From Lentibacillus sp. JNUCC-1 (GTDB taxonomy: Bacteria > Bacillota > Bacilli > Bacillales > Amphibacillaceae), in assembly GCF_009741735.1 (NCBI RefSeq), contig NZ_WHOH01000001.1, positions 1,364,001 through 1,428,000 of the forward strand: a stretch of DNA of 64,000 bases, given 5' to 3'. Within the stretch, counting starts at the first letter, position 1. Each line of letters opens with the position of its first letter. A program made the translations under genes and the position numbers. Below, in pieces: positions 1-64,000 of this stretch. Under the pieces are notes generated by a model. It saw only the letters and a program-made list of their open reading frames with translations. It searched no databases and was not told where the DNA came from.

Positions 1-1113
1 AACAAAGCGGATTATGATTCTGTCCTCGAGCATGGCCGCCTGGAAAACGGCGTCGTCTGGCCAGTACCACTCAGTTTTGCACCGATTGGCGAGCTAAATG
101 ATCAGGTTGTATCTTCCCTCTCCATTGGGGATGAGGTTGCGCTGGTCAACGATCAAAAGGAACCGGTTGCCATTCTAGATGTAACGGATATTTTTAACTA
201 TGACAAAGAAAAGCGGGCGCACCACGTCTTCGGCACAACCGACCGTAATCATCCTGGCGTTGACGCCATTTACCGGCGTATGGGAGATGTATCGTTAGGC
301 GGCCCTATTAAATTGCTCCAGCGCGCCGATTGGGGTCCGTTTGAAAAACTGCGCACAGAGCCAAAAGACATGTGGCATCGCTTTTATGAAGAGCGCAAGT
401 TCCGCTCAGTTGCCGGCTTCATCACCGGAGCCAATCCGCTGCACCGCGGCCATGAGTACATTCATAAAAATATCCTGGAAGAAGTTGACGGTCTGTTAAT
501 ACAGCCCCTTGTGGAAATGGCCAAACGGGAGTATACACGACATGAGTTTCGCATGTTGTCATATCAAAGCGTCATGGATACCTATTATCCAAAAGGACGT
601 CCTGTTTTGTCCCCGCTTAGGGTCACATACATTTTCGCCGGGCCGCGGGAGACCATCCTTCATGCACTGATCATGAAAAACTACGGCTGTACCCATGCCT
701 TGATTGGGCGTGATCATGCAGGAATTGGGGATTATTATGACAAGTATGCCAGCCACACAATTTTCAAAGACTTCCCGCCTGAAGAATTGGGAATTGATGT
801 CAGACTTTATTTTGAAGTATTTTATTGCACCAGATGTGATAATCCCGCCACCCAGCAAACGTGTCCACATGACGAACGTTTTCGCATTAACATTTCCGGG
901 ACAGGCATAAGGGAGCTATTGCGTCATGGCGTCTTGCCACCGAAGGAAATCGTACGACCAGAGTCTGCACGGATAGCCATTCAAGGTGTGCAGCCAAAGG
1001 GACTCGACGACAACAATCAGTCCATTACCCCAGCTGGAAAAACGATCAAAAGCATTTTCCCGTATTATCTGGATAAGACTGGATTAGGGGAAGCACACGC
1101 CAGAAGCAACTGA
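1..1113 (+). CDS. sat: Sulfate adenylyltransferase (ATP sulfurylase), 5'-partial
   Basis: ATP sulfurylase makes adenosine phosphosulfate (APS) from ATP and sulfate, the first step of sulfate activation. The reading frame is open from base 1, so the start lies outside the window. The first ~90 visible residues form the N-terminal PUA-like part. They are followed by the nucleotidyltransferase core with NPLHRGHEY (the family's NPxHRxH ATP-binding motif), the IGRDHAG loop, and the closing GTGIRELLRHG...RPE segment. A CxxC-x8-C-x-H cluster (CTRC...CPH) resembles the zinc site of some bacterial ATP sulfurylases. The frame runs on past the usual end (SIFPYYLDKTGLG) and then stops after 8 unrelated residues. 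One more G in the run at 1087-1090 would join it to the next entry. The family call is firm; the C-terminus as shown is probably wrong. Confidence 0.85.
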   Translation, partial: NKADYDSVLEHGRLENGVVWPVPLSFAPIGELNDQVVSSLSIGDEVALVNDQKEPVAILDVTDIFNYDKEKRAHHVFGTTDRNHPGVDAIYRRMGDVSLGGPIKLLQRADWGPFEKLRTEPKDMWHRFYEERKFRSVAGFITGANPLHRGHEYIHKNILEEVDGLLIQPLVEMAKREYTRHEFRMLSYQSVMDTYYPKGRPVLSPLRVTYIFAGPRETILHALIMKNYGCTHALIGRDHAGIGDYYDKYASHTIFKDFPPEELGIDVRLYFEVFYCTRCDNPATQQTCPHDERFRINISGTGIRELLRHGVLPPKEIVRPESARIAIQGVQPKGLDDNNQSITPAGKTIKSIFPYYLDKTGLGEAHARSN

Positions 1114-1151
1114 CGATAGAAGAACTGACAAATCGCGATCTGGAGTCAGCC

Positions 1152-1550
1152 GTGCTCGATGCACGCTCAAATGCCGATCGTATTTATAAAGAGGTGTATG
1201 ATGCGTATACCTATGCGGGTGATACGAATCGTAACCTGCAACCGGAGTGGGTTGCTGACGCTCGCGCTGCTATGCAGCACCAGCAGGAAATGGTGATTAG
1301 TGATCTTGAGGAAAAGGTTCAGCAAGCACCAGCCTCGGCTTCTGATGAATATATGTATCAGGACAAAGCCGAAGCTGAAAAAGAACGGGATGTCGCCCAG
1401 AAGATACTTGCCGATATTCCACCCGCTATCAGAGCAGAAGATGTTGCCTACCGCACATGGAACCCAATGCCATACCGCCGCTACCGAAGCGGGGATGACC
1501 CTGAAGAAACAGAAACCAAAGACAAAACCGTAGCTGGAGAGAAAAAGTAA
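1152..1550 (+). CDS. Probable frameshifted C-terminal extension of the ATP sulfurylase
   Basis: This stretch encodes a charged, mainly helical segment of about 132 residues, rich in Glu, Ala, Lys and Arg and ending in a Lys/Glu tail; I do not recognise a domain. The only in-frame start is a GTG at 1152 without a Shine-Dalgarno sequence. The same frame is open back to 1077 and reads GSTRQKQLTIEELTNRDLESA across the preceding stop. Reading LDKTGLG directly into GGSTRQKQL with one added G gives a continuous protein, so I infer that this is the end of the upstream gene and not a separate one. If read independently it would be a hypothetical protein. Confidence 0.55.
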   Translation: MLDARSNADRIYKEVYDAYTYAGDTNRNLQPEWVADARAAMQHQQEMVISDLEEKVQQAPASASDEYMYQDKAEAEKERDVAQKILADIPPAIRAEDVAYRTWNPMPYRRYRSGDDPEETETKDKTVAGEKK

Positions 1551-1600
1551 AAACCATTAGTGGTCTAGTCGACGACTGTTCATAGGGGCTGATTTTCGTA

Positions 1601-1840
1601 TTCGTTTGAATGTGCATATCTGGGAATGAATGTGTATATAAGCGTTTGAAGGTGCATATCCGGAATCGAATGTGCATATAAGCGCTTGAAGGTGCATATC
1701 CAGGATCGAATGTGCATATAAACGCTTGAAGGTGCATATTCAGGATCGAATGTGCATATAAGCGCTTGAATGTGCATATCAAGGGATGAATGTGCATATA
1801 AGCGTTTGATTGTGCATATCCGGGATCGAATGTGCATTTT
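1601..1840. repeat. Tandem array of twelve 20-bp units in a 40-bp alternation
   Basis: The 240 bp are built from exactly twelve 20-bp units with no indels. Each unit has a near-constant half (TGTGCATATA or TGTGCATATC) and a variable half ending in TGAA or CGAA. Two unit types alternate: one continues AGCGCTTGAA and the other CGGGATCGAA. Minus-strand open frames across it (MHIRSRICT-like peptides) are by-products of the repeat. It lies in the gap after the ATP sulfurylase region. The function is unknown. Confidence 0.9.
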
Positions 1841-1854
1841 CGTTTAAATGAGCA

Positions 1855-2012
1855 CCGTGATTTGCGCTGAGGGAACCCCTCTTCAAGCTCGAGGTAAATA
1901 CGGAGATTCCTGTGGGTCCGACGCTCAGCAGCGCCCGCGAAAAAGGCAGTGTTATCCCGAGCGGTTGCCAGAAGCAGTCATCCCAGACTTTCACTAGTTC
2001 GCTATTTGAGTC
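1855..2012. repeat. Decayed copy of the composite intergenic element
   Basis: Bases 1856-1875 match the outer end of the A module found near 32.07 kb. Bases 1887-1962 match the B module near 24.8 kb but lack about 50 bp of its middle. The flank from 1961 on (GCGGTTGCCAGAAGCAGTCA) repeats the flank of the 24.8 kb copy, and CTAGTTCGCTA near 1996 matches its right end. The terminal stem is no longer perfect (GCTCGAGG.. against ..CCCGAGC), so this copy is degenerate. From here to the sirtuin gene at 2184 I see nothing else I can name. Confidence 0.7.
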
Positions 2013-2183
2013 CACTGTTAAGTAATAGTTCAAGAGGCTACGGGCTGGCAGGTGAATGGTTTAATAGATTTGAGGGTTTAGGAGATACATCTAGTGCGTT
2101 GCATAGGCGCGGCACTTGAATCAATGACAATCTGGTGCTGTCGTGAGAGAATAGGGGCAGTATAGAGGATTGGGAGTGATGTT

Positions 2184-2912
2184 ATGCAGCAGGTGGCAGA
2201 GTGGCTGCGTGCAGCGGAGCATACCGTTATTTTCACAGGTGCGGGCATGTCAACCGAGAGCGGCCTTCCTGATTTCAGATCAAAAGATCGTGGACTTTGG
2301 GAAAAGTTCAATCCCGATGAACTGGCAAATGTCGATGCGCTCCTCAATAACACTGAGGAGTTCGTCGACTTTTACCGATTTCGTCTTAGGGAGGTTAACA
2401 AGTATACGCCCCATGCCGGTCATCATACCTTGGCAAAGTGGGAGCGGCAAGGGCTGATTGACGGGATTATCACACAAAACGTGGATGGATTTCATACGGA
2501 TGCCGGCAATGAAACAGTGCATGAACTGCACGGCACTTTTCGCAGGTTCCACTGTCATGAATGTGGCAAAACATATGAGCGTGATGCCTATCTTGATGGT
2601 CATGTTACCTGTACATGCGGGGGGACCATCCGACCCGGCATTGTGTTATTCGGTGAAACACTGCCGCAAACAACTTTTTCCGCGGCTGAACAGCTTACGA
2701 TGAAAGCGGATTTGTTCATTGTTCTCGGCTCATCATTAAGCGTCACGCCGGCCAACATGTTCCCGGCCGTGGCGAAACAAAATGGTGCAAAGCTTGTGAT
2801 TATCAATCGCGAACCGACTGTCATGGATTATATGGCAGACAGATGTATCCATGGTCAAAACATTAAACACGTGCTGAACGAAATTGATGCATTACTGGAA
2901 AATAGCAAATAG
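2184..2912 (+). CDS. SIR2-family NAD-dependent protein deacetylase/deacylase
   Basis: A sirtuin of 242 residues, the usual size for bacterial CobB/SrtN-type enzymes. It removes acetyl or other acyl groups from lysines using NAD+. Visible motifs in order are GAGMSTESGLPDFR (residues 19-32, NAD binding), TQNVDGFH, the catalytic His in ELHGTFRRFHC, a zinc ribbon of two Cys pairs (CHEC ... CTCGG), GSSLSV, and IINREPT. The start is set by GGGAGTG about 8 bases before the ATG. It stands alone, upstream of convergent ABC transporter genes. CobB-type sirtuins often control acetyl-CoA synthetase, but nothing here shows the target. Confidence 0.93.
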   Translation: MQQVAEWLRAAEHTVIFTGAGMSTESGLPDFRSKDRGLWEKFNPDELANVDALLNNTEEFVDFYRFRLREVNKYTPHAGHHTLAKWERQGLIDGIITQNVDGFHTDAGNETVHELHGTFRRFHCHECGKTYERDAYLDGHVTCTCGGTIRPGIVLFGETLPQTTFSAAEQLTMKADLFIVLGSSLSVTPANMFPAVAKQNGAKLVIINREPTVMDYMADRCIHGQNIKHVLNEIDALLENSK

Positions 2913-2932
2913 GGCGCACAAAAATAGTTCAC

Positions 2933-3727
2933 TTACCCAAGCACAGCGCGATCGTTGCCGAACGCCGCACCTTGTTTTTCCTTAATTTTATGCAGAAGGG
3001 CTTCTATCGTCAATGCTTGTTTCTCTGCGCCTTCCACTTCGAATATAATCTTCCCCTTGTCCATCATGATCAGACGGTTGCCGAGGTCAAGCGCCTGTTG
3101 CATATTGTGGGTGACCATCAGAGTCGTCAGGCCAAATTTTCCCACGACCTCTTCAGTCAAATTCGTGATCAGTTCAGCCCTGGATGGATCAAGGGCTGCT
3201 GTATGTTCGTCAAGCAGAAGAATGTTGGGCTCGGTGAACGTCACCATTAACAAGGACAAGGCCTGGCGCTCACCACCTGACAGCAGACCAACTTTAGCAT
3301 TTAGCCTGTCTTCAAGGCCGAGATTAATAGATTCGAGGTATTCACGAAACATATCTTTACGCTTTTTTGTAACGCCAAGTTTAAACCGGCGTTTTTTATT
3401 GCGGGCATAAGCCATGGCCAGGTTCTCTTCTATTGTCATGGACGGAGCAGTGCCTGCCATTGGGTCCTGAAATACCCGGCCAATGAGGCGTGACCGCTTG
3501 TATTCAGGTAAGTGCGCTACATGTTTTCCATCAACGACCACGTCCCCTACATCCGGAATCAGAGTCCCTGAGATGACGTTCATTAAAGTCGACTTCCCAG
3601 CACCATTACTGCCGATTACTGTAACGAAGTCACCTTTGTTCAACTCAAGACTTACATCATTCAATGCTTTCTTTTCGTCAGGAGTGGATTCGTTGAAGGT
3701 CATTGAGATGTTTTCCAGTTTCAGCAT
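2933..3727 (-). CDS. ABC transporter ATP-binding protein (TrpZ-like)
   Basis: The ATPase of a three-gene importer. Motifs are Walker A GSNGAGKST, signature LSGGERQAL, Walker B NILLLDEHTAAL and the H-loop VTHN. The D-loop region reads EHTAALDP where most ABC ATPases have EPT; EHTAALDP is typical of this family (COG1101). I chose the ATG at 3727 because GGAGGGAGC sits 6 bases upstream; the open frame extends 13 codons further without a ribosome binding site. The start nearly abuts the permease stop (3729), so the genes are translationally close. Streptococcal relatives import tryptophan or tyrosine, and the position behind a phenylalanine-degradation block fits aromatic amino acid uptake. The substrate is inferred only. 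Confidence 0.87.
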   Translation of the reverse strand: MLKLENISMTFNESTPDEKKALNDVSLELNKGDFVTVIGSNGAGKSTLMNVISGTLIPDVGDVVVDGKHVAHLPEYKRSRLIGRVFQDPMAGTAPSMTIEENLAMAYARNKKRRFKLGVTKKRKDMFREYLESINLGLEDRLNAKVGLLSGGERQALSLLMVTFTEPNILLLDEHTAALDPSRAELITNLTEEVVGKFGLTTLMVTHNMQQALDLGNRLIMMDKGKIIFEVEGAEKQALTIEALLHKIKEKQGAAFGNDRAVLG

Positions 3728-3728
3728 G

Positions 3729-4715
3729 TCAAGCTCCCTCCGTTTTAATGGCTTCGAGTTCTGCACGTTTTTGCAAACGGCGCTTTTTCTCTTGTCTTGC
3801 TTTCATGATCTTTGGTGTAACAAGTGCAGCAATGACCAGAATAGCCGTGATGAGTTTCATGTCCCCTGTGTCTAGGAAATCTACACGCAGAGCAAATGTG
3901 ACAACGATCCGGTAAATAATTGCCCCGCCGACAACGGCTAATGTCGCCCGAGCTATCGTCTTAATGCCAAACAGCGCCTCCCCGATAATAACCGACGCCA
4001 ACCCAATAATGATCATGCCAATCCCCATATTCACGTCGGCAAAATCACCATGCTGGGCAATCAGTCCGCCTGACAAAGCAACGAGGGCGTTGGACACTCC
4101 AATTCCTGCGATAATCAGACGATCCGTATTGGCAGAGAGACTGCGGATCATCTTTTGGTTATCTCCTGTTGCCCTAAGCGCCAGCCCCACTTCGGTTTTC
4201 AGGTAATAGTCTGTCAGCAGCTTAATACCCAGTGTTACAACCATCATGACACAAATAATGCCCCAAGTGGACGGCAAGCGATCAACGCCAATGGTTGTCA
4301 AAAAGCTGTATAAGACATTATCGATTCCAGTCTTTTCCCATACAGACCGCAATTGTTTAAAAATCGTGGATTCATTTAAGAGTGATAATGTCGGTTTTCC
4401 CATGATACGTAAGTTGATCGAATACAGGGCGATCATCATAAGGATCCCGGACAGCAGTGCATTGATCCGGCCCTTGGTGTGCAAAATACCTGTCAAACAA
4501 CCGGCTAGAAATCCAGCAAATGCTGCGAATATGCTTGCCAGGATTGGCGAAACTCCGGCCATGACTGAGATGGCGGCTACACCTGCACCGGTTACAAAGC
4601 TCCCATCTACTGTTAGATCCGGAAAATCAAGAACACGGAAGGATAAATATACCCCAAGTGCCATGATCGCATAGATGATTCCCAGTTCGATTGCATTAAA
4701 TAATGATAAGAGCAT
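3729..4715 (-). CDS. ABC transporter permease (TrpY-like, COG4120)
   Basis: A hydrophobic protein of 328 residues with about 8-9 membrane segments, opening with MLLSLFNAIELGIIYAIMALGVYLSFRV. The segment FPDLTVDGSF is typical of the permease of the COG2984/COG4120/COG1101 importers. The C-terminal tail is strongly basic (KARQEKKRRLQKRAELEA) and probably cytoplasmic. A purine-rich site (GGGGGGG) lies just before the ATG. It is the middle gene of the importer and would form the membrane channel with the ATPase at 2933 and the binding lipoprotein at 4807. Confidence 0.87.
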   Translation of the reverse strand: MLLSLFNAIELGIIYAIMALGVYLSFRVLDFPDLTVDGSFVTGAGVAAISVMAGVSPILASIFAAFAGFLAGCLTGILHTKGRINALLSGILMMIALYSINLRIMGKPTLSLLNESTIFKQLRSVWEKTGIDNVLYSFLTTIGVDRLPSTWGIICVMMVVTLGIKLLTDYYLKTEVGLALRATGDNQKMIRSLSANTDRLIIAGIGVSNALVALSGGLIAQHGDFADVNMGIGMIIIGLASVIIGEALFGIKTIARATLAVVGGAIIYRIVVTFALRVDFLDTGDMKLITAILVIAALVTPKIMKARQEKKRRLQKRAELEAIKTEGA

Positions 4716-4806
4716 CGTGTCCCCCCCGATTGGCTATGAAATGGCAATACATTTGGTTGAAGGGAAAAAGGGCTTCTTTCCCGCCTTCCTCACTTCTGGC
4801 TACCTT

Positions 4807-5802
4807 TTATTCTTCGGTTTCCACCATTTCTGCGTCATCCCAGTCATCGTTCCACTCGATACCCTGGGCTTCTGCCGCTTCTTTATTAATGAACAACTCC
4901 ATTCCGGATGGATACTCCACAGGAATGTCTTTTGTCGTTTTATCGCCTTTTAAGATCTCTGCCGCCATTTCACCTGAGCGGTAACCAATTGTATAGTAAT
5001 CAATTCCAAACGTTGCAAAGCCACCCTTGGCGAGTGAATCCGGCTCAGCCACAATCAGCGGTATCTTTTGCTCATTGGCCACACCAACTACACTGTCCAG
5101 AGCTGACACAACCGTATTGTCGGTAATAATGTAAAACACATCAACCTCACCCGCAAGAGATGTGGCAGCTTGCTGCACTTCACTTGAGTTGCCTACTGTT
5201 CGCTCTTCAAAGCTGAGGGAGTTGCCATCGGCTGCTTCTTTGATTGCGTTAATCTGAGACACGGAATTTTGCTCGCCAGCGTTATACACTAAACCGACTT
5301 TGGCACCTGAAAAATATTGATCGATAAAACCAACTGTTTTCTGGATCGCTTCCGGATGCTGGTCAACGACACCCGTAATGTTCTCACCTGGCTCATCCAT
5401 AGCCGTGACGAGATCACTTTCAACCGCATCTGTTACCGATGTGAAAATGATTGGGATATCCCCGCCTGCTTTTGCAGTTGCCGACAGCGCACCAAGCGCA
5501 CTCGGAGTTGAATTGGCAAAAATCAAATCAACGCCATCATTGACAAAATTTGAACTGATCGTAGCGACGTTGTTTTGATCATTCTGGGCACTCTGGTAAT
5601 CGTATTCCACATTAAGTTCAGCATCTTCAAGCGCTGCCTTGAAACCATCATACGCCGCATCCAAAGACGGATGTTCCAAGATCTGTGTGGCACCAACCGT
5701 GTAAGAATCATTTGAAGACCCATCAGTAGAAGCATCAGACCCACATGCAGCTGTTACCAACAACGCTAAAATTGCCATTCCCGTCACCAACCATTTTTTC
5801 AT
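4807..5802 (-). CDS. ABC transporter substrate-binding lipoprotein (TrpX-like, COG2984)
   Basis: A lipoprotein of 331 residues. A signal peptide with the lipobox VTAAC (Cys20) is followed by a Ser/Asp-rich linker and a type I periplasmic-binding fold with VGATQILEHPSLDAAYDGF near the N-terminus, typical of COG2984 proteins. It would capture the ligand outside the membrane. A separate promoter (5837-5864) lies between it and the E3 gene, so it may be expressed apart from the upstream degradative genes. An acidic C-terminal tail (WDDAEMVETEE) fits a halophile. Family members bind tryptophan, tyrosine or other small ligands; phenylalanine is my inference from context. Confidence 0.88.
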   Translation of the reverse strand: MKKWLVTGMAILALLVTAACGSDASTDGSSNDSYTVGATQILEHPSLDAAYDGFKAALEDAELNVEYDYQSAQNDQNNVATISSNFVNDGVDLIFANSTPSALGALSATAKAGGDIPIIFTSVTDAVESDLVTAMDEPGENITGVVDQHPEAIQKTVGFIDQYFSGAKVGLVYNAGEQNSVSQINAIKEAADGNSLSFEERTVGNSSEVQQAATSLAGEVDVFYIITDNTVVSALDSVVGVANEQKIPLIVAEPDSLAKGGFATFGIDYYTIGYRSGEMAAEILKGDKTTKDIPVEYPSGMELFINKEAAEAQGIEWNDDWDDAEMVETEE

Positions 5803-5836
5803 TGCCCATCCCCCACTTTTTTATAAAATTTTAAAG

Positions 5837-5864
5837 AGTATATCACACATATATGTTTAGTCAA
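5837..5864 (-). promoter_or_regulatory. Predicted sigma-A promoter of the importer operon with a palindrome in the spacer
   Basis: On the minus strand TTGACT (5859-5864) and TATACT (5837-5842) are separated by 16 bases. The spacer contains the perfect palindrome ACATATATGT, a possible operator. It reads into the substrate-binding lipoprotein gene. Confidence 0.55.
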
Positions 5865-5898
5865 GGTGTTTTAGAAACTTTCAGTATAAAAACACTTA

Positions 5899-7344
5899 TT
5901 AATCTTGTCTACTTGACACTTCCATACGCAGTGCAGGCATGTTGTGAATGGCATGGCCTATCAGATCCTCAGCTGCTTCTTGCAAACTTTCGCCGACGCC
6001 TGGATGAATCATCATCGGATAGATCATATCCTCTTCTTTAGCTGCCATTTCAAGCAGTTGTACGAATACAGCAGATAGTTCCGCAGCTCCGTCCCCGATC
6101 ATGTGGACCCCGAGAATGATCCCGGATTGTGAATCGGTAATGATCTTAATAAAGCCATCAGATTTGTCTGTTAGAACACTGTAGCCATTCCCGCTGAGAT
6201 TGAACCGACCTGTTCGGACCTCCAAGTGTTGTGCAATGGCTTCTCGTTCGGACGTTCCGACTGAGACGACAGACGGAATGGTTCGGGCGATGGTAGGAAC
6301 AAAAGTTAAATTGACGTCTGGATGTCCTCCTGCCGCGGCTTCAGCTGCTGATTTCCCTTCTTTGATGGCCTTTACTGCAAGTGGCGGCCCTTCAGTAATA
6401 TCTCCAATAGCATAAATTGCGTCCATCGATGTTTGCTGCATTGGATTCACTTTAACAAAGCCTTCTTGCGTCAATTCTACGCCAATTCTTTCCAAACCAA
6501 GTTCAGACGTATTCGGACACACCTCTCCGCTTACAAAAAGGTGAGTGGCTTCAATTACCTGTTCCCTCTCATTCGCTTGATTCCAGGTAATGTTCAGACC
6601 CTGATCATGTTCTGCTACCTCAGTGATCATTGCCTGTTTATGCATTTTAATTTTTTGTTTTTTAAATTGACGGGTCAGTTCCCTGTGAAGCGATTCGTCA
6701 AAAAGGAGCTCGCCCTTGTTTCCCAGCAGCAATGTCACTCTCGAGCCATAAGCAGCATAAGCGGATGCCATTTCAAGGGCCAGGTAGTCATCTCCATAAA
6801 CGACGAGATGTTCAGGCAATTCATCCAAACGATACAGATCATCCGCAAGTAAAACGCGGGGTATATTCGGTGTGATACCTGCGGGCAATCGCCGGGTGCT
6901 TCCTGTTGCAATAATCGCCTTGTTAAATGTATATGTTTGGTATTGGTGTCCATGCTCGACGCCAACCTTATTCACACCTGTGAAAATAGCCTTTCCTTGA
7001 ATCACTTCAATCTGATTCCTGTTAAGCAGTGTTTCTATGCCTTGCTTCAATTGCTTGATGACAGCATCCTTGCGTTTGAGCAATTTCTTAGGATTAACCG
7101 CAGAGGTTTCCACATCAAGTCCGAGAATGCCTGCCTTCTGAATCTGAGCATGCACGGAAGCAGCATGGGTCCATATTTTTGAAGGGATACACCCTCTATT
7201 CAGGCAAGCACCACCAAGCTCCTCGGCTTCAATCAGCGTCACTGTCATACCGAGCTGGGCGGCTCTGATCGCTGCGTTATAGCCACCCGGACCGCCGCCA
7301 ATAATGATAAGATCACGTGTCTCGCTTAATTCTCCAACGACCAT
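5899..7344 (-). CDS. lpdA: Dihydrolipoamide dehydrogenase (E3)
   Basis: The FAD enzyme that reoxidises the lipoyl groups of the E2 core. It shows GGGPGGYNAA (FAD Rossmann motif), the redox disulfide CLNRGC (Cys47 and Cys52), the YAIGDITEG FAD-binding segment, and the C-terminal IHPGVGESL with the catalytic His-Glu pair. At 481 residues it has normal length. The ATG follows the E2 stop directly (TAA then ATG), with GGAGA upstream. It is the last gene of the E1alpha-E1beta-E2-E3 set. It may also serve other 2-oxoacid dehydrogenases unless a second copy exists elsewhere. Confidence 0.92.
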   Translation of the reverse strand: MVVGELSETRDLIIIGGGPGGYNAAIRAAQLGMTVTLIEAEELGGACLNRGCIPSKIWTHAASVHAQIQKAGILGLDVETSAVNPKKLLKRKDAVIKQLKQGIETLLNRNQIEVIQGKAIFTGVNKVGVEHGHQYQTYTFNKAIIATGSTRRLPAGITPNIPRVLLADDLYRLDELPEHLVVYGDDYLALEMASAYAAYGSRVTLLLGNKGELLFDESLHRELTRQFKKQKIKMHKQAMITEVAEHDQGLNITWNQANEREQVIEATHLFVSGEVCPNTSELGLERIGVELTQEGFVKVNPMQQTSMDAIYAIGDITEGPPLAVKAIKEGKSAAEAAAGGHPDVNLTFVPTIARTIPSVVSVGTSEREAIAQHLEVRTGRFNLSGNGYSVLTDKSDGFIKIITDSQSGIILGVHMIGDGAAELSAVFVQLLEMAAKEEDMIYPMMIHPGVGESLQEAAEDLIGHAIHNMPALRMEVSSRQD

Positions 7345-8586
7345 TTATATCATCTCCAGCATCAATTTATACGGATTTTCCAGGAGGGTGGCGAAGTAAT
7401 TGGTGAAACGTACAGCTGTCGCCCCGTCCGCCACACGGTGATCAAATGATAGGGATAACGTCATGATCTGGCGGATAACAATTTCATCATTCTCGTCAAC
7501 GACAGGGGTTTTCTTTGTTTTATGAAAGGCAATCAGGGCGGTTTCCGGATAGTTGATGATTGGTGTTGCACCAGTGCTGCCGAGAGGACCGACATTACTC
7601 ATGGTAAAAGTGCTGTCCTGCATATCTTCCCGGGAAAGTTGATTGGTTGTGGCTTGATCGGTAAGACGCCTGATTTCTGCGTGGAGTTGTGTTAAGGATT
7701 TGAGGTGGGCATCTTTTACGACCGGTACAACAAGGCCATGCTCAGTATCAGTCGCAACACCGATATTATAGTGGTGATACAAAACAATTTGTTCATTTTT
7801 CTCGTCAAGTTCAGCATTGAAGATCGGGAATTCTTTCAAAGCATACACCAGCGCTTTAGCTAGAAAAGCCGGAACAGAAATGTGGATCCCATCTGTCTTA
7901 AGGCTCGTACGCAGATCTGACAGCCTGGTCATGTCAATGTCGTCAAAGTGTGTCACATGGGGAATCGTATAAAGCGATTTTGTCATGTTACGGGCGATTT
8001 GCCTGCGCATGCCCCGAAAAGGTATCGTCTCTTGCTTTTTCTCAATCTCTGGCGTTTCTGGTGCACGAAGCGTCTCCACCGTTACTGCTGTTTCAGTTTT
8101 ATGTGTCTGAGACGCCTGTTCCCCCGACGCATAGGCGATTACATCTGCTTCACTCACCCGCCCGGAAGCGTCAGACGAGGGAACCTGTTCGATATCAATG
8201 CCCCGCTCCCTGGCAATGCGTCTTGTATGAGGCGTGGCGAGCACGCGCTTAAATACACGGCCGGCTTGTGTTGGCTGAGGTGTTTGACGCATGGGCTTAT
8301 GGTCTATTTGCGGTTCTTTTTCCATTTGTGAGGGTTTAACAGCGGCATCACCGGCACTGTCAATGTACATCAGAGTTGTGCCTACTTTAACGGTTTCACC
8401 CGGTGTGACGACAATATCCGTCACGATACCTTCTGCAGGCGAAGGGAGTTCGGCGACCATCTTATCTGTTTGCACCTCCACAAGAGGCTGATCCGCCTTA
8501 ACCATGTCACCCTTTTTCACGAGATAGTGAACAATTTCTCCTTCTGTCATACCTTCCCCGATGTCGTGCAGCTTTACTTCCAGCAT
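7345..8586 (-). CDS. 2-oxoacid dehydrogenase E2 (dihydrolipoyl acyltransferase)
   Basis: The acyltransferase core that moves the acyl group from E1 to CoA. The N-terminal lipoyl domain carries Lys42 in QTDKMVAE. A Pro/Gln/Thr-rich linker leads to a peripheral-subunit-binding domain (LATPHTRRIARERGID..., about 115-150). The C-terminal catalytic domain has the active-site FDHRVADGATA. I chose the ATG at 8586 because AGGAGG lies 8 bases upstream; a GTG three codons earlier overlaps that site. If E1 takes phenylpyruvate the product is phenylacetyl-CoA. The alternative is a branched-chain oxoacid complex making isobutyryl-, isovaleryl- and 2-methylbutyryl-CoA. Confidence 0.9.
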   Translation of the reverse strand: MLEVKLHDIGEGMTEGEIVHYLVKKGDMVKADQPLVEVQTDKMVAELPSPAEGIVTDIVVTPGETVKVGTTLMYIDSAGDAAVKPSQMEKEPQIDHKPMRQTPQPTQAGRVFKRVLATPHTRRIARERGIDIEQVPSSDASGRVSEADVIAYASGEQASQTHKTETAVTVETLRAPETPEIEKKQETIPFRGMRRQIARNMTKSLYTIPHVTHFDDIDMTRLSDLRTSLKTDGIHISVPAFLAKALVYALKEFPIFNAELDEKNEQIVLYHHYNIGVATDTEHGLVVPVVKDAHLKSLTQLHAEIRRLTDQATTNQLSREDMQDSTFTMSNVGPLGSTGATPIINYPETALIAFHKTKKTPVVDENDEIVIRQIMTLSLSFDHRVADGATAVRFTNYFATLLENPYKLMLEMI

Positions 8587-8598
8587 TGTTGTCACCTC

Positions 8599-9609
8599 CT
8601 AAAAGTTAACAGTCTGTTCAATCTGTTTCAAAACACGAGGCACATTCGGCAAGTAATGTTCTTCCAGCGCAAAAAACGGCACCGGCACGTCAAAACCAGT
8701 GACCCGTTGAACAGGTGCCCGCAAATAAAGAAATGCTTCGTCATTAATAATAGATAGGATGTCATTGCCCAGTCCGCCTGTTCCTTGAGCTTCGTGCACG
8801 ATCACAGCGCGACCCGTTTTCTGTACGGAGTCACGGATCAGATCACGGTCAAGCGGATAAAGCGTTTGAACATCGATCACATCACAACTGATACCCTTTT
8901 CCGCGGCTGCGTCTGCCGCTTGTTTTGCAACTGGGACCATGGCTCCCCAGGCAATCAGGGAAATATCATCCCCTTCTGCCACCTGCCGCCCTTTGCCAAT
9001 CTCGCATGTATAAGGTGTTGTCGGCACGGCTTCTCGCTCTGAGCGGTAGCTGCGCATCGGCTCCATGAACAAGACCGGATCCGGATCATCAATCGCAGCC
9101 ATAAGAAGCCCTTTCGCTTGGTGGGGCGTCGCTGGGCACACCACTTTTATGCCGGGCATATGGGTGAACAGCGCTTCTGCACTGTCAGAATGCACTTCAG
9201 GTGCTCTGATGCCTGCACCATATGGCGCTCTGATTACCATAGGCACAGTAAACCGTCCCATCGATTTCATCCGCATCCGGGAAACATGGGTCATGATCTG
9301 GTCATAGGCCGGGTAAATAAAGCCCATAAACTGCATCTCAACGACAGGTTTAAATCCATTGACAGCAAGGCCAACAGAAGTTCCGACAATCCCTGATTCC
9401 GAAAGTGGTGTATCCACTACACGCGTCGACCCATAAGCATCATACAACCCTTCAGTCGCCCGAAAAACACCCCCATTTTTGCCAATGTCTTCTCCTAAAA
9501 GGATCACTGCTTCATCTTGATCAAGTTTGCTTTTCAGAGCGTCATTAATTGCCTGAACCATCGTCATTTGGCGAGTGGCCGGCGCCGTTTGAGTTTGCGT
9601 GTGAACCAT
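8599..9609 (-). CDS. 2-oxoacid dehydrogenase E1 beta subunit
   Basis: A beta subunit of 336 residues of a thiamine-diphosphate E1 of the branched-chain/pyruvate type. Typical segments are LGEDIGKNGGVFRATEGL near the N-terminus, DTPLSESGIVG, EMQFMGFIYPAYDQI, the RAPYGAGIRAPEVHSDS loop, and the C-terminal HEAQGTGGLG and RVTGFDVPVPF. The AAGGAGG ribosome binding site lies within the last codons of E1alpha, so the two are translationally coupled. It forms an alpha2beta2 E1 with the upstream gene, which here is interrupted. Confidence 0.92.
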   Translation of the reverse strand: MVHTQTQTAPATRQMTMVQAINDALKSKLDQDEAVILLGEDIGKNGGVFRATEGLYDAYGSTRVVDTPLSESGIVGTSVGLAVNGFKPVVEMQFMGFIYPAYDQIMTHVSRMRMKSMGRFTVPMVIRAPYGAGIRAPEVHSDSAEALFTHMPGIKVVCPATPHQAKGLLMAAIDDPDPVLFMEPMRSYRSEREAVPTTPYTCEIGKGRQVAEGDDISLIAWGAMVPVAKQAADAAAEKGISCDVIDVQTLYPLDRDLIRDSVQKTGRAVIVHEAQGTGGLGNDILSIINDEAFLYLRAPVQRVTGFDVPVPFFALEEHYLPNVPRVLKQIEQTVNF

Positions 9610-10668
9610 TTAGGATTCCTCCTTTAAATCTTCCATATAAGCAGACTTCTGCTGAGCAAGATGTGAGGGCACTGCGTTAAAAACATGGTCAAACATATCA
9701 GCAACATTGGCTTCTGTATAACTTTCCATCTCTTTCACAGCCTGTTCAACTTCCGTCTCCCGCTGCTCTTCCATATCGGCTATTTTTTCCGCATCCCAGT
9801 AGTCGTGTTTCTTCATAAAGCGTTCCAGTCTGTCGAGAGGATCGATCTTGTCGGCCCCGAGATGATCTGGCCGGTACTTTGTTGGGTCATCCGCTGTTGT
9901 ATGGGCGCCTGTTCGCCATGTGACGGCTTCAATCAAAGTGGGCCCCTCACCTTTTCGGGCAGTTTCCACAGCCTGTTTTGTGGCAAAATAAACGGCAAAA
10001 CAATCGTTGCCATCGATCCGCACACTTGGAATGTCATATGCGATCGCCTTTTGGGCAATTGTCTTACTGTTGGTCTGTTTTTCAAAAGGCACAGAAATGG
10101 CGTACCCGTTGTTTTGGTTGAACAAGACGACTGGCGTTTGGAAGACACCAGCAAAATTGAGCCCTTCATGAAAATCGCCTTCCGAGGTCGCACCATCGCC
10201 GAAGTAAGCTATGGCCACATTGTCCGTTCCTTTCATTTTTTCTGCCTAGGCAGCTCCCACAGCATGGGGGATTTGCGTAGCAATTGGGACAGCCGCTGGG
10301 AAAATACGTTTGCCCTCCGGCGGTACACATCCCTCCACCCGACCATTCCAATATAAAAACATCCGGGTCATATCCGCTCCAAACGTTAAGGTTGCACCGT
10401 GATCGCGATAGGTCGGAAACACCCAATCATCTTCACCAAGTGCAAGTGCGCTCCCAACCTGTGCAGCTTCCTGCCCTTCAAATGGCGGATATGTACCAAT
10501 CCGACCCTGCCGCTGCAGACTGATCGCTTTACGGTCGAAGGTGCGGATTCGGTACATATGATCATATAAACGATATGCCAAATCAACGTCGATCAAGGTC
10601 TCATAAGATTCATCGAGCAATGTCCCATCATCATTTATGATCTTCGATATTGGAAATTCATTCTTCAC
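9610..10668 (-). pseudogene. 2-oxoacid dehydrogenase E1 alpha subunit, interrupted by an in-frame amber codon
   Basis: The two halves lie in the same frame and are separated only by TAG at 10246-10248, in HAVGAA-stop-AEKMKGTDNVA, where relatives carry a sense codon. A single G-to-A change from TGG would explain it. The N-terminal half has TYRDHGATLTFG; the C-terminal half has the thiamine-diphosphate motif YFGDGATSEGDFHEG...NQNNGYAIS. I place the start at GTG 10668 because GGAGGGAGAGGGG precedes it. The ATG at 10686 has no ribosome binding site. Restart at the ATG at 10236 would yield a fragment lacking the first ~140 residues. Read as printed, the complex has no intact E1alpha unless the amber codon is suppressed. 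Confidence 0.85.
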
Positions 10669-10686
10669 TGGCCCCTCTCCCTCCAT

Positions 10687-11838
10687 TCATTGTGTGCGTC
10701 GTGCAAGATTCCACTTCGGCCGGACAGACCGGGTATAAAAGCTGTTTAGGCGTTTTCGATCGATCAGCACCTGTCTGCAGATTCGATCAGCTGCCTCTGC
10801 AGTCGGGATCTGATCACTCTCTGCCTGACGGTAGACATCAAGCATTATATGATAGATATCTTTGGTTTTTAGCAGGACACGTTGTTCGTTTGCGCCATAT
10901 AACTCGTCTGCCACTTGAATCAGACCGCCAGAATTAATGATATAATCCGGCGCATATAAAATCCCGCGTTCAGCAAGCTTGCTCCCATGCTGATCTGAAG
11001 CAAGTTGATTGTTGGCAGACCCTGCAACGGCTTTGACACGCAGCTCACGGATAGTGTGATCATTGAGAACGCCGCCAAGCGCGCACGGTACAAAGATATC
11101 TGCGGACTGACTGCAGATCGCACTGTCCGGTACTTTTTCCAGACTGCCGGGAAGACCAGCTGCTTCAGCCTCCAGCTGGCCGACTTTTTCATCAGCAATA
11201 TCCGAAACATAAAGCTTTGCGCCTGCTTCGAGTAATCCTTTTGCCACTTTGAATCCAACTTTTCCAAGCCCTTGTACTGCGTATGTTGATTGCTGAAGGT
11301 CGTCACGTCCGAACAGCATTTGATTCGTGGCCATCAAGCCGTATAGGACCCCTTTTGCGGTCGGTATGGATGAATCGCCCCCGCCTCCGTATGCTTCAGG
11401 CACGCCAACGATATGGTTCGTTTCTTTCAGCGCATGAACAAAATCGTCCATTGTCGTCCCCATGTCTGTCCCTGTGATGAAACGGCCTCCCAGAGTCTCC
11501 ACAAATTGGCCGAACGCCCGGAACAGTGCAGGTGATTTATCGGTTTTCGGGTCGCCGATGATGACAGCCTTTCCGCCGCCAAAATCCACATCGGCAGCAG
11601 CACATTTATAGGTCATCCCTTTTGAGAGACGCAAGGCATCAGTTAACGCCGCATCGACCGTTTCATAGGGGTGCATACGGCAGCCGCCAAGGGCCGGACC
11701 GAGCGTCGTGTCATGGATCGCGATAATCGCTTGCAGTCCCGTGTGCTTATCATTGCAGAAAACAACTTGCTCATGGTCTGAGAGCTGATTCAACAATGTG
11801 CTGTCCTGAAGGCGCGCCGGGTTATTGATTACACTCAT
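10687..11838 (-). CDS. Phenylalanine dehydrogenase (Glu/Leu/Phe/Val dehydrogenase family)
   Basis: This NAD-dependent amino acid dehydrogenase deaminates L-phenylalanine to phenylpyruvate. The 383-residue sequence carries the signature pattern of Bacillus-type phenylalanine dehydrogenases: GGCRM (51-55), [16 protein letters not shown] (75-90, with lysines 78 and 90), GTDMGT (113-118), the NAD motif GLGKVG (180-185), SANNQL, and a C-terminal RPKWNLARR. Leucine dehydrogenases usually have AGLNLGG and AEDVGT at the second and third positions. The ATG follows AAGGAGG. The stop is next to the E1alpha region, which fits direct hand-over of the 2-oxoacid. Leucine dehydrogenase is the main alternative but fits less well. 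Confidence 0.87.
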
Positions 11839-11892
11839 ATTTTGCCTCCTTCACCGTTTAGGTTAAGCGACTTGATATTAAATCTGTTTTGG

Positions 11893-12876
11893 TTAGAATG
11901 TTTTCCCTGGAGCTGGGGTGATACTTTTAGAAAAATTAACAGATAGCGTGCGGAACTGTGTCTCTGCTTCTTCCACCATTTCTTTTAAAAGGGATTGAAC
12001 TGTTGGCAGCGAATCGATTAGCCCTGCAATCTGGCCGCCGTTCATAAAACCATTTTCTCCGTCACCTTCCAGTGCCCCTTTGATGTGAAACGCTTCAGAA
12101 GTTTTTTCACTGTATGCTTCTGCCGTCATACCCCTATGTTCGTGTGCGTCTAAGTGATGTGCATATGGTGTTGCAAGCACACGTCTCGGTCGGTTGAACG
12201 TGCGCCCAATGACCAACGTATCGGTCCCGTCTGCATTAAGAAGAGTCTGTTTGTATTCATCATGAAAGGGCGCTTCTTGGGTGGCTATCAACCGTGTTCC
12301 AATTTGAACCCCTTGTGCACCCAGCGCCAGAGCTGCGGCCAGACCTTTTCCATCACCGATCCCACCTGCAGCAACCACCGGCGCCTGAACCTGCCGCACC
12401 ACTTGAGGAATTAACGTGAACGTGGTCAACTCCAGCGGCGAATTGATTCCGGCTGCTTCAAATCCTTCTGCTACCAAGATATCCGCTCCAGCTGCTTCTG
12501 CTTTTTTGGCATGTTTGACAGAAGAAACGATGGCTATGACTGTGATTCCAGCCGCAGAAAGGTGCGGGAGAATTGACTGTGGGTTACCAGCCGAAAGGGA
12601 TACGACCGGGACACCATGATCAATAACGAGCTGAACGAGTTTTTCAGTGTACGGGGTGACATTGATCGGGATATTGACTGCGAACGGTTTACTGGTCAGT
12701 TCTTTTGTTTGCACAATCAAGTTCTCAACGGTTTCAGGATCCATTGTGCCGCACCCGATTGTGCCAAGACCACCTGCCTCTGATACAGCAGCGGCCAGCT
12801 CAGCACTGCTGATGTTGCCCATCCCGCCTTGAATAATGGGGTATTGGATGTTGAGAACCTGGTTAACAAGTGCCAT
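11893..12876 (-). CDS. Nitronate monooxygenase / FabK-like FMN oxidoreductase
   Basis: A TIM-barrel flavoenzyme of 327 residues of the 2-nitropropane dioxygenase family. Visible are the N-terminal YPIIQGGMGNISSAELAAAV, the glycine-rich AAGGIGDGKGLAAALALGAQGVQIGTR phosphate-binding region, and the C-terminal MNGGQIAGLIDSLPTVQSLL typical of Firmicutes members. The start has AAGGAGGG upstream. It sits between the ring-degradation genes and phenylalanine dehydrogenase in the same direction. Family members oxidise nitronates or act as enoyl reductases; its role in aromatic catabolism is not evident. Its reading direction and spacing (a 54-bp gap to the dehydrogenase) suggest co-transcription. Confidence 0.82.
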   Translation of the reverse strand: MALVNQVLNIQYPIIQGGMGNISSAELAAAVSEAGGLGTIGCGTMDPETVENLIVQTKELTSKPFAVNIPINVTPYTEKLVQLVIDHGVPVVSLSAGNPQSILPHLSAAGITVIAIVSSVKHAKKAEAAGADILVAEGFEAAGINSPLELTTFTLIPQVVRQVQAPVVAAGGIGDGKGLAAALALGAQGVQIGTRLIATQEAPFHDEYKQTLLNADGTDTLVIGRTFNRPRRVLATPYAHHLDAHEHRGMTAEAYSEKTSEAFHIKGALEGDGENGFMNGGQIAGLIDSLPTVQSLLKEMVEEAETQFRTLSVNFSKSITPAPGKTF

Positions 12877-12950
12877 GTCATCCCTCCTTGTGTTTTGGAA
12901 AAGTTGTGTGATGTGAGCGGGACTGATTGGTCGTTGTTCGGGAGAAAAGA

Positions 12951-13140
12951 CCGCCGTTCAACTGGAAATACCGCCGCTCAAGGCGCATTATCGCCGTTCA
13001 ATCGGAATTACCGCCGCTCAGGGCGAATTATCGCCGTTCAACCGGAATTACCGCCGCTCAGGGCGAATTATCGCCGTTCAACCGGAATTACCGCCGCTCA
13101 GGGCGAATTATCACCACTCAGCCGTAAATACCGCCGCTCA
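12951..13140. repeat. Tandem 20-bp units in a 40-bp alternation between paaJ and the flavoenzyme
   Basis: Nine and a half 20-bp units without indels. A constant half (TCGCCGTTCA alternating with CCGCCGCTCA) alternates with ACCGGAATTA or GGGCGAATTA. The design is the same as in the array at 1601-1840, but the sequence is different. It fills the gap between two gene sets of the long minus-strand block. Plus-strand open frames across it are artefacts of the repeat. Confidence 0.9.
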
Positions 13141-13158
13141 ACCTCTACACCAGCACTC

Positions 13159-14373
13159 TCACCGCCTGCCCCTCTCCACAATCATTGAAATGCCCTGCCC
13201 GACACCGACGCACATGGTGGCAAGACCCCGTTTACTTTCCCGCCGCTTCATTTCATGCAAAAGCGTGGTCAGGATCCGTGCGCCGCTTGCCCCCAGCGGA
13301 TGGCCAAGTGCAATCGCGCCTCCATTAACATTCACTTTATCCTGGCTAAGCCCGAGCTCGCTGATGCAAGCAAGAGATTGAGAGGCGAATGCTTCGTTGA
13401 GTTCAATCAGATCCAAATCGTCGACACTCATCCCCGCACGCGCCAGTGCTTTTTTCGTCGCACCAATCGGACCAAGTCCCATGGTTGATGGCTCAACACC
13501 GTATACAGCACTGGTCCTATACGTAGCGAGAGGGGTTAAATCGTATTCCCGTGCTTTCTCAGCTGACATGATCAGTAAGGCGCTGGCCCCGTCGTTGACG
13601 CCTGATGCATTACCAGCAGTGATGGTGCCTTCTGGAAATAACGGCCTCAGCTTACCCAATTTTTCAACGGTTGTGTCTGGGCGCGGATGCTCATCTTTCT
13701 CCACACGAATGGTTTCGCCACGGTGATTCTCATATTTTACTGGAACGATTTCTTCCTCAAACCGTCCACTCTCCATGGCCCGCTTCGCCCGCGTTTGACT
13801 TTCCAAGGCAAAAGCATCCTGTGACGTTCGTGATATCTGAAACGCACGGGCTACATTTTCAGCGGTTTCAGGCATGGATTCCGCGCCATACATTGCTTTC
13901 AATCGTTCATTGGTAAAACGCCAGCCAATCGTCGTATCAAAAAGTTCCATATTCCCACGCGGATAAGGCTGTTCTGGTTTCGATGTAACCAGCGGGGCCC
14001 GGGTCATGCTTTCCATACCGCCAGCGATAAAAACCTCTCCTTCACCAAGTGCAATGGCCCGTGCCGCATAAATAACGGCATCAAGTCCCGAACCACAAAG
14101 CCGATTTATTGTTGTCCCGCCGGTTTCCACAGGCAAGCCAGCGAGAAGAGCAGACATCCGCGCGACGTTCCGATTATCCTCGCCCGCCTGGTTAGCGTTT
14201 CCGAGCACGACATCCTCAATAGCCCTGCTCGGTACATCGGGATTTCTCTCGAGCAGCGCTTTAATTACCAACGCACCCAAGTCATCAGGCCGCACGCCGG
14301 CAAGGGCACCTCTATACCTCCCGACAGGCGTCCGGACTGCATCTACAATCACCACTTCCCTCACGTGCGCCAC
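13159..14373 (-). CDS. paaJ: Beta-ketoadipyl-CoA type thiolase (PaaJ)
   Basis: Cleaves 3-oxoadipyl-CoA, and in the phenylacetate pathway also 3-oxo-5,6-dehydrosuberyl-CoA, releasing acetyl-CoA and finally succinyl-CoA. The 404 residues show [30 protein letters not shown] (characteristic of PcaF/PaaJ), the nucleophile Cys93 in [25 protein letters not shown] with the catalytic His, and CVGVGQG with the second Cys. The start is GTG at 14373, overlapping the end of paaH by 13 bases, which indicates coupling. It is the last gene of the paa set before the repeat array. Confidence 0.9.
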
Positions 14374-15236
14374 CCCCTGCCCTGATCCGTATAATCATAC
14401 ACGCCACGCCCGGACTTCCGTCCCAGCCGTCCTGCTTTCACATACGCTTCCAGTAACGGAGCAGGCCGAAATTTATCTCCAAGGGTTTTATGCAAATACC
14501 GTAAATTGTTGAGTCTGGTATCAAGCCCCACAAGATCCCCAAGCTCCAACGGTCCCATCGGGTAATTAAGGCCCAGCTTAATGGCCTTATCGATATCCTC
14601 AGCGCTTGCGACCCCTTCCTGCAGCATATGGAAAGCCTCGTTACCGACAAGCGCACTGATCCGGCTTGTCACAAAGCCTGGAAATTCATTGACTTCTACC
14701 GTTTCTTTCCCCATCTTTTCAGCTGCCTGTTTGATCAATTGAACGGTGTCTTCAGCTGTTTCGAGCCCTTTTACGATCTCGACAAGCCGCATTTTATGCA
14801 CCGGATTGAAAAAATGCATCACCGCAAATTGCGCTGGTCTTCCTGTATAGGACGCTAGCTCGGTCGGACTGATCGTGGAAGTATTGGAAGCAAAAATGGC
14901 CTTACTTGGCGCATAACGTCCTGCTGTTTCAAGAACGTCTTGCTTCAGGTCGTGTTTTTCCGGAACTGCTTCGATGACACAATCTGTCTCAGCTACGGCA
15001 CTTTGTAGATCGGTTGAAGTGTTTAACCGGTCCAGTAGATTGGCGGCGGATGCTTCCGTCAACTTCCCCCGGTCCACCGCTTGCTCTGTTAATCTTTCAA
15101 TATGGTCACAGGCTGCACTTAATTGAGCAGTGCTGACGTCAACGAGGGTCACTCTAAAACCGCCAAGGGATGAGACATAAGCAATTCCTCGTCCCATCAC
15201 ACCCGCCCCGACAACCGTTATATCGTTGATTGTCAT
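14361..15236 (-). CDS. paaH: 3-hydroxyacyl-CoA dehydrogenase (PaaH)
   Basis: A 291-residue NAD-dependent dehydrogenase that oxidises 3-hydroxyadipyl-CoA to 3-oxoadipyl-CoA. It opens with the Rossmann motif VVGAGVMGRGIAYVSSLGG, followed by ASNTSTISPTELA, HFFNPVHKMRLVEIVKG with the catalytic His, and the C-terminal domain with NEFPGFVTSRISALVGNEAF. The last residues ([11 protein letters not shown]) follow the usual RKSGRGVYDY. The gene starts 3 bases after the aldehyde dehydrogenase stop. A role in general fatty acid oxidation cannot be excluded, but the position favours the phenylacetate pathway. Confidence 0.9.
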   Translation of the reverse strand: MTINDITVVGAGVMGRGIAYVSSLGGFRVTLVDVSTAQLSAACDHIERLTEQAVDRGKLTEASAANLLDRLNTSTDLQSAVAETDCVIEAVPEKHDLKQDVLETAGRYAPSKAIFASNTSTISPTELASYTGRPAQFAVMHFFNPVHKMRLVEIVKGLETAEDTVQLIKQAAEKMGKETVEVNEFPGFVTSRISALVGNEAFHMLQEGVASAEDIDKAIKLGLNYPMGPLELGDLVGLDTRLNNLRYLHKTLGDKFRPAPLLEAYVKAGRLGRKSGRGVYDYTDQGRGWRT

Positions 15237-15238
15237 TT

Positions 15239-16762
15239 TTAAACTCCAAACGGGTTGAGCGGCTTTGATCCGTAGTATGATAGAACACTCTTATCTTCCA
15301 TATATAAATCAAGCGATTCTACGGCAAGTTCCCGGCCAAACCCTGATTCTTTATAGCCGCCGAATGGGGTTCCGGGGAATGCGGAAAATGGACTGTTTAC
15401 CATAACGATACCGGCCTGAATCTGGTGGGCTACCCGTGTCGCTCTCCCCTGATTCGTCGTCCAGATAGAAGAGCCAAGTCCGTATTTCGTATCATTGGCA
15501 CGTTTAATCACGTCTTTCTCATCAGAAAAACGCTCTACAACGACGACCGGTCCAAAAATCTCCTCTTTTACGGCTTTCATATCTGGCGTCACATCAGCAA
15601 TAACTGTCGGTTCATACCAATGTCCGCCTTCAAATCCGGGCACTTCAGCTTCCTTACCTCCTGTTAAAATGGTCGCCCCGTCACGCACGGCCGACTGGAC
15701 ATACCCATCAATGACTTCAAGTTGTTCCCTGCTGATGATTGAGCCGATGTGTGTGCCTTTGTCAAACGGATCACCGAGAACAAGCTTCTTAGATTTCGCG
15801 ACAAACTGCTCAATGAATTCATCATAAATATCATCATGAACAAACATCCGTGACCGTGCTTCACAGGACTGACCGGTGTTGAAATAAATACCGAAAAGTG
15901 AACCCGCGACTGCCGCTTCCATGTCTGCATCGTCAAATACAATGTTTGGCGACTTCCCGCCAAGCTCAAGGGTAATCCGCTTCAACGTCCCGGATGCTTT
16001 CGCCATAATGTCTTTTCCTGTTGGCGTGGAACCCGTGAATGCCACTTTATCCACGGCCTCATGCTGAACAAGATAATCACCGACAACCGCTCCAGAACCT
16101 GGGACGGTATTGACAACCCCTTCCGGCACCCCAGCCTCATGACAGATTTCATTGATTAGTAGTGCCGTCACGGGGGTTAGGCTTGCAGGCTTCACAACAA
16201 CCGAGCAACCGGCCGCAATCGCGGGGGCTATTTTCCATGCTGCCATCATGACCGGATAGTTCCACGGGATGATTTGGGCACACACTCCAACTGGCTCTTT
16301 ATGGGTATAGTTGAAAAAGCCATACGGCATGTTATTGACTGTTCCGCGGTGTCCCACAATCGCACCAGCATAGAACTCAAAGTCCTCAATTGCCTGATTG
16401 ATCTGGACGGTGGCGGCCCCAACTGATTTCCCGCTGTTCAGCACTTCCATCTCAACAAGATCTTTAAAACGCTCACGCATAAGCGCTGCGATTTGATTCA
16501 TCACCCGAGAGCGTTTGCCAACAGGATATTTGCGCCATTTACCATGATCAAACGCCTGACGAGCGGCTTGGACAGCTTTTTCCGCATCGGCTTCATTCGC
16601 CTTTGCTACACGTGCAAGAACTTCACCCGTAGCTGGATTATACGTCTCGAAGGTCTCACCTGAAGCACTTTCCATCCGTTCTCCGTTAATAATCATTCCA
16701 TAATGAGATCGTTTCATGGAACCGACTTCTGTGACGATATCTTTTGCGGTTGTTTCTGACAT
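15239..16762 (-). CDS. Aldehyde dehydrogenase of the paa cluster
   Basis: An NAD(P)-dependent aldehyde dehydrogenase of 507 residues with IIPWNYPVMMAAWKIAPAI, KPASLTP, the FTGSTPTGKDI cofactor loop, catalytic Glu in TLELGGKSPNI, catalytic Cys in NTGQSCEARSR, and KEEIFGPVVVV. In proteobacteria the ring-opened semialdehyde is oxidised by the ALDH domain of the fusion protein PaaZ. Gram-positive clusters often keep a separate ALDH, and this gene probably fills that role. Phenylacetaldehyde dehydrogenase is a second possibility. I see no hydratase (MaoC) domain fused to it. The ribosome binding site GGAGGAGA precedes the ATG. Confidence 0.85.
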   Translation of the reverse strand: MSETTAKDIVTEVGSMKRSHYGMIINGERMESASGETFETYNPATGEVLARVAKANEADAEKAVQAARQAFDHGKWRKYPVGKRSRVMNQIAALMRERFKDLVEMEVLNSGKSVGAATVQINQAIEDFEFYAGAIVGHRGTVNNMPYGFFNYTHKEPVGVCAQIIPWNYPVMMAAWKIAPAIAAGCSVVVKPASLTPVTALLINEICHEAGVPEGVVNTVPGSGAVVGDYLVQHEAVDKVAFTGSTPTGKDIMAKASGTLKRITLELGGKSPNIVFDDADMEAAVAGSLFGIYFNTGQSCEARSRMFVHDDIYDEFIEQFVAKSKKLVLGDPFDKGTHIGSIISREQLEVIDGYVQSAVRDGATILTGGKEAEVPGFEGGHWYEPTVIADVTPDMKAVKEEIFGPVVVVERFSDEKDVIKRANDTKYGLGSSIWTTNQGRATRVAHQIQAGIVMVNSPFSAFPGTPFGGYKESGFGRELAVESLDLYMEDKSVLSYYGSKPLNPFGV

Positions 16763-16806
16763 TCAAAATCTCCTCCTCTACTAAAATACCAATTCATCCA
16801 TGTGTC

Positions 16807-17592
16807 CTATTGTCCTGTAAATTGGGCCCTGCGCTTTTCCTTGAAAGCTGATAGTCCTTCCGCATGATCTGCAGTTTTCCCGGCAATGCGCTGTGCCTGC
16901 GCTTCTTTTTCCAAAAAGGTTTCATATGTCTCATGCATGCTATCCATCATATAACGCTTCACGAGAGAAAATGCTTGAGTCGGCGCTGCAGCCAGTCGCT
17001 CTGTAAATGCCTGGACACCTTCATCCCATCCATCTGGGGAAAACGCCTGTGTGACAATCCCCAACTCATAGGCTTCTTGTCCCGACACCGGGTTGCCCAG
17101 AGTCACAATTTCAAGCGCTTTGGCATACCCGACTAAGCGAGGCAGCATGTACAAAAAGCCCGAGTCTGGAATTAAGCCAATGTTCATAAACGCACTGACG
17201 AACTTGGCATCTGTACGCATTAGGCGAAAATCTGCTGCCAGGGCCAAGCTCATCCCAGCACCTGCTGCCGTCCCATTAATTGCAGCTATAATCGGCTTAG
17301 GCGTCTCTTTCATAGCCATAAGCATCGGGTGGTAACGTTCACGTAAAACATCGGCATGATTGGTCTGCTCATCCACGCCCCCAAGATCTTCCCCGCCGCA
17401 AAAAGCACGGCCTGCACCTGTCAATACAATCACACGAACATCCGCATCTTTCCCGGCCTGTTTAAGTGTCTTAATGATCACCTGATTCATATCTGGTGTG
17501 AACGCGTTAAACGCCTCCGGACGATTCAGCGTTAGGGTTGCCACACCATTACGTGCTTCATATTTAATCGTATCTGATGTCACGTTTGCCAT
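16807..17592 (-). CDS. paaG: 1,2-epoxyphenylacetyl-CoA isomerase (PaaG)
   Basis: A crotonase-fold enzyme (261 residues) that converts the ring epoxide to the oxepin. Features are TLNRPEAFNAFTPDM, the oxyanion segment TGAGRAFCGGEDLGG, NGTAAGAGMSLALAADFRLM, and FMNIGLIPDSGFLYMLPRLVG with the Asp conserved in PaaG. This last motif distinguishes it from the neighbouring hydratase. The start codon follows the ribosome binding site AGGGGAGTG in the end of paaF, 4 bases after that stop. Confidence 0.88.
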   Translation of the reverse strand: MANVTSDTIKYEARNGVATLTLNRPEAFNAFTPDMNQVIIKTLKQAGKDADVRVIVLTGAGRAFCGGEDLGGVDEQTNHADVLRERYHPMLMAMKETPKPIIAAINGTAAGAGMSLALAADFRLMRTDAKFVSAFMNIGLIPDSGFLYMLPRLVGYAKALEIVTLGNPVSGQEAYELGIVTQAFSPDGWDEGVQAFTERLAAAPTQAFSLVKRYMMDSMHETYETFLEKEAQAQRIAGKTADHAEGLSAFKEKRRAQFTGQ

Positions 17593-17595
17593 CTG

Positions 17596-18366
17596 TCACT
17601 CCCCTTTAAATTCTGGCTTTCGCTTCTCCTGAAAAGCCTGCATACCTTCTTTTTGATCATGGGAATCAAACAGCATATAAAAGTTTTTGCGCTCTAACAG
17701 TAGTCCATCGTCTAAATTCAGATCCTCTGCACGAAGGACGGTCTCTTTGATCAGACGGACTGAAAGGGGCGGCTGCTTTGTGAGCTGTCTGGCAAGACGT
17801 ATGGTTTCTTCGTGGAGCATTTCTTCAGCGACCATCCGATCAACCACACCGAAGTGAGCTGCTTCCTGCGCAGTCATGGTGTCTCCCAGCAAAATATACG
17901 CGAGTGCCTTGCGTCGGCCCATTGCGCGCGTGAGAAGCTGTGTGCCGCCAGCTCCAGGCATGACACCCAATTTCACTTCTGGAAAACCGAACTCAGCGGT
18001 TTCCGCAGCCATGATCAGATCACAATGCAACACCAGCTCAAACCCGCCGCCAAGCGCAAAGCCATGAACAGAGGCAATAATAGGCTTTTTGATCCGTCTT
18101 AACCTGTCCCAGTCTGCAAATGGATCAGCGCGTTCCATGGACAAAGGCGTTTCCGTCATCATTTCATCAATATCTGCTCCAGCAGCAAAAGCTCGGCCTG
18201 CTCCATTTATAACCATGACGCGTATGGCTGGATCTTTATCAAACGCCTCTAGTTGGGCAGCAATTTCTGTAATCATCTGCCGGTTTAACGCATTCAAAAC
18301 TTCCAGCCGGTTCAATGTCACTATTCCGACGTGATCAGTCACAGATACTTGTATGAATTCAGGCAT
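17596..18366 (-). CDS. paaF: Enoyl-CoA hydratase (PaaF)
   Basis: Crotonase-fold hydratase of about 256 residues. It shows GIVTLNRLEVLNALN, NGAGRAFAAGADIDEM, VHGFALGGGFELVLHCDLIMAA and FGFPEVKLGVMPGAGGTQLL with the Glu typical of hydratases. It would hydrate 2,3-dehydroadipyl-CoA. I chose the ATG at 18366 because GGTGAGG lies 6 bases upstream; the ATG at 18372 abuts that site. The start overlaps the end of the EthD-like gene by 8 bases. Paired with PaaG it follows the order usual in paa operons. Confidence 0.87.
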   Translation of the reverse strand: MPEFIQVSVTDHVGIVTLNRLEVLNALNRQMITEIAAQLEAFDKDPAIRVMVINGAGRAFAAGADIDEMMTETPLSMERADPFADWDRLRRIKKPIIASVHGFALGGGFELVLHCDLIMAAETAEFGFPEVKLGVMPGAGGTQLLTRAMGRRKALAYILLGDTMTAQEAAHFGVVDRMVAEEMLHEETIRLARQLTKQPPLSVRLIKETVLRAEDLNLDDGLLLERKNFYMLFDSHDQKEGMQAFQEKRKPEFKGE

Positions 18367-18670
18367 CCACATCCTCACCAATCATCAATGTGACCAGGTC
18401 TCCGGCGAACTGCATCACATCTTTTCCGGAAGCTTTGCCCTCATCGGTTTTCATTGCTTCCTGAAGAGCCTCATGATCATCGTAAAACATTTCACACAGC
18501 AAGTAGAACTCACTTTTTCCCATCGGTGAGCCGACGATTTTCGTAACTTTCATGTCACGCAAACCCGGAATTTTTTGTGTGAGCGGGGTATGAACATTGA
18601 AATAATGCTCGTCAAAGGCTGCTTTGTCCTCTGGTTGCTTATATAATGCAATCAATTTAACCACTTGCAT
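18359..18670 (-). CDS. EthD-family small protein
   Basis: A 103-residue ferredoxin-like-fold (dimeric alpha-beta barrel) protein of the EthD family, with KLIALYKQPEDKAAFDEHYFNVHTPLTQKIPGL and FYLLCEMFYDDHEALQEAMKT. Such proteins occur in Gram-positive phenylacetate clusters, but a defined reaction is not known to me. It sits between paaD and paaF and overlaps the latter. A possible job is handling a reactive intermediate such as the epoxide or oxepin; this is inference from position only. Confidence 0.8.
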   Translation of the reverse strand: MQVVKLIALYKQPEDKAAFDEHYFNVHTPLTQKIPGLRDMKVTKIVGSPMGKSEFYLLCEMFYDDHEALQEAMKTDEGKASGKDVMQFAGDLVTLMIGEDVDA

Positions 18671-18688
18671 CTCTCCTTTTATTGTCCA

Positions 18689-19201
18689 TTATATGGTTGA
18701 GGGGGTATCTTTAATGACTGGCTTCATCGCTTCGAATGGATTGCGGCATGCCATGCAGTAGAGAATGCTTCTGCATGCGGTCGGTCCGAAGACGTTTTCC
18801 ATTGATGTATAGTCTGAGCCGCAATAAGGACAGTCAACCGTCCACATCTCTCCAGGGTGGTAATCCTCTGGAGGAGGTGATATACCATGCTTTTTCAGCT
18901 GGCGTTTGCCTTCTTTTGTAATGGCATCTGTCGTCCAGGGCACTTCAAAAGTGAAGGCTACTGTACATGACATCACCCACCCTAGTGTTTGTACCGCCTC
19001 CCGGACATCCCGTTCGATAAATTCAAGTGCTGGGCAGCCTGCAAAGGTCGGCACCATTGTTACCTGAACATCGCTATCATTGATCGCAATATCATGAACC
19101 ATGCCAAGATCCCATACACTTACATTCGGCAGTTCTGGATCATCAACCGTCTGCACAATCTTCTGCACTTCCTGAAGTCTCAACATCTCTGACTTGATCA
19201 C
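18689..19201 (-). CDS. paaD: Phenylacetyl-CoA epoxidase subunit PaaD
   Basis: PaaD belongs to the DUF59/MIP18 family and is thought to help iron-sulfur or diiron maturation of the epoxidase. The N-terminal part reads LQEVQKIVQTVDDPELPNVSVWDLGMV, then PTFAGCPALEFIERD with the conserved Cys. The C-terminus has a zinc-ribbon-like pair (DCPYCGSDYT ... CMACRNPFEAMKP). The frame is open 65 codons further upstream through the end of paaC, so the start must be chosen. GTG 19201 has AAAGGGA at good spacing; ATG 19186 is the alternative. This gives 170 residues, the family norm. Confidence 0.88.
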   Translation of the reverse strand: MIKSEMLRLQEVQKIVQTVDDPELPNVSVWDLGMVHDIAINDSDVQVTMVPTFAGCPALEFIERDVREAVQTLGWVMSCTVAFTFEVPWTTDAITKEGKRQLKKHGISPPPEDYHPGEMWTVDCPYCGSDYTSMENVFGPTACRSILYCMACRNPFEAMKPVIKDTPSTI

Positions 19202-19214
19202 CCTTTCCCTTTCG

Positions 19215-20033
19215 TCACCAGACGGCTGTTCTGTCGCTGTTGTAAACCTCGGCAAACGTAACAAGCGCCTGATCAAGGTCCCCGGTATGTTCACCCAAAC
19301 GTCCATTGCCTTCTTCAAGTCCCCATTCACGCCCGGGGATGTCAGCAACGATCGAATGAATGGCTGCCTTCCAAGTCTTTGCCAAGTCTGTTTCACTTCC
19401 GATCAGACCATACTGTTCCATCGCTTGTTTTTCTTCGCCCAAGAGCGGCACATCCCCAATGCAGCTCCATGCCTCTTGCATCCGTTCGTGAATACGGTGC
19501 TTGGCCTCATCTGTTGCCCCTTGCAATTGCCGCAGCCACAAGGACCAGTGTGCCAAATGGTAGCTTTGTTCAAGCAGTACTTTTTCAGCGGCAAGGGCAA
19601 GCGGTTTATAAGTCGAACGTGCAACCGCTTCCAATTTTGCTTTTTTAAACGTTTCATATAAAACATTGCGAACAACTGCCAGCGCCCAGTCATAATAAGG
19701 TTCTTCCCAGTACGCCCCGTCACCGTTTTGCCGCTCAAAGTAAACCGCATTGCGCCGCTCTCCCGGCAAACGTTCATGGGCGATCACATCAGCATCTCCT
19801 TCTCCAAGCCCTTCAAGGAGGGTGTAATACATGACAGCATGACCCATCGTGTTTTGAGTGATGGAAGAATACGCAACATCTTCTTCAATATGCGGTGCGA
19901 GTCCAAGCCATTCCGAACCTCGAAATGCCATGATAAAGTCATCATCTGCCAATTGATACAGCAATTCTTTGAGTGCTTTTGAATAAGTAGGATTCGCCTG
20001 TGCCTCGCGGGCGGTTGTCACCAGGTGCATCAT
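19215..20033 (-). CDS. paaC: Phenylacetyl-CoA epoxidase subunit PaaC
   Basis: The 272-residue ferritin-like structural subunit that pairs with PaaA in the ring 1,2-epoxidase. Typical segments are LLYQLADDDFIMAFRGSEWLGLAPHIEEDVA, SSITQNTMGHAVMYYTLLE and LEQSYHLAHWSLWLRQLQ. PaaC keeps the four-helix fold but has no full diiron site. Its start overlaps the paaB stop by 4 bases (ATGA), indicating coupled translation. Confidence 0.9.
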   Translation of the reverse strand: MMHLVTTAREAQANPTYSKALKELLYQLADDDFIMAFRGSEWLGLAPHIEEDVAYSSITQNTMGHAVMYYTLLEGLGEGDADVIAHERLPGERRNAVYFERQNGDGAYWEEPYYDWALAVVRNVLYETFKKAKLEAVARSTYKPLALAAEKVLLEQSYHLAHWSLWLRQLQGATDEAKHRIHERMQEAWSCIGDVPLLGEEKQAMEQYGLIGSETDLAKTWKAAIHSIVADIPGREWGLEEGNGRLGEHTGDLDQALVTFAEVYNSDRTAVW

Positions 20034-20383
20034 GATTTTTTCACCTCTTTCCAGGACATGATCTCTTTTTCATCCAACATGCCCTGCTCTTTCTCCCGCC
20101 ACTTCTTGCGCAAATAGCCATACCCTTTTGTCGTTCGGTAGTCTTTATTGTCCAACCGTTGCGTCAGCTGTTGACGTTCTGATGCATTCAATGCTCTGAC
20201 CGCTTCACGCGGAACCACCCAAAGATCAACAACTTCCTGGCGTCTCATAAAATTCTCCTGAGCCATTAATAGCGCCATTTCTTCATTCGGCGCGAGCAAG
20301 CTAAATTGATGCTGGAGCGGTGTTTTGTGATTACGCTTGCTGAACACTTCATATTCCTTATAAAACTGCCCTTCTTCACGCAC
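20030..20383 (-). CDS. paaB: Phenylacetyl-CoA epoxidase subunit PaaB
   Basis: A small bridging subunit that holds the PaaA/PaaC catalytic pairs together. It shows YEVFSKRNHKTPLQHQFSLL, APNEEMALLMAQENFMRRQEVVDLWVVPR and a basic C-terminus. The open frame runs 28 codons upstream into paaA. I chose GTG 20383 because GGGGGG sits 7 bases before it, giving 117 residues, close to the family length. It lies between paaA and paaC with minimal gaps. Confidence 0.87.
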   Translation of the reverse strand: MREEGQFYKEYEVFSKRNHKTPLQHQFSLLAPNEEMALLMAQENFMRRQEVVDLWVVPREAVRALNASERQQLTQRLDNKDYRTTKGYGYLRKKWREKEQGMLDEKEIMSWKEVKKS

Positions 20384-20408
20384 ACGCCATCCCCCCTTCA
20401 GTTCTGAA

Positions 20409-21401
20409 TTAATGCACAGCCTCCGCAGCCAAAGCCTGACGTACCCAACGGTTGTTTTCATAAGCAATGGTTCGGAGTTTCAGACGTGCCTTGGAACGTG
20501 GTCCATTATTGCCGATGATCTGTTTGAAAAGTGTCCAGTCGGGTTGTTTGTAAAGCCACTTTTCTTTTTCAGTGTCATAATGAATCGTGTCGTCCGGCAC
20601 TGTCAGACCGAGGGCGAATACACGTGGCATATATTTATCAAGAAAAGCTTGCCGCAGTTCTTCGTTGGAGCTTTTCCGAATGCGGTATTTGATCATGATG
20701 TCCTGTTTAGATGAACCGGTCGTTTCCGCAGATGCCGGGCCAAAAAACATGAGTAAGGCTTCCCACCAGCGATTAAGCGAATCTTGAAGAATGGCCCGTT
20801 GTTCATCTGTACCTTCTGCCAGAGCCATGATAATGGATTCACCGTGCTGGGCGTGGAAAACCTCCTCCTGGCAAATGCGCTGCAAGGCCCGCTGATACGG
20901 TCCATATGATGCATCAAGCATATTGGTCTGGGAAATAATGGCTGCCCCGTCAACCAGCCAGCCCACCATGCCTGCATCTGCCCAAGTTTTCGTCGGCATA
21001 TGAAACACATTGTGGAACTTCAGTCTGCCGCCAAGCAAATCTTCTATGAGATCACCGCGTGTCTTGCCATATGGTGCCATAAGATCTTCAGCCACTCTGA
21101 GCAGAAGCTGGCCATGACCCATTTCGTCCTGTACTTTAGCCATAATCCCAAGTTTTCGCCTGAGTGTCGGTGCTTTTGGAACCCATTCTTTCTCAGGAAG
21201 GGCACCCATAATTTCACTCATGCCATGCATTGAAATTAATTTAATCAATGCCTTGCGGTAATCATCGGGCATCCAATCATCCGCTTCGATTTTATCCCCC
21301 GCTTCAATCCGGTTCATAAACGCTTCGTATTTTGCTTCATCTCCTTCAGCAAACACACGGCCAGGTGAATCGCCATCCTCCACGTAATTATACACAGCCA
21401 C
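20409..21401 (-). CDS. paaA: Phenylacetyl-CoA epoxidase catalytic subunit PaaA
   Basis: The 330-residue diiron oxygenase subunit that forms the 1,2-epoxide of phenylacetyl-CoA. Iron-ligand motifs are visible as KVQDEMGHGQ and QEEVFHAQHG (ExxH patterns). The N-terminus FMNRIEAGDKIEADDWMPDDYRKAL is typical. It is the first gene of the long minus-strand operon. Upstream (21402-21480) lie a TTGACA element and an inverted repeat, and paaX is divergent beyond. No PaaE-type reductase gene follows the oxygenase subunits, so electrons must come from elsewhere. Confidence 0.93.
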   Translation of the reverse strand: MAVYNYVEDGDSPGRVFAEGDEAKYEAFMNRIEAGDKIEADDWMPDDYRKALIKLISMHGMSEIMGALPEKEWVPKAPTLRRKLGIMAKVQDEMGHGQLLLRVAEDLMAPYGKTRGDLIEDLLGGRLKFHNVFHMPTKTWADAGMVGWLVDGAAIISQTNMLDASYGPYQRALQRICQEEVFHAQHGESIIMALAEGTDEQRAILQDSLNRWWEALLMFFGPASAETTGSSKQDIMIKYRIRKSSNEELRQAFLDKYMPRVFALGLTVPDDTIHYDTEKEKWLYKQPDWTLFKQIIGNNGPRSKARLKLRTIAYENNRWVRQALAAEAVH

Positions 21402-21407
21402 ACCTCC

Positions 21408-21475
21408 ATGACGTTTATTTAACGTTATGATACCAAACCGTCACATATTAATCAAGCTTATATTGTCAAAACAAA
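21408..21475 (-). promoter_or_regulatory. paaA promoter region with operator-like inverted repeat
   Basis: On the minus strand TTGACA (complement of TGTCAA at 21466-21471) is followed 16 bases later by TATGTG as a weak -10. Downstream, ACGTT-N5-AACGT (21411-21425) is a perfect inverted repeat just before the paaA ribosome binding site. A related sequence with ACGTTTATT and ACCGT...CACAT parts occurs upstream of the paaI-like gene at 23555-23600. PaaX is the natural candidate regulator, but binding is not shown. Confidence 0.5.
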
Positions 21476-21602
21476 AAAGGTTTTAAATTGTTGTAAAATA
21501 TTGTCGAGACCTGTCCTTAATAGCAATTCTCATCGTATGAATTAATGTTCAAAAGTCACCGTTATACGTTTTTAAAATTTGACGTAAGAATTTCGTCATG
21601 CT

Positions 21603-21630
21603 TTGTTCCCTTTGAGACCTGTGCTACAAT
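21603..21630 (+). promoter_or_regulatory. Predicted sigma-A promoter of paaX
   Basis: TTGTTC (21603-21608) and TACAAT (21625-21630) are separated by 16 bases. The element lies 35 bases before the paaX start at 21666 and reads toward it. Confidence 0.55.
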
Positions 21631-21665
21631 GGACGTTGGTTGGCTCAAGATGGAAGGATGGTTTT

Positions 21666-22523
21666 ATGGAGCAATCGTTTAACACGCGAGCAATGATTTT
21701 CACCATATATGGGGACTATATCAGGCATTATGGGAATGTGATCTGGATTGGCAGTCTCATCCGACTTTTGGAGGCGTTCGGACATAACGAGCAGTCTGTT
21801 CGAGCAGCGGTCTCCCGTATGAGCCGGCAAGGTTGGATCCAAGCTGAACGCATCGGCAACAAAAGCTATTATGCTTTGACTGAACGGGGAAAGGCCCGCA
21901 TGGAAGAGGCTTCCCGACGTATTTACAAATCGGAAGCTGAAGAGTGGGACGGAAAATGGCGCATACTGGTATATACCATTCCTGAAGAAAAAAGACATGT
22001 ACGCGATGAGTTGCGCAAAGAACTTACATGGAGCGGTTTCGGATTATTGGCGAACAGCTGTTGGATCACGCCTAACCCGCTGGAAAAACAAGTACATACA
22101 CTGATTGATCAATATGAGATTGCGACTCATGTGTCATTTTTCACGGCTGTCCATGAGGGGATGCAATCATCTCAGGACCTTGTTCGCCAATGCTGGGACC
22201 TCACTGAAGTGAACGACCGGTATGCCCAGTTTGTTGAAACATACAGTCAAAAATACATACATGATAAAAGCCGTGTTCAGCGCAATGACTTGAGTGATGA
22301 ACAGTGTTTTGTCAAATGTGCCCTGCTCGTCCATCAATACCGGAAATTTTTATTTGTAGATCCGAGCCTTCCGCATGAATTGTTGCCAGAGGAATGGCTT
22401 GGTGATTCAGCTGCTACGCTGTTCAATGACTACTACCAGCTGCTCGCCGAACGAGCCACCCGTTTTTTTGAGACGGTTTTCAGCCAGGCTGAGATTCCCA
22501 ATACTGTACAGTTTTCAGATTAA
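21666..22523 (+). CDS. paaX: PaaX-family transcriptional repressor of phenylacetate genes
   Basis: A GntR-like winged-helix repressor of about 285 residues that in other bacteria responds to phenylacetyl-CoA. The N-terminal DNA-binding part includes IFTIYGDYIRHYGNVIWIGSLIRLL and SVRAAVSRMSRQGWIQAERIGNKSYYALTERG. The middle part has WRILVYTIPEEKRHVRDELRKEL, and the C-terminal domain LVHQYRKFLFVDPSLPHELLPEEWLG is characteristic. I chose ATG 21666 (GGAAGGA upstream); an ATG at 21603 falls on the predicted promoter. Divergence from paaA supports control of that operon. Confidence 0.93.
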   Translation: MEQSFNTRAMIFTIYGDYIRHYGNVIWIGSLIRLLEAFGHNEQSVRAAVSRMSRQGWIQAERIGNKSYYALTERGKARMEEASRRIYKSEAEEWDGKWRILVYTIPEEKRHVRDELRKELTWSGFGLLANSCWITPNPLEKQVHTLIDQYEIATHVSFFTAVHEGMQSSQDLVRQCWDLTEVNDRYAQFVETYSQKYIHDKSRVQRNDLSDEQCFVKCALLVHQYRKFLFVDPSLPHELLPEEWLGDSAATLFNDYYQLLAERATRFFETVFSQAEIPNTVQFSD

Positions 22524-22555
22524 AAGGCGCACACCCACAATGGGTGCGCGCCTTA
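22524..22555. terminator. Bidirectional terminator between paaX and paaY
   Basis: AAGGCGC-A-CACCCA and TGGGTG-C-GCGCCTT form a long stem with a 3-base loop between two convergent genes. The T tract is short on both strands. Confidence 0.6.
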
Positions 22556-22559
22556 ATAC

Positions 22560-23087
22560 TCATTCTATTCGCTTAAAAATCTGTTCTTGTTTATAATCTT
22601 GAGCTTTTTGGGTGTATGTCTCGATTGTTTTTTGAATCATGGCCATATCCTGATCCGTGAGTTTCCGAACGACTTTTCCAGGAGAACCAAGCACGAGTGA
22701 ACGTGGGGGTATTTTTTTACCCGAGGGCACGAGGGTGTTGGCACCAATAATGGAGTAGGCTCCGATCTCAGCTCCGTCAAGAACCGTTGCACCCATACCA
22801 ACAAGCACCCCTTCTCTCAGGGTGCATCCGTGGATGATCGCGCTGTGCCCAACTGAAACATTGTCTTCCAGAATCAGCGGAAACTTTTCGTATAAATGAC
22901 AAACTGTGTTTTCCTGGATATTGCAATTCTCACCTATGCTGATCGGACCTTCATCACCACGTATAACAACGTTGAACCATATACTTGAACGTGCTCCAAT
23001 TTCAACTTCGCCAATCACGCGAGCACCGTCTGCAATGTATGCCGTCTCATCCACTATCGGTTTGTGGTCCTTATATTGATATAGCAT
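22560..23087 (-). CDS. Gamma-carbonic anhydrase / PaaY-like left-handed beta-helix protein
   Basis: A hexapeptide-repeat protein of 175 residues with VIGEVEIGARSSIWFNVVIRGDEGPISIGENCNIQENTVCH, GHSAIIHGC and GMGATVLDGAEIGAYSIIGANTLV. These include the His positions of gamma-class carbonic anhydrases. In phenylacetate clusters PaaY is a thioesterase-like salvage enzyme. In other Bacilli, YtoA-type proteins have no clear role. The start ATG 23087 has AAAGGAGG upstream; a TTG one codon earlier is also possible. It lies downstream of the paaI-like gene in the same direction, which favours PaaY. Confidence 0.75.
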   Translation of the reverse strand: MLYQYKDHKPIVDETAYIADGARVIGEVEIGARSSIWFNVVIRGDEGPISIGENCNIQENTVCHLYEKFPLILEDNVSVGHSAIIHGCTLREGVLVGMGATVLDGAEIGAYSIIGANTLVPSGKKIPPRSLVLGSPGKVVRKLTDQDMAMIQKTIETYTQKAQDYKQEQIFKRIE

Positions 23088-23112
23088 CAATCAATACCTC
23101 CTTTTGATTAAA

Positions 23113-23538
23113 TCAATCAAGTGTCATGATAAGCATAGATGATACACATGTGGCGATTTTCTTATCTTTCTGCTCAAGATCTGCTGTGAGATAAGCAAGT
23201 TTACGTCCCAAGCGCTCCACTCGAGCGGTAATGTATACAGTCCCCTGTAATGCGGGTCGGTGAAATGTGGTATGTATGTCTATAGAAGCAAACCCTTGTT
23301 CATTTGAAAGTTGGGAGGTCACAGCATATGCCATCATAATGTCAGCTGCTGAGGCAAGAAAGCCGCCCATCGCCACTCCGAGCCCGTTCATATAAGCTTC
23401 ATCAACTGTCCAAACACCATGTGCCACTCCTTCAACAGCTTCAGTTACCACAACTTGCAATGTTTGATCACAGGCAGGGGGATCCATTTCCTGACGAGCA
23501 ACTTTTTTCAAATCATTTACTGAGTATTTTCTCGGCAT
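23113..23538 (-). CDS. paaI: PaaI-type hotdog-fold acyl-CoA thioesterase
   Basis: A 141-residue hotdog thioesterase with LGVAMGGFLASAADIMMAYAV (the family's active-site helix region), ASIDIHTTFHRPALQGTVYITARVERLGRKLAYLTADLEQKDKKIA. PaaI rescues the pathway by hydrolysing stalled ring-opened CoA esters. I chose the ATG at 23538, 6 bases after AAAGGTGG; a TTG two codons upstream is unlikely. It heads a two-gene unit with the paaY-like gene. The region upstream shares a motif with the paaA promoter. Confidence 0.8.
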   Translation of the reverse strand: MPRKYSVNDLKKVARQEMDPPACDQTLQVVVTEAVEGVAHGVWTVDEAYMNGLGVAMGGFLASAADIMMAYAVTSQLSNEQGFASIDIHTTFHRPALQGTVYITARVERLGRKLAYLTADLEQKDKKIATCVSSMLIMTLD

Positions 23539-23554
23539 CTCCAACCACCTTTAT

Positions 23555-23600
23555 AACGTTTATTATAAAAACCGTATTAATAACGTCACATAAACAATAT
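23555..23600 (-). promoter_or_regulatory. Operator-like motif upstream of the paaI-like gene, shared with paaA
   Basis: AACGTTTATT followed by ACCGT and CACAT parts recurs here and at 21411-21445 before paaA, at similar distances from the start codons. I read this as a shared regulatory site; the regulator is not identified. Confidence 0.4.
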
Positions 23601-23747
23601 ACAGAATATCAACAAAAGTCAATCGGTGAAAAACTTGTGTAATGGTGAACATATTTTGACACTTTCTCTCAAAATGATTAGCAAGAGACTATGAATGGTA
23701 TAATACCTATGGGACATCTCAATCCAATATGCCTAGGAGGTATTATA

Positions 23748-24482
23748 ATGGGAAGACTTCAAGATAAGATTGCAATTATTACAGGTGGTGCCTCAGGAAT
23801 CGGTGAACGTTTGGCAATGCTCTTCAAAGATGAAGGTGCAACTGTCATCGCTGCCGACATTAATGAAGATGCATTGAAAAAGGTATCTGAAATTGAAGGT
23901 ATTCACGGGAAAAAACTTGATGTAACAAATGAAGATGATTGGGCAAACATGCTTAAAGAAGTTAAAGAGGAATTTGGCGCTATTGACATTTTAATCAATA
24001 ATGCCGGCGTCAGTACTGAAAAACAACTTCATGAAACAGACTATGCTGTTTGGGAATTCATGCTCAAAATCAATGGTTTTGGTACAATGATGGGCATGAA
24101 ACATACGCTGCCTTATATGAAAGAAGCTGGGAAAGGTGCGATTGTTAACCTGTCATCTGTTACAGCACTTGTTGGTATGGGACTTAACACGTATACTGCG
24201 GCTAAGGGCTCTGTCAGGGCTATCACAAAAGCAGCAGCAACCGAATATGGCCAATTCAATGTACGCATCAACGCCGTATTCCCTGGTGTGATTCAAACAC
24301 CTATGACAGAAGGTCTTGAATCGAGTTCTGAACAGTTACAACGCATCAATGCCATGACACCTCTTCAACGTCTCGGCAAGCCTGAAGAAGTCGGCAACGC
24401 CATTCTGTTCCTAGCCAGTGACGAAGCATCCTTCATTACCGGCGCAGAACTCGCCATCGACGGCGGCTATTCAGCATTGTAA
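23748..24482 (+). CDS. Short-chain dehydrogenase/reductase
   Basis: A classical SDR of 244 residues. It has TGGASGIGERLAMLF (cofactor binding), DINEDAL (acidic residue after beta-2, favouring NAD), NNAGVS, catalytic Ser in NLSSVTALVGM, the YTAAKGSVRAITKAAA active site, and VFPGVIQTPM. The start ATG 23748 follows TAGGAGG; the open frame extends 19 codons further without support. A TATAAT lies at 23699-23704. Substrate unknown: glucose, cyclopentanol or 3-hydroxyacyl substrates are all possible for this family. It is next to, but not in line with, the phenylacetate genes. Confidence 0.87.
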   Translation: MGRLQDKIAIITGGASGIGERLAMLFKDEGATVIAADINEDALKKVSEIEGIHGKKLDVTNEDDWANMLKEVKEEFGAIDILINNAGVSTEKQLHETDYAVWEFMLKINGFGTMMGMKHTLPYMKEAGKGAIVNLSSVTALVGMGLNTYTAAKGSVRAITKAAATEYGQFNVRINAVFPGVIQTPMTEGLESSSEQLQRINAMTPLQRLGKPEEVGNAILFLASDEASFITGAELAIDGGYSAL

Positions 24483-24515
24483 AACACTGCTTCCTATAGC
24501 TTAATTAAGACACAA

Positions 24516-24940
24516 TATCCGTAAACTGCGAACTAAGCTTGTACGAGGAAAGCCGTCGCTCCGAAAATACATTTCGCTTTCCGCGGGCACGGCCTCAGCC
24601 TCCTCGCGGAAAGACCACCGCTGTGGGGTCTTCGGACTCGTGCTGTTCCCGCAGGAGTCTTCATGTATTTTCTCCGCTATATGGGTGCCCCCTATTTTTG
24701 GCATGTTTGTGGGCGGCTAACATTAGCGAATTGCTCTATAATAAAGGGAATAGAACACATACCTCACCAAGCTCGGGGAAAACACGGAGACTCCTGTGGG
24801 AGGAAAAGCCTCGGTGAGACCCCGGAGCGCGGTAGCGCGAGGAGGCTCAGCAGCGCCCACTGGACGCGGAGTGTTTTCCCCGAGCGGTTGCCAGAAGCAG
24901 TCATTCCAAGTTTTCACTGGTTCGTAGTTTGTGTCTCTAT
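24516..24940. repeat. Composite intergenic element, copy 1 (inverted A module plus B module)
   Basis: A non-coding block with two GC-rich stem-forming modules. Module A (24557-24679, reverse) is bounded by the perfect 10-bp inverted repeat GAAAATACAT / ATGTATTTTC (24563-24572 and 24663-24672). Module B (24771-24885) is bounded by a perfect 15-bp repeat starting GCTCGGGGAAAACAC. A 21-bp sequence at 24516-24536 recurs exactly at 29799-29819. The right end near 24918 (GGTTCGTAGTTTG) is close to its inverted form, so the block looks like a unit with imperfect terminal inverted repeats. Short open frames here are not coding. The rest of the 24483-25039 gap holds nothing I recognise. Confidence 0.75.
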
Positions 24941-25039
24941 GCATTAGAGTTTAACTGTATTTTTTAAAAGTATAAGTATTGAAGCGGCGCTGAGGTAATT
25001 GTCAGCGCCGCTTTTCATGGTAGGTGTTTGGCTTTTTCA

Positions 25040-25684
25040 TTATTGCAGGTGTTCTGGTGGTGGGTTGATGTGTGATTTCCGATCTACTTCTATAAATAGG
25101 TGGCCGCTTTTTGCCTCGTTTAATTGTGTTTGAAGCTCTTGCAGCTGTTTTTGCAGCTCTGAGGTATCTGGTATGGCAGAAATCCTGGCTAAAGACGACT
25201 CAATAGAGCTCGCGAAAGCCTGGAATTCTTTCTTTGTAACCGGTTGGGCTTCCGGTTTCAACATATAACCGATCTGTCCGTTCGGTTCCAGTGTTGCCCA
25301 AGCCACATCCTTCGTACGAGCAATGTTGTTCTGTCTAAGATTGGTTTCCAGCTGATCAACTGTCATCCGTACCTTCTTCAATTCCTTTTCCTGAAGGACT
25401 CCATCTTTAATGACAACTTTGGACTTACCGATCAACAGTTTCTCTAGCCAGTTACCTTTGATTTGAGCAAACTCAATGATGACAAGCGTTAAAACAAGAG
25501 CGGCCCCCACTGCTATCGTCATCCAAATGTTTTTATCCGCAAGAGGCTGAATAAGCAACGAACCAATCCCAATCATTAACACCGTCTGCGGCAGGGTCAT
25601 CTGAGATATGGACTTCCTCCCGGCTATACGCAATAAAGTGGTTCCCGCAATAACAATCACAACCGCCTTCCAAATCCATTCCAT
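25040..25684 (-). CDS. DUF421 membrane protein (YetF/YcaP-like)
   Basis: A 214-residue protein. Three membrane segments in the first ~75 residues (MEWIWKAVVIVIAGTTLLRIAGRKSISQMTLPQTVLMIGIGSLL...) are followed by the soluble DUF421 domain LLIGKSKVVIKDGVLQEKELKKVRMTVDQLETNLRQNNI with AWATLEPNGQIGYML. The C-terminus is a coiled coil (SELQKQLQELQTQLNEAKSG) and a short tail. Bacillus relatives are found in spore or vegetative membranes and have no firm function. It stands alone with its own ribosome binding site. Confidence 0.85.
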   Translation of the reverse strand: MEWIWKAVVIVIAGTTLLRIAGRKSISQMTLPQTVLMIGIGSLLIQPLADKNIWMTIAVGAALVLTLVIIEFAQIKGNWLEKLLIGKSKVVIKDGVLQEKELKKVRMTVDQLETNLRQNNIARTKDVAWATLEPNGQIGYMLKPEAQPVTKKEFQAFASSIESSLARISAIPDTSELQKQLQELQTQLNEAKSGHLFIEVDRKSHINPPPEHLQ

Positions 25685-25788
25685 AAAATATGCCTCCTCA
25701 CGAACGTCATCTCAAATTAGTTTGCCGCAGGAAGTATACTTTATTCCATGAAAAAAGTTGACATGCTATAGCATGTCAACTTAACAAC

Positions 25789-26412
25789 TTAAGATTTCAC
25801 AACTAAAGTTTTAGCCATCATATCATGCAGCGCCTGTTTTTTTGATGTGAAGCCTGCCATGATAAATCCGATATAGAAGATCATACCTGATATAAATAAT
25901 GCGAAGTAACGCCCCACACCTTTCAGAAAGGAAATACGACCGCCGTCTTCATTGATCACCTTAATGCCTACAACCTTCTTGCCGACCGTTCCTTGCCATT
26001 TGGATGCATGCATACCCGCAAAATAAAGCACACCAAGTATCCCCGCAATCAAATAAATAATTATAACAATCCCAGTCATCGCAGAGTCATACTCATACGC
26101 GGTCATGTAAGGGTTGGTCATTTCAATTAATATAGCTCCGATAAAAAAGCCGATAAATCCGATAATCATCATTGGAATAGCGAGAATAACACCATCAATC
26201 ATATAAGCCGCAAAACGCATCCAAAATCCCGCATACTTGGTCCCTTTAATACTTACTAGTTCTCTGTGGCAGTTCACACACATTTCCTGATTGGGCTTTG
26301 TGGGAGTCCCACAATCCTGACAAAATTGATCGCCGTTCAACGGACGAAACCCACAGTTCGTACAGAATTCGGCTCCTTGTGAAACATGACTGCCACATTG
26401 TCTGCAATACAT
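25789..26412 (-). CDS. Zinc-ribbon plus RDD-domain membrane protein
   Basis: About 207 residues. A double zinc ribbon at the N-terminus (CRQCGSH...CTNCGFRP, then CQDCGTP...CVNCH) is followed by an RDD domain (YAGFWMRFAAYMIDGVILAIPMM ... WQGTVGKKVVGIKVINEDGGRISFLKGVGRYFA) with three or four membrane helices. The RDD name comes from conserved Arg and Asp residues, visible here as FWMRF and YMIDG. I chose the ATG at 26412; the GTG four codons upstream is part of the GAGGTG ribosome binding site. It is the last of four small membrane proteins in a row. Function unknown. Confidence 0.85.
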   Translation of the reverse strand: MYCRQCGSHVSQGAEFCTNCGFRPLNGDQFCQDCGTPTKPNQEMCVNCHRELVSIKGTKYAGFWMRFAAYMIDGVILAIPMMIIGFIGFFIGAILIEMTNPYMTAYEYDSAMTGIVIIIYLIAGILGVLYFAGMHASKWQGTVGKKVVGIKVINEDGGRISFLKGVGRYFALFISGMIFYIGFIMAGFTSKKQALHDMMAKTLVVKS

Positions 26413-26437
26413 TCTTAACTTCACCTCAACTTACTGT

Positions 26438-26854
26438 TTAGAAGAATTCCCACTCCCCAACTTGTTTGCCATCTTGCTTCTTTTTAGCAATTAAGTAGGC
26501 ATCAACAATTGAAAGCGGCACTGTAATAAACCAAAAAAGCGTAAACACAAATAAAAAGAACAGATTTACAAATATAATAATGACGCCTTTCGCAACCTGC
26601 CCTAACAAAATTTGACCTAACCCTGGAAGAATAAATGACAATAATACCATAAGCCACGGTTCTTGAGGCACAGCGCCAGAGGTTGAAGGGTTCTTCTTCA
26701 CTGCAGCCCCGCACGACACGCACATTTCCTGTCGTTCATTCACGGCTGCTCCGCAATGATAACAATGTCTGATGACACGAAACGGCCTGACACCGCATTT
26801 TGGGCAGATCTCAGCCTTATCAGAAATCCGCTCGCCGCAGTTTGGACAATACAT
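26438..26854 (-). CDS. Zinc-ribbon membrane protein
   Basis: A 138-residue protein with the same double zinc ribbon as its neighbours (CPNCGERI...CPKCGVRPFRV, CYHCGAAV...CVSCGAAV), a short linker, and two membrane segments (WLMVLLSFILPGLGQILLGQVAKGVIIIFVNLFFLFVFTLFWF). PGLGQILLGQ is a pattern seen in TM2-type proteins. The arrangement suggests a cytoplasmic metal-binding head on a membrane anchor. Its function is not known. Confidence 0.8.
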   Translation of the reverse strand: MYCPNCGERISDKAEICPKCGVRPFRVIRHCYHCGAAVNERQEMCVSCGAAVKKNPSTSGAVPQEPWLMVLLSFILPGLGQILLGQVAKGVIIIFVNLFFLFVFTLFWFITVPLSIVDAYLIAKKKQDGKQVGEWEFF

Positions 26855-26872
26855 ATAGATCCAACCTCCTTT

Positions 26873-27235
26873 TTACAAGACCGACAAAATAAATTCTGCC
26901 ATCTGCTTCCCATGATTCGCTCCCAGCACACCAATGCCATACAGAACAAAAACGATACCAATTCCACCTGTTATACCTGTTACAAAGCGGCGAGCATTCG
27001 TGCTTTCGAGCTTACCTGCATATTGAATGCTTCCATCTATAACAAATGGAAGCATTAATATGGCAGCAATCCAAAACGAGATTGCGCCGAACAGAATCCC
27101 GTAAACAATCCCAATCACATACCCCAACAAAATACCGGTGCACCTGGCACAAAGTGGAAATTGACGACCTCTGTAAAAAAAGGATCGCTCTGGCAGACGA
27201 TGGCAGACGAACAATATATTCAGTGCTTTTTGCAT
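26873..27235 (-). CDS. DUF2085 membrane protein
   Basis: A 120-residue protein with the DUF2085 signature CHRLPERSFFYRGRQFPLCARCTGILLGY, followed by three hydrophobic segments. The conserved Cys and His (CHR, PLCARC) may bind metal at the membrane face. It lies between two zinc-ribbon proteins in the same direction, so the four genes are probably one transcription unit. No activity is known for the family. Confidence 0.83.
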   Translation of the reverse strand: MQKALNILFVCHRLPERSFFYRGRQFPLCARCTGILLGYVIGIVYGILFGAISFWIAAILMLPFVIDGSIQYAGKLESTNARRFVTGITGGIGIVFVLYGIGVLGANHGKQMAEFILSVL

Positions 27236-27263
27236 ATTTCATCTACCTTTGAAAAACAGATTT

Positions 27264-27662
27264 TTAGACACTGCCAAGCATAGCGAGGAAAAAGGTAAAC
27301 ACAAAGAATAAAATGTAAATACCTACAACAATTGCAGTGCCGGCAATTGCCCATTTACCAGCTGACTTAGCCGATAATGGTTTTTCGTCTTTCCAAACAA
27401 TATAAAGAATTAAGCCTAGAATTGGAACACAGCACGATGCGACATTAATGAGGGCACTTGGCTCATCCGGCCCTGCTGTACCAGCAACATTTCCTCCAGC
27501 ACTTTTCAGGCGGGCGCCACAATTGACACATAACTCTTGCTCGGCCTTCGTCTCAACGCCACATGACTGGCAGTAATTGGTACTGTTGAGCGGCCTGACA
27601 CCACAATTCGGGCAAACATCCGTGTGTTCGCCAACTTCATTCCCACATTCTCTGCAATACAT
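27264..27662 (-). CDS. Zinc-ribbon membrane protein, first gene of the cluster
   Basis: A 132-residue protein with two zinc ribbons (CRECGNEV...CPNCGVRPLN, CQSCGVETK...CVNCGARLK), a Gly/Ala-rich linker and two membrane helices (SCCVPILGLILYIVWKDEKPLSAKSAGKWAIAGTAIVVGIYILFFVFTFF). The GVRPLN segment between ribbons is shared with the RDD protein at 25789 (FRPLNGD), showing common descent of the heads. A palindrome at 27692-27710 sits at its promoter. Confidence 0.8.
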   Translation of the reverse strand: MYCRECGNEVGEHTDVCPNCGVRPLNSTNYCQSCGVETKAEQELCVNCGARLKSAGGNVAGTAGPDEPSALINVASCCVPILGLILYIVWKDEKPLSAKSAGKWAIAGTAIVVGIYILFFVFTFFLAMLGSV

Positions 27663-27691
27663 GTTTGTCTCTCCCCCAATTATGAATTGTT

Positions 27692-27710
27692 ATTAGAAAA
27701 TCATTCTAAT
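27692..27710. promoter_or_regulatory. Operator-like palindrome between the zinc-ribbon cluster and the LLM oxidoreductase
   Basis: ATTAGAA-N5-TTCTAAT is a perfect 7-bp inverted repeat, 30 bases upstream of the zinc-ribbon gene start. It is AT-rich and of the size of Fur/PerR-family sites but does not fit any one consensus well. Confidence 0.4.
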
Positions 27711-27867
27711 CTATAACTCAATAAACAATCATAGCCTAATCAAGCAAAAATATCCATATATTTGTAGAAAAAAGTCGAAACTCGGTACTTAGCGACTATG
27801 GTTTTGAGCGGATTATTGGTTTTATAAAGCTATGAAACGTATATTGCTTAACAAGGAGGTATGTAAA

Positions 27868-28890
27868 ATGAACACACTATCATTATATAGACCATCAGGA
27901 AAGAAAATGCTTAACAATATACCGTTATCTGTTCTCGATCTCATACCTGTCAAAGATACCGGCAGTGCTCAGGAATCTTTAGCAGCAAGTGCCGAACTTG
28001 CAAAACACGTTGACCAATTAGGCTTTAACCGGTATTGGGTAGCGGAACACCACAACCACCCCGGGATCGCGAGTTCAGCCACCTCTGTCGTGATCGGACA
28101 TTTAGCTGAACAGACCGAACATATCCGTGTGGGCTCGGGCGGGGTCATGCTGCCTAATCACGCCAGTCTCGTCATAGCTGAACAATTCGGGACGCTCGCT
28201 GCGATGTACCCAGATCGGATTGATCTCGGTCTTGGACGCGCTCCCGGAACAGACCAGATCACAGCTTTTGCACTGAGAAGAACGCTCAATCAGAGTGTTG
28301 AGGATTTTCCACTACAGGTTGAGGAATTGGAATCTTATTTCACCGGTGATGCGCGTGTTAAAGCGATCCCGGGTATTGGAGAGAACATTCCACTCTGGTT
28401 GCTCGGCTCCAGTGGTTTCAGCGCACGACTGGCAGCGGAAACCGGGCGACCTTTTTCCTTCGCCAGCCACTTTGCCGGCGAAAACACCCTGCCAGCACTT
28501 GAAATCTATCGGAATAATTTTCAGCCGAGTCAAGCGCTAAAAGAACCTTATGTCATGCTTGGGGCAAGTGTGATTGCAGCAGACACCGATCAGAAAGCAC
28601 AGTGGATCGCTTCGTCTCAGCAACAAATGCGTGAAAGCTTAAGACGTGGCAATCCTGGGCGTTTACAACCACCGGTCGGTGAGGTAGAAGATTATCAAAC
28701 CGCACCAATGCCCATCCCAGGGCCTGGCGCCATTGAGCCGAGTATTGCGGGCGGACCAGACACTGTCAGAAAAGGCCTTGAAGACCTGATTGAAAAGACG
28801 GGTGCCGACGAACTCATTATTACCGAACAAACCTATCATCAAGAAGACCGTCTGCGCTCCTATGAGATCATCGGAGACTTAATGTCATAG
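27868..28890 (+). CDS. LLM-class flavin-dependent oxidoreductase (luciferase-like)
   Basis: A 340-residue FMN/F420-type TIM-barrel monooxygenase with [87 protein letters not shown] and [13 protein letters not shown]. This matches the YwbF/YddN-type group common in Bacilli. The start ATG 27868 has AAGGAGGT upstream; an ATG 12 codons earlier lacks one. Substrate unknown. It is a single-gene unit ended by a strong terminator. Confidence 0.87.
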
Positions 28891-28895
28891 CGAAA

Positions 28896-28937
28896 AGCAA
28901 AAAACCGCAGTTCTATAATAGAATTGCGGTTTTTTCG
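28896..28937. terminator. Terminator between the LLM oxidoreductase and purC
   Basis: AAAAAACCGCA and TGCGGTTTTTT flank a loop of about 15 bases. Both strands end in a T tract, so it can serve both convergent genes. Confidence 0.85.
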
Positions 28938-28942
28938 TTATA

Positions 28943-29626
28943 TTAGTTACTAACTATTAACTCCGTCAGTGCAAGTGGCTCCACATAAACGCCTTCTTTA
29001 AAAGCACGCATATTGCCGCCAGAGATTTCATCAATCAGCAGAATGTCGCCATGTTGATCCCGGCCAAACTCGAGCTTAATATCATACAAATCAATATTCC
29101 GCTCGGCAAGCTCGTCTTTCACCAAGCACGCAATTTCCTGAGTCCTCTGTTTTAAAATGCTGTATTCCGCCTTTGATAAAATACCGAGCATATCAAGCGC
29201 ATCTTCACTAATCGGAGGGTCTTGACGCTCATCATCCTTCAATGTGACTTCAACAAATGCATCTAGCGCCTGTCCCTCTTCAGCGTATTTCCCATAACGC
29301 CGCATAAAACTGCCCGTCGCCCTGAAACGACAGATCACTTCAAGCCCTTCACCAAACAGAGTGGCAGGGACCACAGTCATCGTCTGCGCATCGATATCTG
29401 CCTCGACGAAGTGCGTTGGAATGCCTGCTTCAAGGCATTTCTTAAAAAAGTACGTGGTCAGCCTAAGCCCTGCTTTTCCAGCGCCTTCAATGGATAAACC
29501 GACCGTGTTGGCGCCAGGGTCAAACACCCCATCCTCACCGGTCACGTCATCTTTGAACTGCAACAAATAGTTCCCGCTATCAAGTGCATAAACATCCTTT
29601 GTTTTTCCAGTATAAACTTTATTCAT
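28943..29626 (-). CDS. purC: Phosphoribosylaminoimidazole-succinocarboxamide synthase (SAICAR synthase)
   Basis: Joins CAIR and aspartate in purine synthesis. The 227 residues show YTGKTKDVYALDSGNYLLQFKDDVTG, GLRLTTYFFKKCLEAGIPTHFV, ICRFRATGSFMRRYG and FGRDQHGDILLIDEISGGNMRAF. I chose ATG 29626 with GAGGGG upstream; the frame runs 5 codons further. It stands alone, outside any pur operon, between the LLM gene and a repeat element. Stand-alone purC copies in addition to the operon copy are seen in some Firmicutes; whether this is the only copy cannot be seen here. Confidence 0.9.
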   Translation of the reverse strand: MNKVYTGKTKDVYALDSGNYLLQFKDDVTGEDGVFDPGANTVGLSIEGAGKAGLRLTTYFFKKCLEAGIPTHFVEADIDAQTMTVVPATLFGEGLEVICRFRATGSFMRRYGKYAEEGQALDAFVEVTLKDDERQDPPISEDALDMLGILSKAEYSILKQRTQEIACLVKDELAERNIDLYDIKLEFGRDQHGDILLIDEISGGNMRAFKEGVYVEPLALTELIVSN

Positions 29627-29941
29627 CGGCCGACCCCTCACTTGTTTTCTTGTACATAGTCACTCATATTATGGCACAGCCTAGACTCACATGTAAATGT
29701 CCATTGGATATATTGACTAAAATCCGGGTTGAGTGGTTTAACAAATAAAATGAAAAGTAGCTTACTTTTGCACAGGAGTGTTGCTATTTAATTCATAGTA
29801 TCCGTAAACTGCGAACTAACTAGACAGATTTTATGACTACCACCGGCAACCGCTCGGGGAAAACACTCCGCGTCCAGTGGGCGCTGATGAGCCTCCTCGG
29901 TCTGACGACCTCCGGGGTCTCATCTAGGCTTTTTGCTCCCA

Positions 29942-31860
29942 GTCGAGTAAGCGGGAATACTCTCTAGTTTTCGAGAGTATTCCTCACTCCTCACAGAACC
30001 GTGCGTGCAGTATTACCGCACACGGCTCTTCCTATCATCATTTACAAAATATAGCTAATCTCGTTTCTTAGTTCGTAAATGTTCACTTTCATTTTCGGCT
30101 TGGGCAAGGGGTATTTTCTTAAGAATAAGTTGAATTTATCCCAACTAAAAGATTTCCTTTGACTCCGTCGATTCATCCACTTAAATAACAATTGCTTGAC
30201 CCGGTAGAGGAATTCCTCCACCGCCAACGTATTATCTGTAATACAATAATAGTTGTAATATCCTTTAAGTGACCGATCGAGTCTTGCCATAATCTCTTGA
30301 ATATCTCTGTTTCGATTGGCTTTCAGCCACTCCTTTTGATTCGCTAGCTTGGCTTTCATTTTCTTGCGACTGGTCTTTCGTTTAACACGAAAGTTACCGG
30401 TTCGGCTTTTACTGCAATAGTGCGTGAAGCCAAGAAAATCAAATGTAGATGGCTTTCCAGATCCTCCATTTCCAGCGTTTCGACCAAATGAAATGATACT
30501 TGTTTTGTCTTCAGCTATTTCCAAGCCAAATTTGGCTAGTCTTTTAATTAATGCTGAGTAGAAAGCTTTTGCTTCGTCCTCATACTGAAAACAACATACA
30601 AAGTCATCGGCATAGCGCACGATGTATGCATGTCCTTTGCATTGCTTCTTGACCCGTTTCTCAAACCATAGGTCTAGTACATAGTGCAAATACACATTCG
30701 CTAAAATGGGGGAAATGATCCCTCCTTGCGGAGTCCCTTTATCCGTATCAAAATACTTTCCTTCCTCCATGTAACCTCCCTTAAGGAAGCGTCGGATGAT
30801 TCTTAAGAGGTTCGGGTCTTTGATACGATGGTTCAGAAACTTCATCATCCAGTCATGATCGACATTGTCAAAGAATCCTTTAATATCAGCATCCACCACA
30901 AAGTTGGTGGGGCGCTTTTCAATATATACATTCAGGATTTTCAACGCATCATGACAGTTTCTGTTAGGGCGGAAGCCAAAAGAGCTTTCAAGAAAATCAT
31001 TCTCATATATGGCATTAAGAATCTTCCCTATAGCCCGTTGAACAATCTTATCCTCATGGTCAGGGATACCTAAAGGTCTTTTCTTTCTCGAGCCCGGCTT
31101 ATCAATGTAAGTGCGTCTGACTGGTACAGGGCGGTAAGCATTGTTCTTAAGCCGTTTGACCAGATCATCGACATTTTCATTGAGGTTATCGCCGTAGCCT
31201 TCCTTAGAAATTCCTTTTGTACCTCTGGCTTTTTCACTAGGCAATTCATAATGACATTGTTTAAGATTGTTCACGTTTAAGAGATGTGCCAATGACGTAA
31301 ACGCCATATTCTTATCTTTCTTAGCTAATTCTGCTATCCTTGTTAGTTTCGTTTCCATCATTAATTCCACCTCTGGGTGTAGATAATGTTTCCCTTTCAA
31401 GGTCGATGACAGGTAGCGGCCTTCCCTCCATCGGAGTTACCCGATTTCTTTGGTACTATGCCGCTATCCGACTTCCTTTAGACATCTGACAGCCCTTACT
31501 TTATTATCGCTTGTTCGTCATTACTCTTCGTCAGAAGAGATCTAAAGGACCTCCCGAGTTGCCATAATATATCAATGTGTGACGTGCCGAGGTCACCGAC
31601 TCCGAGGAAGCTGTTATGATCTTGCCTTGTCGATCATAGCAATGTTGCCTTCTATGCTCCTGAGCATATCGACCTTCCTGAAAGCACGAATTTCGGAGCT
31701 CAATCCCTTCAACCGCTTGGCTTACGGCCCATCACCTCGCTGTCTACGCTTAAGGGCAAATGTTACCATTTGCCGTCCAAGACTCGCTACGAGCGAATGG
31801 CTAGTTCTTTCTCGACGGGGATTCCACCCGTTATATATTACGACCTATGCTCGGCCGCAC
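29942..31860 (-). mobile_element. Group II intron (1,919 bp) inserted in module B of the composite element
   Basis: The 5' end on the minus strand is GTGCGGCCGAGC (31860 downward), a standard GUGYG start; the 3' end is ...TTACTCGAC, an AY ending. Domain V is recognisable at 29995-30027 (AGCCGTGTGCGG...GCACGGTTCT) and domain VI as the long hairpin at about 29950-29985. The flanks CTCCTG and TGGGAG are continuous in the intact copy at 24.8 kb, so the ends are placed exactly. The intron encodes one reverse transcriptase/maturase. The RNA 5' part (31400-31860) contains no gene. Confidence 0.93.
30042..31361 (-). CDS. ltrA: Group II intron reverse transcriptase/maturase
   Basis: About 439 residues. 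The RT domain runs from VRRTYIDKPGSRKKRPLGIPDHEDKIVQRAI through SSFGFRPNRNCHDAL, DADIKGFFDNVDH, GTPQGGIISPILANVYLH and the catalytic YADDFVCCF. Domain X (maturase) follows with FDFLGFTHYCSK and LDRSLKGYYNYY. I see no C-terminal HNH endonuclease domain, so target-primed insertion would need another primer, as in many bacterial introns. The start ATG 31361 has AGAGGTGG at good spacing; 13 further codons upstream are open. The frame is intact, so the intron may be active. Confidence 0.92.
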   Translation of the reverse strand: MMETKLTRIAELAKKDKNMAFTSLAHLLNVNNLKQCHYELPSEKARGTKGISKEGYGDNLNENVDDLVKRLKNNAYRPVPVRRTYIDKPGSRKKRPLGIPDHEDKIVQRAIGKILNAIYENDFLESSFGFRPNRNCHDALKILNVYIEKRPTNFVVDADIKGFFDNVDHDWMMKFLNHRIKDPNLLRIIRRFLKGGYMEEGKYFDTDKGTPQGGIISPILANVYLHYVLDLWFEKRVKKQCKGHAYIVRYADDFVCCFQYEDEAKAFYSALIKRLAKFGLEIAEDKTSIISFGRNAGNGGSGKPSTFDFLGFTHYCSKSRTGNFRVKRKTSRKKMKAKLANQKEWLKANRNRDIQEIMARLDRSLKGYYNYYCITDNTLAVEEFLYRVKQLLFKWMNRRSQRKSFSWDKFNLFLRKYPLPKPKMKVNIYELRNEISYIL

Positions 31861-32286
31861 CAGGAGTCTCCGTGTTTTCCCCGAGCTGAGTGATAAGGAT
31901 TTACCCTCTTCGCTTCTTTTAGGAATAGAACGGCTCAAGCACTGACTAACATAAAGTGATTGGAGCGGAGGGAAGTCGACTCCTGCGGGAACAGCACGAG
32001 TCCGAAGACCCCGCAGTGAGCGGTCTTTGCGAGCGAGGAGGCTGAGGCCGTGCCCGCGGAAAGCGACTTCCCGCAGCGCAAATCACGATTCTCATACAAA
32101 CATATATGGTGTTTGACTTAGTTATATCGGCGTTTACAACTCATATATCGGAAAACCACGTGAAATCACCATACGAGTAGTAACTTAAAACTTCTTAGGC
32201 CAGGGGGGTTGCTTTTTGAATTTTTACTAGTTCGCAGCAAAATGGATCTATCTGAGGGAGTTTGTGTCTATTGTTCATTAAGAAGG

Positions 32287-33003
32287 TTAGTAATCTTGCT
32301 TTTGGATAAAAGTAAAAGACAAGACCGCCAGAAGTGCTATGGAGCCAAAGACAACCCCATATTGAAGCAACTCCAAATTATGGGACCCGATATAGATCGG
32401 AAAGAAATAGAGCGGTAGGTGCTCAATGCTAGATGCCAAAAACGCTGGCAAGTCAGCCTGAAGCAGCGTATCTAAGAGGTTTGGCAGGAAGGACACAGCC
32501 AAAACTGCCACAACAAACAATACGGTGACCTTTCTATAGAAGAGACTGATCGTGAAGAACAAAGCTGCGTAAAACATCGTAAACAAAACATAATTTAAAA
32601 TCGATTTCCAATACAACATCTGCTCCACATCAACCCCAGTATAGATCTTGGTGATATAAACCGTTACCGCACAAGCGATTCCAAATATCAAACCAACAAT
32701 CCCAAAGCCAATCATTTTGGACAAGCCATATTTCACACGGTTGGTTTTCGTGTTTAACAGTAAGCTAATGGTTTCACTAGAGAGATCCACAGAGAATAGA
32801 CGCATCCCAATAACGGCACTGAATATGCTTCCGAACATGGCGTAAAATGATGTGATATGACTCATTGTAAACGGACCGCTCAAATGTTTAATGGAATAAG
32901 CGATTCCGAATGCCGCCAGAAATGATAAACCAAGTGCTAAATATAGCAACCAACTGGATATGATTCGTTTGACGTCAAAAGCAACGAGCTTAGACACTTT
33001 CAT
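32287..33003 (-). CDS. ABC-2 type transporter permease
   Basis: A 238-residue integral membrane protein with about six helices, starting MKVSKLVAFDVKRIISSWLLYLALGLSFLAAFGIAYSI and containing FSVDLSSETISLLLNTKTNRVKYGLSKMIGF, a pattern of ABC-2 export permeases. It overlaps the upstream ATPase by 4 bases. With that ATPase it forms a small exporter of the bacitracin/lantibiotic-resistance or Nat type. Cargo unknown. Confidence 0.83.
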   Translation of the reverse strand: MKVSKLVAFDVKRIISSWLLYLALGLSFLAAFGIAYSIKHLSGPFTMSHITSFYAMFGSIFSAVIGMRLFSVDLSSETISLLLNTKTNRVKYGLSKMIGFGIVGLIFGIACAVTVYITKIYTGVDVEQMLYWKSILNYVLFTMFYAALFFTISLFYRKVTVLFVVAVLAVSFLPNLLDTLLQADLPAFLASSIEHLPLYFFPIYIGSHNLELLQYGVVFGSIALLAVLSFTFIQKQDY

Positions 33004-33869
33004 TGAGCTACACCTCCATGCTGCTTAGTCATATTAAAATAATGGTCCTTTAATGTGTGCTTCTCGGTTGAAATATATTTAGGAAATACATTTTCCTCTG
33101 CGAACTGGCTGAGTAATGGGGACATATCTTCTGTATAAGGAATTTTAATGGTCATTTCCTCTGCTTCAACTTTTTCGAACGCCTTCTTCGCGATACTAAT
33201 TGCAACTGCTTTATCTTCAGGGTGTACTTTAATTACAATAGATCCCGATTGAGCCAGCTGTGTTACTTCAATTTGACTCTCGATGACGCCTTGGTCGATA
33301 AAGACGATTTCATCACTCACTTGCTCAATATCTTCCAGCTTATGACTGGAAATCAGAACACCCATCTGGAATTCCTCAGCCAGATGTTTAATGGTTTTCA
33401 GAACCTCCTGTGAACTGTCAGGGTCCATACCGTTTGTTGGTTCGTCCAAAATCAAATAGTGCGGTTTTTTCAGCATAGACAACACAATACCTAATTTTTG
33501 CTTCATCCCCATTGAATAGGTTCGTACCTTTTTATAAATGTACGTCTTCATTCCCAAAGTTTCTAATAAATAATTGACATAATCAAGGTCATGGACGCCG
33601 TACACCTCAGAAAAATAAACGATATTATACCCGCCGCTTCGATGCTGATAAGCTTTTGGATGTTCAATGAGATAACCGAGCGTCTGACCTCTGCTTTCCA
33701 ACTGACCGTCAAATTTTTGTATGATCTGACAGAGAACCTTCATCAAGGTTGTTTTCCCAGCTCCATTTTTGCCTATTAAGCCAGTTATAACACCCCTTTT
33801 AATGTCCAGATCAATATCGTCAAGAATTAATTGTTTACCGTACATTTTACTGATATCTTTCACATGCAT
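33000..33869 (-). CDS. ABC transporter ATP-binding protein (export type)
   Basis: A 289-residue ATPase with Walker A GLIGKNGAGKTT, the Q-loop region GYLIEHPKAYQHRSGGYNI, signature YSMGMKQKLGI, Walker B HYLILDEPTNGMDP and switch SSHKL. The C-terminal ~80 residues are the extra domain seen in bacitracin-type exporters. Downstream of an XRE regulator in the same direction, it probably belongs to a self-regulated efflux or stress operon. Confidence 0.87.
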   Translation of the reverse strand: MHVKDISKMYGKQLILDDIDLDIKRGVITGLIGKNGAGKTTLMKVLCQIIQKFDGQLESRGQTLGYLIEHPKAYQHRSGGYNIVYFSEVYGVHDLDYVNYLLETLGMKTYIYKKVRTYSMGMKQKLGIVLSMLKKPHYLILDEPTNGMDPDSSQEVLKTIKHLAEEFQMGVLISSHKLEDIEQVSDEIVFIDQGVIESQIEVTQLAQSGSIVIKVHPEDKAVAISIAKKAFEKVEAEEMTIKIPYTEDMSPLLSQFAEENVFPKYISTEKHTLKDHYFNMTKQHGGVAQ

Positions 33870-33884
33870 ACTGCTCCACCCCTT

Positions 33885-34088
33885 TTATGAATCTGGTTCT
33901 TCCCAAAACAAATCATCGAGCGTTTTATTGAGCGTGTGGCAGATCGACAGGCACAATTTCAGCGTCGGATTATAATTCCCCATTTCAATTAGGCCAATTG
34001 TCTGACGCGAGACTCCAACACGTTCAGCAAGCTCGGCCTGTGACAGGTCATGTTCCACCCTCGCCATTTTCAGCTTAATGTTTTTCAT
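33885..34088 (-). CDS. XRE-family (Cro/CI type) small regulator
   Basis: A 67-residue helix-turn-helix protein: KLKMARVEHDLSQAELAERVGVSRQTIGLIEMGNYNPTLKLCLSICHTLNKTLDDLFWEEPDS. It matches the YozG/compact XRE group. I chose ATG 34088 (AGGTGATG upstream); the open frame continues through the end of the upstream gene. It overlaps that gene by 14 bases. It probably controls this operon through the inverted repeat at 34667-34715. Confidence 0.87.
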   Translation of the reverse strand: MKNIKLKMARVEHDLSQAELAERVGVSRQTIGLIEMGNYNPTLKLCLSICHTLNKTLDDLFWEEPDS

Positions 34089-34617
34089 CGTCATCACCTG
34101 ACTCATCGTCGTCAAGCATTTTATCCACGACCTCATCACTTTTCCGTTTGGCCACCTCATTCGTTACAACCAAGATAATGATAAAAAACGGCAAGTAAAT
34201 CATCAGGGATACAAATGCCACCATGAAAAAGTAATAAATGCTTTGGCCCACACCATCCGCATATTGCACAGCACTGTTAATTCCGAAAGCAAGTGCCATG
34301 CCGATGCCAAGTGCAATACTTATGACAAGAGTTTTCTTGCGCATCGACCATTTGCTTGTGCGGTCATGCAATTCGACTTCAGCTGAGTATATGCCCAGTC
34401 GTGCCGAACGAAATAAATAATAAACGCCGCCCCCGATCAGGATGATTAACTCGGTGTAAATCCGATTATGCTCTGTGCTCATATCGTAAACAAATTGTTT
34501 GATAATGATTGAGCTCATGCAAATCACAATGACTACAATATACAATTCAGCATAAATCTTGTTTCTGACGTTAACAATTCGCTCATCTTCGTTTTTCTTT
34601 CTTTTGAAAATCCCCAT
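34075..34617 (-). CDS. Membrane protein of the DUF6773 type, first gene of the XRE/ABC operon
   Basis: A 180-residue protein with four hydrophobic segments in two pairs (YIVVIVICMSSIIIKQFVYDM / IILIGGGVYYLF, then TLVISIALGIGMALAFGIN / YYFFMVAFVSLMIYLPFFIIILVV) and a highly acidic tail (KMLDDDESGDDDEKH). The pairing with an XRE regulator is typical of this family in Bacilli. Function unknown; membrane sensing for the regulator is a guess. Confidence 0.7.
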   Translation of the reverse strand: MGIFKRKKNEDERIVNVRNKIYAELYIVVIVICMSSIIIKQFVYDMSTEHNRIYTELIILIGGGVYYLFRSARLGIYSAEVELHDRTSKWSMRKKTLVISIALGIGMALAFGINSAVQYADGVGQSIYYFFMVAFVSLMIYLPFFIIILVVTNEVAKRKSDEVVDKMLDDDESGDDDEKH

Positions 34618-34666
34618 ATTGACGGCTCCTTTCTTGTATCTAAAATAATCGTACCCTATTTTGTAG

Positions 34667-34715
34667 CATTTTGCAATATATACTTGTCATTTTGACTGTA
34701 TAATAATGCAAAATG
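34667..34715 (-). promoter_or_regulatory. Operator-like inverted repeat upstream of the XRE/ABC operon
   Basis: CATTTTGCA (34667-34675) and its complement TGCAAAATG (34707-34715) are perfect 9-bp arms 31 bases apart, and the inner flanks are also similar (ATATATAC / GTATAATA). They lie 50-100 bases before the first gene of the operon. Confidence 0.5.
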
Positions 34716-34732
34716 TAATATAAAATGTTTTT

Positions 34733-34766
34733 TCATAAAAAAAACTGCCCTAATGTTTGGGCAGGC
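34733..34766 (-). terminator. Terminator of the sodium channel gene
   Basis: On the minus strand CTGCCC-8-GGGCAG is followed by eight Ts. Confidence 0.85.
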
Positions 34767-34781
34767 AGATATTTTATAGAC

Positions 34782-35564
34782 TTACTTTTCTTTTAACAAC
34801 TGCTTAATCTCCTCAAGCTCCTTCTGCACTTCAGCCAGTTTGACCTCTGTTGGTGACAGGTTTTCCTCAGCATTCGCTTCTTCCACATTGTTCACGACAA
34901 CACCGACAAACAGGTTGAAGATCACAAACGTCCCGATCAGAATAAACGTCACGAAAAACCACCACGATGAAGGATCCAGTGCTAAAATAGGACGCATCAC
35001 ACCGCTTGCCCAAGATTCCAAAGTCACAACCTGAAACAGAGTTAACAGCGACGAATGCAAACTACCAAAGTACTCTGGTGCTACGTCCTTAAACAGCATC
35101 GTGCCAATCACACCATATATGTAAAAAAACAAACTGAGCAAAAGTAAAATCGTCCCCATCGATGGAATCGTCAAGAGCAGCGCATTCACCATCCGGCGCA
35201 ATGACGGTACGATGGAAATCGCCCGGAGAACACGGAGCACACGCAAGATTCGCAGCACTGTTACATAGTATGCGCCAACTAAAATATGCCCGCTGGCAAC
35301 AATGACAAAATCAAACAAACTCCACGGATCTGTGAAAAATGCTTTCAAGGACGTGCTGCCAATGAGTCTAATGATAATTTCAATGGTAAATATCCAAAGC
35401 AGGGCCTGATCCACAATATATATGAGGCTCCCATATTTAACGGCAACCGATTCATACGTCTCCAACCCGACAAGCACGGCATTCACCAATATTAATCCGA
35501 TAATCACATTCATGAATACCGGGTGCTCTGATATCGTTCTGCATGTCATTTTAATCTGTTTCAT
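34782..35564 (-). CDS. Voltage-gated sodium channel, NaChBac family
   Basis: A 260-residue one-repeat channel subunit that would form a tetramer. Six membrane segments include the voltage sensor S4 (RILRVLRVLRAISIVPSLRRMV, regularly spaced Arg) and the pore with selectivity filter TLESWASGV, the same as in NaChBac. The C-terminus is a coiled coil (EVKLAEVQKELEEIKQLLKEK) that assembles the tetramer. In alkaliphilic and halophilic Bacilli such channels supply Na+ entry for flagellar motors, pH homeostasis and chemotaxis. It is a single gene with its own terminator. Confidence 0.95.
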   Translation of the reverse strand: MKQIKMTCRTISEHPVFMNVIIGLILVNAVLVGLETYESVAVKYGSLIYIVDQALLWIFTIEIIIRLIGSTSLKAFFTDPWSLFDFVIVASGHILVGAYYVTVLRILRVLRVLRAISIVPSLRRMVNALLLTIPSMGTILLLLSLFFYIYGVIGTMLFKDVAPEYFGSLHSSLLTLFQVVTLESWASGVMRPILALDPSSWWFFVTFILIGTFVIFNLFVGVVVNNVEEANAEENLSPTEVKLAEVQKELEEIKQLLKEK

Positions 35565-35644
35565 TACATCACGCTCCCCCTTTGCTTATTTTACTGATTC
35601 GAGAGGCTTCTGTCACCTTTTATTTTGTATGATTTCTCCCCATA

Positions 35645-35680
35645 AAAACTCCCCTGCCATGTTTCCACAGCAAGGGGGTA
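35645..35680 (-). terminator. Probable terminator of the DUF5412 gene
   Basis: On the minus strand CCCCCTTGC and GCAGGGG pair around a 12-base loop and are followed by a run of Ts. Confidence 0.55.
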
Positions 35681-35685
35681 TGAAG

Positions 35686-36225
35686 TCATTCATGCTCGTA
35701 GCATGTCTCATACGTCTCTTTCAGGAGCAAACTTTGACAAGCAAGTCCTGTATCATGGTAAATCTCTGTCATGACGTTGAGCTCAATACTTCTTTCATAT
35801 TTGTTGTTTCCAGATGTTTCATTCTGGATATACAGGGTTTCGCCGTCTGTCCACTTCAATGAAAATTGTTCTTTTGCATTGCCTAAATAGATCGTCTTCA
35901 CATGATCGCCGTTGTTGTGGTCTGTCACATCAACCCATACATTCACGCCACCTGCCGCTCCACCATATGTGTTGTAATAGGCATCGGCAGTGTATTGGCC
36001 ATCCGGTGAAGGTAATGGGGCTTTATAATGCTCACCTTCAAGACCGGAAAAGCTGAAGAAATACAACCGATATACCATTATGGCTGATGTCAGAGTGATG
36101 CCCACCACTAATGCTGCCGCCCATCTTTTCGGGAAGGGCTTCTTTTTCACCAGGAAAGCAACAAGGTTATAGGAAAATATGATGAATAAGACCGTTGTGG
36201 CCGGGAATAATAATATGCCCAGCAA
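35686..36225 (-). CDS. DUF5412-like membrane-anchored protein
   Basis: 179 residues: two N-terminal helices (LGILLFPATTVLFIIFSYNLVAFLV and WAAALVVGITLTSAIMVYRLYFF), then an extracellular domain with LPSPDGQYTADAYYNTYGGAAGGVNVWVDVTD and YERSIELNVMTEIYHDTGLACQ. The SPDGQYTADAYY...GGAAGGV pattern is typical of DUF5412 proteins. Function unknown. It stands between the sodium channel and the cobalamin ECF genes. Confidence 0.72.
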   Translation of the reverse strand: MLGILLFPATTVLFIIFSYNLVAFLVKKKPFPKRWAAALVVGITLTSAIMVYRLYFFSFSGLEGEHYKAPLPSPDGQYTADAYYNTYGGAAGGVNVWVDVTDHNNGDHVKTIYLGNAKEQFSLKWTDGETLYIQNETSGNNKYERSIELNVMTEIYHDTGLACQSLLLKETYETCYEHE

Positions 36226-36286
36226 GTTAAGTAAAATACGTCTCCCACCTTTAGGATCAGTAGTATCTTCATTTTACCATATTAAT

Positions 36287-36976
36287 CTACCTCAAAAGGT
36301 CATATTTTTTCTGAAATCTCTCCAACGTACGAATCCAGCTGGCACCAAATACCGCGAGAAAAAACACATTGGACAGGGCGTGACTGACATCATGTGAGAT
36401 GCTGTTGGCATATAGAGTAATCAGGAATTCCCATGAAACGTTCTCCATATTACTGGTGACGATCCAGAGGTTCATGATCCAGCCAAATAGAATGCCCCAC
36501 ACGAAGCCAAACACAAGGCGCATCCACGTGTTCCGCATGATCCAAGTGTTCTTGAGCAGCCCGGCTGTCATCCCGATCATACCCCATGCGTACATTTGCC
36601 ACGGTGTCCATGGACCCTGGCCGAGAAAGATGTTCGATACAATAGCCGCAACAGCACCAACCATAAAGCCAGATTCAGCACCAAACACGATACCTGCTAC
36701 GATGATGACAAAGGTGGTCGGCTGGACACTCGGCAAGCCGGCAAATGGTACCCGACTCACCGCTGCGACTGCCGCAAGCATAGCTAAGATGACCACTTCC
36801 CGTGCCTGCACATCACGCCATTCAAAGCGGATAAAGAATGGAATCATCGTAGCCGCTAGAATGATCATACTCAATAAAAAGTAAGCATGGTAATTATAAA
36901 GGACGTACATAATCCCGAGCAGGAGAGCAATGAGCACGGCTGCAGCTGCTAAGAATAAGCGCGATCGCACTGCCAT
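36287..36976 (-). CDS. ECF transporter S component, predicted cobalamin-specific
   Basis: The substrate-binding membrane subunit of an energy-coupling-factor importer; 229 residues with about seven hydrophobic segments, including VVILAMLAAVAAVSRVPFAGLPSVQPTTFVIIVAGIVFGAESGFMVGAVAAIVSNIFLGQGPWTPWQM. PSVQPTTF and GPWTPWQM are features of this S-component group. It overlaps the ATPase gene by 28 bases and has GGGGAGG upstream. The cobalamin riboswitch at the head of the operon makes B12 or a precursor the likely cargo. Confidence 0.85.
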   Translation of the reverse strand: MAVRSRLFLAAAAVLIALLLGIMYVLYNYHAYFLLSMIILAATMIPFFIRFEWRDVQAREVVILAMLAAVAAVSRVPFAGLPSVQPTTFVIIVAGIVFGAESGFMVGAVAAIVSNIFLGQGPWTPWQMYAWGMIGMTAGLLKNTWIMRNTWMRLVFGFVWGILFGWIMNLWIVTSNMENVSWEFLITLYANSISHDVSHALSNVFFLAVFGASWIRTLERFQKKYDLLR

Positions 36977-38625
36977 GTCTGCACCGCCTCCCCTAGGGTT
37001 AATGCACCGGGATGTTGTCCATTCCTTGTGGCTCTGTTAATCGCCGTTGTATAAAAGTAATTGCCTTTAAACAACTCAGCAGGTGTGCCGATTGCCGTGA
37101 TTTCCCCGTCAAACAGCATGGCACAAGTATGAGCACCTTCTGCAGCAAACTCGATATCATGTGTGACCATCACAATCGTCAAGCCCGACTGATTCAGCTC
37201 TTTGAGTATGTCTGCCAGCTGCTGCTTAAACGCTGGGTCAAGCCCCTTAGTCGGTTCATCAATTAATAACACATCTGGCTCACCCAGCAGCATACACGCA
37301 AGGGCAGCCTTCTGCATTTCCCCGCCTGATAAATCATACGGATGTCGATCAAGCAAATGCTGTAACTCGAAACGGCTGGCCATCTCTGCAATTGTTCCAA
37401 CCTGCTTTTTCCCATCCATATCTGCAAGCACCGCTGCCATTTCTTTTCGAACTGTATCATGCAGGAAATATGTACGCGGATTCTGGGGTAAATAAGCCAT
37501 CACCCGAGACAGCTCATCCCCTTTCAGCTTATGGACAGGCTTCCCGCTCAACTTAGCGGTTCCCCGCTGTGGTTGAATCATGCCAATACACGCTTTTAAA
37601 AGGGTTGTTTTGCCTGAACCATTGCCTCCTACAAGTGCCAAATAATCTCCATGCCCAACTTTTAGCGATAGATTCTTAAGGATTAAAGGGGCATGGCGTC
37701 CATACTGAAAAAAGATTCGGTCCAGCTCAAGGAAAGCTGACTTTCCGGAATGAGGATGCTTATTTGCTGAGGGCTCTCGCGAGAACAATAGGTTCTGATA
37801 TGTATTAAGCCATGCTTTCGTGTCCTTAACGGTGAGCGGCAATTTTCCGGCTTCGGCTTCCCACGACTTCTCCAGATATAACGCAGGCAAGGTTGGGATA
37901 TAAGGCAGGTATGATTGCCCATTGTAAAGCTGTTTGATCACTTCTCTGCTTGGTCCTACTACTGCTATTGTGCCTTTGTCCATCATCACGACCTTATCTG
38001 CTACAGAAAATAGTTCTTCCAGCCGATGTTCTACGAGAACAATCGTCATGCCCAGCTCCTCGTTTAAACGCTCAAGCATGGTGATGAGTTCTTTAGCAGC
38101 AATCGGATCAAGCTGTGATGTGGGTTCATCCAGCAAAAGGACGCTCGGCTTCAGCAGTAAGACAGATAACAGATTCAGCATTTGCTTCTGTCCGCCGGAG
38201 AGTTCGGACGGTTTTTGATCAAGCATTGCTTCCATTCCAAAGAAGTGAACCATCTCAGCCACGCGGCGCCGCATTTCAAATCGGTCATAGCCGAGATTTT
38301 CCATAGCAAATACCAGCTCTTGCATCACATCATCCATTACAATTTGGTTGTCAGGATCTTGAAACACCAACCCAACCTCTTCCATCAGCTTTTTCTCATC
38401 CCAGTCCGCAAGCGGGGTGCCAAAGTAACTGATTTGACCTGTGATAAGCCCAGCGGGGGCCAGCTCTTGTTTAAGCAAACGGAGCAACGTTGTTTTGCCA
38501 CAGCCACTTGGACCGCACACAACCGTAAACGTACCCTCACTGATCCTTAGCGATACATTTTTAAGAGCAGGCGCGTCCATATCTGGATAAAAAAATGTCA
38601 CTTCATCTATGTTAAACGCATCCAT
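36949..38625 (-). CDS. ECF transporter ATPase, two fused ABC domains
   Basis: 558 residues with two complete ABC units. The first has GPSGCGKTTLLRLL, LSGGQKQMLNLL and SVLLLDEPTSQLDP; the second has GGNGSGKTTLLKACIG, LSGGEMQKAALAC and DVLLIDEPTKGLDP. Most housekeeping ECF modules use two separate ATPases; fusion is common in dedicated systems. It lies between the T and S component genes with overlaps on both sides, so the module is dedicated to this S component. Confidence 0.92.
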   Translation of the reverse strand: MDAFNIDEVTFFYPDMDAPALKNVSLRISEGTFTVVCGPSGCGKTTLLRLLKQELAPAGLITGQISYFGTPLADWDEKKLMEEVGLVFQDPDNQIVMDDVMQELVFAMENLGYDRFEMRRRVAEMVHFFGMEAMLDQKPSELSGGQKQMLNLLSVLLLKPSVLLLDEPTSQLDPIAAKELITMLERLNEELGMTIVLVEHRLEELFSVADKVVMMDKGTIAVVGPSREVIKQLYNGQSYLPYIPTLPALYLEKSWEAEAGKLPLTVKDTKAWLNTYQNLLFSREPSANKHPHSGKSAFLELDRIFFQYGRHAPLILKNLSLKVGHGDYLALVGGNGSGKTTLLKACIGMIQPQRGTAKLSGKPVHKLKGDELSRVMAYLPQNPRTYFLHDTVRKEMAAVLADMDGKKQVGTIAEMASRFELQHLLDRHPYDLSGGEMQKAALACMLLGEPDVLLIDEPTKGLDPAFKQQLADILKELNQSGLTIVMVTHDIEFAAEGAHTCAMLFDGEITAIGTPAELFKGNYFYTTAINRATRNGQHPGALTLGEAVQTWQCDRAYS

Positions 38626-39485
38626 CGTATATATTCCCTCCCTTCAACCAGCAATGGGAAGCTGTACAGCACTGTCATCGCTGCCAGCACAACCCAATCC
38701 AATGCAAATAAATGTAGTGTGCCAAGCTCGGGGTAAATGAGTATTTTTCCATAGCCAAGCGAGCCCCCGGCGATTACGATTGCGAACAGGCCTGTCATGC
38801 TAGCAAGCCATCCCCAGTCCCGGCCCTCCATCCGATACGGCATGTACGATGTTTTTCGGCCAGATCCATATCCCCTTACTTTCATGGAGTCTGCAGTCTG
38901 AACCGCCTCTTCCATGGACCATGTTAAAAGGATCTGGATTTTAACAAGGCCTGTTTTGGCCCGTTGCCGAATCGGTCCATCCGTCATCGTTAAGCCCCTC
39001 ACCCGCTGCACGGCATTGATTTCATCCAGCCTGTCTTTCAAAAGTGGCACAAATCGAATAGCAAGCATCATTAAAAATGCTGTTCTCGGTAAAATACGCG
39101 AAAATATAAATAAAAACTTATTGCCGTTTAAAACATGGTTAAAAGATAGGAACAGCATTAAAATGATGACGATTGAGAGTGCCATAACAATGCCATACAT
39201 CAGTGCTTCTAATGTGACCTGCTTGCCGCGGAAATAAAATAAAATATTTGTACCGCGTGAGACGAGAAATGGATTCAGCACAACAATCAGGATGATCATT
39301 GCACCGTAAATTGGGAACCATTTGCGCAGTGTCCTGCCCCGGTCATGTGTAAAATTCACCGCTACAATTAAAAGTGTACCTATCACTAGAAAGATGGGAT
39401 GCGTGACATACATGGCAAGCGATCCGATATAGATATAATACATCAGCATAACAAAAGGATGATACCCGTGAATGCCATTTTCCAT
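38607..39485 (-). CDS. ECF transporter T component (EcfT-like)
   Basis: A scaffold membrane protein of about 292 residues that couples the ATPase to the S component. It shows several membrane segments and the two Ala-Arg-Gly-like coupling motifs typical of T components (QRVRGLTMTDGP and SMKVRGYGSGRKT). I chose ATG 39485 (GGAG 8 bases upstream). The open frame extends upstream across a hairpin into the end of the DUF4430 gene, which I regard as chance. Confidence 0.88.
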   Translation of the reverse strand: MENGIHGYHPFVMLMYYIYIGSLAMYVTHPIFLVIGTLLIVAVNFTHDRGRTLRKWFPIYGAMIILIVVLNPFLVSRGTNILFYFRGKQVTLEALMYGIVMALSIVIILMLFLSFNHVLNGNKFLFIFSRILPRTAFLMMLAIRFVPLLKDRLDEINAVQRVRGLTMTDGPIRQRAKTGLVKIQILLTWSMEEAVQTADSMKVRGYGSGRKTSYMPYRMEGRDWGWLASMTGLFAIVIAGGSLGYGKILIYPELGTLHLFALDWVVLAAMTVLYSFPLLVEGREYIRWMRLT

Positions 39486-39510
39486 TTCATACACTCCTAT
39501 CAAAAGAAGA

Positions 39511-39542
39511 GATCCGCAGCGCTGCCAGGCAGGCTGCGGATC
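39511..39542 (-). other. Hairpin between the DUF4430 and EcfT genes
   Basis: GATCCGCAGC and GCTGCGGATC are perfect 10-bp arms with a 12-base loop. There is no long T tract, so it is more likely an mRNA processing or stability hairpin, or a weak attenuator, than a full terminator. Confidence 0.6.
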
Positions 39543-39552
39543 ATTTTGGCGT

Positions 39553-40568
39553 CTAGTTAGGACATTTGCCGTCACGACGGACCGGTTTCAGATCTGCACC
39601 CAAGTCCTTTCCGAGATTGTTCGTGTACAGCCATTCTATTCTGTCTCCATCACACAAAGGCACAACCCCTGCCCCCGATCAGGAAAAACGCCGTTAATTC
39701 TATACATCCAGCCACTGCCTTGCCCGCGGTCAAATTCATACACGTTCCGCATGCCTTCTACATATGCCGTAGCACCCTGACCACCGCGGTAGTCCATCTG
39801 AATCTTTCTGTTCCGGGTGACGCGGATAAGCACGTCAAGAACCGTTTCTTCCTCAGTAATATCGACTTTGACAGGTGGAAGCGGGACTTCAGCAGATCCG
39901 TCAGTCGGACACCCACCTTTTCCCGGGTTATCCTTACACCACTGCTGGCCTGATGAACCTTCTGCTGCAATAACGATCGAGTGGGTCACAGACGGCTTGC
40001 TTGGTTTAGGCGGTGGCGCTGGTTTTTCATCCTCGGATTTGCTGTCCTTCTTTTTGGGCGGATCTTTCTTCTCTTGTTTCTGATCATATTTCTTGTCTTG
40101 CTTCTGCTTTTGTTTTTTATCTTGCTTTGCAGAGGACGTGTTTTCTTTTTTTGAGTCTGACTTTTTGGTAGAAGACTTTGATTGAGATTGACCTGGGTCA
40201 GATGCCTTTCCATCTTCTGAACTGCTGGTGTCATGTTTTGACTGACGCTCTTTTTCTCCGGAATCATTGGTTTTGGAAGATGAATCACTTTTACCAGAAG
40301 AACCTGCCTGTTCAGACTTAGAGGCTCCTTTTTCATCAGAGCTTTCAACCTGCTCTTTGTCCTCTGTCGATCGTTCGATTGTTTTATGATCCTGATCTGG
40401 CAGTTCCTCATCGGCATCACCAACAGCGACTTGTTCATCGGTTTGTGGTTTTCCTTCATTCGACTCAAGTCCTGTAGGTTTTTTAAGCGAATCCCCACAA
40501 CCGCCCAATCCCACTAAAAGAGCCGCTGCCAGCACCATGAATAAAATGAGCTTAATCGATTGCTTCAC
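39553..40568 (-). pseudogene. DUF4430 lipoprotein (transcobalamin C-domain-like), frameshifted near its end
   Basis: The visible frame (40568 to 39636) has a signal peptide with lipobox LGGC, a long Ser/Lys/Asp-rich spacer of about 170 residues, and a C-terminal DUF4430 domain (VKVDITEEETVLDVLIRVTR ... AYVEGMRNVYEFDRGQGSGWMYRINGVFPDRG). It then runs into an unrelated CLCVMETE and stops. Adding one G to the run at 39672-39676 restores GAGVVPLCDGDRIEWLYTNN and an end at 39553. DUF4430 is related to the cobalamin-covering C-terminal domain of animal transcobalamin and intrinsic factor. The lipoprotein probably helps capture cobalamin outside the cell. Confidence 0.82.
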
Positions 40569-40604
40569 ATCGTCCCCTCCCCGCGTATTACCTTCATTAC
40601 AATT

Positions 40605-42593
40605 TTAATTCAAAGCTTTTTTCTTTCTGTAAACATATACAGCTCCTGTTGCACCACCAATGATTAAAAGCGCCATGCCTGCGGTAAGAATGTTAAACAT
40701 GTTTGAAGCGGTTTTAGGGAGTGATTGCCCTGTTTTTTCCGACTGATCGTTATTTTTTACATTTGAACCGGTGTTGGTTTGATTACCATCTTTTTGATCT
40801 GCTGATGGGACGCCCTTATCCTGGTCGTCATCCCTTTTGTCCGGTCCTTGAGTCTCTTCTTCCTTATTTGGTTTCTCCTGATCTTCTGGCGTTTTTTTAT
40901 CTTCAGTTGTTTCTGGTGTGGTAACCGTCGTCGATGTCTCAGCCGTGTTGTTCAGGTTGTCAGTTGCTTTAAGTTTATATTCGTAAGTTGTCTCTGCCTG
41001 AACCTCTTTATCTGTGAAACGACCTTCCGTTACCTCTCCTAGAAGCTCACCATCTCGATAAATGGCATACTGCTTGATTCCGGAAGCATCTGTCGCAGAA
41101 AACTCCAGTGTCACTTTGTCAGTGGTAATGTCTGTTGCTTTGAGTACCAGATCTGACGGTGCTTTCTCGTCAACAAACACGCCATATGTTGAAAAGTGAT
41201 CTACATCCACTGTAACGGTTCCTTTGCCAGCATCGACTTTTCCACCTTGGTATATCCATTCGCCGCTTTCTTCATCCAAATAATAGATCGCAGCCTTTTC
41301 TGGATGCTCAACGCTTTGATCCAATCCCATCACTAACTCAAATTTGTCTTCAGGATTTTCGCCATCTGGATATTTAAACGTAAATGTAAAAGCTTCTCCA
41401 GCTTGTTTCAGCACCGTATCGTTAACGGCTTTTTCATATGGTTGTACATCCAATGTTGTCCCGTCTGGCAGATCATCTGGCATTTGAACGGATGTTTTAC
41501 TATCTGGCACTTGATGGGTGTTCCCTTTGTCTACTTGATTATCAGGTTTCTCTGGTTTTGGATCTGGTTTTTCTTCGGGCGGATTTATAGGGGCACTTGT
41601 TCCAAAATGGTACAAAGGCCCTTCGTTATTCAAAAACTTTTTATAAGCAACCAAAGCTTGGAGAGCCTGCTCTGTTGCCATGGCATTAGAGGCTGAATCA
41701 CCCATTGTGTGCTTGAAACCACCGTCTTCGTGTTGATATTTAAGTAAATGGCTAATCACATCATGACCATTCTTCGTGAATTTGTCTCCAGCAGGGTTGA
41801 TACCAAAAGCTGTCAACCCTATCACTACTTGAGAGGCAGCTTCACTTGTAATCCCTCCGACAAAGTCTCCGCCATCGAAGCCTGCTTCTTCTTTTTGGAC
41901 GCCGGAAAGCCAGGTGACAGCTTTATTAAGGGCGGTTTTAACTTTTGGCTGATCTTTATATGGACTCATTGCGATGATCACCATTGCAGTTATATCGATG
42001 CTTGGCGAATCAAAAGCTTCGTTCAGATTCCAGCTTCCATCGTCATTTTGCGTGCTCAACAATTGGTTAACGAGTTTCTGCCGTGTCCACCGTGCATCTT
42101 CAGGCACATCATACTTTTTTGTGTCCAGTGCGATTAATGCAAATGCTGGTCCATTGTTCCCTTGAAATGTCATCGTATCGAAGTCACCGCGTCGGTTTGG
42201 ACTATTATAAATCAGTTCTATCAGATTTAACGATTCGATTTGTCTGGGCTCTTTACCAATAGCAGCAGCTGCCATGGCAATCCGTTCAATATCTGTAATC
42301 TTAATTCTTCCATTATCAAGGCCTCTGACAATCTGATCTTTAATATGCTGATGCATTCTTTCTTCATAAGATGCCGGTACATCTTTCCCTGCCGTTGCTA
42401 AACCAATGGCTTCCCACTCGGAGTTCACACCACTGTCTAATATATGTTGAACCGCCGCATCAATCGCAGCGTTCACTTCATCCCGATAATCCTTACCCCC
42501 GGAAGCTTGTGCCGTATTCAATCCTGGCAGTACTGTGAACATAACCATTAAAAACGCCAACAGTGTATACAACAATTTTGATTTAAATCTCAA
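40605..42593 (-). CDS. LPXTG-anchored alpha/alpha-barrel protein, predicted cobalamin scavenger
   Basis: A 662-residue surface protein. A signal peptide (about 1-31) is followed by an alpha/alpha-barrel of the prenyltransferase/intrinsic-factor type (about 35-330) with QNDDGSWNLNEAFDSPSIDITAMVIIAM and YQHEDGGFKHTMGDSASNAMATEQALQAL repeats. Then come a Pro-rich spacer, a beta domain, an Fn3-like domain (about 480-565), an acidic spacer, and a sortase signal LPKTA with a membrane helix and basic tail (YRKKKALN). The catalytic Asp motif of true prenyltransferases is not evident. Animal intrinsic factor combines this barrel with a DUF4430-like domain, and here the DUF4430 gene is next in the same riboswitch-controlled operon. 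Confidence 0.85.
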   Translation of the reverse strand: MRFKSKLLYTLLAFLMVMFTVLPGLNTAQASGGKDYRDEVNAAIDAAVQHILDSGVNSEWEAIGLATAGKDVPASYEERMHQHIKDQIVRGLDNGRIKITDIERIAMAAAAIGKEPRQIESLNLIELIYNSPNRRGDFDTMTFQGNNGPAFALIALDTKKYDVPEDARWTRQKLVNQLLSTQNDDGSWNLNEAFDSPSIDITAMVIIAMSPYKDQPKVKTALNKAVTWLSGVQKEEAGFDGGDFVGGITSEAASQVVIGLTAFGINPAGDKFTKNGHDVISHLLKYQHEDGGFKHTMGDSASNAMATEQALQALVAYKKFLNNEGPLYHFGTSAPINPPEEKPDPKPEKPDNQVDKGNTHQVPDSKTSVQMPDDLPDGTTLDVQPYEKAVNDTVLKQAGEAFTFTFKYPDGENPEDKFELVMGLDQSVEHPEKAAIYYLDEESGEWIYQGGKVDAGKGTVTVDVDHFSTYGVFVDEKAPSDLVLKATDITTDKVTLEFSATDASGIKQYAIYRDGELLGEVTEGRFTDKEVQAETTYEYKLKATDNLNNTAETSTTVTTPETTEDKKTPEDQEKPNKEEETQGPDKRDDDQDKGVPSADQKDGNQTNTGSNVKNNDQSEKTGQSLPKTASNMFNILTAGMALLIIGGATGAVYVYRKKKALN

Positions 42594-42686
42594 ATAAATT
42601 CTCTCCCCTATGATTATGTATGATTGATTCAGAGCGCCCTGTTTTCACCTCCTGCAGCGGGCCGATATTCCCGGCTCCCAGAGCAT

Positions 42687-42716
42687 CAAAAAGCCCTTGC
42701 CTAAAAAGACAAGGGT
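42687..42716 (-). terminator. Intrinsic terminator of the cobalamin riboswitch
   Basis: On the minus strand CCCTTG (42710-42715) and CAAGGG (42694-42699) form a stem with a 10-base loop, followed by CTTTTTG. It lies between the riboswitch aptamer and the first gene and fits transcription attenuation on B12 binding. Confidence 0.75.
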
Positions 42717-42764
42717 GCAGAATGTTATGTCATCATACGGAAAACACGTCCCGATATCATGCCA

Positions 42765-42975
42765 AAAAACACATACCTTGATCCTGGAAGGCGTGAACTT
42801 AGAAGCGTTTTGGCAAGTCTCCTGACTCATGGGTCACAGCTTGCTCCGCCTTCCCGGTTATACCAGTGGCATTTGGAGGTCGCTCACCATTTACAGTGGC
42901 CGGTCCGTTCAGGATTTTCACCTGATTCCTTTTTAATCCTTTGCTATTGCGGCAAAAGAACCAAAAGCGCATATC
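42765..42975 (-). promoter_or_regulatory. Cobalamin (AdoCbl-type) riboswitch
   Basis: On the minus strand the conserved blocks follow in order: GGTGAAAATCC (42912-42922), GAACGG...CCGGCCACTG, GAGCGACC, a second GCCACTG (42864-42870), CCGGGAAGGCGGAGCAAGC, and the B12-box region GTCAGGAGACTTGCC (42812-42826). A terminator follows before the LPXTG protein. This places the downstream ECF operon under cobalamin control. The outer limits are approximate. Confidence 0.93.
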
Positions 42976-43086
42976 CAATTTTTGTAATCGCTTTAATTAT
43001 AGACGAACATTATGCCTTAATCAATAGTTTATGGACAAAAAGGGAGAAACGCCTCAGAGCCACATGAAAAACCTTTAGCAGAGGGG

Positions 43087-43566
43087 TTATTTTTTCAAAA
43101 AGGTATCTGGCATAACTGCTGCAACGACTTCCCCTTTTGCGCACACCTTGTCACCAGCAAATAGCTCTGTCAGAACACGAAACTTCTTTGGATGGATTTC
43201 TTCAACTGTACCAACTGCTTTGAGCGGTCCATTGAGAGGCGTCGGTTTGACAAAATCCACGTGAAGCGATGCGGTGACAAAACGCGGCGGTTCGACACCA
43301 TCACCCGGTTCATGGCCATTTTTGCGGTGGAGTGCCAGGGAAGCTGACCCGGTCCCATGGCAATCAATAATCGAGCCGATCAACCCGCCGTATACAAAGC
43401 CCGGAAGCGCCATGTGTTCTTCGTGTGGCATGTAGACCGTGACGGTTTTTTCCCCTTCCCATCCGGTGCGCAGCTGCAGGCCTTTTTCATTTAAACGGCC
43501 ACAACCATAACACCAGGCGAAATCGTCTCCATAATCATCTTGAATTGCATGTTCAATATCGATCAA
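43087..43566 (-). CDS. Hotdog-fold thioesterase family protein
   Basis: A 159-residue hotdog protein: WCYGCGRLNEKGLQLRTGWEG, ALPGFVYGGLIGSIIDCHGTGSASLALHRKN and RFVTASLHVDFVKPTPLNGPLKAVGTVEEIHPKKFRVLTEL. The VYGGLIGSIIDCHG helix is the likely active-site region of PaaI/YbgC-like acyl-CoA thioesterases. The N-terminal CYGCG pair is common in this subgroup. Substrate unknown. Single gene. Confidence 0.8.
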   Translation of the reverse strand: MIDIEHAIQDDYGDDFAWCYGCGRLNEKGLQLRTGWEGEKTVTVYMPHEEHMALPGFVYGGLIGSIIDCHGTGSASLALHRKNGHEPGDGVEPPRFVTASLHVDFVKPTPLNGPLKAVGTVEEIHPKKFRVLTELFAGDKVCAKGEVVAAVMPDTFLKK

Positions 43567-43721
43567 TCTTCATCTCTCCCTTTGAAAACGTTATCAATGG
43601 GTTCAGTATATCATACGGCATGGATTTTGCTAGTTTTTCCGGGACAAATTTGTTAGTCTTTAGATTGGAGAGAATTGATCTTATACATATATAACAGCAT
43701 TATCACTAAGGGGTTGGTGAC

Positions 43722-44782
43722 ATGAGAAACGTGGTGATTCTTGGGGAGGTTATGGTGGCATTCAGGTGCTGAACGGATTGCTTGGCCGTTCATTGCCCGA
43801 TGATGTTCGGCTGATAGTGGTGGACAAAAATCCATACCATTCGCTTAAGACTGAATTCTTCACCATTGCAGCAGGCACAGAAGCAGAGCGAAACGTGCGA
43901 ATGGATTTTCCTGATAATGACAGAGTGGAATATGTATTTGCCCATGTTCAGGACATAGACACAGAAGCTAAAGAAATTGTTTTCAGTGATAAAAACGACC
44001 ATCTGCATTATGATTATTTAATCATAGGCCTTGGCTGTGAGGACAACTATCATGGGGTCGACGGAGCTCCGGAATATACAGAAAGTGTTCAGACTTTCTC
44101 CCAGGCCCGTCACACTGGTATGGCTGTCGGAAATTTAAAGGCTTATGGAAAGCTGACAGTTGTTGGGGCCGGTTTGAGCGGCATTGAAGTGGCTTCGGAA
44201 ATCCGTGAGAGCCGATCTGATTTAAACATCAGACTGCTTGATAGAGGGGGCTCCGTCTTGCGGGCATTCAGTCCACGGATTCAGGCCCATGTGTCAGACT
44301 GGTTTTCAAAAAATGGCGTCGAAGTGCTTCATCATGCCAATGTTGAATACGTTGAAAAAGATGGCGTATGCAATAACGGGGTGTGTTATGTCAACGATGT
44401 TACCATCTGGACAGCGGGTGTGCAGCCGCATTATCTGGTCAGAGCACTCCCATATGAGAAGGATCAACAGAATAAGATCGTTGTCAATGATTTTTATCAG
44501 GTGCCGAGTGATCCAAACGTCTATGTCTTGGGTGACTGTGCATCTTCGGAATTCTCCCCGAGCGGCCAGCTTGCAGGGGCCCAGGGGGATGCCATCACAG
44601 ATGTACTGCACTCAGTACTCCACGGAAAAGAACCGCGTATTCCAAAGGAGCCCAAGCTGAAAGGCACACTCGGGTCCCTCGGAAGTTCAGATGGCTTCGG
44701 CAACATGTTTCAGCAGCCTTTTACCGGCTGGCTTCCACGCGTTGCAAAGTCAGGCGTTCTATGGTTGCACAAACGTCATTAA
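43722..44782 (+). pseudogene. yutJ: Type II NADH dehydrogenase-like protein (YutJ), frameshifted at codon 8-9
   Basis: A single-subunit NADH:quinone oxidoreductase. The correct start is ATG 43722. The first residues MRNVVILG then need one extra G in the run at 43743-43746 to give GGGYGGIQVLNGLLG, the FAD Rossmann motif. As printed that frame stops early, and the remaining frame opens only at 43766. The rest is normal: DYLIIGLGCEDNYHGVDG, VVGAGLSGIEVASEIRES (NADH Rossmann motif), TIWTAGVQPHYL and VLGDCASSE. Relatives sit in the membrane face and pass electrons to menaquinone. Whether the gene is broken or the base call is wrong cannot be told here. Confidence 0.85.
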
Positions 44783-44789
44783 TACAGAA

Positions 44790-44822
44790 CAAAAGCACTG
44801 ACCAGGGTCGCCGGTGCTTTTT
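44790..44822. terminator. Bidirectional terminator between yutJ and the HAD phosphatase
   Basis: AAAAGCAC and GTGCTTTT flank the loop; both directions end in Ts. The hairpin overlaps the phosphatase stop codon by two bases. Confidence 0.75.
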
Positions 44823-45366
44823 AGTGTCTGTCTTTCTCTTTCTCAACAAACCATTCTGCTGCGGCAGCAAGGCTGGAGAAGGTTAAATCAGCCTCTACTC
44901 CGTACTGTTCTTCACGACTTCCGACTAGAATGGTTTTCGTGCCGGCTGCTTTCCCTGCCTGAATGTCCGGTTCGCGGTCACCGACCATCCAGCTCTGGGC
45001 CAAATCCACGCCATGTCGCTCAGCCAAATCGGTAATCATTTTCGGCTTGGGTTTGCGGCAGGCACAACCAGCTTTCGGTTTGTGTGGACAGTACGCGATA
45101 TCGTCAATACGCGCTCCCCACCGTCCTAGTTCATCAGCCAGAGCTTTGTGAATTTTGCCAAGTTCGACCTCTTTCATATAGCCGAGCCCGATGCCTCCTT
45201 GGTTAGTCACGATAAATACTTTGAAACCGAGCGTGTTAAACGTTTGGATAGCCTCGCCGACGCCTTCTAGCAGGAACAGATCTTTAGGCTTGTTAACGAA
45301 TTTCACCCTATCCGAAAGCACTTCATTAATCACGCCGTCCCGATCAAGAAACATCCCTCTTGCCAT
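44821..45366 (-). CDS. HAD-family phosphatase, GmhB-like (heptose bisphosphate/histidinol phosphatase type)
   Basis: A 181-residue HAD-IIIA phosphatase: FLDRDGVINEV (nucleophile Asp), FIVTNQGGIGLGYM, a zinc loop CPHKPKAGCACRKPKPKM and MVGDREPDIQAGKAAGTKTILV. The zinc loop is the mark of the GmhB/HisB-N group. I chose ATG 45366 with GAGAGAGG upstream. In Bacilli without heptose in the envelope its substrate is uncertain; D,D-heptose bisphosphate for S-layer glycans is one possibility. Confidence 0.87.
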   Translation of the reverse strand: MARGMFLDRDGVINEVLSDRVKFVNKPKDLFLLEGVGEAIQTFNTLGFKVFIVTNQGGIGLGYMKEVELGKIHKALADELGRWGARIDDIAYCPHKPKAGCACRKPKPKMITDLAERHGVDLAQSWMVGDREPDIQAGKAAGTKTILVGSREEQYGVEADLTFSSLAAAAEWFVEKEKDRH

Positions 45367-45396
45367 TGCAGCCACCTCTCTCCCTCACATTACACG

Positions 45397-45540
45397 TTAC
45401 TCTTTATTGTCATCCACATATTCGTCTGGTGCTCCGCCGTGCACGCTCGAATTTTTATACTGACTCTTGCGCCCATTGCGATGTTCTCCGCTCGGCTTTC
45501 GTTCTTTAAATTGATTATTGAATTTCTGTTGTTTATTCAT
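45397..45540 (-). CDS. Small hydrophilic protein of 47 residues
   Basis: ATG 45540 is preceded by AAAGGAGG at good spacing, a strong sign that this short frame is translated. The product begins MNKQQKFNNQFKERKPSGEH and ends YKNSSVHGGAPDEYVDDNKE. It is rich in Asn, Lys and Gln, has no hydrophobic segment, and changes from basic to acidic along its length. The size and composition fit the many small sporulation or stress proteins of Bacilli, but I do not recognise a family. Confidence 0.65.
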   Translation of the reverse strand: MNKQQKFNNQFKERKPSGEHRNGRKSQYKNSSVHGGAPDEYVDDNKE

Positions 45541-45617
45541 AAGTTTGCCTCCTTTTGTGATGTACCCTATTAGGATGGGACTTATAGGGCTTTTTATGCA
45601 AGTGCGACTTTAGAATC

Positions 45618-45646
45618 TTTACATCACCGTGGTCTTCCATTATGAT
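45618..45646 (+). promoter_or_regulatory. Predicted sigma-A promoter of mscS
   Basis: TTTACA (45618-45623) and TATGAT (45641-45646) with a 17-base spacer, about 35 bases before the start codon. Confidence 0.6.
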
Positions 45647-45680
45647 ACGTTTATAGCATCAAATGATGGGAGTATTTTTT

Positions 45681-46811
45681 ATGGATTGGTTTGACTGGGA
45701 ATATATAACTTCAACAAAACATCTCATTCGTCTCGGCATTGCAGTCGGGATCATATTGCTTTTTTCATTGTTTCGCAAAATCTTCACAAAATATATTTTT
45801 GCTTTACTGCTTAAAGTTGTACGCAAATCGAAGCATCCGCTACTGCCAAATGTTCTTTTAGCTTTTGAAAAGCCTGTCCGTGCGCTATTTGTTATTATCG
45901 GTTTTTATGTCGCGCTGTTGAGTTATGCTCATAATTCGTTTATCGTAAGTAACTCAATGAAAGCTTTGTTTCAAGCATTGATCGTAGTCATCGTCGTCTG
46001 GGGTATTTTCAATTTATCCTCTTCATCTTCAATGATGTTCAGACGTATCAATGAGCGTACAAGCATCAAAATCGATGAAATCATGATTCCTTTCTTATCG
46101 CGGGCGATACAATTTATTGTCTTAGCAATCGGTTTAACAGTGGTCTTACAAGTATTTGGCTATGAAATTAGCGGGCTTGTGGCCGGACTTGGTATTGGTG
46201 GTCTTGCTTTTTCTCTAGCTGCAAAAGATGCCCTTGCCAATTTGTTTGGCGGTGTGATCATCATTACAGAAAAACCTTTTACCATAGACGACTGGATTAT
46301 GACCCCGACTGTGGAAGGGACTGTGGAAGACATTACGTTCCGTAGCACAAAGGTACGCACCTTTTCTCAAGGGCTTGTGACGGTTCCCAACGCCACCTTA
46401 TCCAACGAAGCGATTACCAACTGGACTAAAATGGGAAAGCGGGAGATTTTCACCAAAATCAAACTGCGGTATGAAACACCACGTGAAAAAGTCAAAAAAG
46501 TGGTTGAGCGTTTTGACCACTTGTTGCGAAATCATGAGGACGTGCACCAAGAATATATCGTGGTTTCCTTTGATGAACTTGATGTCTATGGATACGACGT
46601 TATGCTGTATTATTTCACCAAAACAACGTCATGGGACGCGTACTTAGCAGTCAAGCAGGATGTGAATTTGTCCATGATGGGGATATTAGAAGAGGAAGGC
46701 GTATCCATCGCCATTCCGAGTCAGCATTTGTATGTGAATCAAACTGATCAGCAGGATGTTATGCTGCATGATCAGAGAAGCCACCAAGCATCGGAAAAGG
46801 ATTTCACATAA
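45681..46811 (+). CDS. Mechanosensitive ion channel, MscS family
   Basis: A 376-residue channel that releases solutes on hypo-osmotic shock. Four to five membrane segments are followed by the pore helix GYEISGLVAGLGIGGLAFSLAAKDALANLFGG (Gly/Ala packing as in MscS TM3), then the beta domain (TIDDWIMTPTVEGTVEDITFRSTKVRTFSQGLVTVPNATLSN) and the C-terminal alpha/beta domain. I chose ATG 45681 with GGGAG 8 bases upstream; an ATG at 45663 is possible. Fits an organism facing osmotic change. Confidence 0.9.
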   Translation: MDWFDWEYITSTKHLIRLGIAVGIILLFSLFRKIFTKYIFALLLKVVRKSKHPLLPNVLLAFEKPVRALFVIIGFYVALLSYAHNSFIVSNSMKALFQALIVVIVVWGIFNLSSSSSMMFRRINERTSIKIDEIMIPFLSRAIQFIVLAIGLTVVLQVFGYEISGLVAGLGIGGLAFSLAAKDALANLFGGVIIITEKPFTIDDWIMTPTVEGTVEDITFRSTKVRTFSQGLVTVPNATLSNEAITNWTKMGKREIFTKIKLRYETPREKVKKVVERFDHLLRNHEDVHQEYIVVSFDELDVYGYDVMLYYFTKTTSWDAYLAVKQDVNLSMMGILEEEGVSIAIPSQHLYVNQTDQQDVMLHDQRSHQASEKDFT

Positions 46812-46815
46812 CTTT

Positions 46816-46863
46816 AAAGCACCCAAGGCGAGGATGACACACTTCGCCAATGGGTGCTTTTTG
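46816..46863. terminator. Terminator after mscS
   Basis: AAGCACCCA and TGGGTGCTTTTT form the stem with a T tract on the plus strand; the minus strand also ends in Ts, so it may serve the convergent gene. Confidence 0.85.
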
Positions 46864-46873
46864 TATAGATTCC

Positions 46874-47629
46874 CTACTTCTCCCGAACTTTCCCCGTTTC
46901 ATTGGAGCGTTTTGAATTTAATAATGTGAGGGACTGATCACTCCCCATCACCCATTCATACACATAATCAGATGTTTTCTGGCAGCTGTTGTCAATTTTT
47001 TCGGCAAGGTAACTGGATCGCTCAAATAAGATAGAGCGAAAATGGTGAACTTGACGTGTGACTTTCTCAAGAAGTGCTTCCTGATTGTCCATCCGTTCAA
47101 GAAGATGGGTCTGTTGATCATCTTGAGCAATCAAGCTTTCCAATACTTGATTGCGGAACTCCATCAACTGCTCTGTTTGTGATGTCAACTCAGTACGGGC
47201 TTCCAGCAATTCATCCAGCAACGCCTGCTGTGAAGTACTGAAATCCATCATATCCTGTTTCATTTCCTCTTTAAACGTTTCGTCATGCTCAAGCATTTGC
47301 TGAAGTTTCGCTTGGTTGTCTTCGAGCATGGTCAACCACCTCTTTGTCTCCTTTCTAAATTGCTCATGCAAACTGGTTTCCTCAGTGAGTGCATTAAGCT
47401 GTTCCTGAAGGTTTTCGACGTCCGACTTTTGATGAACAGATAGTGCTTTATATTGCTTATTTAAATTTGCGACTGTCCGCATAAGACGCGCTCGCATCTG
47501 ATCCTGATCACGTTTCCACTCGTCAAACGCATTTCGTTTAAAGTAATCCTGGTTCGGCGCTGTCACCTCGCCCCTGTTCTGAAACACATCAGGGTGAGCG
47601 TCTGTATTCATATAAGGTTTCATCCACAT
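46874..47629 (-). CDS. Coiled-coil protein of unknown function
   Basis: 251 residues, almost wholly charged and helical (Gln/Glu/Leu-rich heptads from about 40 to 215, such as SQTEQLMEFRNQVLESLIAQDDQQTHLLERMDNQEALLEKV). There is no signal peptide, membrane segment or known catalytic motif. The start ATG 47629 has AAGGGA 5 bases upstream. Similar anonymous coiled-coil proteins are scattered in Bacillaceae. Nothing in the context gives a role. Confidence 0.7.
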   Translation of the reverse strand: MWMKPYMNTDAHPDVFQNRGEVTAPNQDYFKRNAFDEWKRDQDQMRARLMRTVANLNKQYKALSVHQKSDVENLQEQLNALTEETSLHEQFRKETKRWLTMLEDNQAKLQQMLEHDETFKEEMKQDMMDFSTSQQALLDELLEARTELTSQTEQLMEFRNQVLESLIAQDDQQTHLLERMDNQEALLEKVTRQVHHFRSILFERSSYLAEKIDNSCQKTSDYVYEWVMGSDQSLTLLNSKRSNETGKVREK

Positions 47630-47735
47630 CAACTTCCCTTACGACAGATTACAATAGCCTATGCTCGTAAACGAAGTGATGGAACTGCATGTGGAGGTGT
47701 GATTTTTCAGGCTGAGGATTGCATTGGAACTGGAA

Positions 47736-47840
47736 TTTCCGATATATCCCTCAAATTTTCCGATATATCATGTAAAAGTTCTGATATAAGCCCTGGATTT
47801 TCCGATATCCGCATCAAAATTTCCGATATAGTGTCTCAAG
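47736..47840. repeat. 21-bp tandem repeat array, left of the HEPN/MNT pair
   Basis: Five 21-bp units without indels. Each starts TTTCCGATAT (or GTTCTGATAT) and has a variable 11-base remainder. Units 3-5 reappear in order at 48766-48828 on the other side of the toxin-antitoxin genes. Confidence 0.9.
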
Positions 47841-47929
47841 GAGCGGACAGACACCTTGTTCACTTTTCTATTATAGTATGGTCATGTATAATAATAACTA
47901 CGTTTGAGAACGAACAAAGGGGCGAGACT

Positions 47930-48334
47930 ATGGAGCATCCAAAAAACATACGATGGAAGCAACGATTTGAAAATTTTGAAAAGTCGTTTGAAACCATGAA
48001 AAAATATACAAACCACCCCATGAATACAGAACTGGAAAGAGCTGGATACATTCAGTTATTTGAAGTTACGTTTGAATTAGCGTGGAAAGTTTTGAAAGAT
48101 TACCTTGAGTCAGTCGGATACATGACAAAAAGCCCACGCGGAACCATCAAGCAGGCTTTTCAAATTGATATGATTGAAGATGGTCATGTCTGGATGGAAG
48201 CTTTGACGGATAGAAACAAAACGACACATACGTATGATGAAAAACTTGCAGAAGAACTCATTGAAAAAATTAAATCAATGTATTTCCCTGCCATGGATCA
48301 GTTATACCAAGCATTATTAAACGAAAAGGAGTGA
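47930..48334 (+). CDS. HEPN-domain toxin (HI0074 family)
   Basis: A 134-residue helical protein of the HI0074 'nucleotidyltransferase substrate-binding' family, now known as the HEPN toxin of HEPN/MNT (type VII) toxin-antitoxin pairs. It shows WKQRFENFEKSFETM, FEVTFELAWKVLKDYLESVGY, SPRGTIKQAF, and the RNase motif with its modification site RNKTTHTYDE (R-x4-H then Tyr). ATG 47930 has AAAGGGG upstream; the open frame continues far upstream through the repeat array but without support. A TATAAT at 47887-47892 may be the -10. The stop overlaps the ribosome binding site of the antitoxin gene. Confidence 0.92.
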   Translation: MEHPKNIRWKQRFENFEKSFETMKKYTNHPMNTELERAGYIQLFEVTFELAWKVLKDYLESVGYMTKSPRGTIKQAFQIDMIEDGHVWMEALTDRNKTTHTYDEKLAEELIEKIKSMYFPAMDQLYQALLNEKE

Positions 48335-48339
48335 CCCAC

Positions 48340-48657
48340 ATGTGCGGGTTAATCGAGCGTGATTTCTATTATATTCACAAAGCCATTGATGCCTTTCCTG
48401 AGATAGAAAAGGCCGTTTTATTCGGAAGCCGGGCACTTGGCAATTATAAGCGCGGTTCTGATGTAGATATTGCGTTACTTGGAAAAAGCGTCTCACCTCA
48501 CACAGTCGCCATGATCAGTGATTATTTAAATGAAGAATATCCCCTCCCGTATATGTTTGACATTGTCCATTATGAAGCATTATCTAACGCACAACTCAAA
48601 GAGCACATTGACAAGTATGGGAAAATCCTAAACTATTCTGACCAGATTACGAATTAG
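48340..48657 (+). CDS. MNT-domain nucleotidyltransferase antitoxin
   Basis: A 105-residue minimal nucleotidyltransferase with AVLFGSRALGNYKRGSDVDIALLG (the GSRA...SDVD motif with both metal-binding Asp), and a third Asp candidate in FDIVHYEAL. In studied type VII systems this enzyme inactivates the HEPN partner by AMPylating a Tyr near its RNase motif. ATG 48340 follows AAAGGAG; a GTG at 48331 is part of that site. The pair forms a tight two-gene operon. Confidence 0.92.
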   Translation: MCGLIERDFYYIHKAIDAFPEIEKAVLFGSRALGNYKRGSDVDIALLGKSVSPHTVAMISDYLNEEYPLPYMFDIVHYEALSNAQLKEHIDKYGKILNYSDQITN

Positions 48658-48765
48658 AGCACGATCGGTTTTTTGCTGTCTTTTTTCATCAGAATTATAG
48701 CCTCCATTTCAAGTTAAACTCCGAAACAAAAATTCCATGTCTATTAACATCCTTTCCACCTAAAA

Positions 48766-48828
48766 GTTCCGATATAAGCCCCGGATTTTCCGATATCCGC
48801 ATCAAAACTTCCGATATATTGTCTTACC
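48766..48828. repeat. 21-bp tandem repeat array, right of the HEPN/MNT pair
   Basis: Three 21-bp units matching units 3-5 of the left array; the middle unit (48787-48807) is identical to 47799-47819. Same orientation, so the two arrays form 63-bp direct repeats around the toxin-antitoxin genes. No gene is visible from 48658 to 48902. Confidence 0.88.
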
Positions 48829-48856
48829 CTGCATCTATGTTCGCTCACAATAAATT

Positions 48857-48895
48857 CAAAAATCCCCGGAACATTACTATGTTCCAGGGATTTTG
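48857..48895. terminator. Bidirectional terminator before the siderophore-type ATPase gene end
   Basis: AAAAATCCCCGGAACAT and ATGTTCCAGGGATTTT form a long stem with a 4-base loop and T tracts on both strands. Confidence 0.85.
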
Positions 48896-48902
48896 ATCTA
48901 TT

Positions 48903-49730
48903 CTACGCATTAACAGCTGAAACTTCCGGTTCTGCAGGCTTCATATGTCTGCCTTTGCTGAACGGGATACACATGGGTGTGCCGCAGAACGGGTCACAGG
49001 CGATCTGGCAGCGGAGACCGAATACATCGTGTACGAGATTCGGGCAGATAATGTCATCTGGGCTGCCTTGTTTATAGACCTTTTTATCTTTAATGGCGAC
49101 GATGTGATCGGCATAACGGCAAGCCAGATTCAAATCATGCAGGACCATAATGATTGTTCTGTTTTCCTGGACGTTCAATTCGTGAAGCAGGTCGAGAATG
49201 TCAATCTGGTGAGCCAAGTCCAAATAGGTGGTTGGTTCGTCCAGCAGCATAATGTCTGTGTCCTGGGCCAGGTTCATTGCGATCCATGCGCGCTGGCGTT
49301 GGCCACCGGATAAATCGTCAACTTTGCGGTCAGCAAATTCAACCATCCGCGTTGCTTCCAGCGCTTTATTGACAGCCTCTTCATCTGCACTTGACCACTG
49401 TTGCAGCCAGCTTTGATGCGGATAACGACCTTGTTTAGCAAGCTGGGAAACGGTCAGCCCCTCAGGTGCCACAGGAGATTGTGGCAGAATGGACAGATTT
49501 TGCGCTACTTTCTTAGTCGACATACGGGAAATATTGTTACCGTCAAGCACAACAGATCCGGATTGGGGCTTGAGTAAACGGGCAAGAGATCTGAGCAAAG
49601 TCGATTTTCCGCAACCGTTACTCCCTATGAATACTGTCACTTCTCCCTTAGGAATATTCAAATCCAACTCTTCTATGATACTGCCTTCTCCGTAACCAAG
49701 GGTTAATGATTGGGTGGTAATGGCGTTCAT
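48903..49730 (-). CDS. Iron-siderophore ABC transporter ATP-binding protein (FecE/YusV-like)
   Basis: A 275-residue ATPase with GSNGCGKSTLLRSL, LSGGQRQRAWIAM, TDIMLLDEPTTYLDL and VLHDLN, the pattern of ferric siderophore and B12 importers. The Cys-rich tail (CQIACDPFCGTPMCIPF) is typical of the YusV group, a shared ATPase for several siderophore permeases in Bacillus. No permease or binding protein is nearby, which fits a shared ATPase. Start ATG 49730 has AAAGGGG upstream. A Fur-like box lies about 118 bases upstream. Confidence 0.9.
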   Translation of the reverse strand: MNAITTQSLTLGYGEGSIIEELDLNIPKGEVTVFIGSNGCGKSTLLRSLARLLKPQSGSVVLDGNNISRMSTKKVAQNLSILPQSPVAPEGLTVSQLAKQGRYPHQSWLQQWSSADEEAVNKALEATRMVEFADRKVDDLSGGQRQRAWIAMNLAQDTDIMLLDEPTTYLDLAHQIDILDLLHELNVQENRTIIMVLHDLNLACRYADHIVAIKDKKVYKQGSPDDIICPNLVHDVFGLRCQIACDPFCGTPMCIPFSKGRHMKPAEPEVSAVNA

Positions 49731-49847
49731 TGAATGGTCCCCTTTCCTGTTCGTTCTGATGCACAATCATCTATATGGTGAACCGTTTTAGAATCATATG
49801 TTTACTATCTTAAGTTTAGAGGACGAAACCATGTCTGTCAATGAGTT

Positions 49848-49862
49848 TGAGAATCATTTTCA
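49848..49862. promoter_or_regulatory. Fur-box-like site
   Basis: TGAGAATCATTTTCA matches the 7-1-7 Fur consensus TGATAAT-N-ATTATCA at all but two positions. It lies between the divergent siderophore ATPase and pyruvate oxidase genes and could control either. Confidence 0.6.
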
Positions 49863-49975
49863 TTATGTGTCACATACGTGTGAACACCTTCAAGCGATTA
49901 TTGTTGTTTTTAAATGGGTATGAGTTACATAACACATGTATGTGGAAAAAGCATTGAAATAAAGGAGATGGAACG

Positions 49976-51691
49976 ATGAAAGCAGCAGAATCGGTTATTA
50001 ACGTCTTGAAAGATTGGAATATCAAGCATGTGTACGGATATCCCGGGGATTCAGTCAACAATCTTGTGGAATCATTCCGTAAGCACGAAGATGAAATCGG
50101 CTTTGTACAGGTACGTCACGAGGAAGTTGCCGCCCTGGCAGCCTCTGCAGAAGCAAAGCTGACCGGAAATGTTAGCGTTTGTTTATCAATCGGCGGACCA
50201 GGAGCCATTCATCTTCTGAACGGCATGTATGATGCCAAAGCTGACGGTGCCCCGCTTGTTGTCATTACCGGACAGGTGTCACATGAACTCTTGGGTACGG
50301 AAAACTTTCAGGAAGTCAATCTGGAAAAACTGTTTGATCATGTATCAGTTTTCAACCATCGTGTTACATCTGGGAAACAACTGCGTCCGCTTTTGGAACA
50401 AGCTTTCAAAGACGCTTATACTCATAAAGGCGTTGCAGTTCTAACCGTACCAGATGATGTCTTTAAGGAAACCGTTGCATCAACCAAAGAACGCTCCTCA
50501 ACATATACCGCTCCCCAACTGACACCGAAAGAAACAGACTTGAAGAATGCCATGGACTTAATCGTCGATGCCCAAAAACCCGTTATCTTAGCAGGTAAAG
50601 GCGCTCTGCCAGCAAAGGAACAACTTGAGACATTCGCCAAAAAGGCAGCTGCCCCTGTGATTGTTTCACTACGAGGCAAAGGCGTTCTGCCTGATAAACA
50701 TCCTTACAACTTGGGCAACCTCGGACAGATCGGGACCAAACCTGCCTATGAAGCCATGGAAGAAGCAGACTTGCTGATTATGATTGGCACGTCTTATCCT
50801 TACAGAGAATTTTTGCCTGACAAAGCACCTGCCATCCAGATTGACACCGATCCGACACAGATTGGAAAAAGATATCCAGTTGATGTTGGTATCGTTGCTT
50901 CGTCTGAGGACGTTCTAACCTGGTTTAACGACCATTTGCAAGAAAAAGATGATCGGAAATTTCTCGAGTCATGTCAGGAAAATATGAAAAACTGGTGGAA
51001 GCATCTCGATGACATCTCTTCCGGAGAGAAGGATAAAGCGATGCAAGGACCTCAAGTGATCCGTAATTTGCAGCGGTTTGTAGATGATGAAGCCATTCTA
51101 TCGGTTGATGTAGGCAACGTTTCTTCATGGACAGCTCGCTTTTTCCAAATGACCCAGCAGCGAATTGTCATATCCAGCTGGCTTGCGACGATGGGCTGCG
51201 GTCTGCCAGGTGCAATCGCGGCAAAAATAAACGAACCCGACACACAAGTGCTGGCCATTTGTGGAGATGGCGGTTTTTCTATGGTGATGCAAGACTTTCT
51301 CACAGCAGTGAAATATGAATTGCCGATTACCGTTATAATCCTGAACAATAAACGAATTGGTATGATTAAATTTGAACAAGAAGAGATCGGTAACATTCCT
51401 TATGAAACCCCACTTGAAGATATGGACTATGCCCAATTCGCAAAAGCGTGCGGAGGTGAAGGCTATCAGGCAAACAGTGAAACAGAATTGATTCAAGCAC
51501 TTGAAGCCAGCCAGCACACAACAGTTCCTACGATTATTGACGCGGCTATAGAAGAGCGAGCCCCGCTCCCTGGAAAAATAGAGTTCAGTCAGGCCATGGG
51601 CTATTCCAAACACTTGTTAAAAAAGCTGATAGAACGAGAAGACGACTGGGATATGCCGTCACTCAAAACCATCGCTAAACGGATGTTTTAA
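49976..51691 (+). CDS. Pyruvate oxidase-like thiamine-diphosphate enzyme (YdaP type)
   Basis: A 571-residue flavo-TPP enzyme of the POX/acetolactate synthase family. N-terminal VYGYPGDSVNNLVESF with the catalytic Glu in VRHEEVAALAAS; middle FAD domain; C-terminal TPP motif ICGDGGFSMVMQDFLTAVKYELPITVIILNN. The segment KIEFSQAMGYSKHLLKKLI is a tail like that of quinone-linked pyruvate oxidases. It would decarboxylate pyruvate to acetate and pass electrons to quinone or O2. AAAGGAGATG precedes the ATG; the yerD-like gene follows after 23 bases. Confidence 0.87.
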   Translation: MKAAESVINVLKDWNIKHVYGYPGDSVNNLVESFRKHEDEIGFVQVRHEEVAALAASAEAKLTGNVSVCLSIGGPGAIHLLNGMYDAKADGAPLVVITGQVSHELLGTENFQEVNLEKLFDHVSVFNHRVTSGKQLRPLLEQAFKDAYTHKGVAVLTVPDDVFKETVASTKERSSTYTAPQLTPKETDLKNAMDLIVDAQKPVILAGKGALPAKEQLETFAKKAAAPVIVSLRGKGVLPDKHPYNLGNLGQIGTKPAYEAMEEADLLIMIGTSYPYREFLPDKAPAIQIDTDPTQIGKRYPVDVGIVASSEDVLTWFNDHLQEKDDRKFLESCQENMKNWWKHLDDISSGEKDKAMQGPQVIRNLQRFVDDEAILSVDVGNVSSWTARFFQMTQQRIVISSWLATMGCGLPGAIAAKINEPDTQVLAICGDGGFSMVMQDFLTAVKYELPITVIILNNKRIGMIKFEQEEIGNIPYETPLEDMDYAQFAKACGGEGYQANSETELIQALEASQHTTVPTIIDAAIEERAPLPGKIEFSQAMGYSKHLLKKLIEREDDWDMPSLKTIAKRMF

Positions 51692-51714
51692 ATTTTTAAG
51701 AACGGAGTGTTATC

Positions 51715-53280
51715 ATGAAAACTTGGATTATTATCGGGTTGCTGGCACTGATTGTTTTAGTGCCAGCCTTTATCATATTGCGTCTCTATCTGCATGATCG
51801 GAAACAAAAACAGCACGCGGTTCTCCAAAACTTTCCCATACTAGGTCGGGTTCGGTATATTACTGAAAAAATCGGCCCCGAATTGAGACAGTATTTATTT
51901 CATAATGACATGGAAGGCAGGCCTTTCAACCGTAAACAGTTTGAGTTTGTGTATAAAGCCGGTAAATACAACACGAGAATGCTCGGTTACGGAGCTGAAA
52001 GACATTTTGACGAAGATGGGCTTTATTTGGTTAACAACATGTTCCCCTCCATGCAAAACGAAATGAAAATTGTACAAGAGCCAAAGATCAACACATACAT
52101 CTATGATATTGAGAAAGACGATTTATTCACTCGGGATGAACACCGAAAAGAAGCAGAACTGGAGCCTGCTTTTCTACAAGAAGATGACTATGTCATTTTA
52201 GGAGAACAAACTGCTCGACAGCCTTTTAAACTTAAAGGCTTGATCGGGCAGTCCGCCATGAGCTTCGGATCCTTGGGTGACCATGCCATTACCGCCCTTT
52301 CAGAAGGGCTCAGTATGGCTGGCGGTACATGGATGAACACCGGAGAAGGCAGTGTCTCGCCTTACCATTTGAAAGGCGATGTCGACCTCATCATGCAGAT
52401 CAGTCCCGGACTGTTCGGGGTTCGCACGGAAAACGGTGACTTTTCCTGGGAAGAGTTCAAGAAACATAGTGAAATCGATCAGGTGAAAGCATTTGAACTG
52501 AAGCTCGGTCAAGGCGCGAAAACGCGTGGCGGTCATGTCGATGGCAGCAAGGTAACAGAAGAAATCGCCGAGATCCGTAAAGTCAAATCCGGCGAGGAAA
52601 TCAACAGTCCCAACCGTTTTCCGGGAATATCAACCCCCGAAGAATTGCTCAAATTTTTACAAGAGATCAGAGAAGTTGGCGGGAAGCCGGTTGGCATGAA
52701 AATTGTGGTCGGCAATGAGGCGAATGTGAGGAAACTTGTTTCAGCAATAGCTGAGTCTGGGATCGTTCCTGATTTCATTACGGTTGACGGTGGTGAAGGC
52801 GGGACCGGTGCCTCTTATTATGAGCTTGCTTATTCTGTTGGACTTCCAGCTTTTGCGGCTCTGCCCATGGTTGATGACTGCCTTAAAGAATATGGTATAC
52901 GCTCGCAGACTAAGATTATTGCGTCCGGCAAATTATTAACTCCAGATAAAGTTGCTATGGCGCTGGCACTTGGTGCAGACCTTGTAAATATCGCCCGTGG
53001 CTTCATGCTAAGTGTCGGCTGCATCATGTCTCAGGTGTGTCATAAAAACACGTGCCCAGTCGGGGTTGCAACCACTGATCCTCATTTGCAAAAGGGTCTT
53101 GTCATCGATGAAAAGAAATACCGTGCCTGCAACTACCTTGTTACATTAAGACAGGCATTGTTTGAACTTGCCGCAGTGGCAGGTTTGAGTTCACCAACCC
53201 AATTCACCCGTGAGCATATTGAATATCAATCCTACTTCCGTTCCCTTGGAAGAGAAACGAACGAACAAGTAACAGGGTAA
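51715..53280 (+). CDS. yerD: FMN-binding glutamate synthase-like protein (YerD)
   Basis: A 521-residue membrane-anchored protein. One N-terminal helix (WIIIGLLALIVLVPAFIILRLYL) is followed by a complete glutamate-synthase-type FMN/iron-sulfur domain: GQSAMSFGSLGDHAITALSEG, GGTWMNTGEG, KLGQGAKTRGGHVDGSKV, FITVDGGEGGTGASYYEL and the 3Fe-4S type CIMSQVCHKNTCPVGVAT. It lacks the glutaminase domain, so its true substrate is unknown. The close pairing with pyruvate oxidase suggests shared expression and perhaps shared membrane electron transfer. Confidence 0.88.
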   Translation: MKTWIIIGLLALIVLVPAFIILRLYLHDRKQKQHAVLQNFPILGRVRYITEKIGPELRQYLFHNDMEGRPFNRKQFEFVYKAGKYNTRMLGYGAERHFDEDGLYLVNNMFPSMQNEMKIVQEPKINTYIYDIEKDDLFTRDEHRKEAELEPAFLQEDDYVILGEQTARQPFKLKGLIGQSAMSFGSLGDHAITALSEGLSMAGGTWMNTGEGSVSPYHLKGDVDLIMQISPGLFGVRTENGDFSWEEFKKHSEIDQVKAFELKLGQGAKTRGGHVDGSKVTEEIAEIRKVKSGEEINSPNRFPGISTPEELLKFLQEIREVGGKPVGMKIVVGNEANVRKLVSAIAESGIVPDFITVDGGEGGTGASYYELAYSVGLPAFAALPMVDDCLKEYGIRSQTKIIASGKLLTPDKVAMALALGADLVNIARGFMLSVGCIMSQVCHKNTCPVGVATTDPHLQKGLVIDEKKYRACNYLVTLRQALFELAAVAGLSSPTQFTREHIEYQSYFRSLGRETNEQVTG

Positions 53281-53285
53281 AACAT

Positions 53286-53324
53286 AAAAAGGTCTCTCCC
53301 TTTTTTACAGGGAGAGACCCTTTC
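53286..53324. terminator. Terminator after yerD
   Basis: AAAAAGGTCTCTCCC and GGGAGAGACCCTTTCT form a 10-bp perfect stem; it also lies at the end of the convergent methyltransferase gene. Confidence 0.85.
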
Positions 53325-53944
53325 TATTTTTGGCACACCGCAATTCCAAGTGGGTGTGTAAGTGTGTTGTCGTGAAATGCTGCGGGCTCGATCAGCGCTC
53401 TGTTCTGCCCATAAAACTTGACGTTTTTATATGGGGTAAAAAGCGCGGTGAATTCCATTGGTGTCAGTTGATGGACATGGAATTGTTGGCCACTTGGAAT
53501 GCCCCGTCCTTTTCCAAACGGGGTTGACAGGATCAACGTTCCACCTGGCTTGAGCATGCTGTATAGGTTGTCCATAAACTGCGCTTCTTCGTGAACGTGT
53601 TCAATCGTTTCAAAACTGAGAATGACGTCAAACTGTCCTAGTTTTTCTGGCAGATCAGGATCTGTCACATTGCCTTTTATAAAGCTAGATAGCGGATGAT
53701 AATAGGTGGCTCTTGCGTAATCCAATGTAGCCGGATCAATGTCCACGCCAATGATTTCATCGATTCGCGCTTTACATTCTTTGGCTATAATATGTGTTCC
53801 GTACCCCGAACCACAGGCAATATCAAGCACCCGGCCCCGTGCATGGGGAACGGAAAAATGGTACCGGGCTAAATGTTCAATCAACAGGTTATTGAGAACA
53901 TCCATCTTTTCTGGGATTACACGTTCTCCCGTATCCTTCAACAT
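53324..53944 (-). CDS. Class I SAM-dependent methyltransferase
   Basis: 206 residues with VLDIACGSGYGTHIIAKE (SAM motif I), IIGVDIDPATLDYARATY, FDVILSFETIEHVHE and LKPGGTLILSTPFGKG. The N-terminal TGERVIPEKMDVLNNLLIEHLARYHF resembles a group that often modifies small molecules or glycans. Substrate unknown. It precedes no obvious operon partner; the TraB-like gene upstream ends 36 bases before its start. Confidence 0.85.
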   Translation of the reverse strand: MLKDTGERVIPEKMDVLNNLLIEHLARYHFSVPHARGRVLDIACGSGYGTHIIAKECKARIDEIIGVDIDPATLDYARATYYHPLSSFIKGNVTDPDLPEKLGQFDVILSFETIEHVHEEAQFMDNLYSMLKPGGTLILSTPFGKGRGIPSGQQFHVHQLTPMEFTALFTPYKNVKFYGQNRALIEPAAFHDNTLTHPLGIAVCQK

Positions 53945-53980
53945 ATCCTCACGTCCTTACGTCATGGTTCGCCCAGTCAA

Positions 53981-55147
53981 CTATAGGTTTTCCAGAAATA
54001 CGCGGATGACGTCAGCGCCCCCTATAAACGTACCAATCGAGCTACCGATGTTGGCAAGGACGACGATGAGTAAAATTCGTGTGACACGATTATTCCAAAA
54101 CCCTTTGACCGTATGCACATTATCCGCCAATTGCTCGAAGTCCGCAACAATCGGTTTTTTCACGAACGCCTGGACAAGGCCGGCAAACCAACCGGCTGCA
54201 ATGAGCGGATTGAGTGAGGTAATCGGGGCAACTACAAATGCTGTCAGAATCGTGAGCGGATGCCCCAATGCGGCTAAGGCTCCCATAGCTGAGAAAGTGC
54301 CATTCCAAATAATCCAGCTGAGTGTCTGCTCAATCCCTGCAGATGGGTTATTCATAAACGTATATAAAATGATGCTCAATATAATCACCGGGATCATCCA
54401 GGCGATCACTTTAGGCGCTTTTGACTTTTTCGGACGTTCGGTTAACTTTGCCAGGTCATGCTCTTTATGAATCTCTTTAGTGATACCAGGCACATGGGCA
54501 GCTCCCAGAACCGCAACAATCTTATTGCCCGGTGCTGTTTTGATTTTTTGGGCCAGATATTGGTCACGTTCATCAATAAGAGGGGTTTTCAACCTCGGGA
54601 AGTGCTCAGAAAACTCTTTTAGCATCGAATCGAGCATATCCTGTGTTTTCATTTTTTCAAGTTCTTCTTCAGAAATATCCTCCTGAATAAAAATGCTTCC
54701 GACAATCTGCATGAGCAGTTTTGCCTTGCCCATCAGTCCGACATTGCTCCAAATTCGTGCAAAAGTAATCTGGATATTACGGTCAGCCAATACAAGTTCA
54801 GCACCCGTTTCTTCTGCAGACTCAATCCCTTGGATCATTTCCTGACCAGGGTTGATCCCAAACTGCTTAGCGATTCTTTTTTGAAATGAGGAGATAACAA
54901 GGTTCATTAGAAGGAGGGTCGCCCGTTTCTCCTTAATGACTTTAAAAATATCCATATCCCGCCATTTGTTTCCTTCTCGAATGGACTGAAAACGCTGTTC
55001 ATCCAGTTCCACACAGATCGTGTCCGGCGCTTCCTGTTCAACGATTTCTTTCACTTGTTCAGCACTATGCCGTGAAACATGTGCCGTACCGATTAAGACA
55101 ATTTCTTTTTGATCCAGCGTCAGCCGGGTAATATTTTCTTCTGACAT
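53981..55147 (-). CDS. TraB/PrgY-family membrane protein
   Basis: A 388-residue protein of the TraB family. The soluble N-terminal domain has IVLIGTAHVSRHSAEQVKEIVEQEAPDTICVELDEQRF and IVAVLGAAHVPGITKEI (the two GxxH-like metal motifs of this family). The C-terminal part has about four or five membrane helices. Related proteins include enterococcal PrgY/TraB, which limit peptide pheromone activity, and the fold is linked to metalloproteases. No pheromone gene is visible here. ATG 55147 was chosen over an upstream open stretch of 17 codons. Confidence 0.87.
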   Translation of the reverse strand: MSEENITRLTLDQKEIVLIGTAHVSRHSAEQVKEIVEQEAPDTICVELDEQRFQSIREGNKWRDMDIFKVIKEKRATLLLMNLVISSFQKRIAKQFGINPGQEMIQGIESAEETGAELVLADRNIQITFARIWSNVGLMGKAKLLMQIVGSIFIQEDISEEELEKMKTQDMLDSMLKEFSEHFPRLKTPLIDERDQYLAQKIKTAPGNKIVAVLGAAHVPGITKEIHKEHDLAKLTERPKKSKAPKVIAWMIPVIILSIILYTFMNNPSAGIEQTLSWIIWNGTFSAMGALAALGHPLTILTAFVVAPITSLNPLIAAGWFAGLVQAFVKKPIVADFEQLADNVHTVKGFWNNRVTRILLIVVLANIGSSIGTFIGGADVIRVFLENL

Positions 55148-55301
55148 GATCTTTAGACCTTCCTTTATAAGCGAGCTGTATAGACAGCCTGCCTTCAACT
55201 TATAAACACGCTTGCTTTATTAGTTTATCATAACATAATCGGTTCACAATGGGGATTGTGAATCAGATGCAAAACAAACGCATTACCAACTTTTCATCAA
55301 T

Positions 55302-55331
55302 AAAAAATCCGCCCCTTAACAAGAGCGGATC
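55302..55331 (-). terminator. Terminator of the ypjP-like gene
   Basis: On the minus strand ATCCGC and GCGGAT form the stem and TTTTTT follows. Confidence 0.75.
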
Positions 55332-55357
55332 TGCATTGTTATTTGAACTTCTGCTAC

Positions 55358-55972
55358 TTACGCCATCCACTTTGGCGGGGTGTTTTTATCCCAGTAGATA
55401 TCGCCGAGGGTGTGATGGGTTTCAAAATGATCGTCATTTAAATGATAATGGAAATTAAACCAGTAGCCTTCCTGTGGCCGATTATCCCGACGCACATGGA
55501 AACGCGCAATATCTTCCTGGCTTCGCTCATCATAGACGTTGAAGATCATTTCCCCAAAACCTGATGCAGGCTCTTCGGTAATGCTGTAATATGCAGCATT
55601 CTCATCACCAGCTTTTGTAATCAGTGTATCGAGCACTGTTTCTATTTCAGGAAGAATGTCTCTGTTGAAATCAACGTCAATACGGCTTGCAATCCTAGGA
55701 CCGAGTTTCATTTCAGCCTGCTGCTTTGCCTGCTCTTTTATCATAAAGGCAAAGTCAACTGGTTCATCGATAGCATCTGCTGACTCCAGTTCGACAGGCG
55801 GCGGTTCATAGACAGTCGCTTCCGCATGCACCTTATTCTCTGTGCCGGACTTAGACTGAATCTCGCCTTTACTGCTGTCATGGTCAAGATCAACAGGGGG
55901 TTGCGGTATGTAAAGGCCGAGGGTTAAGACGGCGATCATTGCTACGAATATTTTCTGCATCCATCGTTTCAT
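55358..55972 (-). CDS. ypjP: YpjP-like exported protein
   Basis: About 204 residues. A signal or anchor segment (MKRWMQKIFVAMIAVLTLGLYIP) is followed by an acidic linker and a domain with ASRIDVDFNRDILPEIETVLDTLI, EEPASGFGEMIFNVYDERSQEDIARFHVRRDNRPQEGYWFNFHYHLNDDHFETHHTLGDIYWDKNTPPKWM. This matches Bacillus YpjP, of unknown function. ATG 55972 was chosen because AAGGGA lies upstream; the GTG six codons earlier overlaps that site. Confidence 0.82.
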   Translation of the reverse strand: MKRWMQKIFVAMIAVLTLGLYIPQPPVDLDHDSSKGEIQSKSGTENKVHAEATVYEPPPVELESADAIDEPVDFAFMIKEQAKQQAEMKLGPRIASRIDVDFNRDILPEIETVLDTLITKAGDENAAYYSITEEPASGFGEMIFNVYDERSQEDIARFHVRRDNRPQEGYWFNFHYHLNDDHFETHHTLGDIYWDKNTPPKWMA

Positions 55973-56074
55973 AAGCGTCGTTCCCTTCACATGCTCTCTA
56001 TTTAAATTTTAACACGTCTGTGCATAACTTTCCATAGATTTTTGAAAAATAACACACTATTAATCTGGCAACCT

Positions 56075-56278
56075 CTATACGGCAGTTTTAGAACTTTTTC
56101 TTAAAGGCGTCTTGATTTTGAATATACGTGAAATCACTTTGCCCACATACATCATTCTGCCTGTGAACATGATGATGTCTGTTGATTTATAAATTGCGAT
56201 CGTCTTACATACGGCTTTTCCACCAACCGTCAGAGCTGCTATCAAGCTTGTCAAGACGGCAGATATGGTAATAAACAT
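56075..56278 (-). CDS. Possible small membrane protein
   Basis: An open frame of 67 residues beginning MFITISAVLTSLIAALTVGGKAV, with one likely membrane segment and a basic C-terminus (RIFKIKTPLRKSSKTAV). The ribosome binding site is weak. The gap it occupies would otherwise hold nothing, and codon use looks natural, but I do not recognise a family. Confidence 0.45.
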   Translation of the reverse strand: MFITISAVLTSLIAALTVGGKAVCKTIAIYKSTDIIMFTGRMMYVGKVISRIFKIKTPLRKSSKTAV

Positions 56279-56311
56279 TGGTGAACCACTTGAGGCAATT
56301 TGTCAAGTGCA

Positions 56312-56347
56312 AAAAAACACCACACAGCTTAATAATCTGCGTGGTAT
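56312..56347 (-). terminator. Terminator of the acidic lipoprotein gene
   Basis: On the minus strand ACCACGCAG and CTGTGTGGT pair imperfectly and are followed by GTTTTTTT. Confidence 0.75.
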
Positions 56348-56356
56348 TGATACACG

Positions 56357-56965
56357 TTATTTCAAACTTAGTTCTTCTCCGTCGGTCGTCTCAACTAGAA
56401 AGCTCTTACCAGACAACACGTCCTTATCAACTTTCAGATAATTTCTGGGCATGCGATCGGGGTGTAAATCGCTTGGGCCATCTTCATCAAAGGATACGAT
56501 AATTTTAATTAAATCATCACCGGCGATTTCCAATTTTTCTGTATCAGCATCATATCCGGCGTATTTTTCGTCTCCAATTTGCCATAGAAGAATATCCTCA
56601 TCTTCCCATTCAAAAGTGTCATCCAGATTACTTGGATGGTCATCTGCTGTGTAATACCAAACTCCCGGCTCTGCCTGTCGTTTGGGAGAGCCGCCGAACC
56701 ATGTTACCTGAGTATAAGAAACCTGTTCTGAAGCTGACTTGGGGGCAACTCCTTTAGACTCTTCACTTTCCGAATCAGATTCATTACCCGCGTTCTCCGT
56801 CTCTTCTTTTGCTTGATTGTCTTCATTCTCTTTTTCAGCAGCGTTCTGTTCGTTGGTATCAGCTTTTCCATTCGCCTCTGCTTCTTCATCACTGCCACCA
56901 AAACAACCGCTTAGAATAAGGCCTGTGAGTATAAGTGTCATAACGAGTCCATATGTACGAAACAT
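56357..56965 (-). CDS. Acidic lipoprotein of unknown function
   Basis: 202 residues: a signal peptide with lipobox LSGC, an unordered Glu/Asn/Asp-rich linker of about 55 residues, and a C-terminal globular part (VTWFGGSPKRQAEPGVWYYTADDHPSNLDDTFEWEDEDILLWQIGDEKYAGYDADTEKLEIAGDDLIKIIVSFDED). I do not recognise the domain. The strong negative charge suits a surface protein of a salt-tolerant organism. Confidence 0.8.
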   Translation of the reverse strand: MFRTYGLVMTLILTGLILSGCFGGSDEEAEANGKADTNEQNAAEKENEDNQAKEETENAGNESDSESEESKGVAPKSASEQVSYTQVTWFGGSPKRQAEPGVWYYTADDHPSNLDDTFEWEDEDILLWQIGDEKYAGYDADTEKLEIAGDDLIKIIVSFDEDGPSDLHPDRMPRNYLKVDKDVLSGKSFLVETTDGEELSLK

Positions 56966-57104
56966 GCTAAAGTCCCCTTAAATTTGTTCATTCTCTTTAT
57001 CATATCTAAGGGTGACCCATATATCGTGAATCTAAAGTCTCAATTTTATGTTTTTGGTTGGTTCTTTTTACCTATACGCCTTTCAATACATTGTTCAAAT
57101 TACA

Positions 57105-57142
57105 CATTGTATCTATTTGTTGTTACAATAAATAATACAATG
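57105..57142. promoter_or_regulatory. Operator-like 38-bp palindrome before the symporter gene
   Basis: CATTGTAT (57105-57112) and ATACAATG (57135-57142) are perfect arms, and the inner bases continue the symmetry with few mismatches (TATTT...AAATA). It lies 25 bases before the symporter start, where a repressor could block transcription. Confidence 0.5.
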
Positions 57143-57166
57143 ACTTGAAGGTGTTGATGACAAACG

Positions 57167-58414
57167 ATGCAATTATGGACTTGGTATAAGGAAACTTCTC
57201 TTGTAATAAAAATGACAGTCGGATTCGTGCTTGGGATTATTGTCGGACTTATATTTAAAGGACAAGCCTCTTTTTTGGAACCGCTTGGCACACTTTTAAT
57301 TCACTTGCTCAGCTTAGTGGCCATTCCGGTTATTTTTCTGACGGTCGTGCTCGCTGTAGACAGTATGAATACAAAACAGCTTGGGCGTATGGGCGGTAAG
57401 CTTTTACTGTATTACATGGCTACCACTGCCGCTGCTGTTTTAATAGGTGTGAGCCTTGCGCTTTGGGTCAACCCTGGAGAAGGGGTGACAATGCCGAATA
57501 CAGAAGTTGAGCAGCCTGATACGCCAGCTTTCTCTGATGTTTTACTGCAGATTGTGCCGAAAAATTTATTCCAGGCGTTTACCGATGGCGATTTAATGGC
57601 CATTTTATTTATAGCAATCATTACTGGAACTGCGATTTCTGTCATGCGCTATTCGACAAATGAGCAATCCAATAAATATGGGGAGATGCTTAACACTTTC
57701 TTCTCAGCACTTAATGAGATGTTTTATAAAATCCTGAACGGTGTTCTGCTGTATGCGCCTATTGGAATTTTCGCCATCAGTGCGACATCCTTTGGAAGCC
57801 AAGGCTGGGATACGCTCTTATCTTTACTTAAGTTTTTGGGTGTTTTTTATGGGGGAGTTGCTTTATTAATGTTGTTTGTTTATACAACATTTTTAAAGCT
57901 CGCAGGATATTCAGTCATCCAATTTTTCAAGCAGACCAGAGAAGCCCTTCTAACAGCATTCTTCACATCTAGCAGCATCGCCACGCTGCCGATTGCTATT
58001 AGCGCTGCGAAAAAAGCAGGTGTCTCAGATACCACAGCGAACTTCTCACTGCCATTAGGGGCTGTATTTAATTCTGATGGCGGTGCACTTAGAATGGGAG
58101 TTTCCCTCGTATTTGCTGCCAACATTACAGGCTTAAATTTATCACCGACAGATTTCTTCGTTATTGTCGTGATTGGCACACTGCTCTCGGTTGGAACAGC
58201 AGGGGTACCGGCTGCTGGGCTTGTTACACTTTCCGCTGTGTTGACGATGTTTGGGCTGCCGCTTGAAATTGTCGCCTTAATCGCTGGAGTTGATGCCCTC
58301 ATAGGGATGGCTGGTACAGCATCTAACGTCATGGGAGACGTTATTGGAGCTGCCGTGGTCGATAAATCAGAAACTAAGGGTCGCGCAAAAGCTACCCCAG
58401 AATTTAGCCATTAA
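57167..58414 (+). CDS. Dicarboxylate/amino acid:cation symporter (DAACS family)
   Basis: A 415-residue glutamate/aspartate-type Na+ or H+ symporter. Segments are VGFVLGIIVGLIFKGQASFLEPLGTLLIHLLSLVAIPVIFLTVVLAV, the serine-rich hairpin TAFFTSSSIATLPIAISAAKK, LPLGAVFNSDGGALRMGVSL and the binding helix GTAGVPAAGLVTLSAVLTMFGLPLEIVALIAGVDALIGMAGTASNVMGD. The usual NMDGTA motif is replaced by NSDGGA, and the substrate-binding Arg/Asp pattern differs from classical GltP, so the substrate could be another carboxylate such as cystine or serine. Confidence 0.88.
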   Translation: MQLWTWYKETSLVIKMTVGFVLGIIVGLIFKGQASFLEPLGTLLIHLLSLVAIPVIFLTVVLAVDSMNTKQLGRMGGKLLLYYMATTAAAVLIGVSLALWVNPGEGVTMPNTEVEQPDTPAFSDVLLQIVPKNLFQAFTDGDLMAILFIAIITGTAISVMRYSTNEQSNKYGEMLNTFFSALNEMFYKILNGVLLYAPIGIFAISATSFGSQGWDTLLSLLKFLGVFYGGVALLMLFVYTTFLKLAGYSVIQFFKQTREALLTAFFTSSSIATLPIAISAAKKAGVSDTTANFSLPLGAVFNSDGGALRMGVSLVFAANITGLNLSPTDFFVIVVIGTLLSVGTAGVPAAGLVTLSAVLTMFGLPLEIVALIAGVDALIGMAGTASNVMGDVIGAAVVDKSETKGRAKATPEFSH

Positions 58415-58456
58415 TAAAGAGGCTGCTCGATGGATTCGAGTGGCCTCTTTATTTTT
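58412..58456. terminator. Bidirectional terminator between the symporter and the metal ATPase
   Basis: AATAAAGAGGC and GGCCTCTTTATT form the stem, with CTCGA/TTCGAG adding an inner stem; both strands end in Ts. Confidence 0.8.
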
Positions 58457-60899
58457 AATCTCTTATTTTTAATAGACGAAGTGAGTTTAATATGACTAGA
58501 ACTGCGGCTCCTGTGTCACTAATCACAGCCAGCCAAAGTGTCAGCCACCCGGGGAAAATCAGAACTAAAGCAGCAAATTTGATCAACAGCGAAAACCAGA
58601 CGTTTTGCTTAATGATATTCAACGCTTTGCGGCTCAGCCTAATGGTGTGCGGTAACTTCTCAAGATTATCAGCCATCAGCACGATATCAGCAGTTTCCAT
58701 TGCTGTATCTGTACCGGCACCACCCATTGCGATACCGAGCTCTGAAGTCGCAAGAGCTGGGGCGTCGTTAATCCCGTCGCCAACCATAGACACCTTGTAG
58801 CCTTCCGATTGCAGCTGTTTAATCGCTTGTACTTTATCTTCCGGCATCAGCTCGGAAAAGTATCTGTTCACATGAGCCGATTGAGCGATATTTTTCGCCG
58901 TTTCTTCCTGATCACCGGTTAACATCACGACCTGTTTGATGCCGATGTTTTTCAGACTATCAAGTGCTCCGACAGTCATGGGACGGATGGTGTCAGCTAC
59001 GGCAATAACGCCAAAGATGTCGCTTTCCGTTCCGACAATAACAATCGTTTTGCCTTGTTTTTGAAGCTGATCCACTCGTTCTTCCACTTCTTCCGGAAGA
59101 CTTCCCAATTCATTAAACAACTTTTTATTGCCGGCATAATAGACGGTGCCTTCAATCGTTGCCTGTACCCCTCTTCCAGTCAGATTGGCAAACAGGGTCC
59201 CAGATTTGGCTTGAACGGACTGATCCCGCGTATAGTTGACAATCGTTTTGGCGATTGGATGTGTGGAATATTCCTCAAGCGTCCGTGCAAGTGACAGCAA
59301 TTCATTCTCTGAAACCGACAATGGCACTACATCGGTTACGTTCGGTTTCCCTTCTGTCAGGGTACCGGTTTTGTCAAAAGCAATCGCATTGATATGCCCA
59401 GCTTTCTCCAAGAAAGTACCGCCTTTGATCAGAACACCTTCTTTGGCGGCATTGCCGATAGCAGACACGATCGCAACCGGGGTGGAAATAACCAAGGCAC
59501 ACGGACAGGCAACAATAAGAAGTGCTAAACCTTTATAGGCCCATTCTCCCCACGCACCAAATCCGAATAATGGCGGCAGGACAATGACAGCGAGGGCCGC
59601 AGCAAACACGATTGGCGTATAAATGGCTGCAAATTTATCGATAAATGCCTGACTTGGCGCTCTTTGTTCTTGCGCTTCTTCCACCATATGAATAATTTTC
59701 GATAAGGTGGTGTCTTCAACAAGCTTCGTAACGGTCATTTCCAAAGAGCCACTTTCATTGATGGTCCCGGCATAAACTGTATCACCTGGTGCTTTATCAA
59801 CTGGCACAGATTCCCCTGTGATGGGAGCCTGGTTCACACTCGTTTCACCTGAAAGAATCTTGCCATCCAACGGTATACGGTCCCCGGGCTTAACAACAAT
59901 TTCATCGCCGACCGCAATGTTTTCCACCAATTTCTCAACAAGTCCGTCCGCTGTTTTCACCCATGCCTTGGACGGGGCCATATCCATCAGCCCTCGGATC
60001 GACTGGCGGGTCTGTTCCATCGAACGATCCTGAAGCACATTCCCGAGTGAGAACAGCCATACGACCATTGCACCTTCCAGCCACTCCCCAATAATGGCTG
60101 CCCCAATGGCCGCCATTGACATCAGAACGTTCATATCGAGAGAACGGCTTTTAATGGAATAAAAAGCCGATTTGACGGGTTTTTTACCGCTGATCACGAT
60201 TGCTGCTGCAAACAAAATCGTTGTCAGCCAATAGGGACTGTCAAGCTGCTGGCCGACAAATCCGGCAGCGATAAAAATACCGGATAAGATGATTGAACTG
60301 AACCCGAATGTCTTCTTAGTCTGTTCTGTCGACTCATGGCTGGATGTGACAGGTTCAGCAGTGTAGCCCAGCTTTCCTACCTCACCTATGACCGCTTCAT
60401 CACTCATCGTGTGAGCAATTTTCATCTGGCCTGTGGAGAAATAAACATGTGCTTCTTCAACCTCGGGCAAAGAGGTCATGTGTTTTTCAATCCCAATCGC
60501 GCAATTTCCGCAATCCATGCCGTCAATTTTGTAGGTTGTAAGGCTGTTTGTTTGTTCAATGGGTTCAGTTGTGAATCCAAGTTTTTCAACTTCATGCATA
60601 ACGGTATCTCCAGATAATCCAGCTGCACCCACTACTTTTAACTTTCCAGTGGCATAACTCACATTCGCTTGAAAAATGTCTTTCATTTTTTCCAAACTTT
60701 TCTCAATGGAGGCAGCACATGATGGGCAGTCCATACCATAAACGCGGTATTCCGTTGTTTCTCCACCTATATTTTTTTTATAGCCACTATTATGGTCTTG
60801 AGCAACATCATTGCAATGATTGTTCTCTGTTTGACTGCAGCTTTCAGAGGCGTCTTGAGAACTGCAGCAAGTTGACGTGTGATCTTTTTTGTCTGACAC
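58455..60899 (-). CDS. cadA: Cd/Zn/Pb-type P1B ATPase (CadA/ZntA-like)
   Basis: An 814-residue heavy-metal efflux pump. The N-terminus is Cys/His-rich (TCCSSQDASESCSQTENNHCNDVAQDH), then two metal-binding HMA domains (GMDCPSCAAS and GMDCGNCAIG). The membrane region has the ion-binding CPC in LLIVACPCALV. The cytoplasmic part has TGES, DKTGTLTEGKPNVT (phosphorylated Asp), EYSTHPIAK and MVGDGINDAPALA. The order and CPC with this C-terminus fit Zn2+/Cd2+/Pb2+ export. GTG 60899 has AGGAGG 8 bases upstream. It follows its ArsR-type regulator after 12 bases. Confidence 0.93.
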   Translation of the reverse strand: MSDKKDHTSTCCSSQDASESCSQTENNHCNDVAQDHNSGYKKNIGGETTEYRVYGMDCPSCAASIEKSLEKMKDIFQANVSYATGKLKVVGAAGLSGDTVMHEVEKLGFTTEPIEQTNSLTTYKIDGMDCGNCAIGIEKHMTSLPEVEEAHVYFSTGQMKIAHTMSDEAVIGEVGKLGYTAEPVTSSHESTEQTKKTFGFSSIILSGIFIAAGFVGQQLDSPYWLTTILFAAAIVISGKKPVKSAFYSIKSRSLDMNVLMSMAAIGAAIIGEWLEGAMVVWLFSLGNVLQDRSMEQTRQSIRGLMDMAPSKAWVKTADGLVEKLVENIAVGDEIVVKPGDRIPLDGKILSGETSVNQAPITGESVPVDKAPGDTVYAGTINESGSLEMTVTKLVEDTTLSKIIHMVEEAQEQRAPSQAFIDKFAAIYTPIVFAAALAVIVLPPLFGFGAWGEWAYKGLALLIVACPCALVISTPVAIVSAIGNAAKEGVLIKGGTFLEKAGHINAIAFDKTGTLTEGKPNVTDVVPLSVSENELLSLARTLEEYSTHPIAKTIVNYTRDQSVQAKSGTLFANLTGRGVQATIEGTVYYAGNKKLFNELGSLPEEVEERVDQLQKQGKTIVIVGTESDIFGVIAVADTIRPMTVGALDSLKNIGIKQVVMLTGDQEETAKNIAQSAHVNRYFSELMPEDKVQAIKQLQSEGYKVSMVGDGINDAPALATSELGIAMGGAGTDTAMETADIVLMADNLEKLPHTIRLSRKALNIIKQNVWFSLLIKFAALVLIFPGWLTLWLAVISDTGAAVLVILNSLRLLKIRD

Positions 60900-60911
60900 A
60901 CGCCTCACCTC

Positions 60912-61238
60912 CTATTCTTCATCCACTTGTCCTTCACAGGACAGGACATCTGATTGAACATCCATTAATACATCGTCAAACGTATCCAGCAGGTGACGGA
61001 CTTTATCATTGAGCAAGCGATAATACATGAATTTGCCCTCTTGTCTGCCAATAATCAGTCCACATCCCCGAAGGCAAGCGAGGTGTTGAGAAATACTGGA
61101 TTGACTGCCACTCACCTCGTTCATGATTTCTGAGACGGTTTTTTCACCTTCTTTGATCGTATCCAGAATCTGAATCCGAACTTTATGAGAAAATCCATGC
61201 AGGAATTTGACTTTTAGATCAAGGTCTACTGTTTGCAT
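60912..61238 (-). CDS. cadC: ArsR/SmtB-family metal sensor (CadC-like)
   Basis: A 108-residue winged-helix repressor: FLHGFSHKVRIQILDTIKEGEKTVSEIMNEVSGSQSSISQHLACLRGCGLIIGRQEGKFMYYRLLNDKV, with ACLRGCGL in or after the recognition helix (a metal-binding Cys pair as in CadC alpha-3N/alpha-4 sites), and a C-terminal Cys (VLSCEGQ). It would repress this operon until Cd, Pb or Zn binds. ATG 61238 with GGAGGG upstream. Its operator is probably at 61268-61284. Confidence 0.92.
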   Translation of the reverse strand: MQTVDLDLKVKFLHGFSHKVRIQILDTIKEGEKTVSEIMNEVSGSQSSISQHLACLRGCGLIIGRQEGKFMYYRLLNDKVRHLLDTFDDVLMDVQSDVLSCEGQVDEE

Positions 61239-61267
61239 ATACAAACCCTCCGTTCACATTAGATAAT

Positions 61268-61284
61268 ACTAATATGATATTAGT
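61268..61284 (-). promoter_or_regulatory. Predicted CadC operator
   Basis: ACTAATAT-G-ATATTAGT is a perfect 8-bp palindrome between the cadC promoter and its ribosome binding site, the usual position of ArsR-family operators. Confidence 0.7.
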
Positions 61285-61288
61285 TATC

Positions 61289-61340
61289 ATATTACGCCTT
61301 TCTAATATGTGTGTCAACTCATATTAGAAAGGCGTAATAT
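61289..61340 (-). promoter_or_regulatory. cadC promoter inside a perfect 21-bp inverted repeat
   Basis: The arms 61289-61309 and 61320-61340 are exact complements (21 bp) with a 10-base spacer. On the minus strand TTGACA (61312-61317) sits in the spacer and TAATAT (61289-61294) at the end of one arm, 17 bases apart: a consensus promoter. Each arm contains the CTAATAT half-site of the downstream operator. Confidence 0.75.
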
Positions 61341-61342
61341 AA

Positions 61343-61397
61343 AAACGCAGGGTACACCAAAAAAGTCGAGAAAATCCTTTTAGTGTAGCCTGCGTAT
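61343..61397 (-). terminator. Terminator of the DUF4097 operon
   Basis: On the minus strand ACGCAGGCTACAC and GTGTACCCTGCGT pair around a 25-base loop and are followed by TTTTATA. It sits next to the cadC inverted repeat. Confidence 0.7.
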
Positions 61398-61406
61398 TTA
61401 CCTGCT

Positions 61407-62216
61407 TTATTCTTTTTCTACTGTAATGGAACCATTGTTGGATGTGAGTGTAATTGTATGTGTGCCATCCCCAATGAGTTTGCTGCCGCCTTTTTCGCCA
61501 TAAAGGCTGATGCTGCCATTGTCTGTTGTCGCATCAAAAAAGGCATCTGTTGGTGTTTCTGACGTCATTACAGTGATCTTTCCGTTGCTTGTTTTGAGTT
61601 CAATGTCTTGATTAAGGGTTTGTGTTTTCAATGTGATGGAACCGTTATAAGAACGCCCCTTTATATGACCGTCAACGTGATCGAGATGAATCTTGCCGTT
61701 ATCAGTGCGGGCCTCGGTGTTGGATGTGTTTACATTGGTAAGATTGATGCTCCCGTTGTCTGTGTCGATCTTTAAGTTTTCTGTGCTTAAGTCATCAATA
61801 TGAGTGCTCCCATTATCATTATCCAGCTTTATATGTTTAAACTGTTTGTCTGGCAGCGTGATCTCGAGTGTTCGTTTGGTAAAAAAACCAAAATCAAAGC
61901 TAAATAACTTCCAAGGTTCTTTGACTGTTTCGACTGATAGCTTGGAACCATCCGTTTTAATATTGACATGATCTTGATCACGTTTCGCAGTTTTCCCTTG
62001 CCAGGCCACCGTTACTTCTTGCTGATCAGCTCGTTTGATCACGATCGCTTCATTGCTGGCTTTTATTGCAATCGATGTGACATCTTGCACATTAACCGTA
62101 TGTGATTCTTCCTTTTCATCCGCTGCCGATGCTGATGTGAATGTCAGAAAGCTGCCGACGCCTCCAATTACGATCAATATAACGGCCACTGCAATCCATA
62201 TCTTCAATCTACGCAC
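61407..62216 (-). CDS. DUF4097-family beta-strand repeat protein (LiaG-like)
   Basis: 269 residues. One N-terminal membrane helix (IWIAVAVILIVIGGVGSFLTF) precedes an exported beta-helix built of repeats with the pattern DNGSI/NGKI (DNDNGSTHIDDL, TDNGSINLTN, TDNGKIHLDH, SYNGSITLK, TSNGKITVM, TDNGSISLYG, SNNGSITVE). Such proteins lie with PadR regulators and DUF1700 proteins in envelope-stress or antibiotic-sensing operons. Its start overlaps the end of the DUF1700 gene by 8 bases. Confidence 0.87.
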   Translation of the reverse strand: MRRLKIWIAVAVILIVIGGVGSFLTFTSASAADEKEESHTVNVQDVTSIAIKASNEAIVIKRADQQEVTVAWQGKTAKRDQDHVNIKTDGSKLSVETVKEPWKLFSFDFGFFTKRTLEITLPDKQFKHIKLDNDNGSTHIDDLSTENLKIDTDNGSINLTNVNTSNTEARTDNGKIHLDHVDGHIKGRSYNGSITLKTQTLNQDIELKTSNGKITVMTSETPTDAFFDATTDNGSISLYGEKGGSKLIGDGTHTITLTSNNGSITVEKE

Positions 62217-62774
62217 GTTCCATTCCTCCTTTAACCATGTTCATGTTAAAACGCAAATATCTGATAAAGCCTTTTGCAACAACGCGCGTCAGGTAATACA
62301 TGCCAACGATTATCAATACGCCTATACCTGCCAGCACCAAGGAGAAAAAAACGTCGAACCATATAAATGTTTCCGGTTGTAGCACAGCATTCAAAATGAC
62401 AAGCAGCGGGGAGCCAGTAAATGAAACACCTGTAATCCAACCTGCTGCCATCACCCCACCAACGCCACAAAAGGACCTAGCACAATAATCAAGTTAAACA
62501 TGCTGAGACCAAACACGGCCCATACAGCACGCATCATATTGCCTGCCGATGTGTTATGTTTCACCTTTTCCATATGAAACTCAGCCAGTATTTCTTTTGC
62601 GATATGTCTAGGTGACCCGAGTGCTGCAGAAATCTGATATTCCGTTTTCCCCTCTGACAGTCCATTGGAAAAGTGCTCTTCAAAATCTTGAAGGATTTCT
62701 GCCTGATCATGTTTGTTGAGTGTCTTTAAACCCGTCTCCACCTCCCTCATAAATGTCTCTCTATTCACCTTCAT
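62209..62774 (-). pseudogene. DUF1700 membrane protein, frameshifted in the middle
   Basis: The N-terminal half ([64 protein letters not shown]) is the DUF1700 signature, followed by one helix (LSMFNLIIVLGPFVALVG) and a stop. The C-terminal half (VMAAGWITGVSF...FFSLVLAGIGVLIIVGMYYLTRVVAKGFIRYLRFNMNMVKG) is in another frame. One extra G in the run at 62454-62457 joins GPFVALVG to GVMAAGW, giving the usual length of about 190 residues. ATG 62774 overlaps the PadR stop. Confidence 0.83.
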
Positions 62775-63087
62775 CCACACCTTCCGCAATTAAATGATTA
62801 ACCCCTTTAGAAAAATCGTTCCATTCCTGAACGAGCGTTTGCATATACTGACGCCCTTCTTCAGTTAACTTATAATACTTTCGTGGTGGGCCCTCAATGG
62901 ATTCCTGCAAGTAGGTTGTTAAATAGCCGTCCTGTTTTAAACGCCTCAGCAACGGATACACTGCCCCCTCAGAAATTTCAATTTGAGCAGAGATCTCCCT
63001 GACTAGCTCGTAGCCGTAGTGTTCACGTTTATTCAAAAGGGCAAGGACACAAATACCAAGCACGCCTTTTTTAAATTGTATGTTCAT
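62761..63087 (-). CDS. PadR-family transcriptional regulator
   Basis: A 108-residue winged-helix regulator: [85 protein letters not shown]. This is the short PadR-s2 type, which usually represses its own operon of DUF1700 and DUF4097 genes. ATG 63087 has GAAGGCG upstream; the open frame extends 18 codons more. AACAG-N6-CTGTT near 63148 is a possible operator. Confidence 0.9.
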
Positions 63088-63286
63088 CGTTTCGCCTTCT
63101 TTCATGGTACTATTTAATGCACAATACTGATCTAAGCACACTATAACAGATAGTACTGTTTATAGCAAGGTAGTGAATCACATTACATATAAAGCCTTAT
63201 TAAGCATATATTTCAAGTATAGTTCAATTATTTTACACACTATGTAATATTTGATAAATTGAAAACAAGATAAAAGGAGGGTAAAA

Positions 63287-63676
63287 ATGGGAGCCAAATG
63301 GATTAAGGTTTCCGTGTTTTATTTCTTACTTGGAGTAGGGTTCGGTCTTTACATGCACTCTACAATTGAATTGCAATGGGCGGCCACACACGCGCATATC
63401 AACGTGGTTGGTTGGCTGACAACGGTCGCGATCGGACTCATTTATTCCGTTTATCCAGAAGCTGGAAACAGTGCGATGGGGAAAGCTCAATTTTGGCTGT
63501 ATAACATTGGACTGCCGGTGTTATTGATTGGGATGTTTATTATTCAACCAGCAATTCCGGTACCACCCATTTTGATTGAACTGACTGTATGGGGTGGTGG
63601 CGGTGCATTGGCAATTTCCATCCTTCTGTTCATTGCGAATGTGTTCACCAACGTTCGAAGCCGTGATCATGTGTAA
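63287..63676 (+). CDS. Small cytochrome-oxidase-subunit-I-like membrane protein
   Basis: 129 residues with four membrane helices: VSVFYFLLGVGFGLYMH, THAHINVVGWLTTVAIGLIYSVYPEA, FWLYNIGLPVLLIGMFII and LTVWGGGGALAISILLFIANVF. The HAHINVVGW segment with two His resembles heme-ligand parts of cbb3/NorB-type oxidases, and such short proteins are common in Bacilli under that name. A heme or copper link is possible but unproven. AAAGGAGGG precedes the ATG. Confidence 0.82.
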   Translation: MGAKWIKVSVFYFLLGVGFGLYMHSTIELQWAATHAHINVVGWLTTVAIGLIYSVYPEAGNSAMGKAQFWLYNIGLPVLLIGMFIIQPAIPVPPILIELTVWGGGGALAISILLFIANVFTNVRSRDHV

Positions 63677-63687
63677 GTAATAGAGAG

Positions 63688-63728
63688 GAAGCTTCCGTCC
63701 CTTTATAGGGATGGAAGCTTTTTTTAAA
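63688..63728 (+). terminator. Terminator after the oxidase-like gene
   Basis: GAAGCTTCCGTCCC and GGGATGGAAGCTTTTTTT form a 13-bp stem with one mismatch and a T tract. Confidence 0.88.
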
Positions 63729-63819
63729 AATGACACCAAACCGGGGCACGAAAAAAGTTCCGCTCATAAATTTCTTCCTTTTGCACACGCTATGGAAAAG
63801 TGTGTAAGGAGATGAAATG

Positions 63820-64000
63820 ATGAAACGAATAACCGTTATGCTGATTGGATTTGCTCTGGTGGTGCTAACTGCGTGCGCGAACGACAGCAATTCGCTGGAC
63901 AGCAATGACAACCTGAATATATCAAACGACAGCACGGAAAAGCCGAGCCATAAACATATGCCATTGGAGCCAACGCGGAATGCACGAAATGGTATGCCGC
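63820..64000 (+). CDS. Lipoprotein, 3'-partial
   Basis: The frame begins MKRITVMLIGFALVVLTACAND and runs off the right edge. The signal peptide ends in the lipobox LTAC, followed by an Asn/Asp/Ser-rich linker. AAGGAG lies 8 bases before ATG 63820 (an ATG at 63817 is also possible). The composition is like YhcN/YlaJ-type sporulation lipoproteins, but too little is visible to assign a family. Confidence 0.75.
   Translation, partial: MKRITVMLIGFALVVLTACANDSNSLDSNDNLNISNDSTEKPSHKHMPLEPTRNARNGMP

Follow-up and report, generated by a model that had tools for sequence, protein, structure and literature searches.

A putative phenylalanine catabolic block with its own 2-oxoacid dehydrogenase in Lentibacillus and other Bacilli

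Can phenylalanine be carried into the phenylacetate (Paa) pathway without PaaK, which passages of a review give as the first step (PMC9493321)? The question is raised by a 64,000-nucleotide window of Lentibacillus sp. JNUCC-1 (genome 96.6% complete), for which a first-pass annotation proposed a direct conversion of phenylpyruvate to phenylacetyl-CoA that bypasses PaaK. Gene linkage, the clade of the E1 component and residues of the phenylalanine dehydrogenase (PheDH) all argue for this proposal. The importer would take up phenylalanine, PheDH would deaminate it to phenylpyruvate, and a complex of E1-alpha/beta, E2 and E3 would oxidatively decarboxylate phenylpyruvate with CoA and NAD to phenylacetyl-CoA. 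This product would be broken down by PaaABCD and then the FG-ALDH-HJ enzymes, and sensed by PaaX, which in other bacteria binds phenylacetyl-CoA. The block would thus share the lower pathway with PaaK-dependent systems and enter it at the CoA ester. Such a route has no ATP-using ligase, and therefore a cell starting from phenylalanine could do without PaaK. We infer the reactions and the substrate of the complex from sequence comparison, and consider it probable, as a statement about the family, that the block serves as a unit for phenylalanine catabolism, with a dedicated 2-oxoacid dehydrogenase.

Gene content of the block

Profile matches bore out the proposed importer, PheDH, E1-E2-E3 and paaABCD-FG-ALDH-HJ genes, all on the minus strand (Table 1). 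Within the supposedly full E1-E2-E3 set, E1-beta, E2 and E3 are present, but E1-alpha is not one open frame, being split by an in-frame TAG that had been missed. Also missed were the PaaX, PaaY-like and PaaI-like genes, with which the block reaches 23544. PaaA, PaaB, PaaC and PaaD all exceed their NCBIfam cut-offs, and the best F, G and J matches shown fall below theirs. No PaaE reductase or PaaZ/oxepin-CoA hydrolase is among the annotated genes of the block; judging from its position, the aldehyde dehydrogenase gene probably supplies the aldehyde dehydrogenase half of PaaZ. Neither the paaA-paaX gap nor the gap between paaJ and the nitronate monooxygenase gene contains exact inverted repeats with 7-base arms, and consensus scans found no excess of promoters (18 sites, shuffle mean 23.3) or terminators (17 sites, 18.2 in shuffles).

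Table 1. Features of the paa block, in window positions
Feature	Position	Strand	Evidence
TrpZ-like importer ATP-binding subunit	2933..3766	-	ABC ATPase matches, none of those shown reaching cut-off; adjoins TrpX/Y in relatives
TrpY-like importer permease	3729..4715	-	PF02653
TrpX-like substrate-binding protein	4807..5802	-	NF041285 TrpX 241.5 bits, below cut-off 390; PF04392
E3 dihydrolipoyl dehydrogenase	5899..7344	-	TIGR01350 395.7 bits, just under cut-off 408.8
E2 dihydrolipoyl acyltransferase	7345..8595	-	PF00364, PF02817, PF00198 (lipoyl, E3-binding, catalytic domains)
E1-beta of proposed aryl-2-oxoacid dehydrogenase	8599..9609	-	own clade; active-site His kept
E1-alpha, C-terminal part, after in-frame TAG	9610..10236	-	
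In-frame TAG splitting E1-alpha	10246..10248	-	
E1-alpha, N-terminal part, with clade-specific Thr at residue 65	10246..10686	-	
Putative phenylalanine dehydrogenase, Bacillus type	10687..11838	-	Gly and Leu at two specificity columns
Nitronate monooxygenase/FabK-like flavoprotein	11893..12876	-	PF03060
PaaJ-like thiolase	13159..14373	-	NF006551 594.9 bits, cut-off 605
PaaH-like 3-hydroxyacyl-CoA dehydrogenase	14361..15236	-	NF006722 477.5 bits, cut-off 429
Aldehyde dehydrogenase	15239..16762	-	best 25 family matches all below cut-off
PaaG-like isomerase	16807..17592	-	TIGR02280 236.5 bits, cut-off 345
PaaF-like hydratase	17596..18381	-	NF007239 269.2 bits, cut-off 371
EthD-family small protein	18359..18670	-	TIGR02118 over cut-off; PF07110
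PaaD	18689..19396	-	TIGR02159 188 bits, cut-off 108
PaaC	19215..20033	-	TIGR02158 235.6 bits, cut-off 133
PaaB	20030..20467	-	TIGR02157 116.8 bits, cut-off 85
PaaA	20409..21401	-	TIGR02156 465.7 bits, cut-off 280
PaaX repressor	21603..22523	+	TIGR02277 355 bits, cut-off 264.6
PaaY-like hexapeptide protein, closer to gamma carbonic anhydrase model	22560..23090	-	TIGR02287 and NF050158, both below cut-off
PaaI-like hotdog thioesterase	23113..23544	-	TIGR00369 over cut-off, TIGR02286 below

Relatives carry unbroken E1-alpha copies. Because of the TAG, activity of the complex in strain JNUCC-1 is uncertain. Frames are also broken in two other genes of this genome, bkd E1-alpha and a second PheDH-like gene, so residual assembly errors are possible, perhaps including the TAG.

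E1 clade and predicted specificity

The components carry the motifs expected of a 2-oxoacid dehydrogenase complex. The C-terminal part of E1-alpha has the thiamine diphosphate motif (GDGATSEGD and NQNNGYAIS), E2 has one DK lipoyl site and an HxxxDG motif, and the E3 redox motif GGxCxxxxC is present as GGACLNRGC. The H128-beta column, a histidine given a catalytic role in passages of PMC2663715, is His in 95/95 E1-beta cluster rows, window included.

The alignments kept 90 E1-alpha and 95 E1-beta cluster rows with the window among them, nine genomes entering twice and many rows being near kin; shorter or frame-broken copies, including the genome's own bkd E1-alpha, were dropped. In the E1-beta tree a branch of length 1.24 (support 100/99) sets the 95 cluster rows apart from the genome's own pyruvate dehydrogenase (PDH), its second PDH-like set, BKD, Bst PDH and Tt BCKDH. 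One E1-alpha column is Thr in 90/90 cluster rows, Phe in Tt BCKDH, Bst PDH and the own PDH, and Asn in the second PDH-like E1-alpha. This Thr, which would lie in the substrate pocket, is shared by 20/20 distant members, of which 15 have paaA within 30 kb and 5 do not.

Besides its PDH (C1:61785) and the second PDH-like set, the genome has a distinct bkd operon that includes a leucine dehydrogenase (LeuDH), a prospect raised with the original proposal (contig 3, from C3:1180834; E1-alpha frame-broken in the assembly). Since PDH and bkd operons exist elsewhere, the E1 of the paa block is a spare third one, and its complex probably serves another substrate.

A leucine-preferring amino acid dehydrogenase would have spoken against the direct route. 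At two specificity columns, however, the PheDH-type enzymes have Gly and Leu in 82/82 rows, whereas the own LeuDH has Ala and Val, the leucine type. Work on a Lysinibacillus PheDH links Gly/Leu to phenylalanine specificity, and the window enzyme is accordingly a candidate Bacillus-type PheDH. The TrpX-like binding protein probably serves aromatic amino acids.

Linkage to paa and loss of PaaK

The arrangement recurs in relatives. In the family set (29 genomes, reduced to 28 by dropping G137, which had only a weak paaA match), the E1 pair lies beside paa in 15/28 paaA loci, window included; in one genome, G101, the cluster is cut at a contig end. Of these 15 loci with E1, only 3 include E2 and 2 include E3, and 8 have no PheDH in the cluster. 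A mapping fault was rejected as the cause, as locus coordinates leave no space beside the E1 pair; these genomes would therefore use E2 and E3 from elsewhere. Among 80 genome-record loci with cluster-type E1, in which gene counts rest on identity thresholds that we set, PheDH is near E1 in 70, E2 in 70, E3 in 53 and a nitronate monooxygenase-like gene in 57. A transporter is near E1 in 72/80 (TrpX/Y type 53, APC type 11, SNF type 8; type checked with Pfam on one SNF and one APC example). The fetched flanks, of up to 10 kb, contain paa genes at 51/80 loci. Three genomes of other families (G315, G480, G523) have the operon-like order E1a-E1b-E2-TetR-paaABCD, and G418 has the same without E2.

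Given the 15/28 family loci and the 70/80 loci with PheDH near E1, the paa-E1-PheDH arrangement is not chance. Across Bacilli, genetic linkage ties the complex to paa. paaA was found in 50/50 tested E1 carriers vs 145/398 genomes of a class sample; these 50 carriers were picked from the 80 loci once the locus maps had been drawn, leaving out near kin of retained ones, most fragments, any further locus of a genome and all loci of the window's family, and some are also in the class sample. Together these comparisons make a strong case for a predicted aryl-2-oxoacid dehydrogenase feeding Paa.

The absence of PaaK noted for the window extends to the whole genome, in which no recognisable PaaK was found: the best TIGR02155 match scored 18.9 bits against a cut-off of 646, and 10 AMP-binding proteins are listed. 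PaaK was also not found in 13/15 family genomes where the E1 pair lies next to paa (window's included), nor in 21/50 tested carriers, all 21 of which have PheDH, E2 and E3 at the locus. Filobacillus and Alkalibacillus are examples of relatives without PaaK. Most class-sample genomes with paaA (126/145) keep PaaK, so the direct route usually runs beside it. PaaK is kept in 40/51 of these genomes with linked E1 and missing in 8/94 without linkage (Fisher p 0.038, no kinship correction). The linkage table covers 120 genomes with an E1-beta match, 93 chosen first and unevenly and the rest adding no linkage, and in the class-sample searches scoring was limited to the top four or five candidates per genome. 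This table, and a genome with neither PaaK nor E1 in the stretches fetched (G110), rule out strict coupling of PaaK loss to the complex. Because 8 paaA genomes without linkage also lack PaaK, the complex may permit the loss rather than dictate it.

Alternative readings and known direct routes

Database entries label the cluster E1 family alpha-ketoacid, pyruvate or 2-oxoisovalerate dehydrogenase. A spare PDH, matching the NCBI model name, is a very improbable reading: the E1-alpha of an intact relative exceeds the pyruvate-dehydrogenase equivalog TIGR03181 (462 bits, cut-off 411) and the nearest solved structures are PDH E1, but the genome already has a PDH and a second PDH-like set, and the E1 lies in a separate clade, with the Phe to Thr difference. 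We therefore rejected PDH identity despite the model match. It is very unlikely that the complex is another branched-chain oxoacid dehydrogenase, paired with a dehydrogenase of the leucine type and linked to paa only incidentally. The Bst-88 column of E1-beta is a BCKDH-like Pro in the cluster and Glu in the own PDHs, the window dehydrogenase as a whole scores 271-351 bits against solved LeuDH chains vs about 160 against PheDH chains, and the own bkd E1-alpha is frame-broken; against this stand the bkd operon with its LeuDH, the BKD rows outside the cluster clade, the invariant Gly/Leu signature and the presence of paaA in every tested carrier. BCKDH identity was rejected on the E1 grouping and the separate bkd locus. 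An indolepyruvate route for tryptophan, highly improbable, would fit the TrpXYZ-like importer and a ScyB match (NF041285, NF035922, both below cut-off). It was rejected because paa, PaaX or tyrosine-degradation genes are near 66/80 loci and APC or SNF carriers replace the importer in other lineages; no tryptophan-degradation gene is among the labelled ORFs of the maps, in which most ORFs are unlabelled.

A general aromatic complex serving tyrosine equally is a reading to which we give somewhat less than an even chance, and it widens the phenylalanine reading rather than contradicting it. Such a complex would convert 4-hydroxyphenylpyruvate to 4-hydroxyphenylacetyl-CoA, from which a thioesterase would release 4-hydroxyphenylacetate for the Hpa pathway. 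Tyrosine-degradation genes lie near 33/80 loci (HPPD/HmgA 17, HpaB/HpaF 16), and an FlK-type thioesterase gene is in 31/33 of these vs 17/47 others, counts made without kinship correction and in which the co-occurrence tracks genera. On contig 3 of the window genome, the frameshifted second PheDH-like gene adjoins genes that by eye are Hpa-type. The window cluster itself, however, shows neither an FlK-type nor a tyrosine gene, and HPPD beside the complex would be a tyrosine route independent of it. The genes in relatives suggest that 4-hydroxyphenylpyruvate is handled too. Tentatively, the phenylalanine reading might extend to a distinct Bacilli family of complexes, with the E1-alpha Phe-to-Thr difference as hallmark, aromatic 2-oxoacids as substrates, two exits (Paa, and Hpa via the FlK-type thioesterase) and a licence for repeated PaaK loss.

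A direct step from phenylpyruvate to phenylacetyl-CoA has already been described or suggested in Streptomyces, Phaeobacter, which belongs to a phylum other than that of Lentibacillus, and Aromatoleum, whose IorAB is of a type unrelated to E1-E2-E3 complexes. Passages on Streptomyces pristinaespiralis propose this conversion for PglB/PglC, likewise a PDH-like E1 alpha/beta pair, and describe a thioesterase gene in the operon and competition of paaABCDE for the product (PMC7089894). Unlike the Lentibacillus block, with which we compare it by description rather than sequence, that operon is biosynthetic, for the phenylglycine of the antibiotic pristinamycin. Phaeobacter inhibens, in passages of a study of tropodithietic acid that leave the enzyme unnamed, makes the conversion directly, skipping free phenylacetate (PMC7497051). 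In Aromatoleum aromaticum it is attributed, in the relevant passages, to the indolepyruvate:ferredoxin oxidoreductase IorAB (PMC9765128), which is anaerobic and ferredoxin-linked, unlike the proposed NAD-linked complex.

Among the open-licence PMC papers listed in our searches, none describes this cluster in Bacilli in its title or the start of its abstract. If the phenylalanine reading is right, this E1 family lets phenylalanine into aerobic aromatic degradation in many Bacillaceae and Caryophanaceae, with a testable specificity residue in E1. The ATP spent by PaaK would be saved, the starting CoA ester being made straight from the amino acid, and Bacillus PheDHs, which are used industrially, would gain a physiological role. 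The bkd operon with its LeuDH follows the same logic of an amino acid dehydrogenase joined to E1-E2-E3, with an E1 of a different clade and as a separate copy in the window genome.

Gene content of the block and its interrupted E1-alpha

The window comes from the first of the three contigs of the JNUCC-1 genome (3.69 Mb). The minus-strand block begins with paaA, B, C and D, an EthD-like gene, paaF, paaG, an aldehyde dehydrogenase gene, paaH and paaJ, and continues with a nitronate-monooxygenase-like gene, an amino-acid dehydrogenase, E1-alpha in two pieces, E1-beta, E2, E3 and a TrpX/Y/Z-like importer. PaaX is divergent from paaA and is followed by PaaY-like and PaaI-like genes. Neither PaaE nor an oxepin-CoA hydrolase was seen among the genes of the block. 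Between paaJ and the nitronate-monooxygenase-like gene, where 13 of the 15 family loci with an E1 pair beside paa hold an extra crotonase gene, the window has a tandem repeat. It also encodes a reverse transcriptase, possibly from a group II intron.

Coordinates of features in the window and in other loci
Locus	Positions	Strand	Feature
Window	21401-2933	minus	Block starting at paaA
Window	21603-22523		PaaX
Window	12950-13143		Tandem repeat; 40-base unit, 4.7 copies, 91% matches (alternative reading, 20-base units)
Window	11893-12876	minus	Nitronate-monooxygenase/FabK-like flavoprotein gene
Window	30042-31400		Reverse transcriptase gene (PF00078)
L019 (contig 3, window genome)	3846-7470		Second PheDH-like gene, frameshifted
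L061 (relative)	7313-7720		FlK-type gene just before PheDH
L071 (relative)	7286-7711		FlK-type gene just before PheDH
L122 (relative)	7270-7659		FlK-type gene just before PheDH

The first-pass gene inventory of the block was correct except for E1-alpha, which is split by an in-frame TAG. At this column, an alignment of 94 rows that takes in the window and four references has W in 51, M in 17, F in 12, L in 6, Y in 5 and I in 2. Because the window frame can be aligned end to end with its Lentibacillus saliphilus counterpart (80% identity), the stop would be recent, an error or read through, and we favor none of the three. Relatives with intact genes include L. saliphilus and Filobacillus milosensis, and a PaaK was not found in the latter. 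The second phenylalanine dehydrogenase (PheDH)-like gene and the bkd E1-alpha of this genome are also frame-broken. By eye, the former is flanked by a flavin-reductase-like gene on one side and FAH/CHMI-type genes on the other, which suggests a tyrosine or 4-hydroxyphenylacetate cluster. Inspection by eye also found broken near-copies of the E1 genes of locus L016 beside a transposase-like gene in L017 (contig 2, 25.6 kb), possibly a misassembled or duplicated stretch.

PaaK and the distribution of the complex

The first pass saw no PaaK in the window, and none was found elsewhere in the genome, which encodes 10 AMP-binding proteins and has a best PaaK-model score of 18.9 bits against a cut-off of 646. 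PaaK scores divide the 29 paaA-matching family genomes cleanly into 13 at 590 bits or more and 16 with nothing above 30 bits. One of these 16 (G137) was dropped for having a weak paaA match only, leaving 28 genomes, and 15 of them, the window included, carry the E1 pair beside paa. PaaK is absent from 13 of these 15 and present in 2, in one of which (G058) it is in two pieces. In the other 13 family genomes no E1 pair is visible; PaaK is present in 11 of them and missing from G110 and from G101, whose cluster is cut off by the end of a contig. Of the 15 E1-bearing loci, 3 contain E2 and 2 (both Lentibacillus) contain E3, which means that in most of this family the E2 and E3 of some other complex would have to serve.

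Searching one-per-species genome records with the window E1-beta gave 80 loci (64-85% identical), in which genes were counted within fetched flanks of up to 10 kb. PheDH and E2 each occur in 70/80 loci, E3 in 53, paa genes in 51 and PaaX in 34, and 66 loci have a paa, PaaX or tyrosine-degradation gene. The nitronate-monooxygenase/FabK-like flavoprotein, encoded in 57 loci, might be linked to electron supply. An amino-acid transporter is present in 72 loci (TrpX/Y type in 53, APC type in 11, SNF type in 8). Such swapping among three transporter types beside a constant dehydrogenase-complex core suggests that the substrate taken in is an amino acid. Bacillus badius, source of a classic PheDH, has the same PheDH-E1-E2-E3 block, with a PheDH 68% identical. 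Two records titled Pseudomonas sp. ISL-84 (L112) and Chryseobacterium sp. ISL-80 (L134) have E1-beta sequences that fall among Cytobacillus in the tree, and look mislabelled or contaminated.

All 50 genomes tested from among these 80 loci score over the paaA cut-off, compared to 145/398 in an even class sample. PaaK is absent from 21 of the 50 carriers (18 without any match, 3 with only distant paralogues at 114-191 bits), and all 21 have PheDH, E2 and E3 in the locus. In the class sample, 126 of the 145 paaA genomes have PaaK and 19 lack it, and 51 have an E1-beta gene no more than 30 kb from paaA. PaaK is absent from 11/51 linked vs 8/94 unlinked genomes (Fisher p 0.038, a statistic that ignores kinship). 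Thus, the complex is strongly linked to paa, whereas its tie to PaaK loss is weak outside the window's family; it may permit that loss without forcing it, and PaaK can also be lost in other ways.

Twenty distant class members were fetched, 15 with E1-beta within 30 kb of paaA and 5 unlinked, with 57-62% (E1-beta) and 51-62% (E1-alpha) identity to the window. The gene order is E1a-E1b-E2-TetR-paaABCD in G315, G480 and G523 and E1a-E1b-TetR-paaABCD in G418. The TetR domain was confirmed in G315 and G418, and the G480 and G523 proteins are similar in appearance; from its place before paaABCD, this gene would be PaaR. A PheDH-like gene adjoins E1a in all 5 unlinked members. These distant loci combine the same partners in separate arrangements.

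Predicted substrate specificity of E1 and the dehydrogenase

In the E1-beta tree, 95 cluster rows fall on one side of a branch (support 100/99) that excludes the strain's own PDH, PDH-like and BKD proteins and the two solved references. The E1-alpha column of Thermus Phe66 (Bst Phe74), which we take to border the side-chain pocket, is Thr in 90/90 cluster rows and 20/20 distant rows, Phe in the strain's own PDH and Asn in its second PDH-like protein. The smaller residue would fit a bulkier substrate. For a PDH E1, a contact through His128-beta nested with Phe82-beta and Phe85-beta is described, and the E1-alpha Phe does not appear in sections 6 and 7 of that paper (PMC2663715). All three E1-beta residues are kept in 95/95 rows.

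At the two columns that presumably decide PheDH versus LeuDH specificity, 82/82 dehydrogenase rows have Gly and Leu, and the strain's own LeuDH has Ala and Val. Counting against the PheDH reading, the dehydrogenase as a whole gets better match scores to leucine dehydrogenases of solved structure than to phenylalanine dehydrogenases of solved structure.

Proposed route and its possible extension to tyrosine

In the proposed route, phenylalanine would be imported and oxidatively deaminated to phenylpyruvate, whose oxidative decarboxylation would yield phenylacetyl-CoA for entry into Paa; we infer all of these reactions from gene content, linkage and sequence features. The first-pass reading of a one-block bypass of PaaK is well supported as a prediction, more firmly for the family than for this strain. 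If true, it would mean a dedicated, widespread and probably misnamed aryl-2-oxoacid dehydrogenase, a useful and easily tested assignment whose chemistry has precedents. A 2022 review gives PaaK as the starting step of Paa (PMC9493321). Conversion of phenylpyruvate to phenylacetyl-CoA has been suggested for PglB/PglC of Streptomyces, where the same reaction instead serves antibiotic synthesis (PMC7089894), and is described for anaerobic IorAB of Aromatoleum (PMC9765128) and, from phenylalanine without phenylacetate, in a review covering Phaeobacter inhibens (PMC7497051). In searches of open-licence papers, none of the titles and abstract beginnings listed dealt with such a catabolic complex in Bacilli.

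A FlK-type gene (fluoroacetyl-CoA thioesterase family) occurs in 48/80 loci, in many relatives just before PheDH, and was not found in the L. saliphilus locus. HPPD or HmgA is encoded in 17/80 loci and HpaB or HpaF in 16/80, with one or the other pair nearby in 33. The FlK-type gene is present in 31 of these 33 vs 17 of the 47 others, a co-occurrence that follows genera and is counted irrespective of kinship. Based on this co-occurrence in relatives, a bolder reading is that the complex may also take 4-hydroxyphenylpyruvate.
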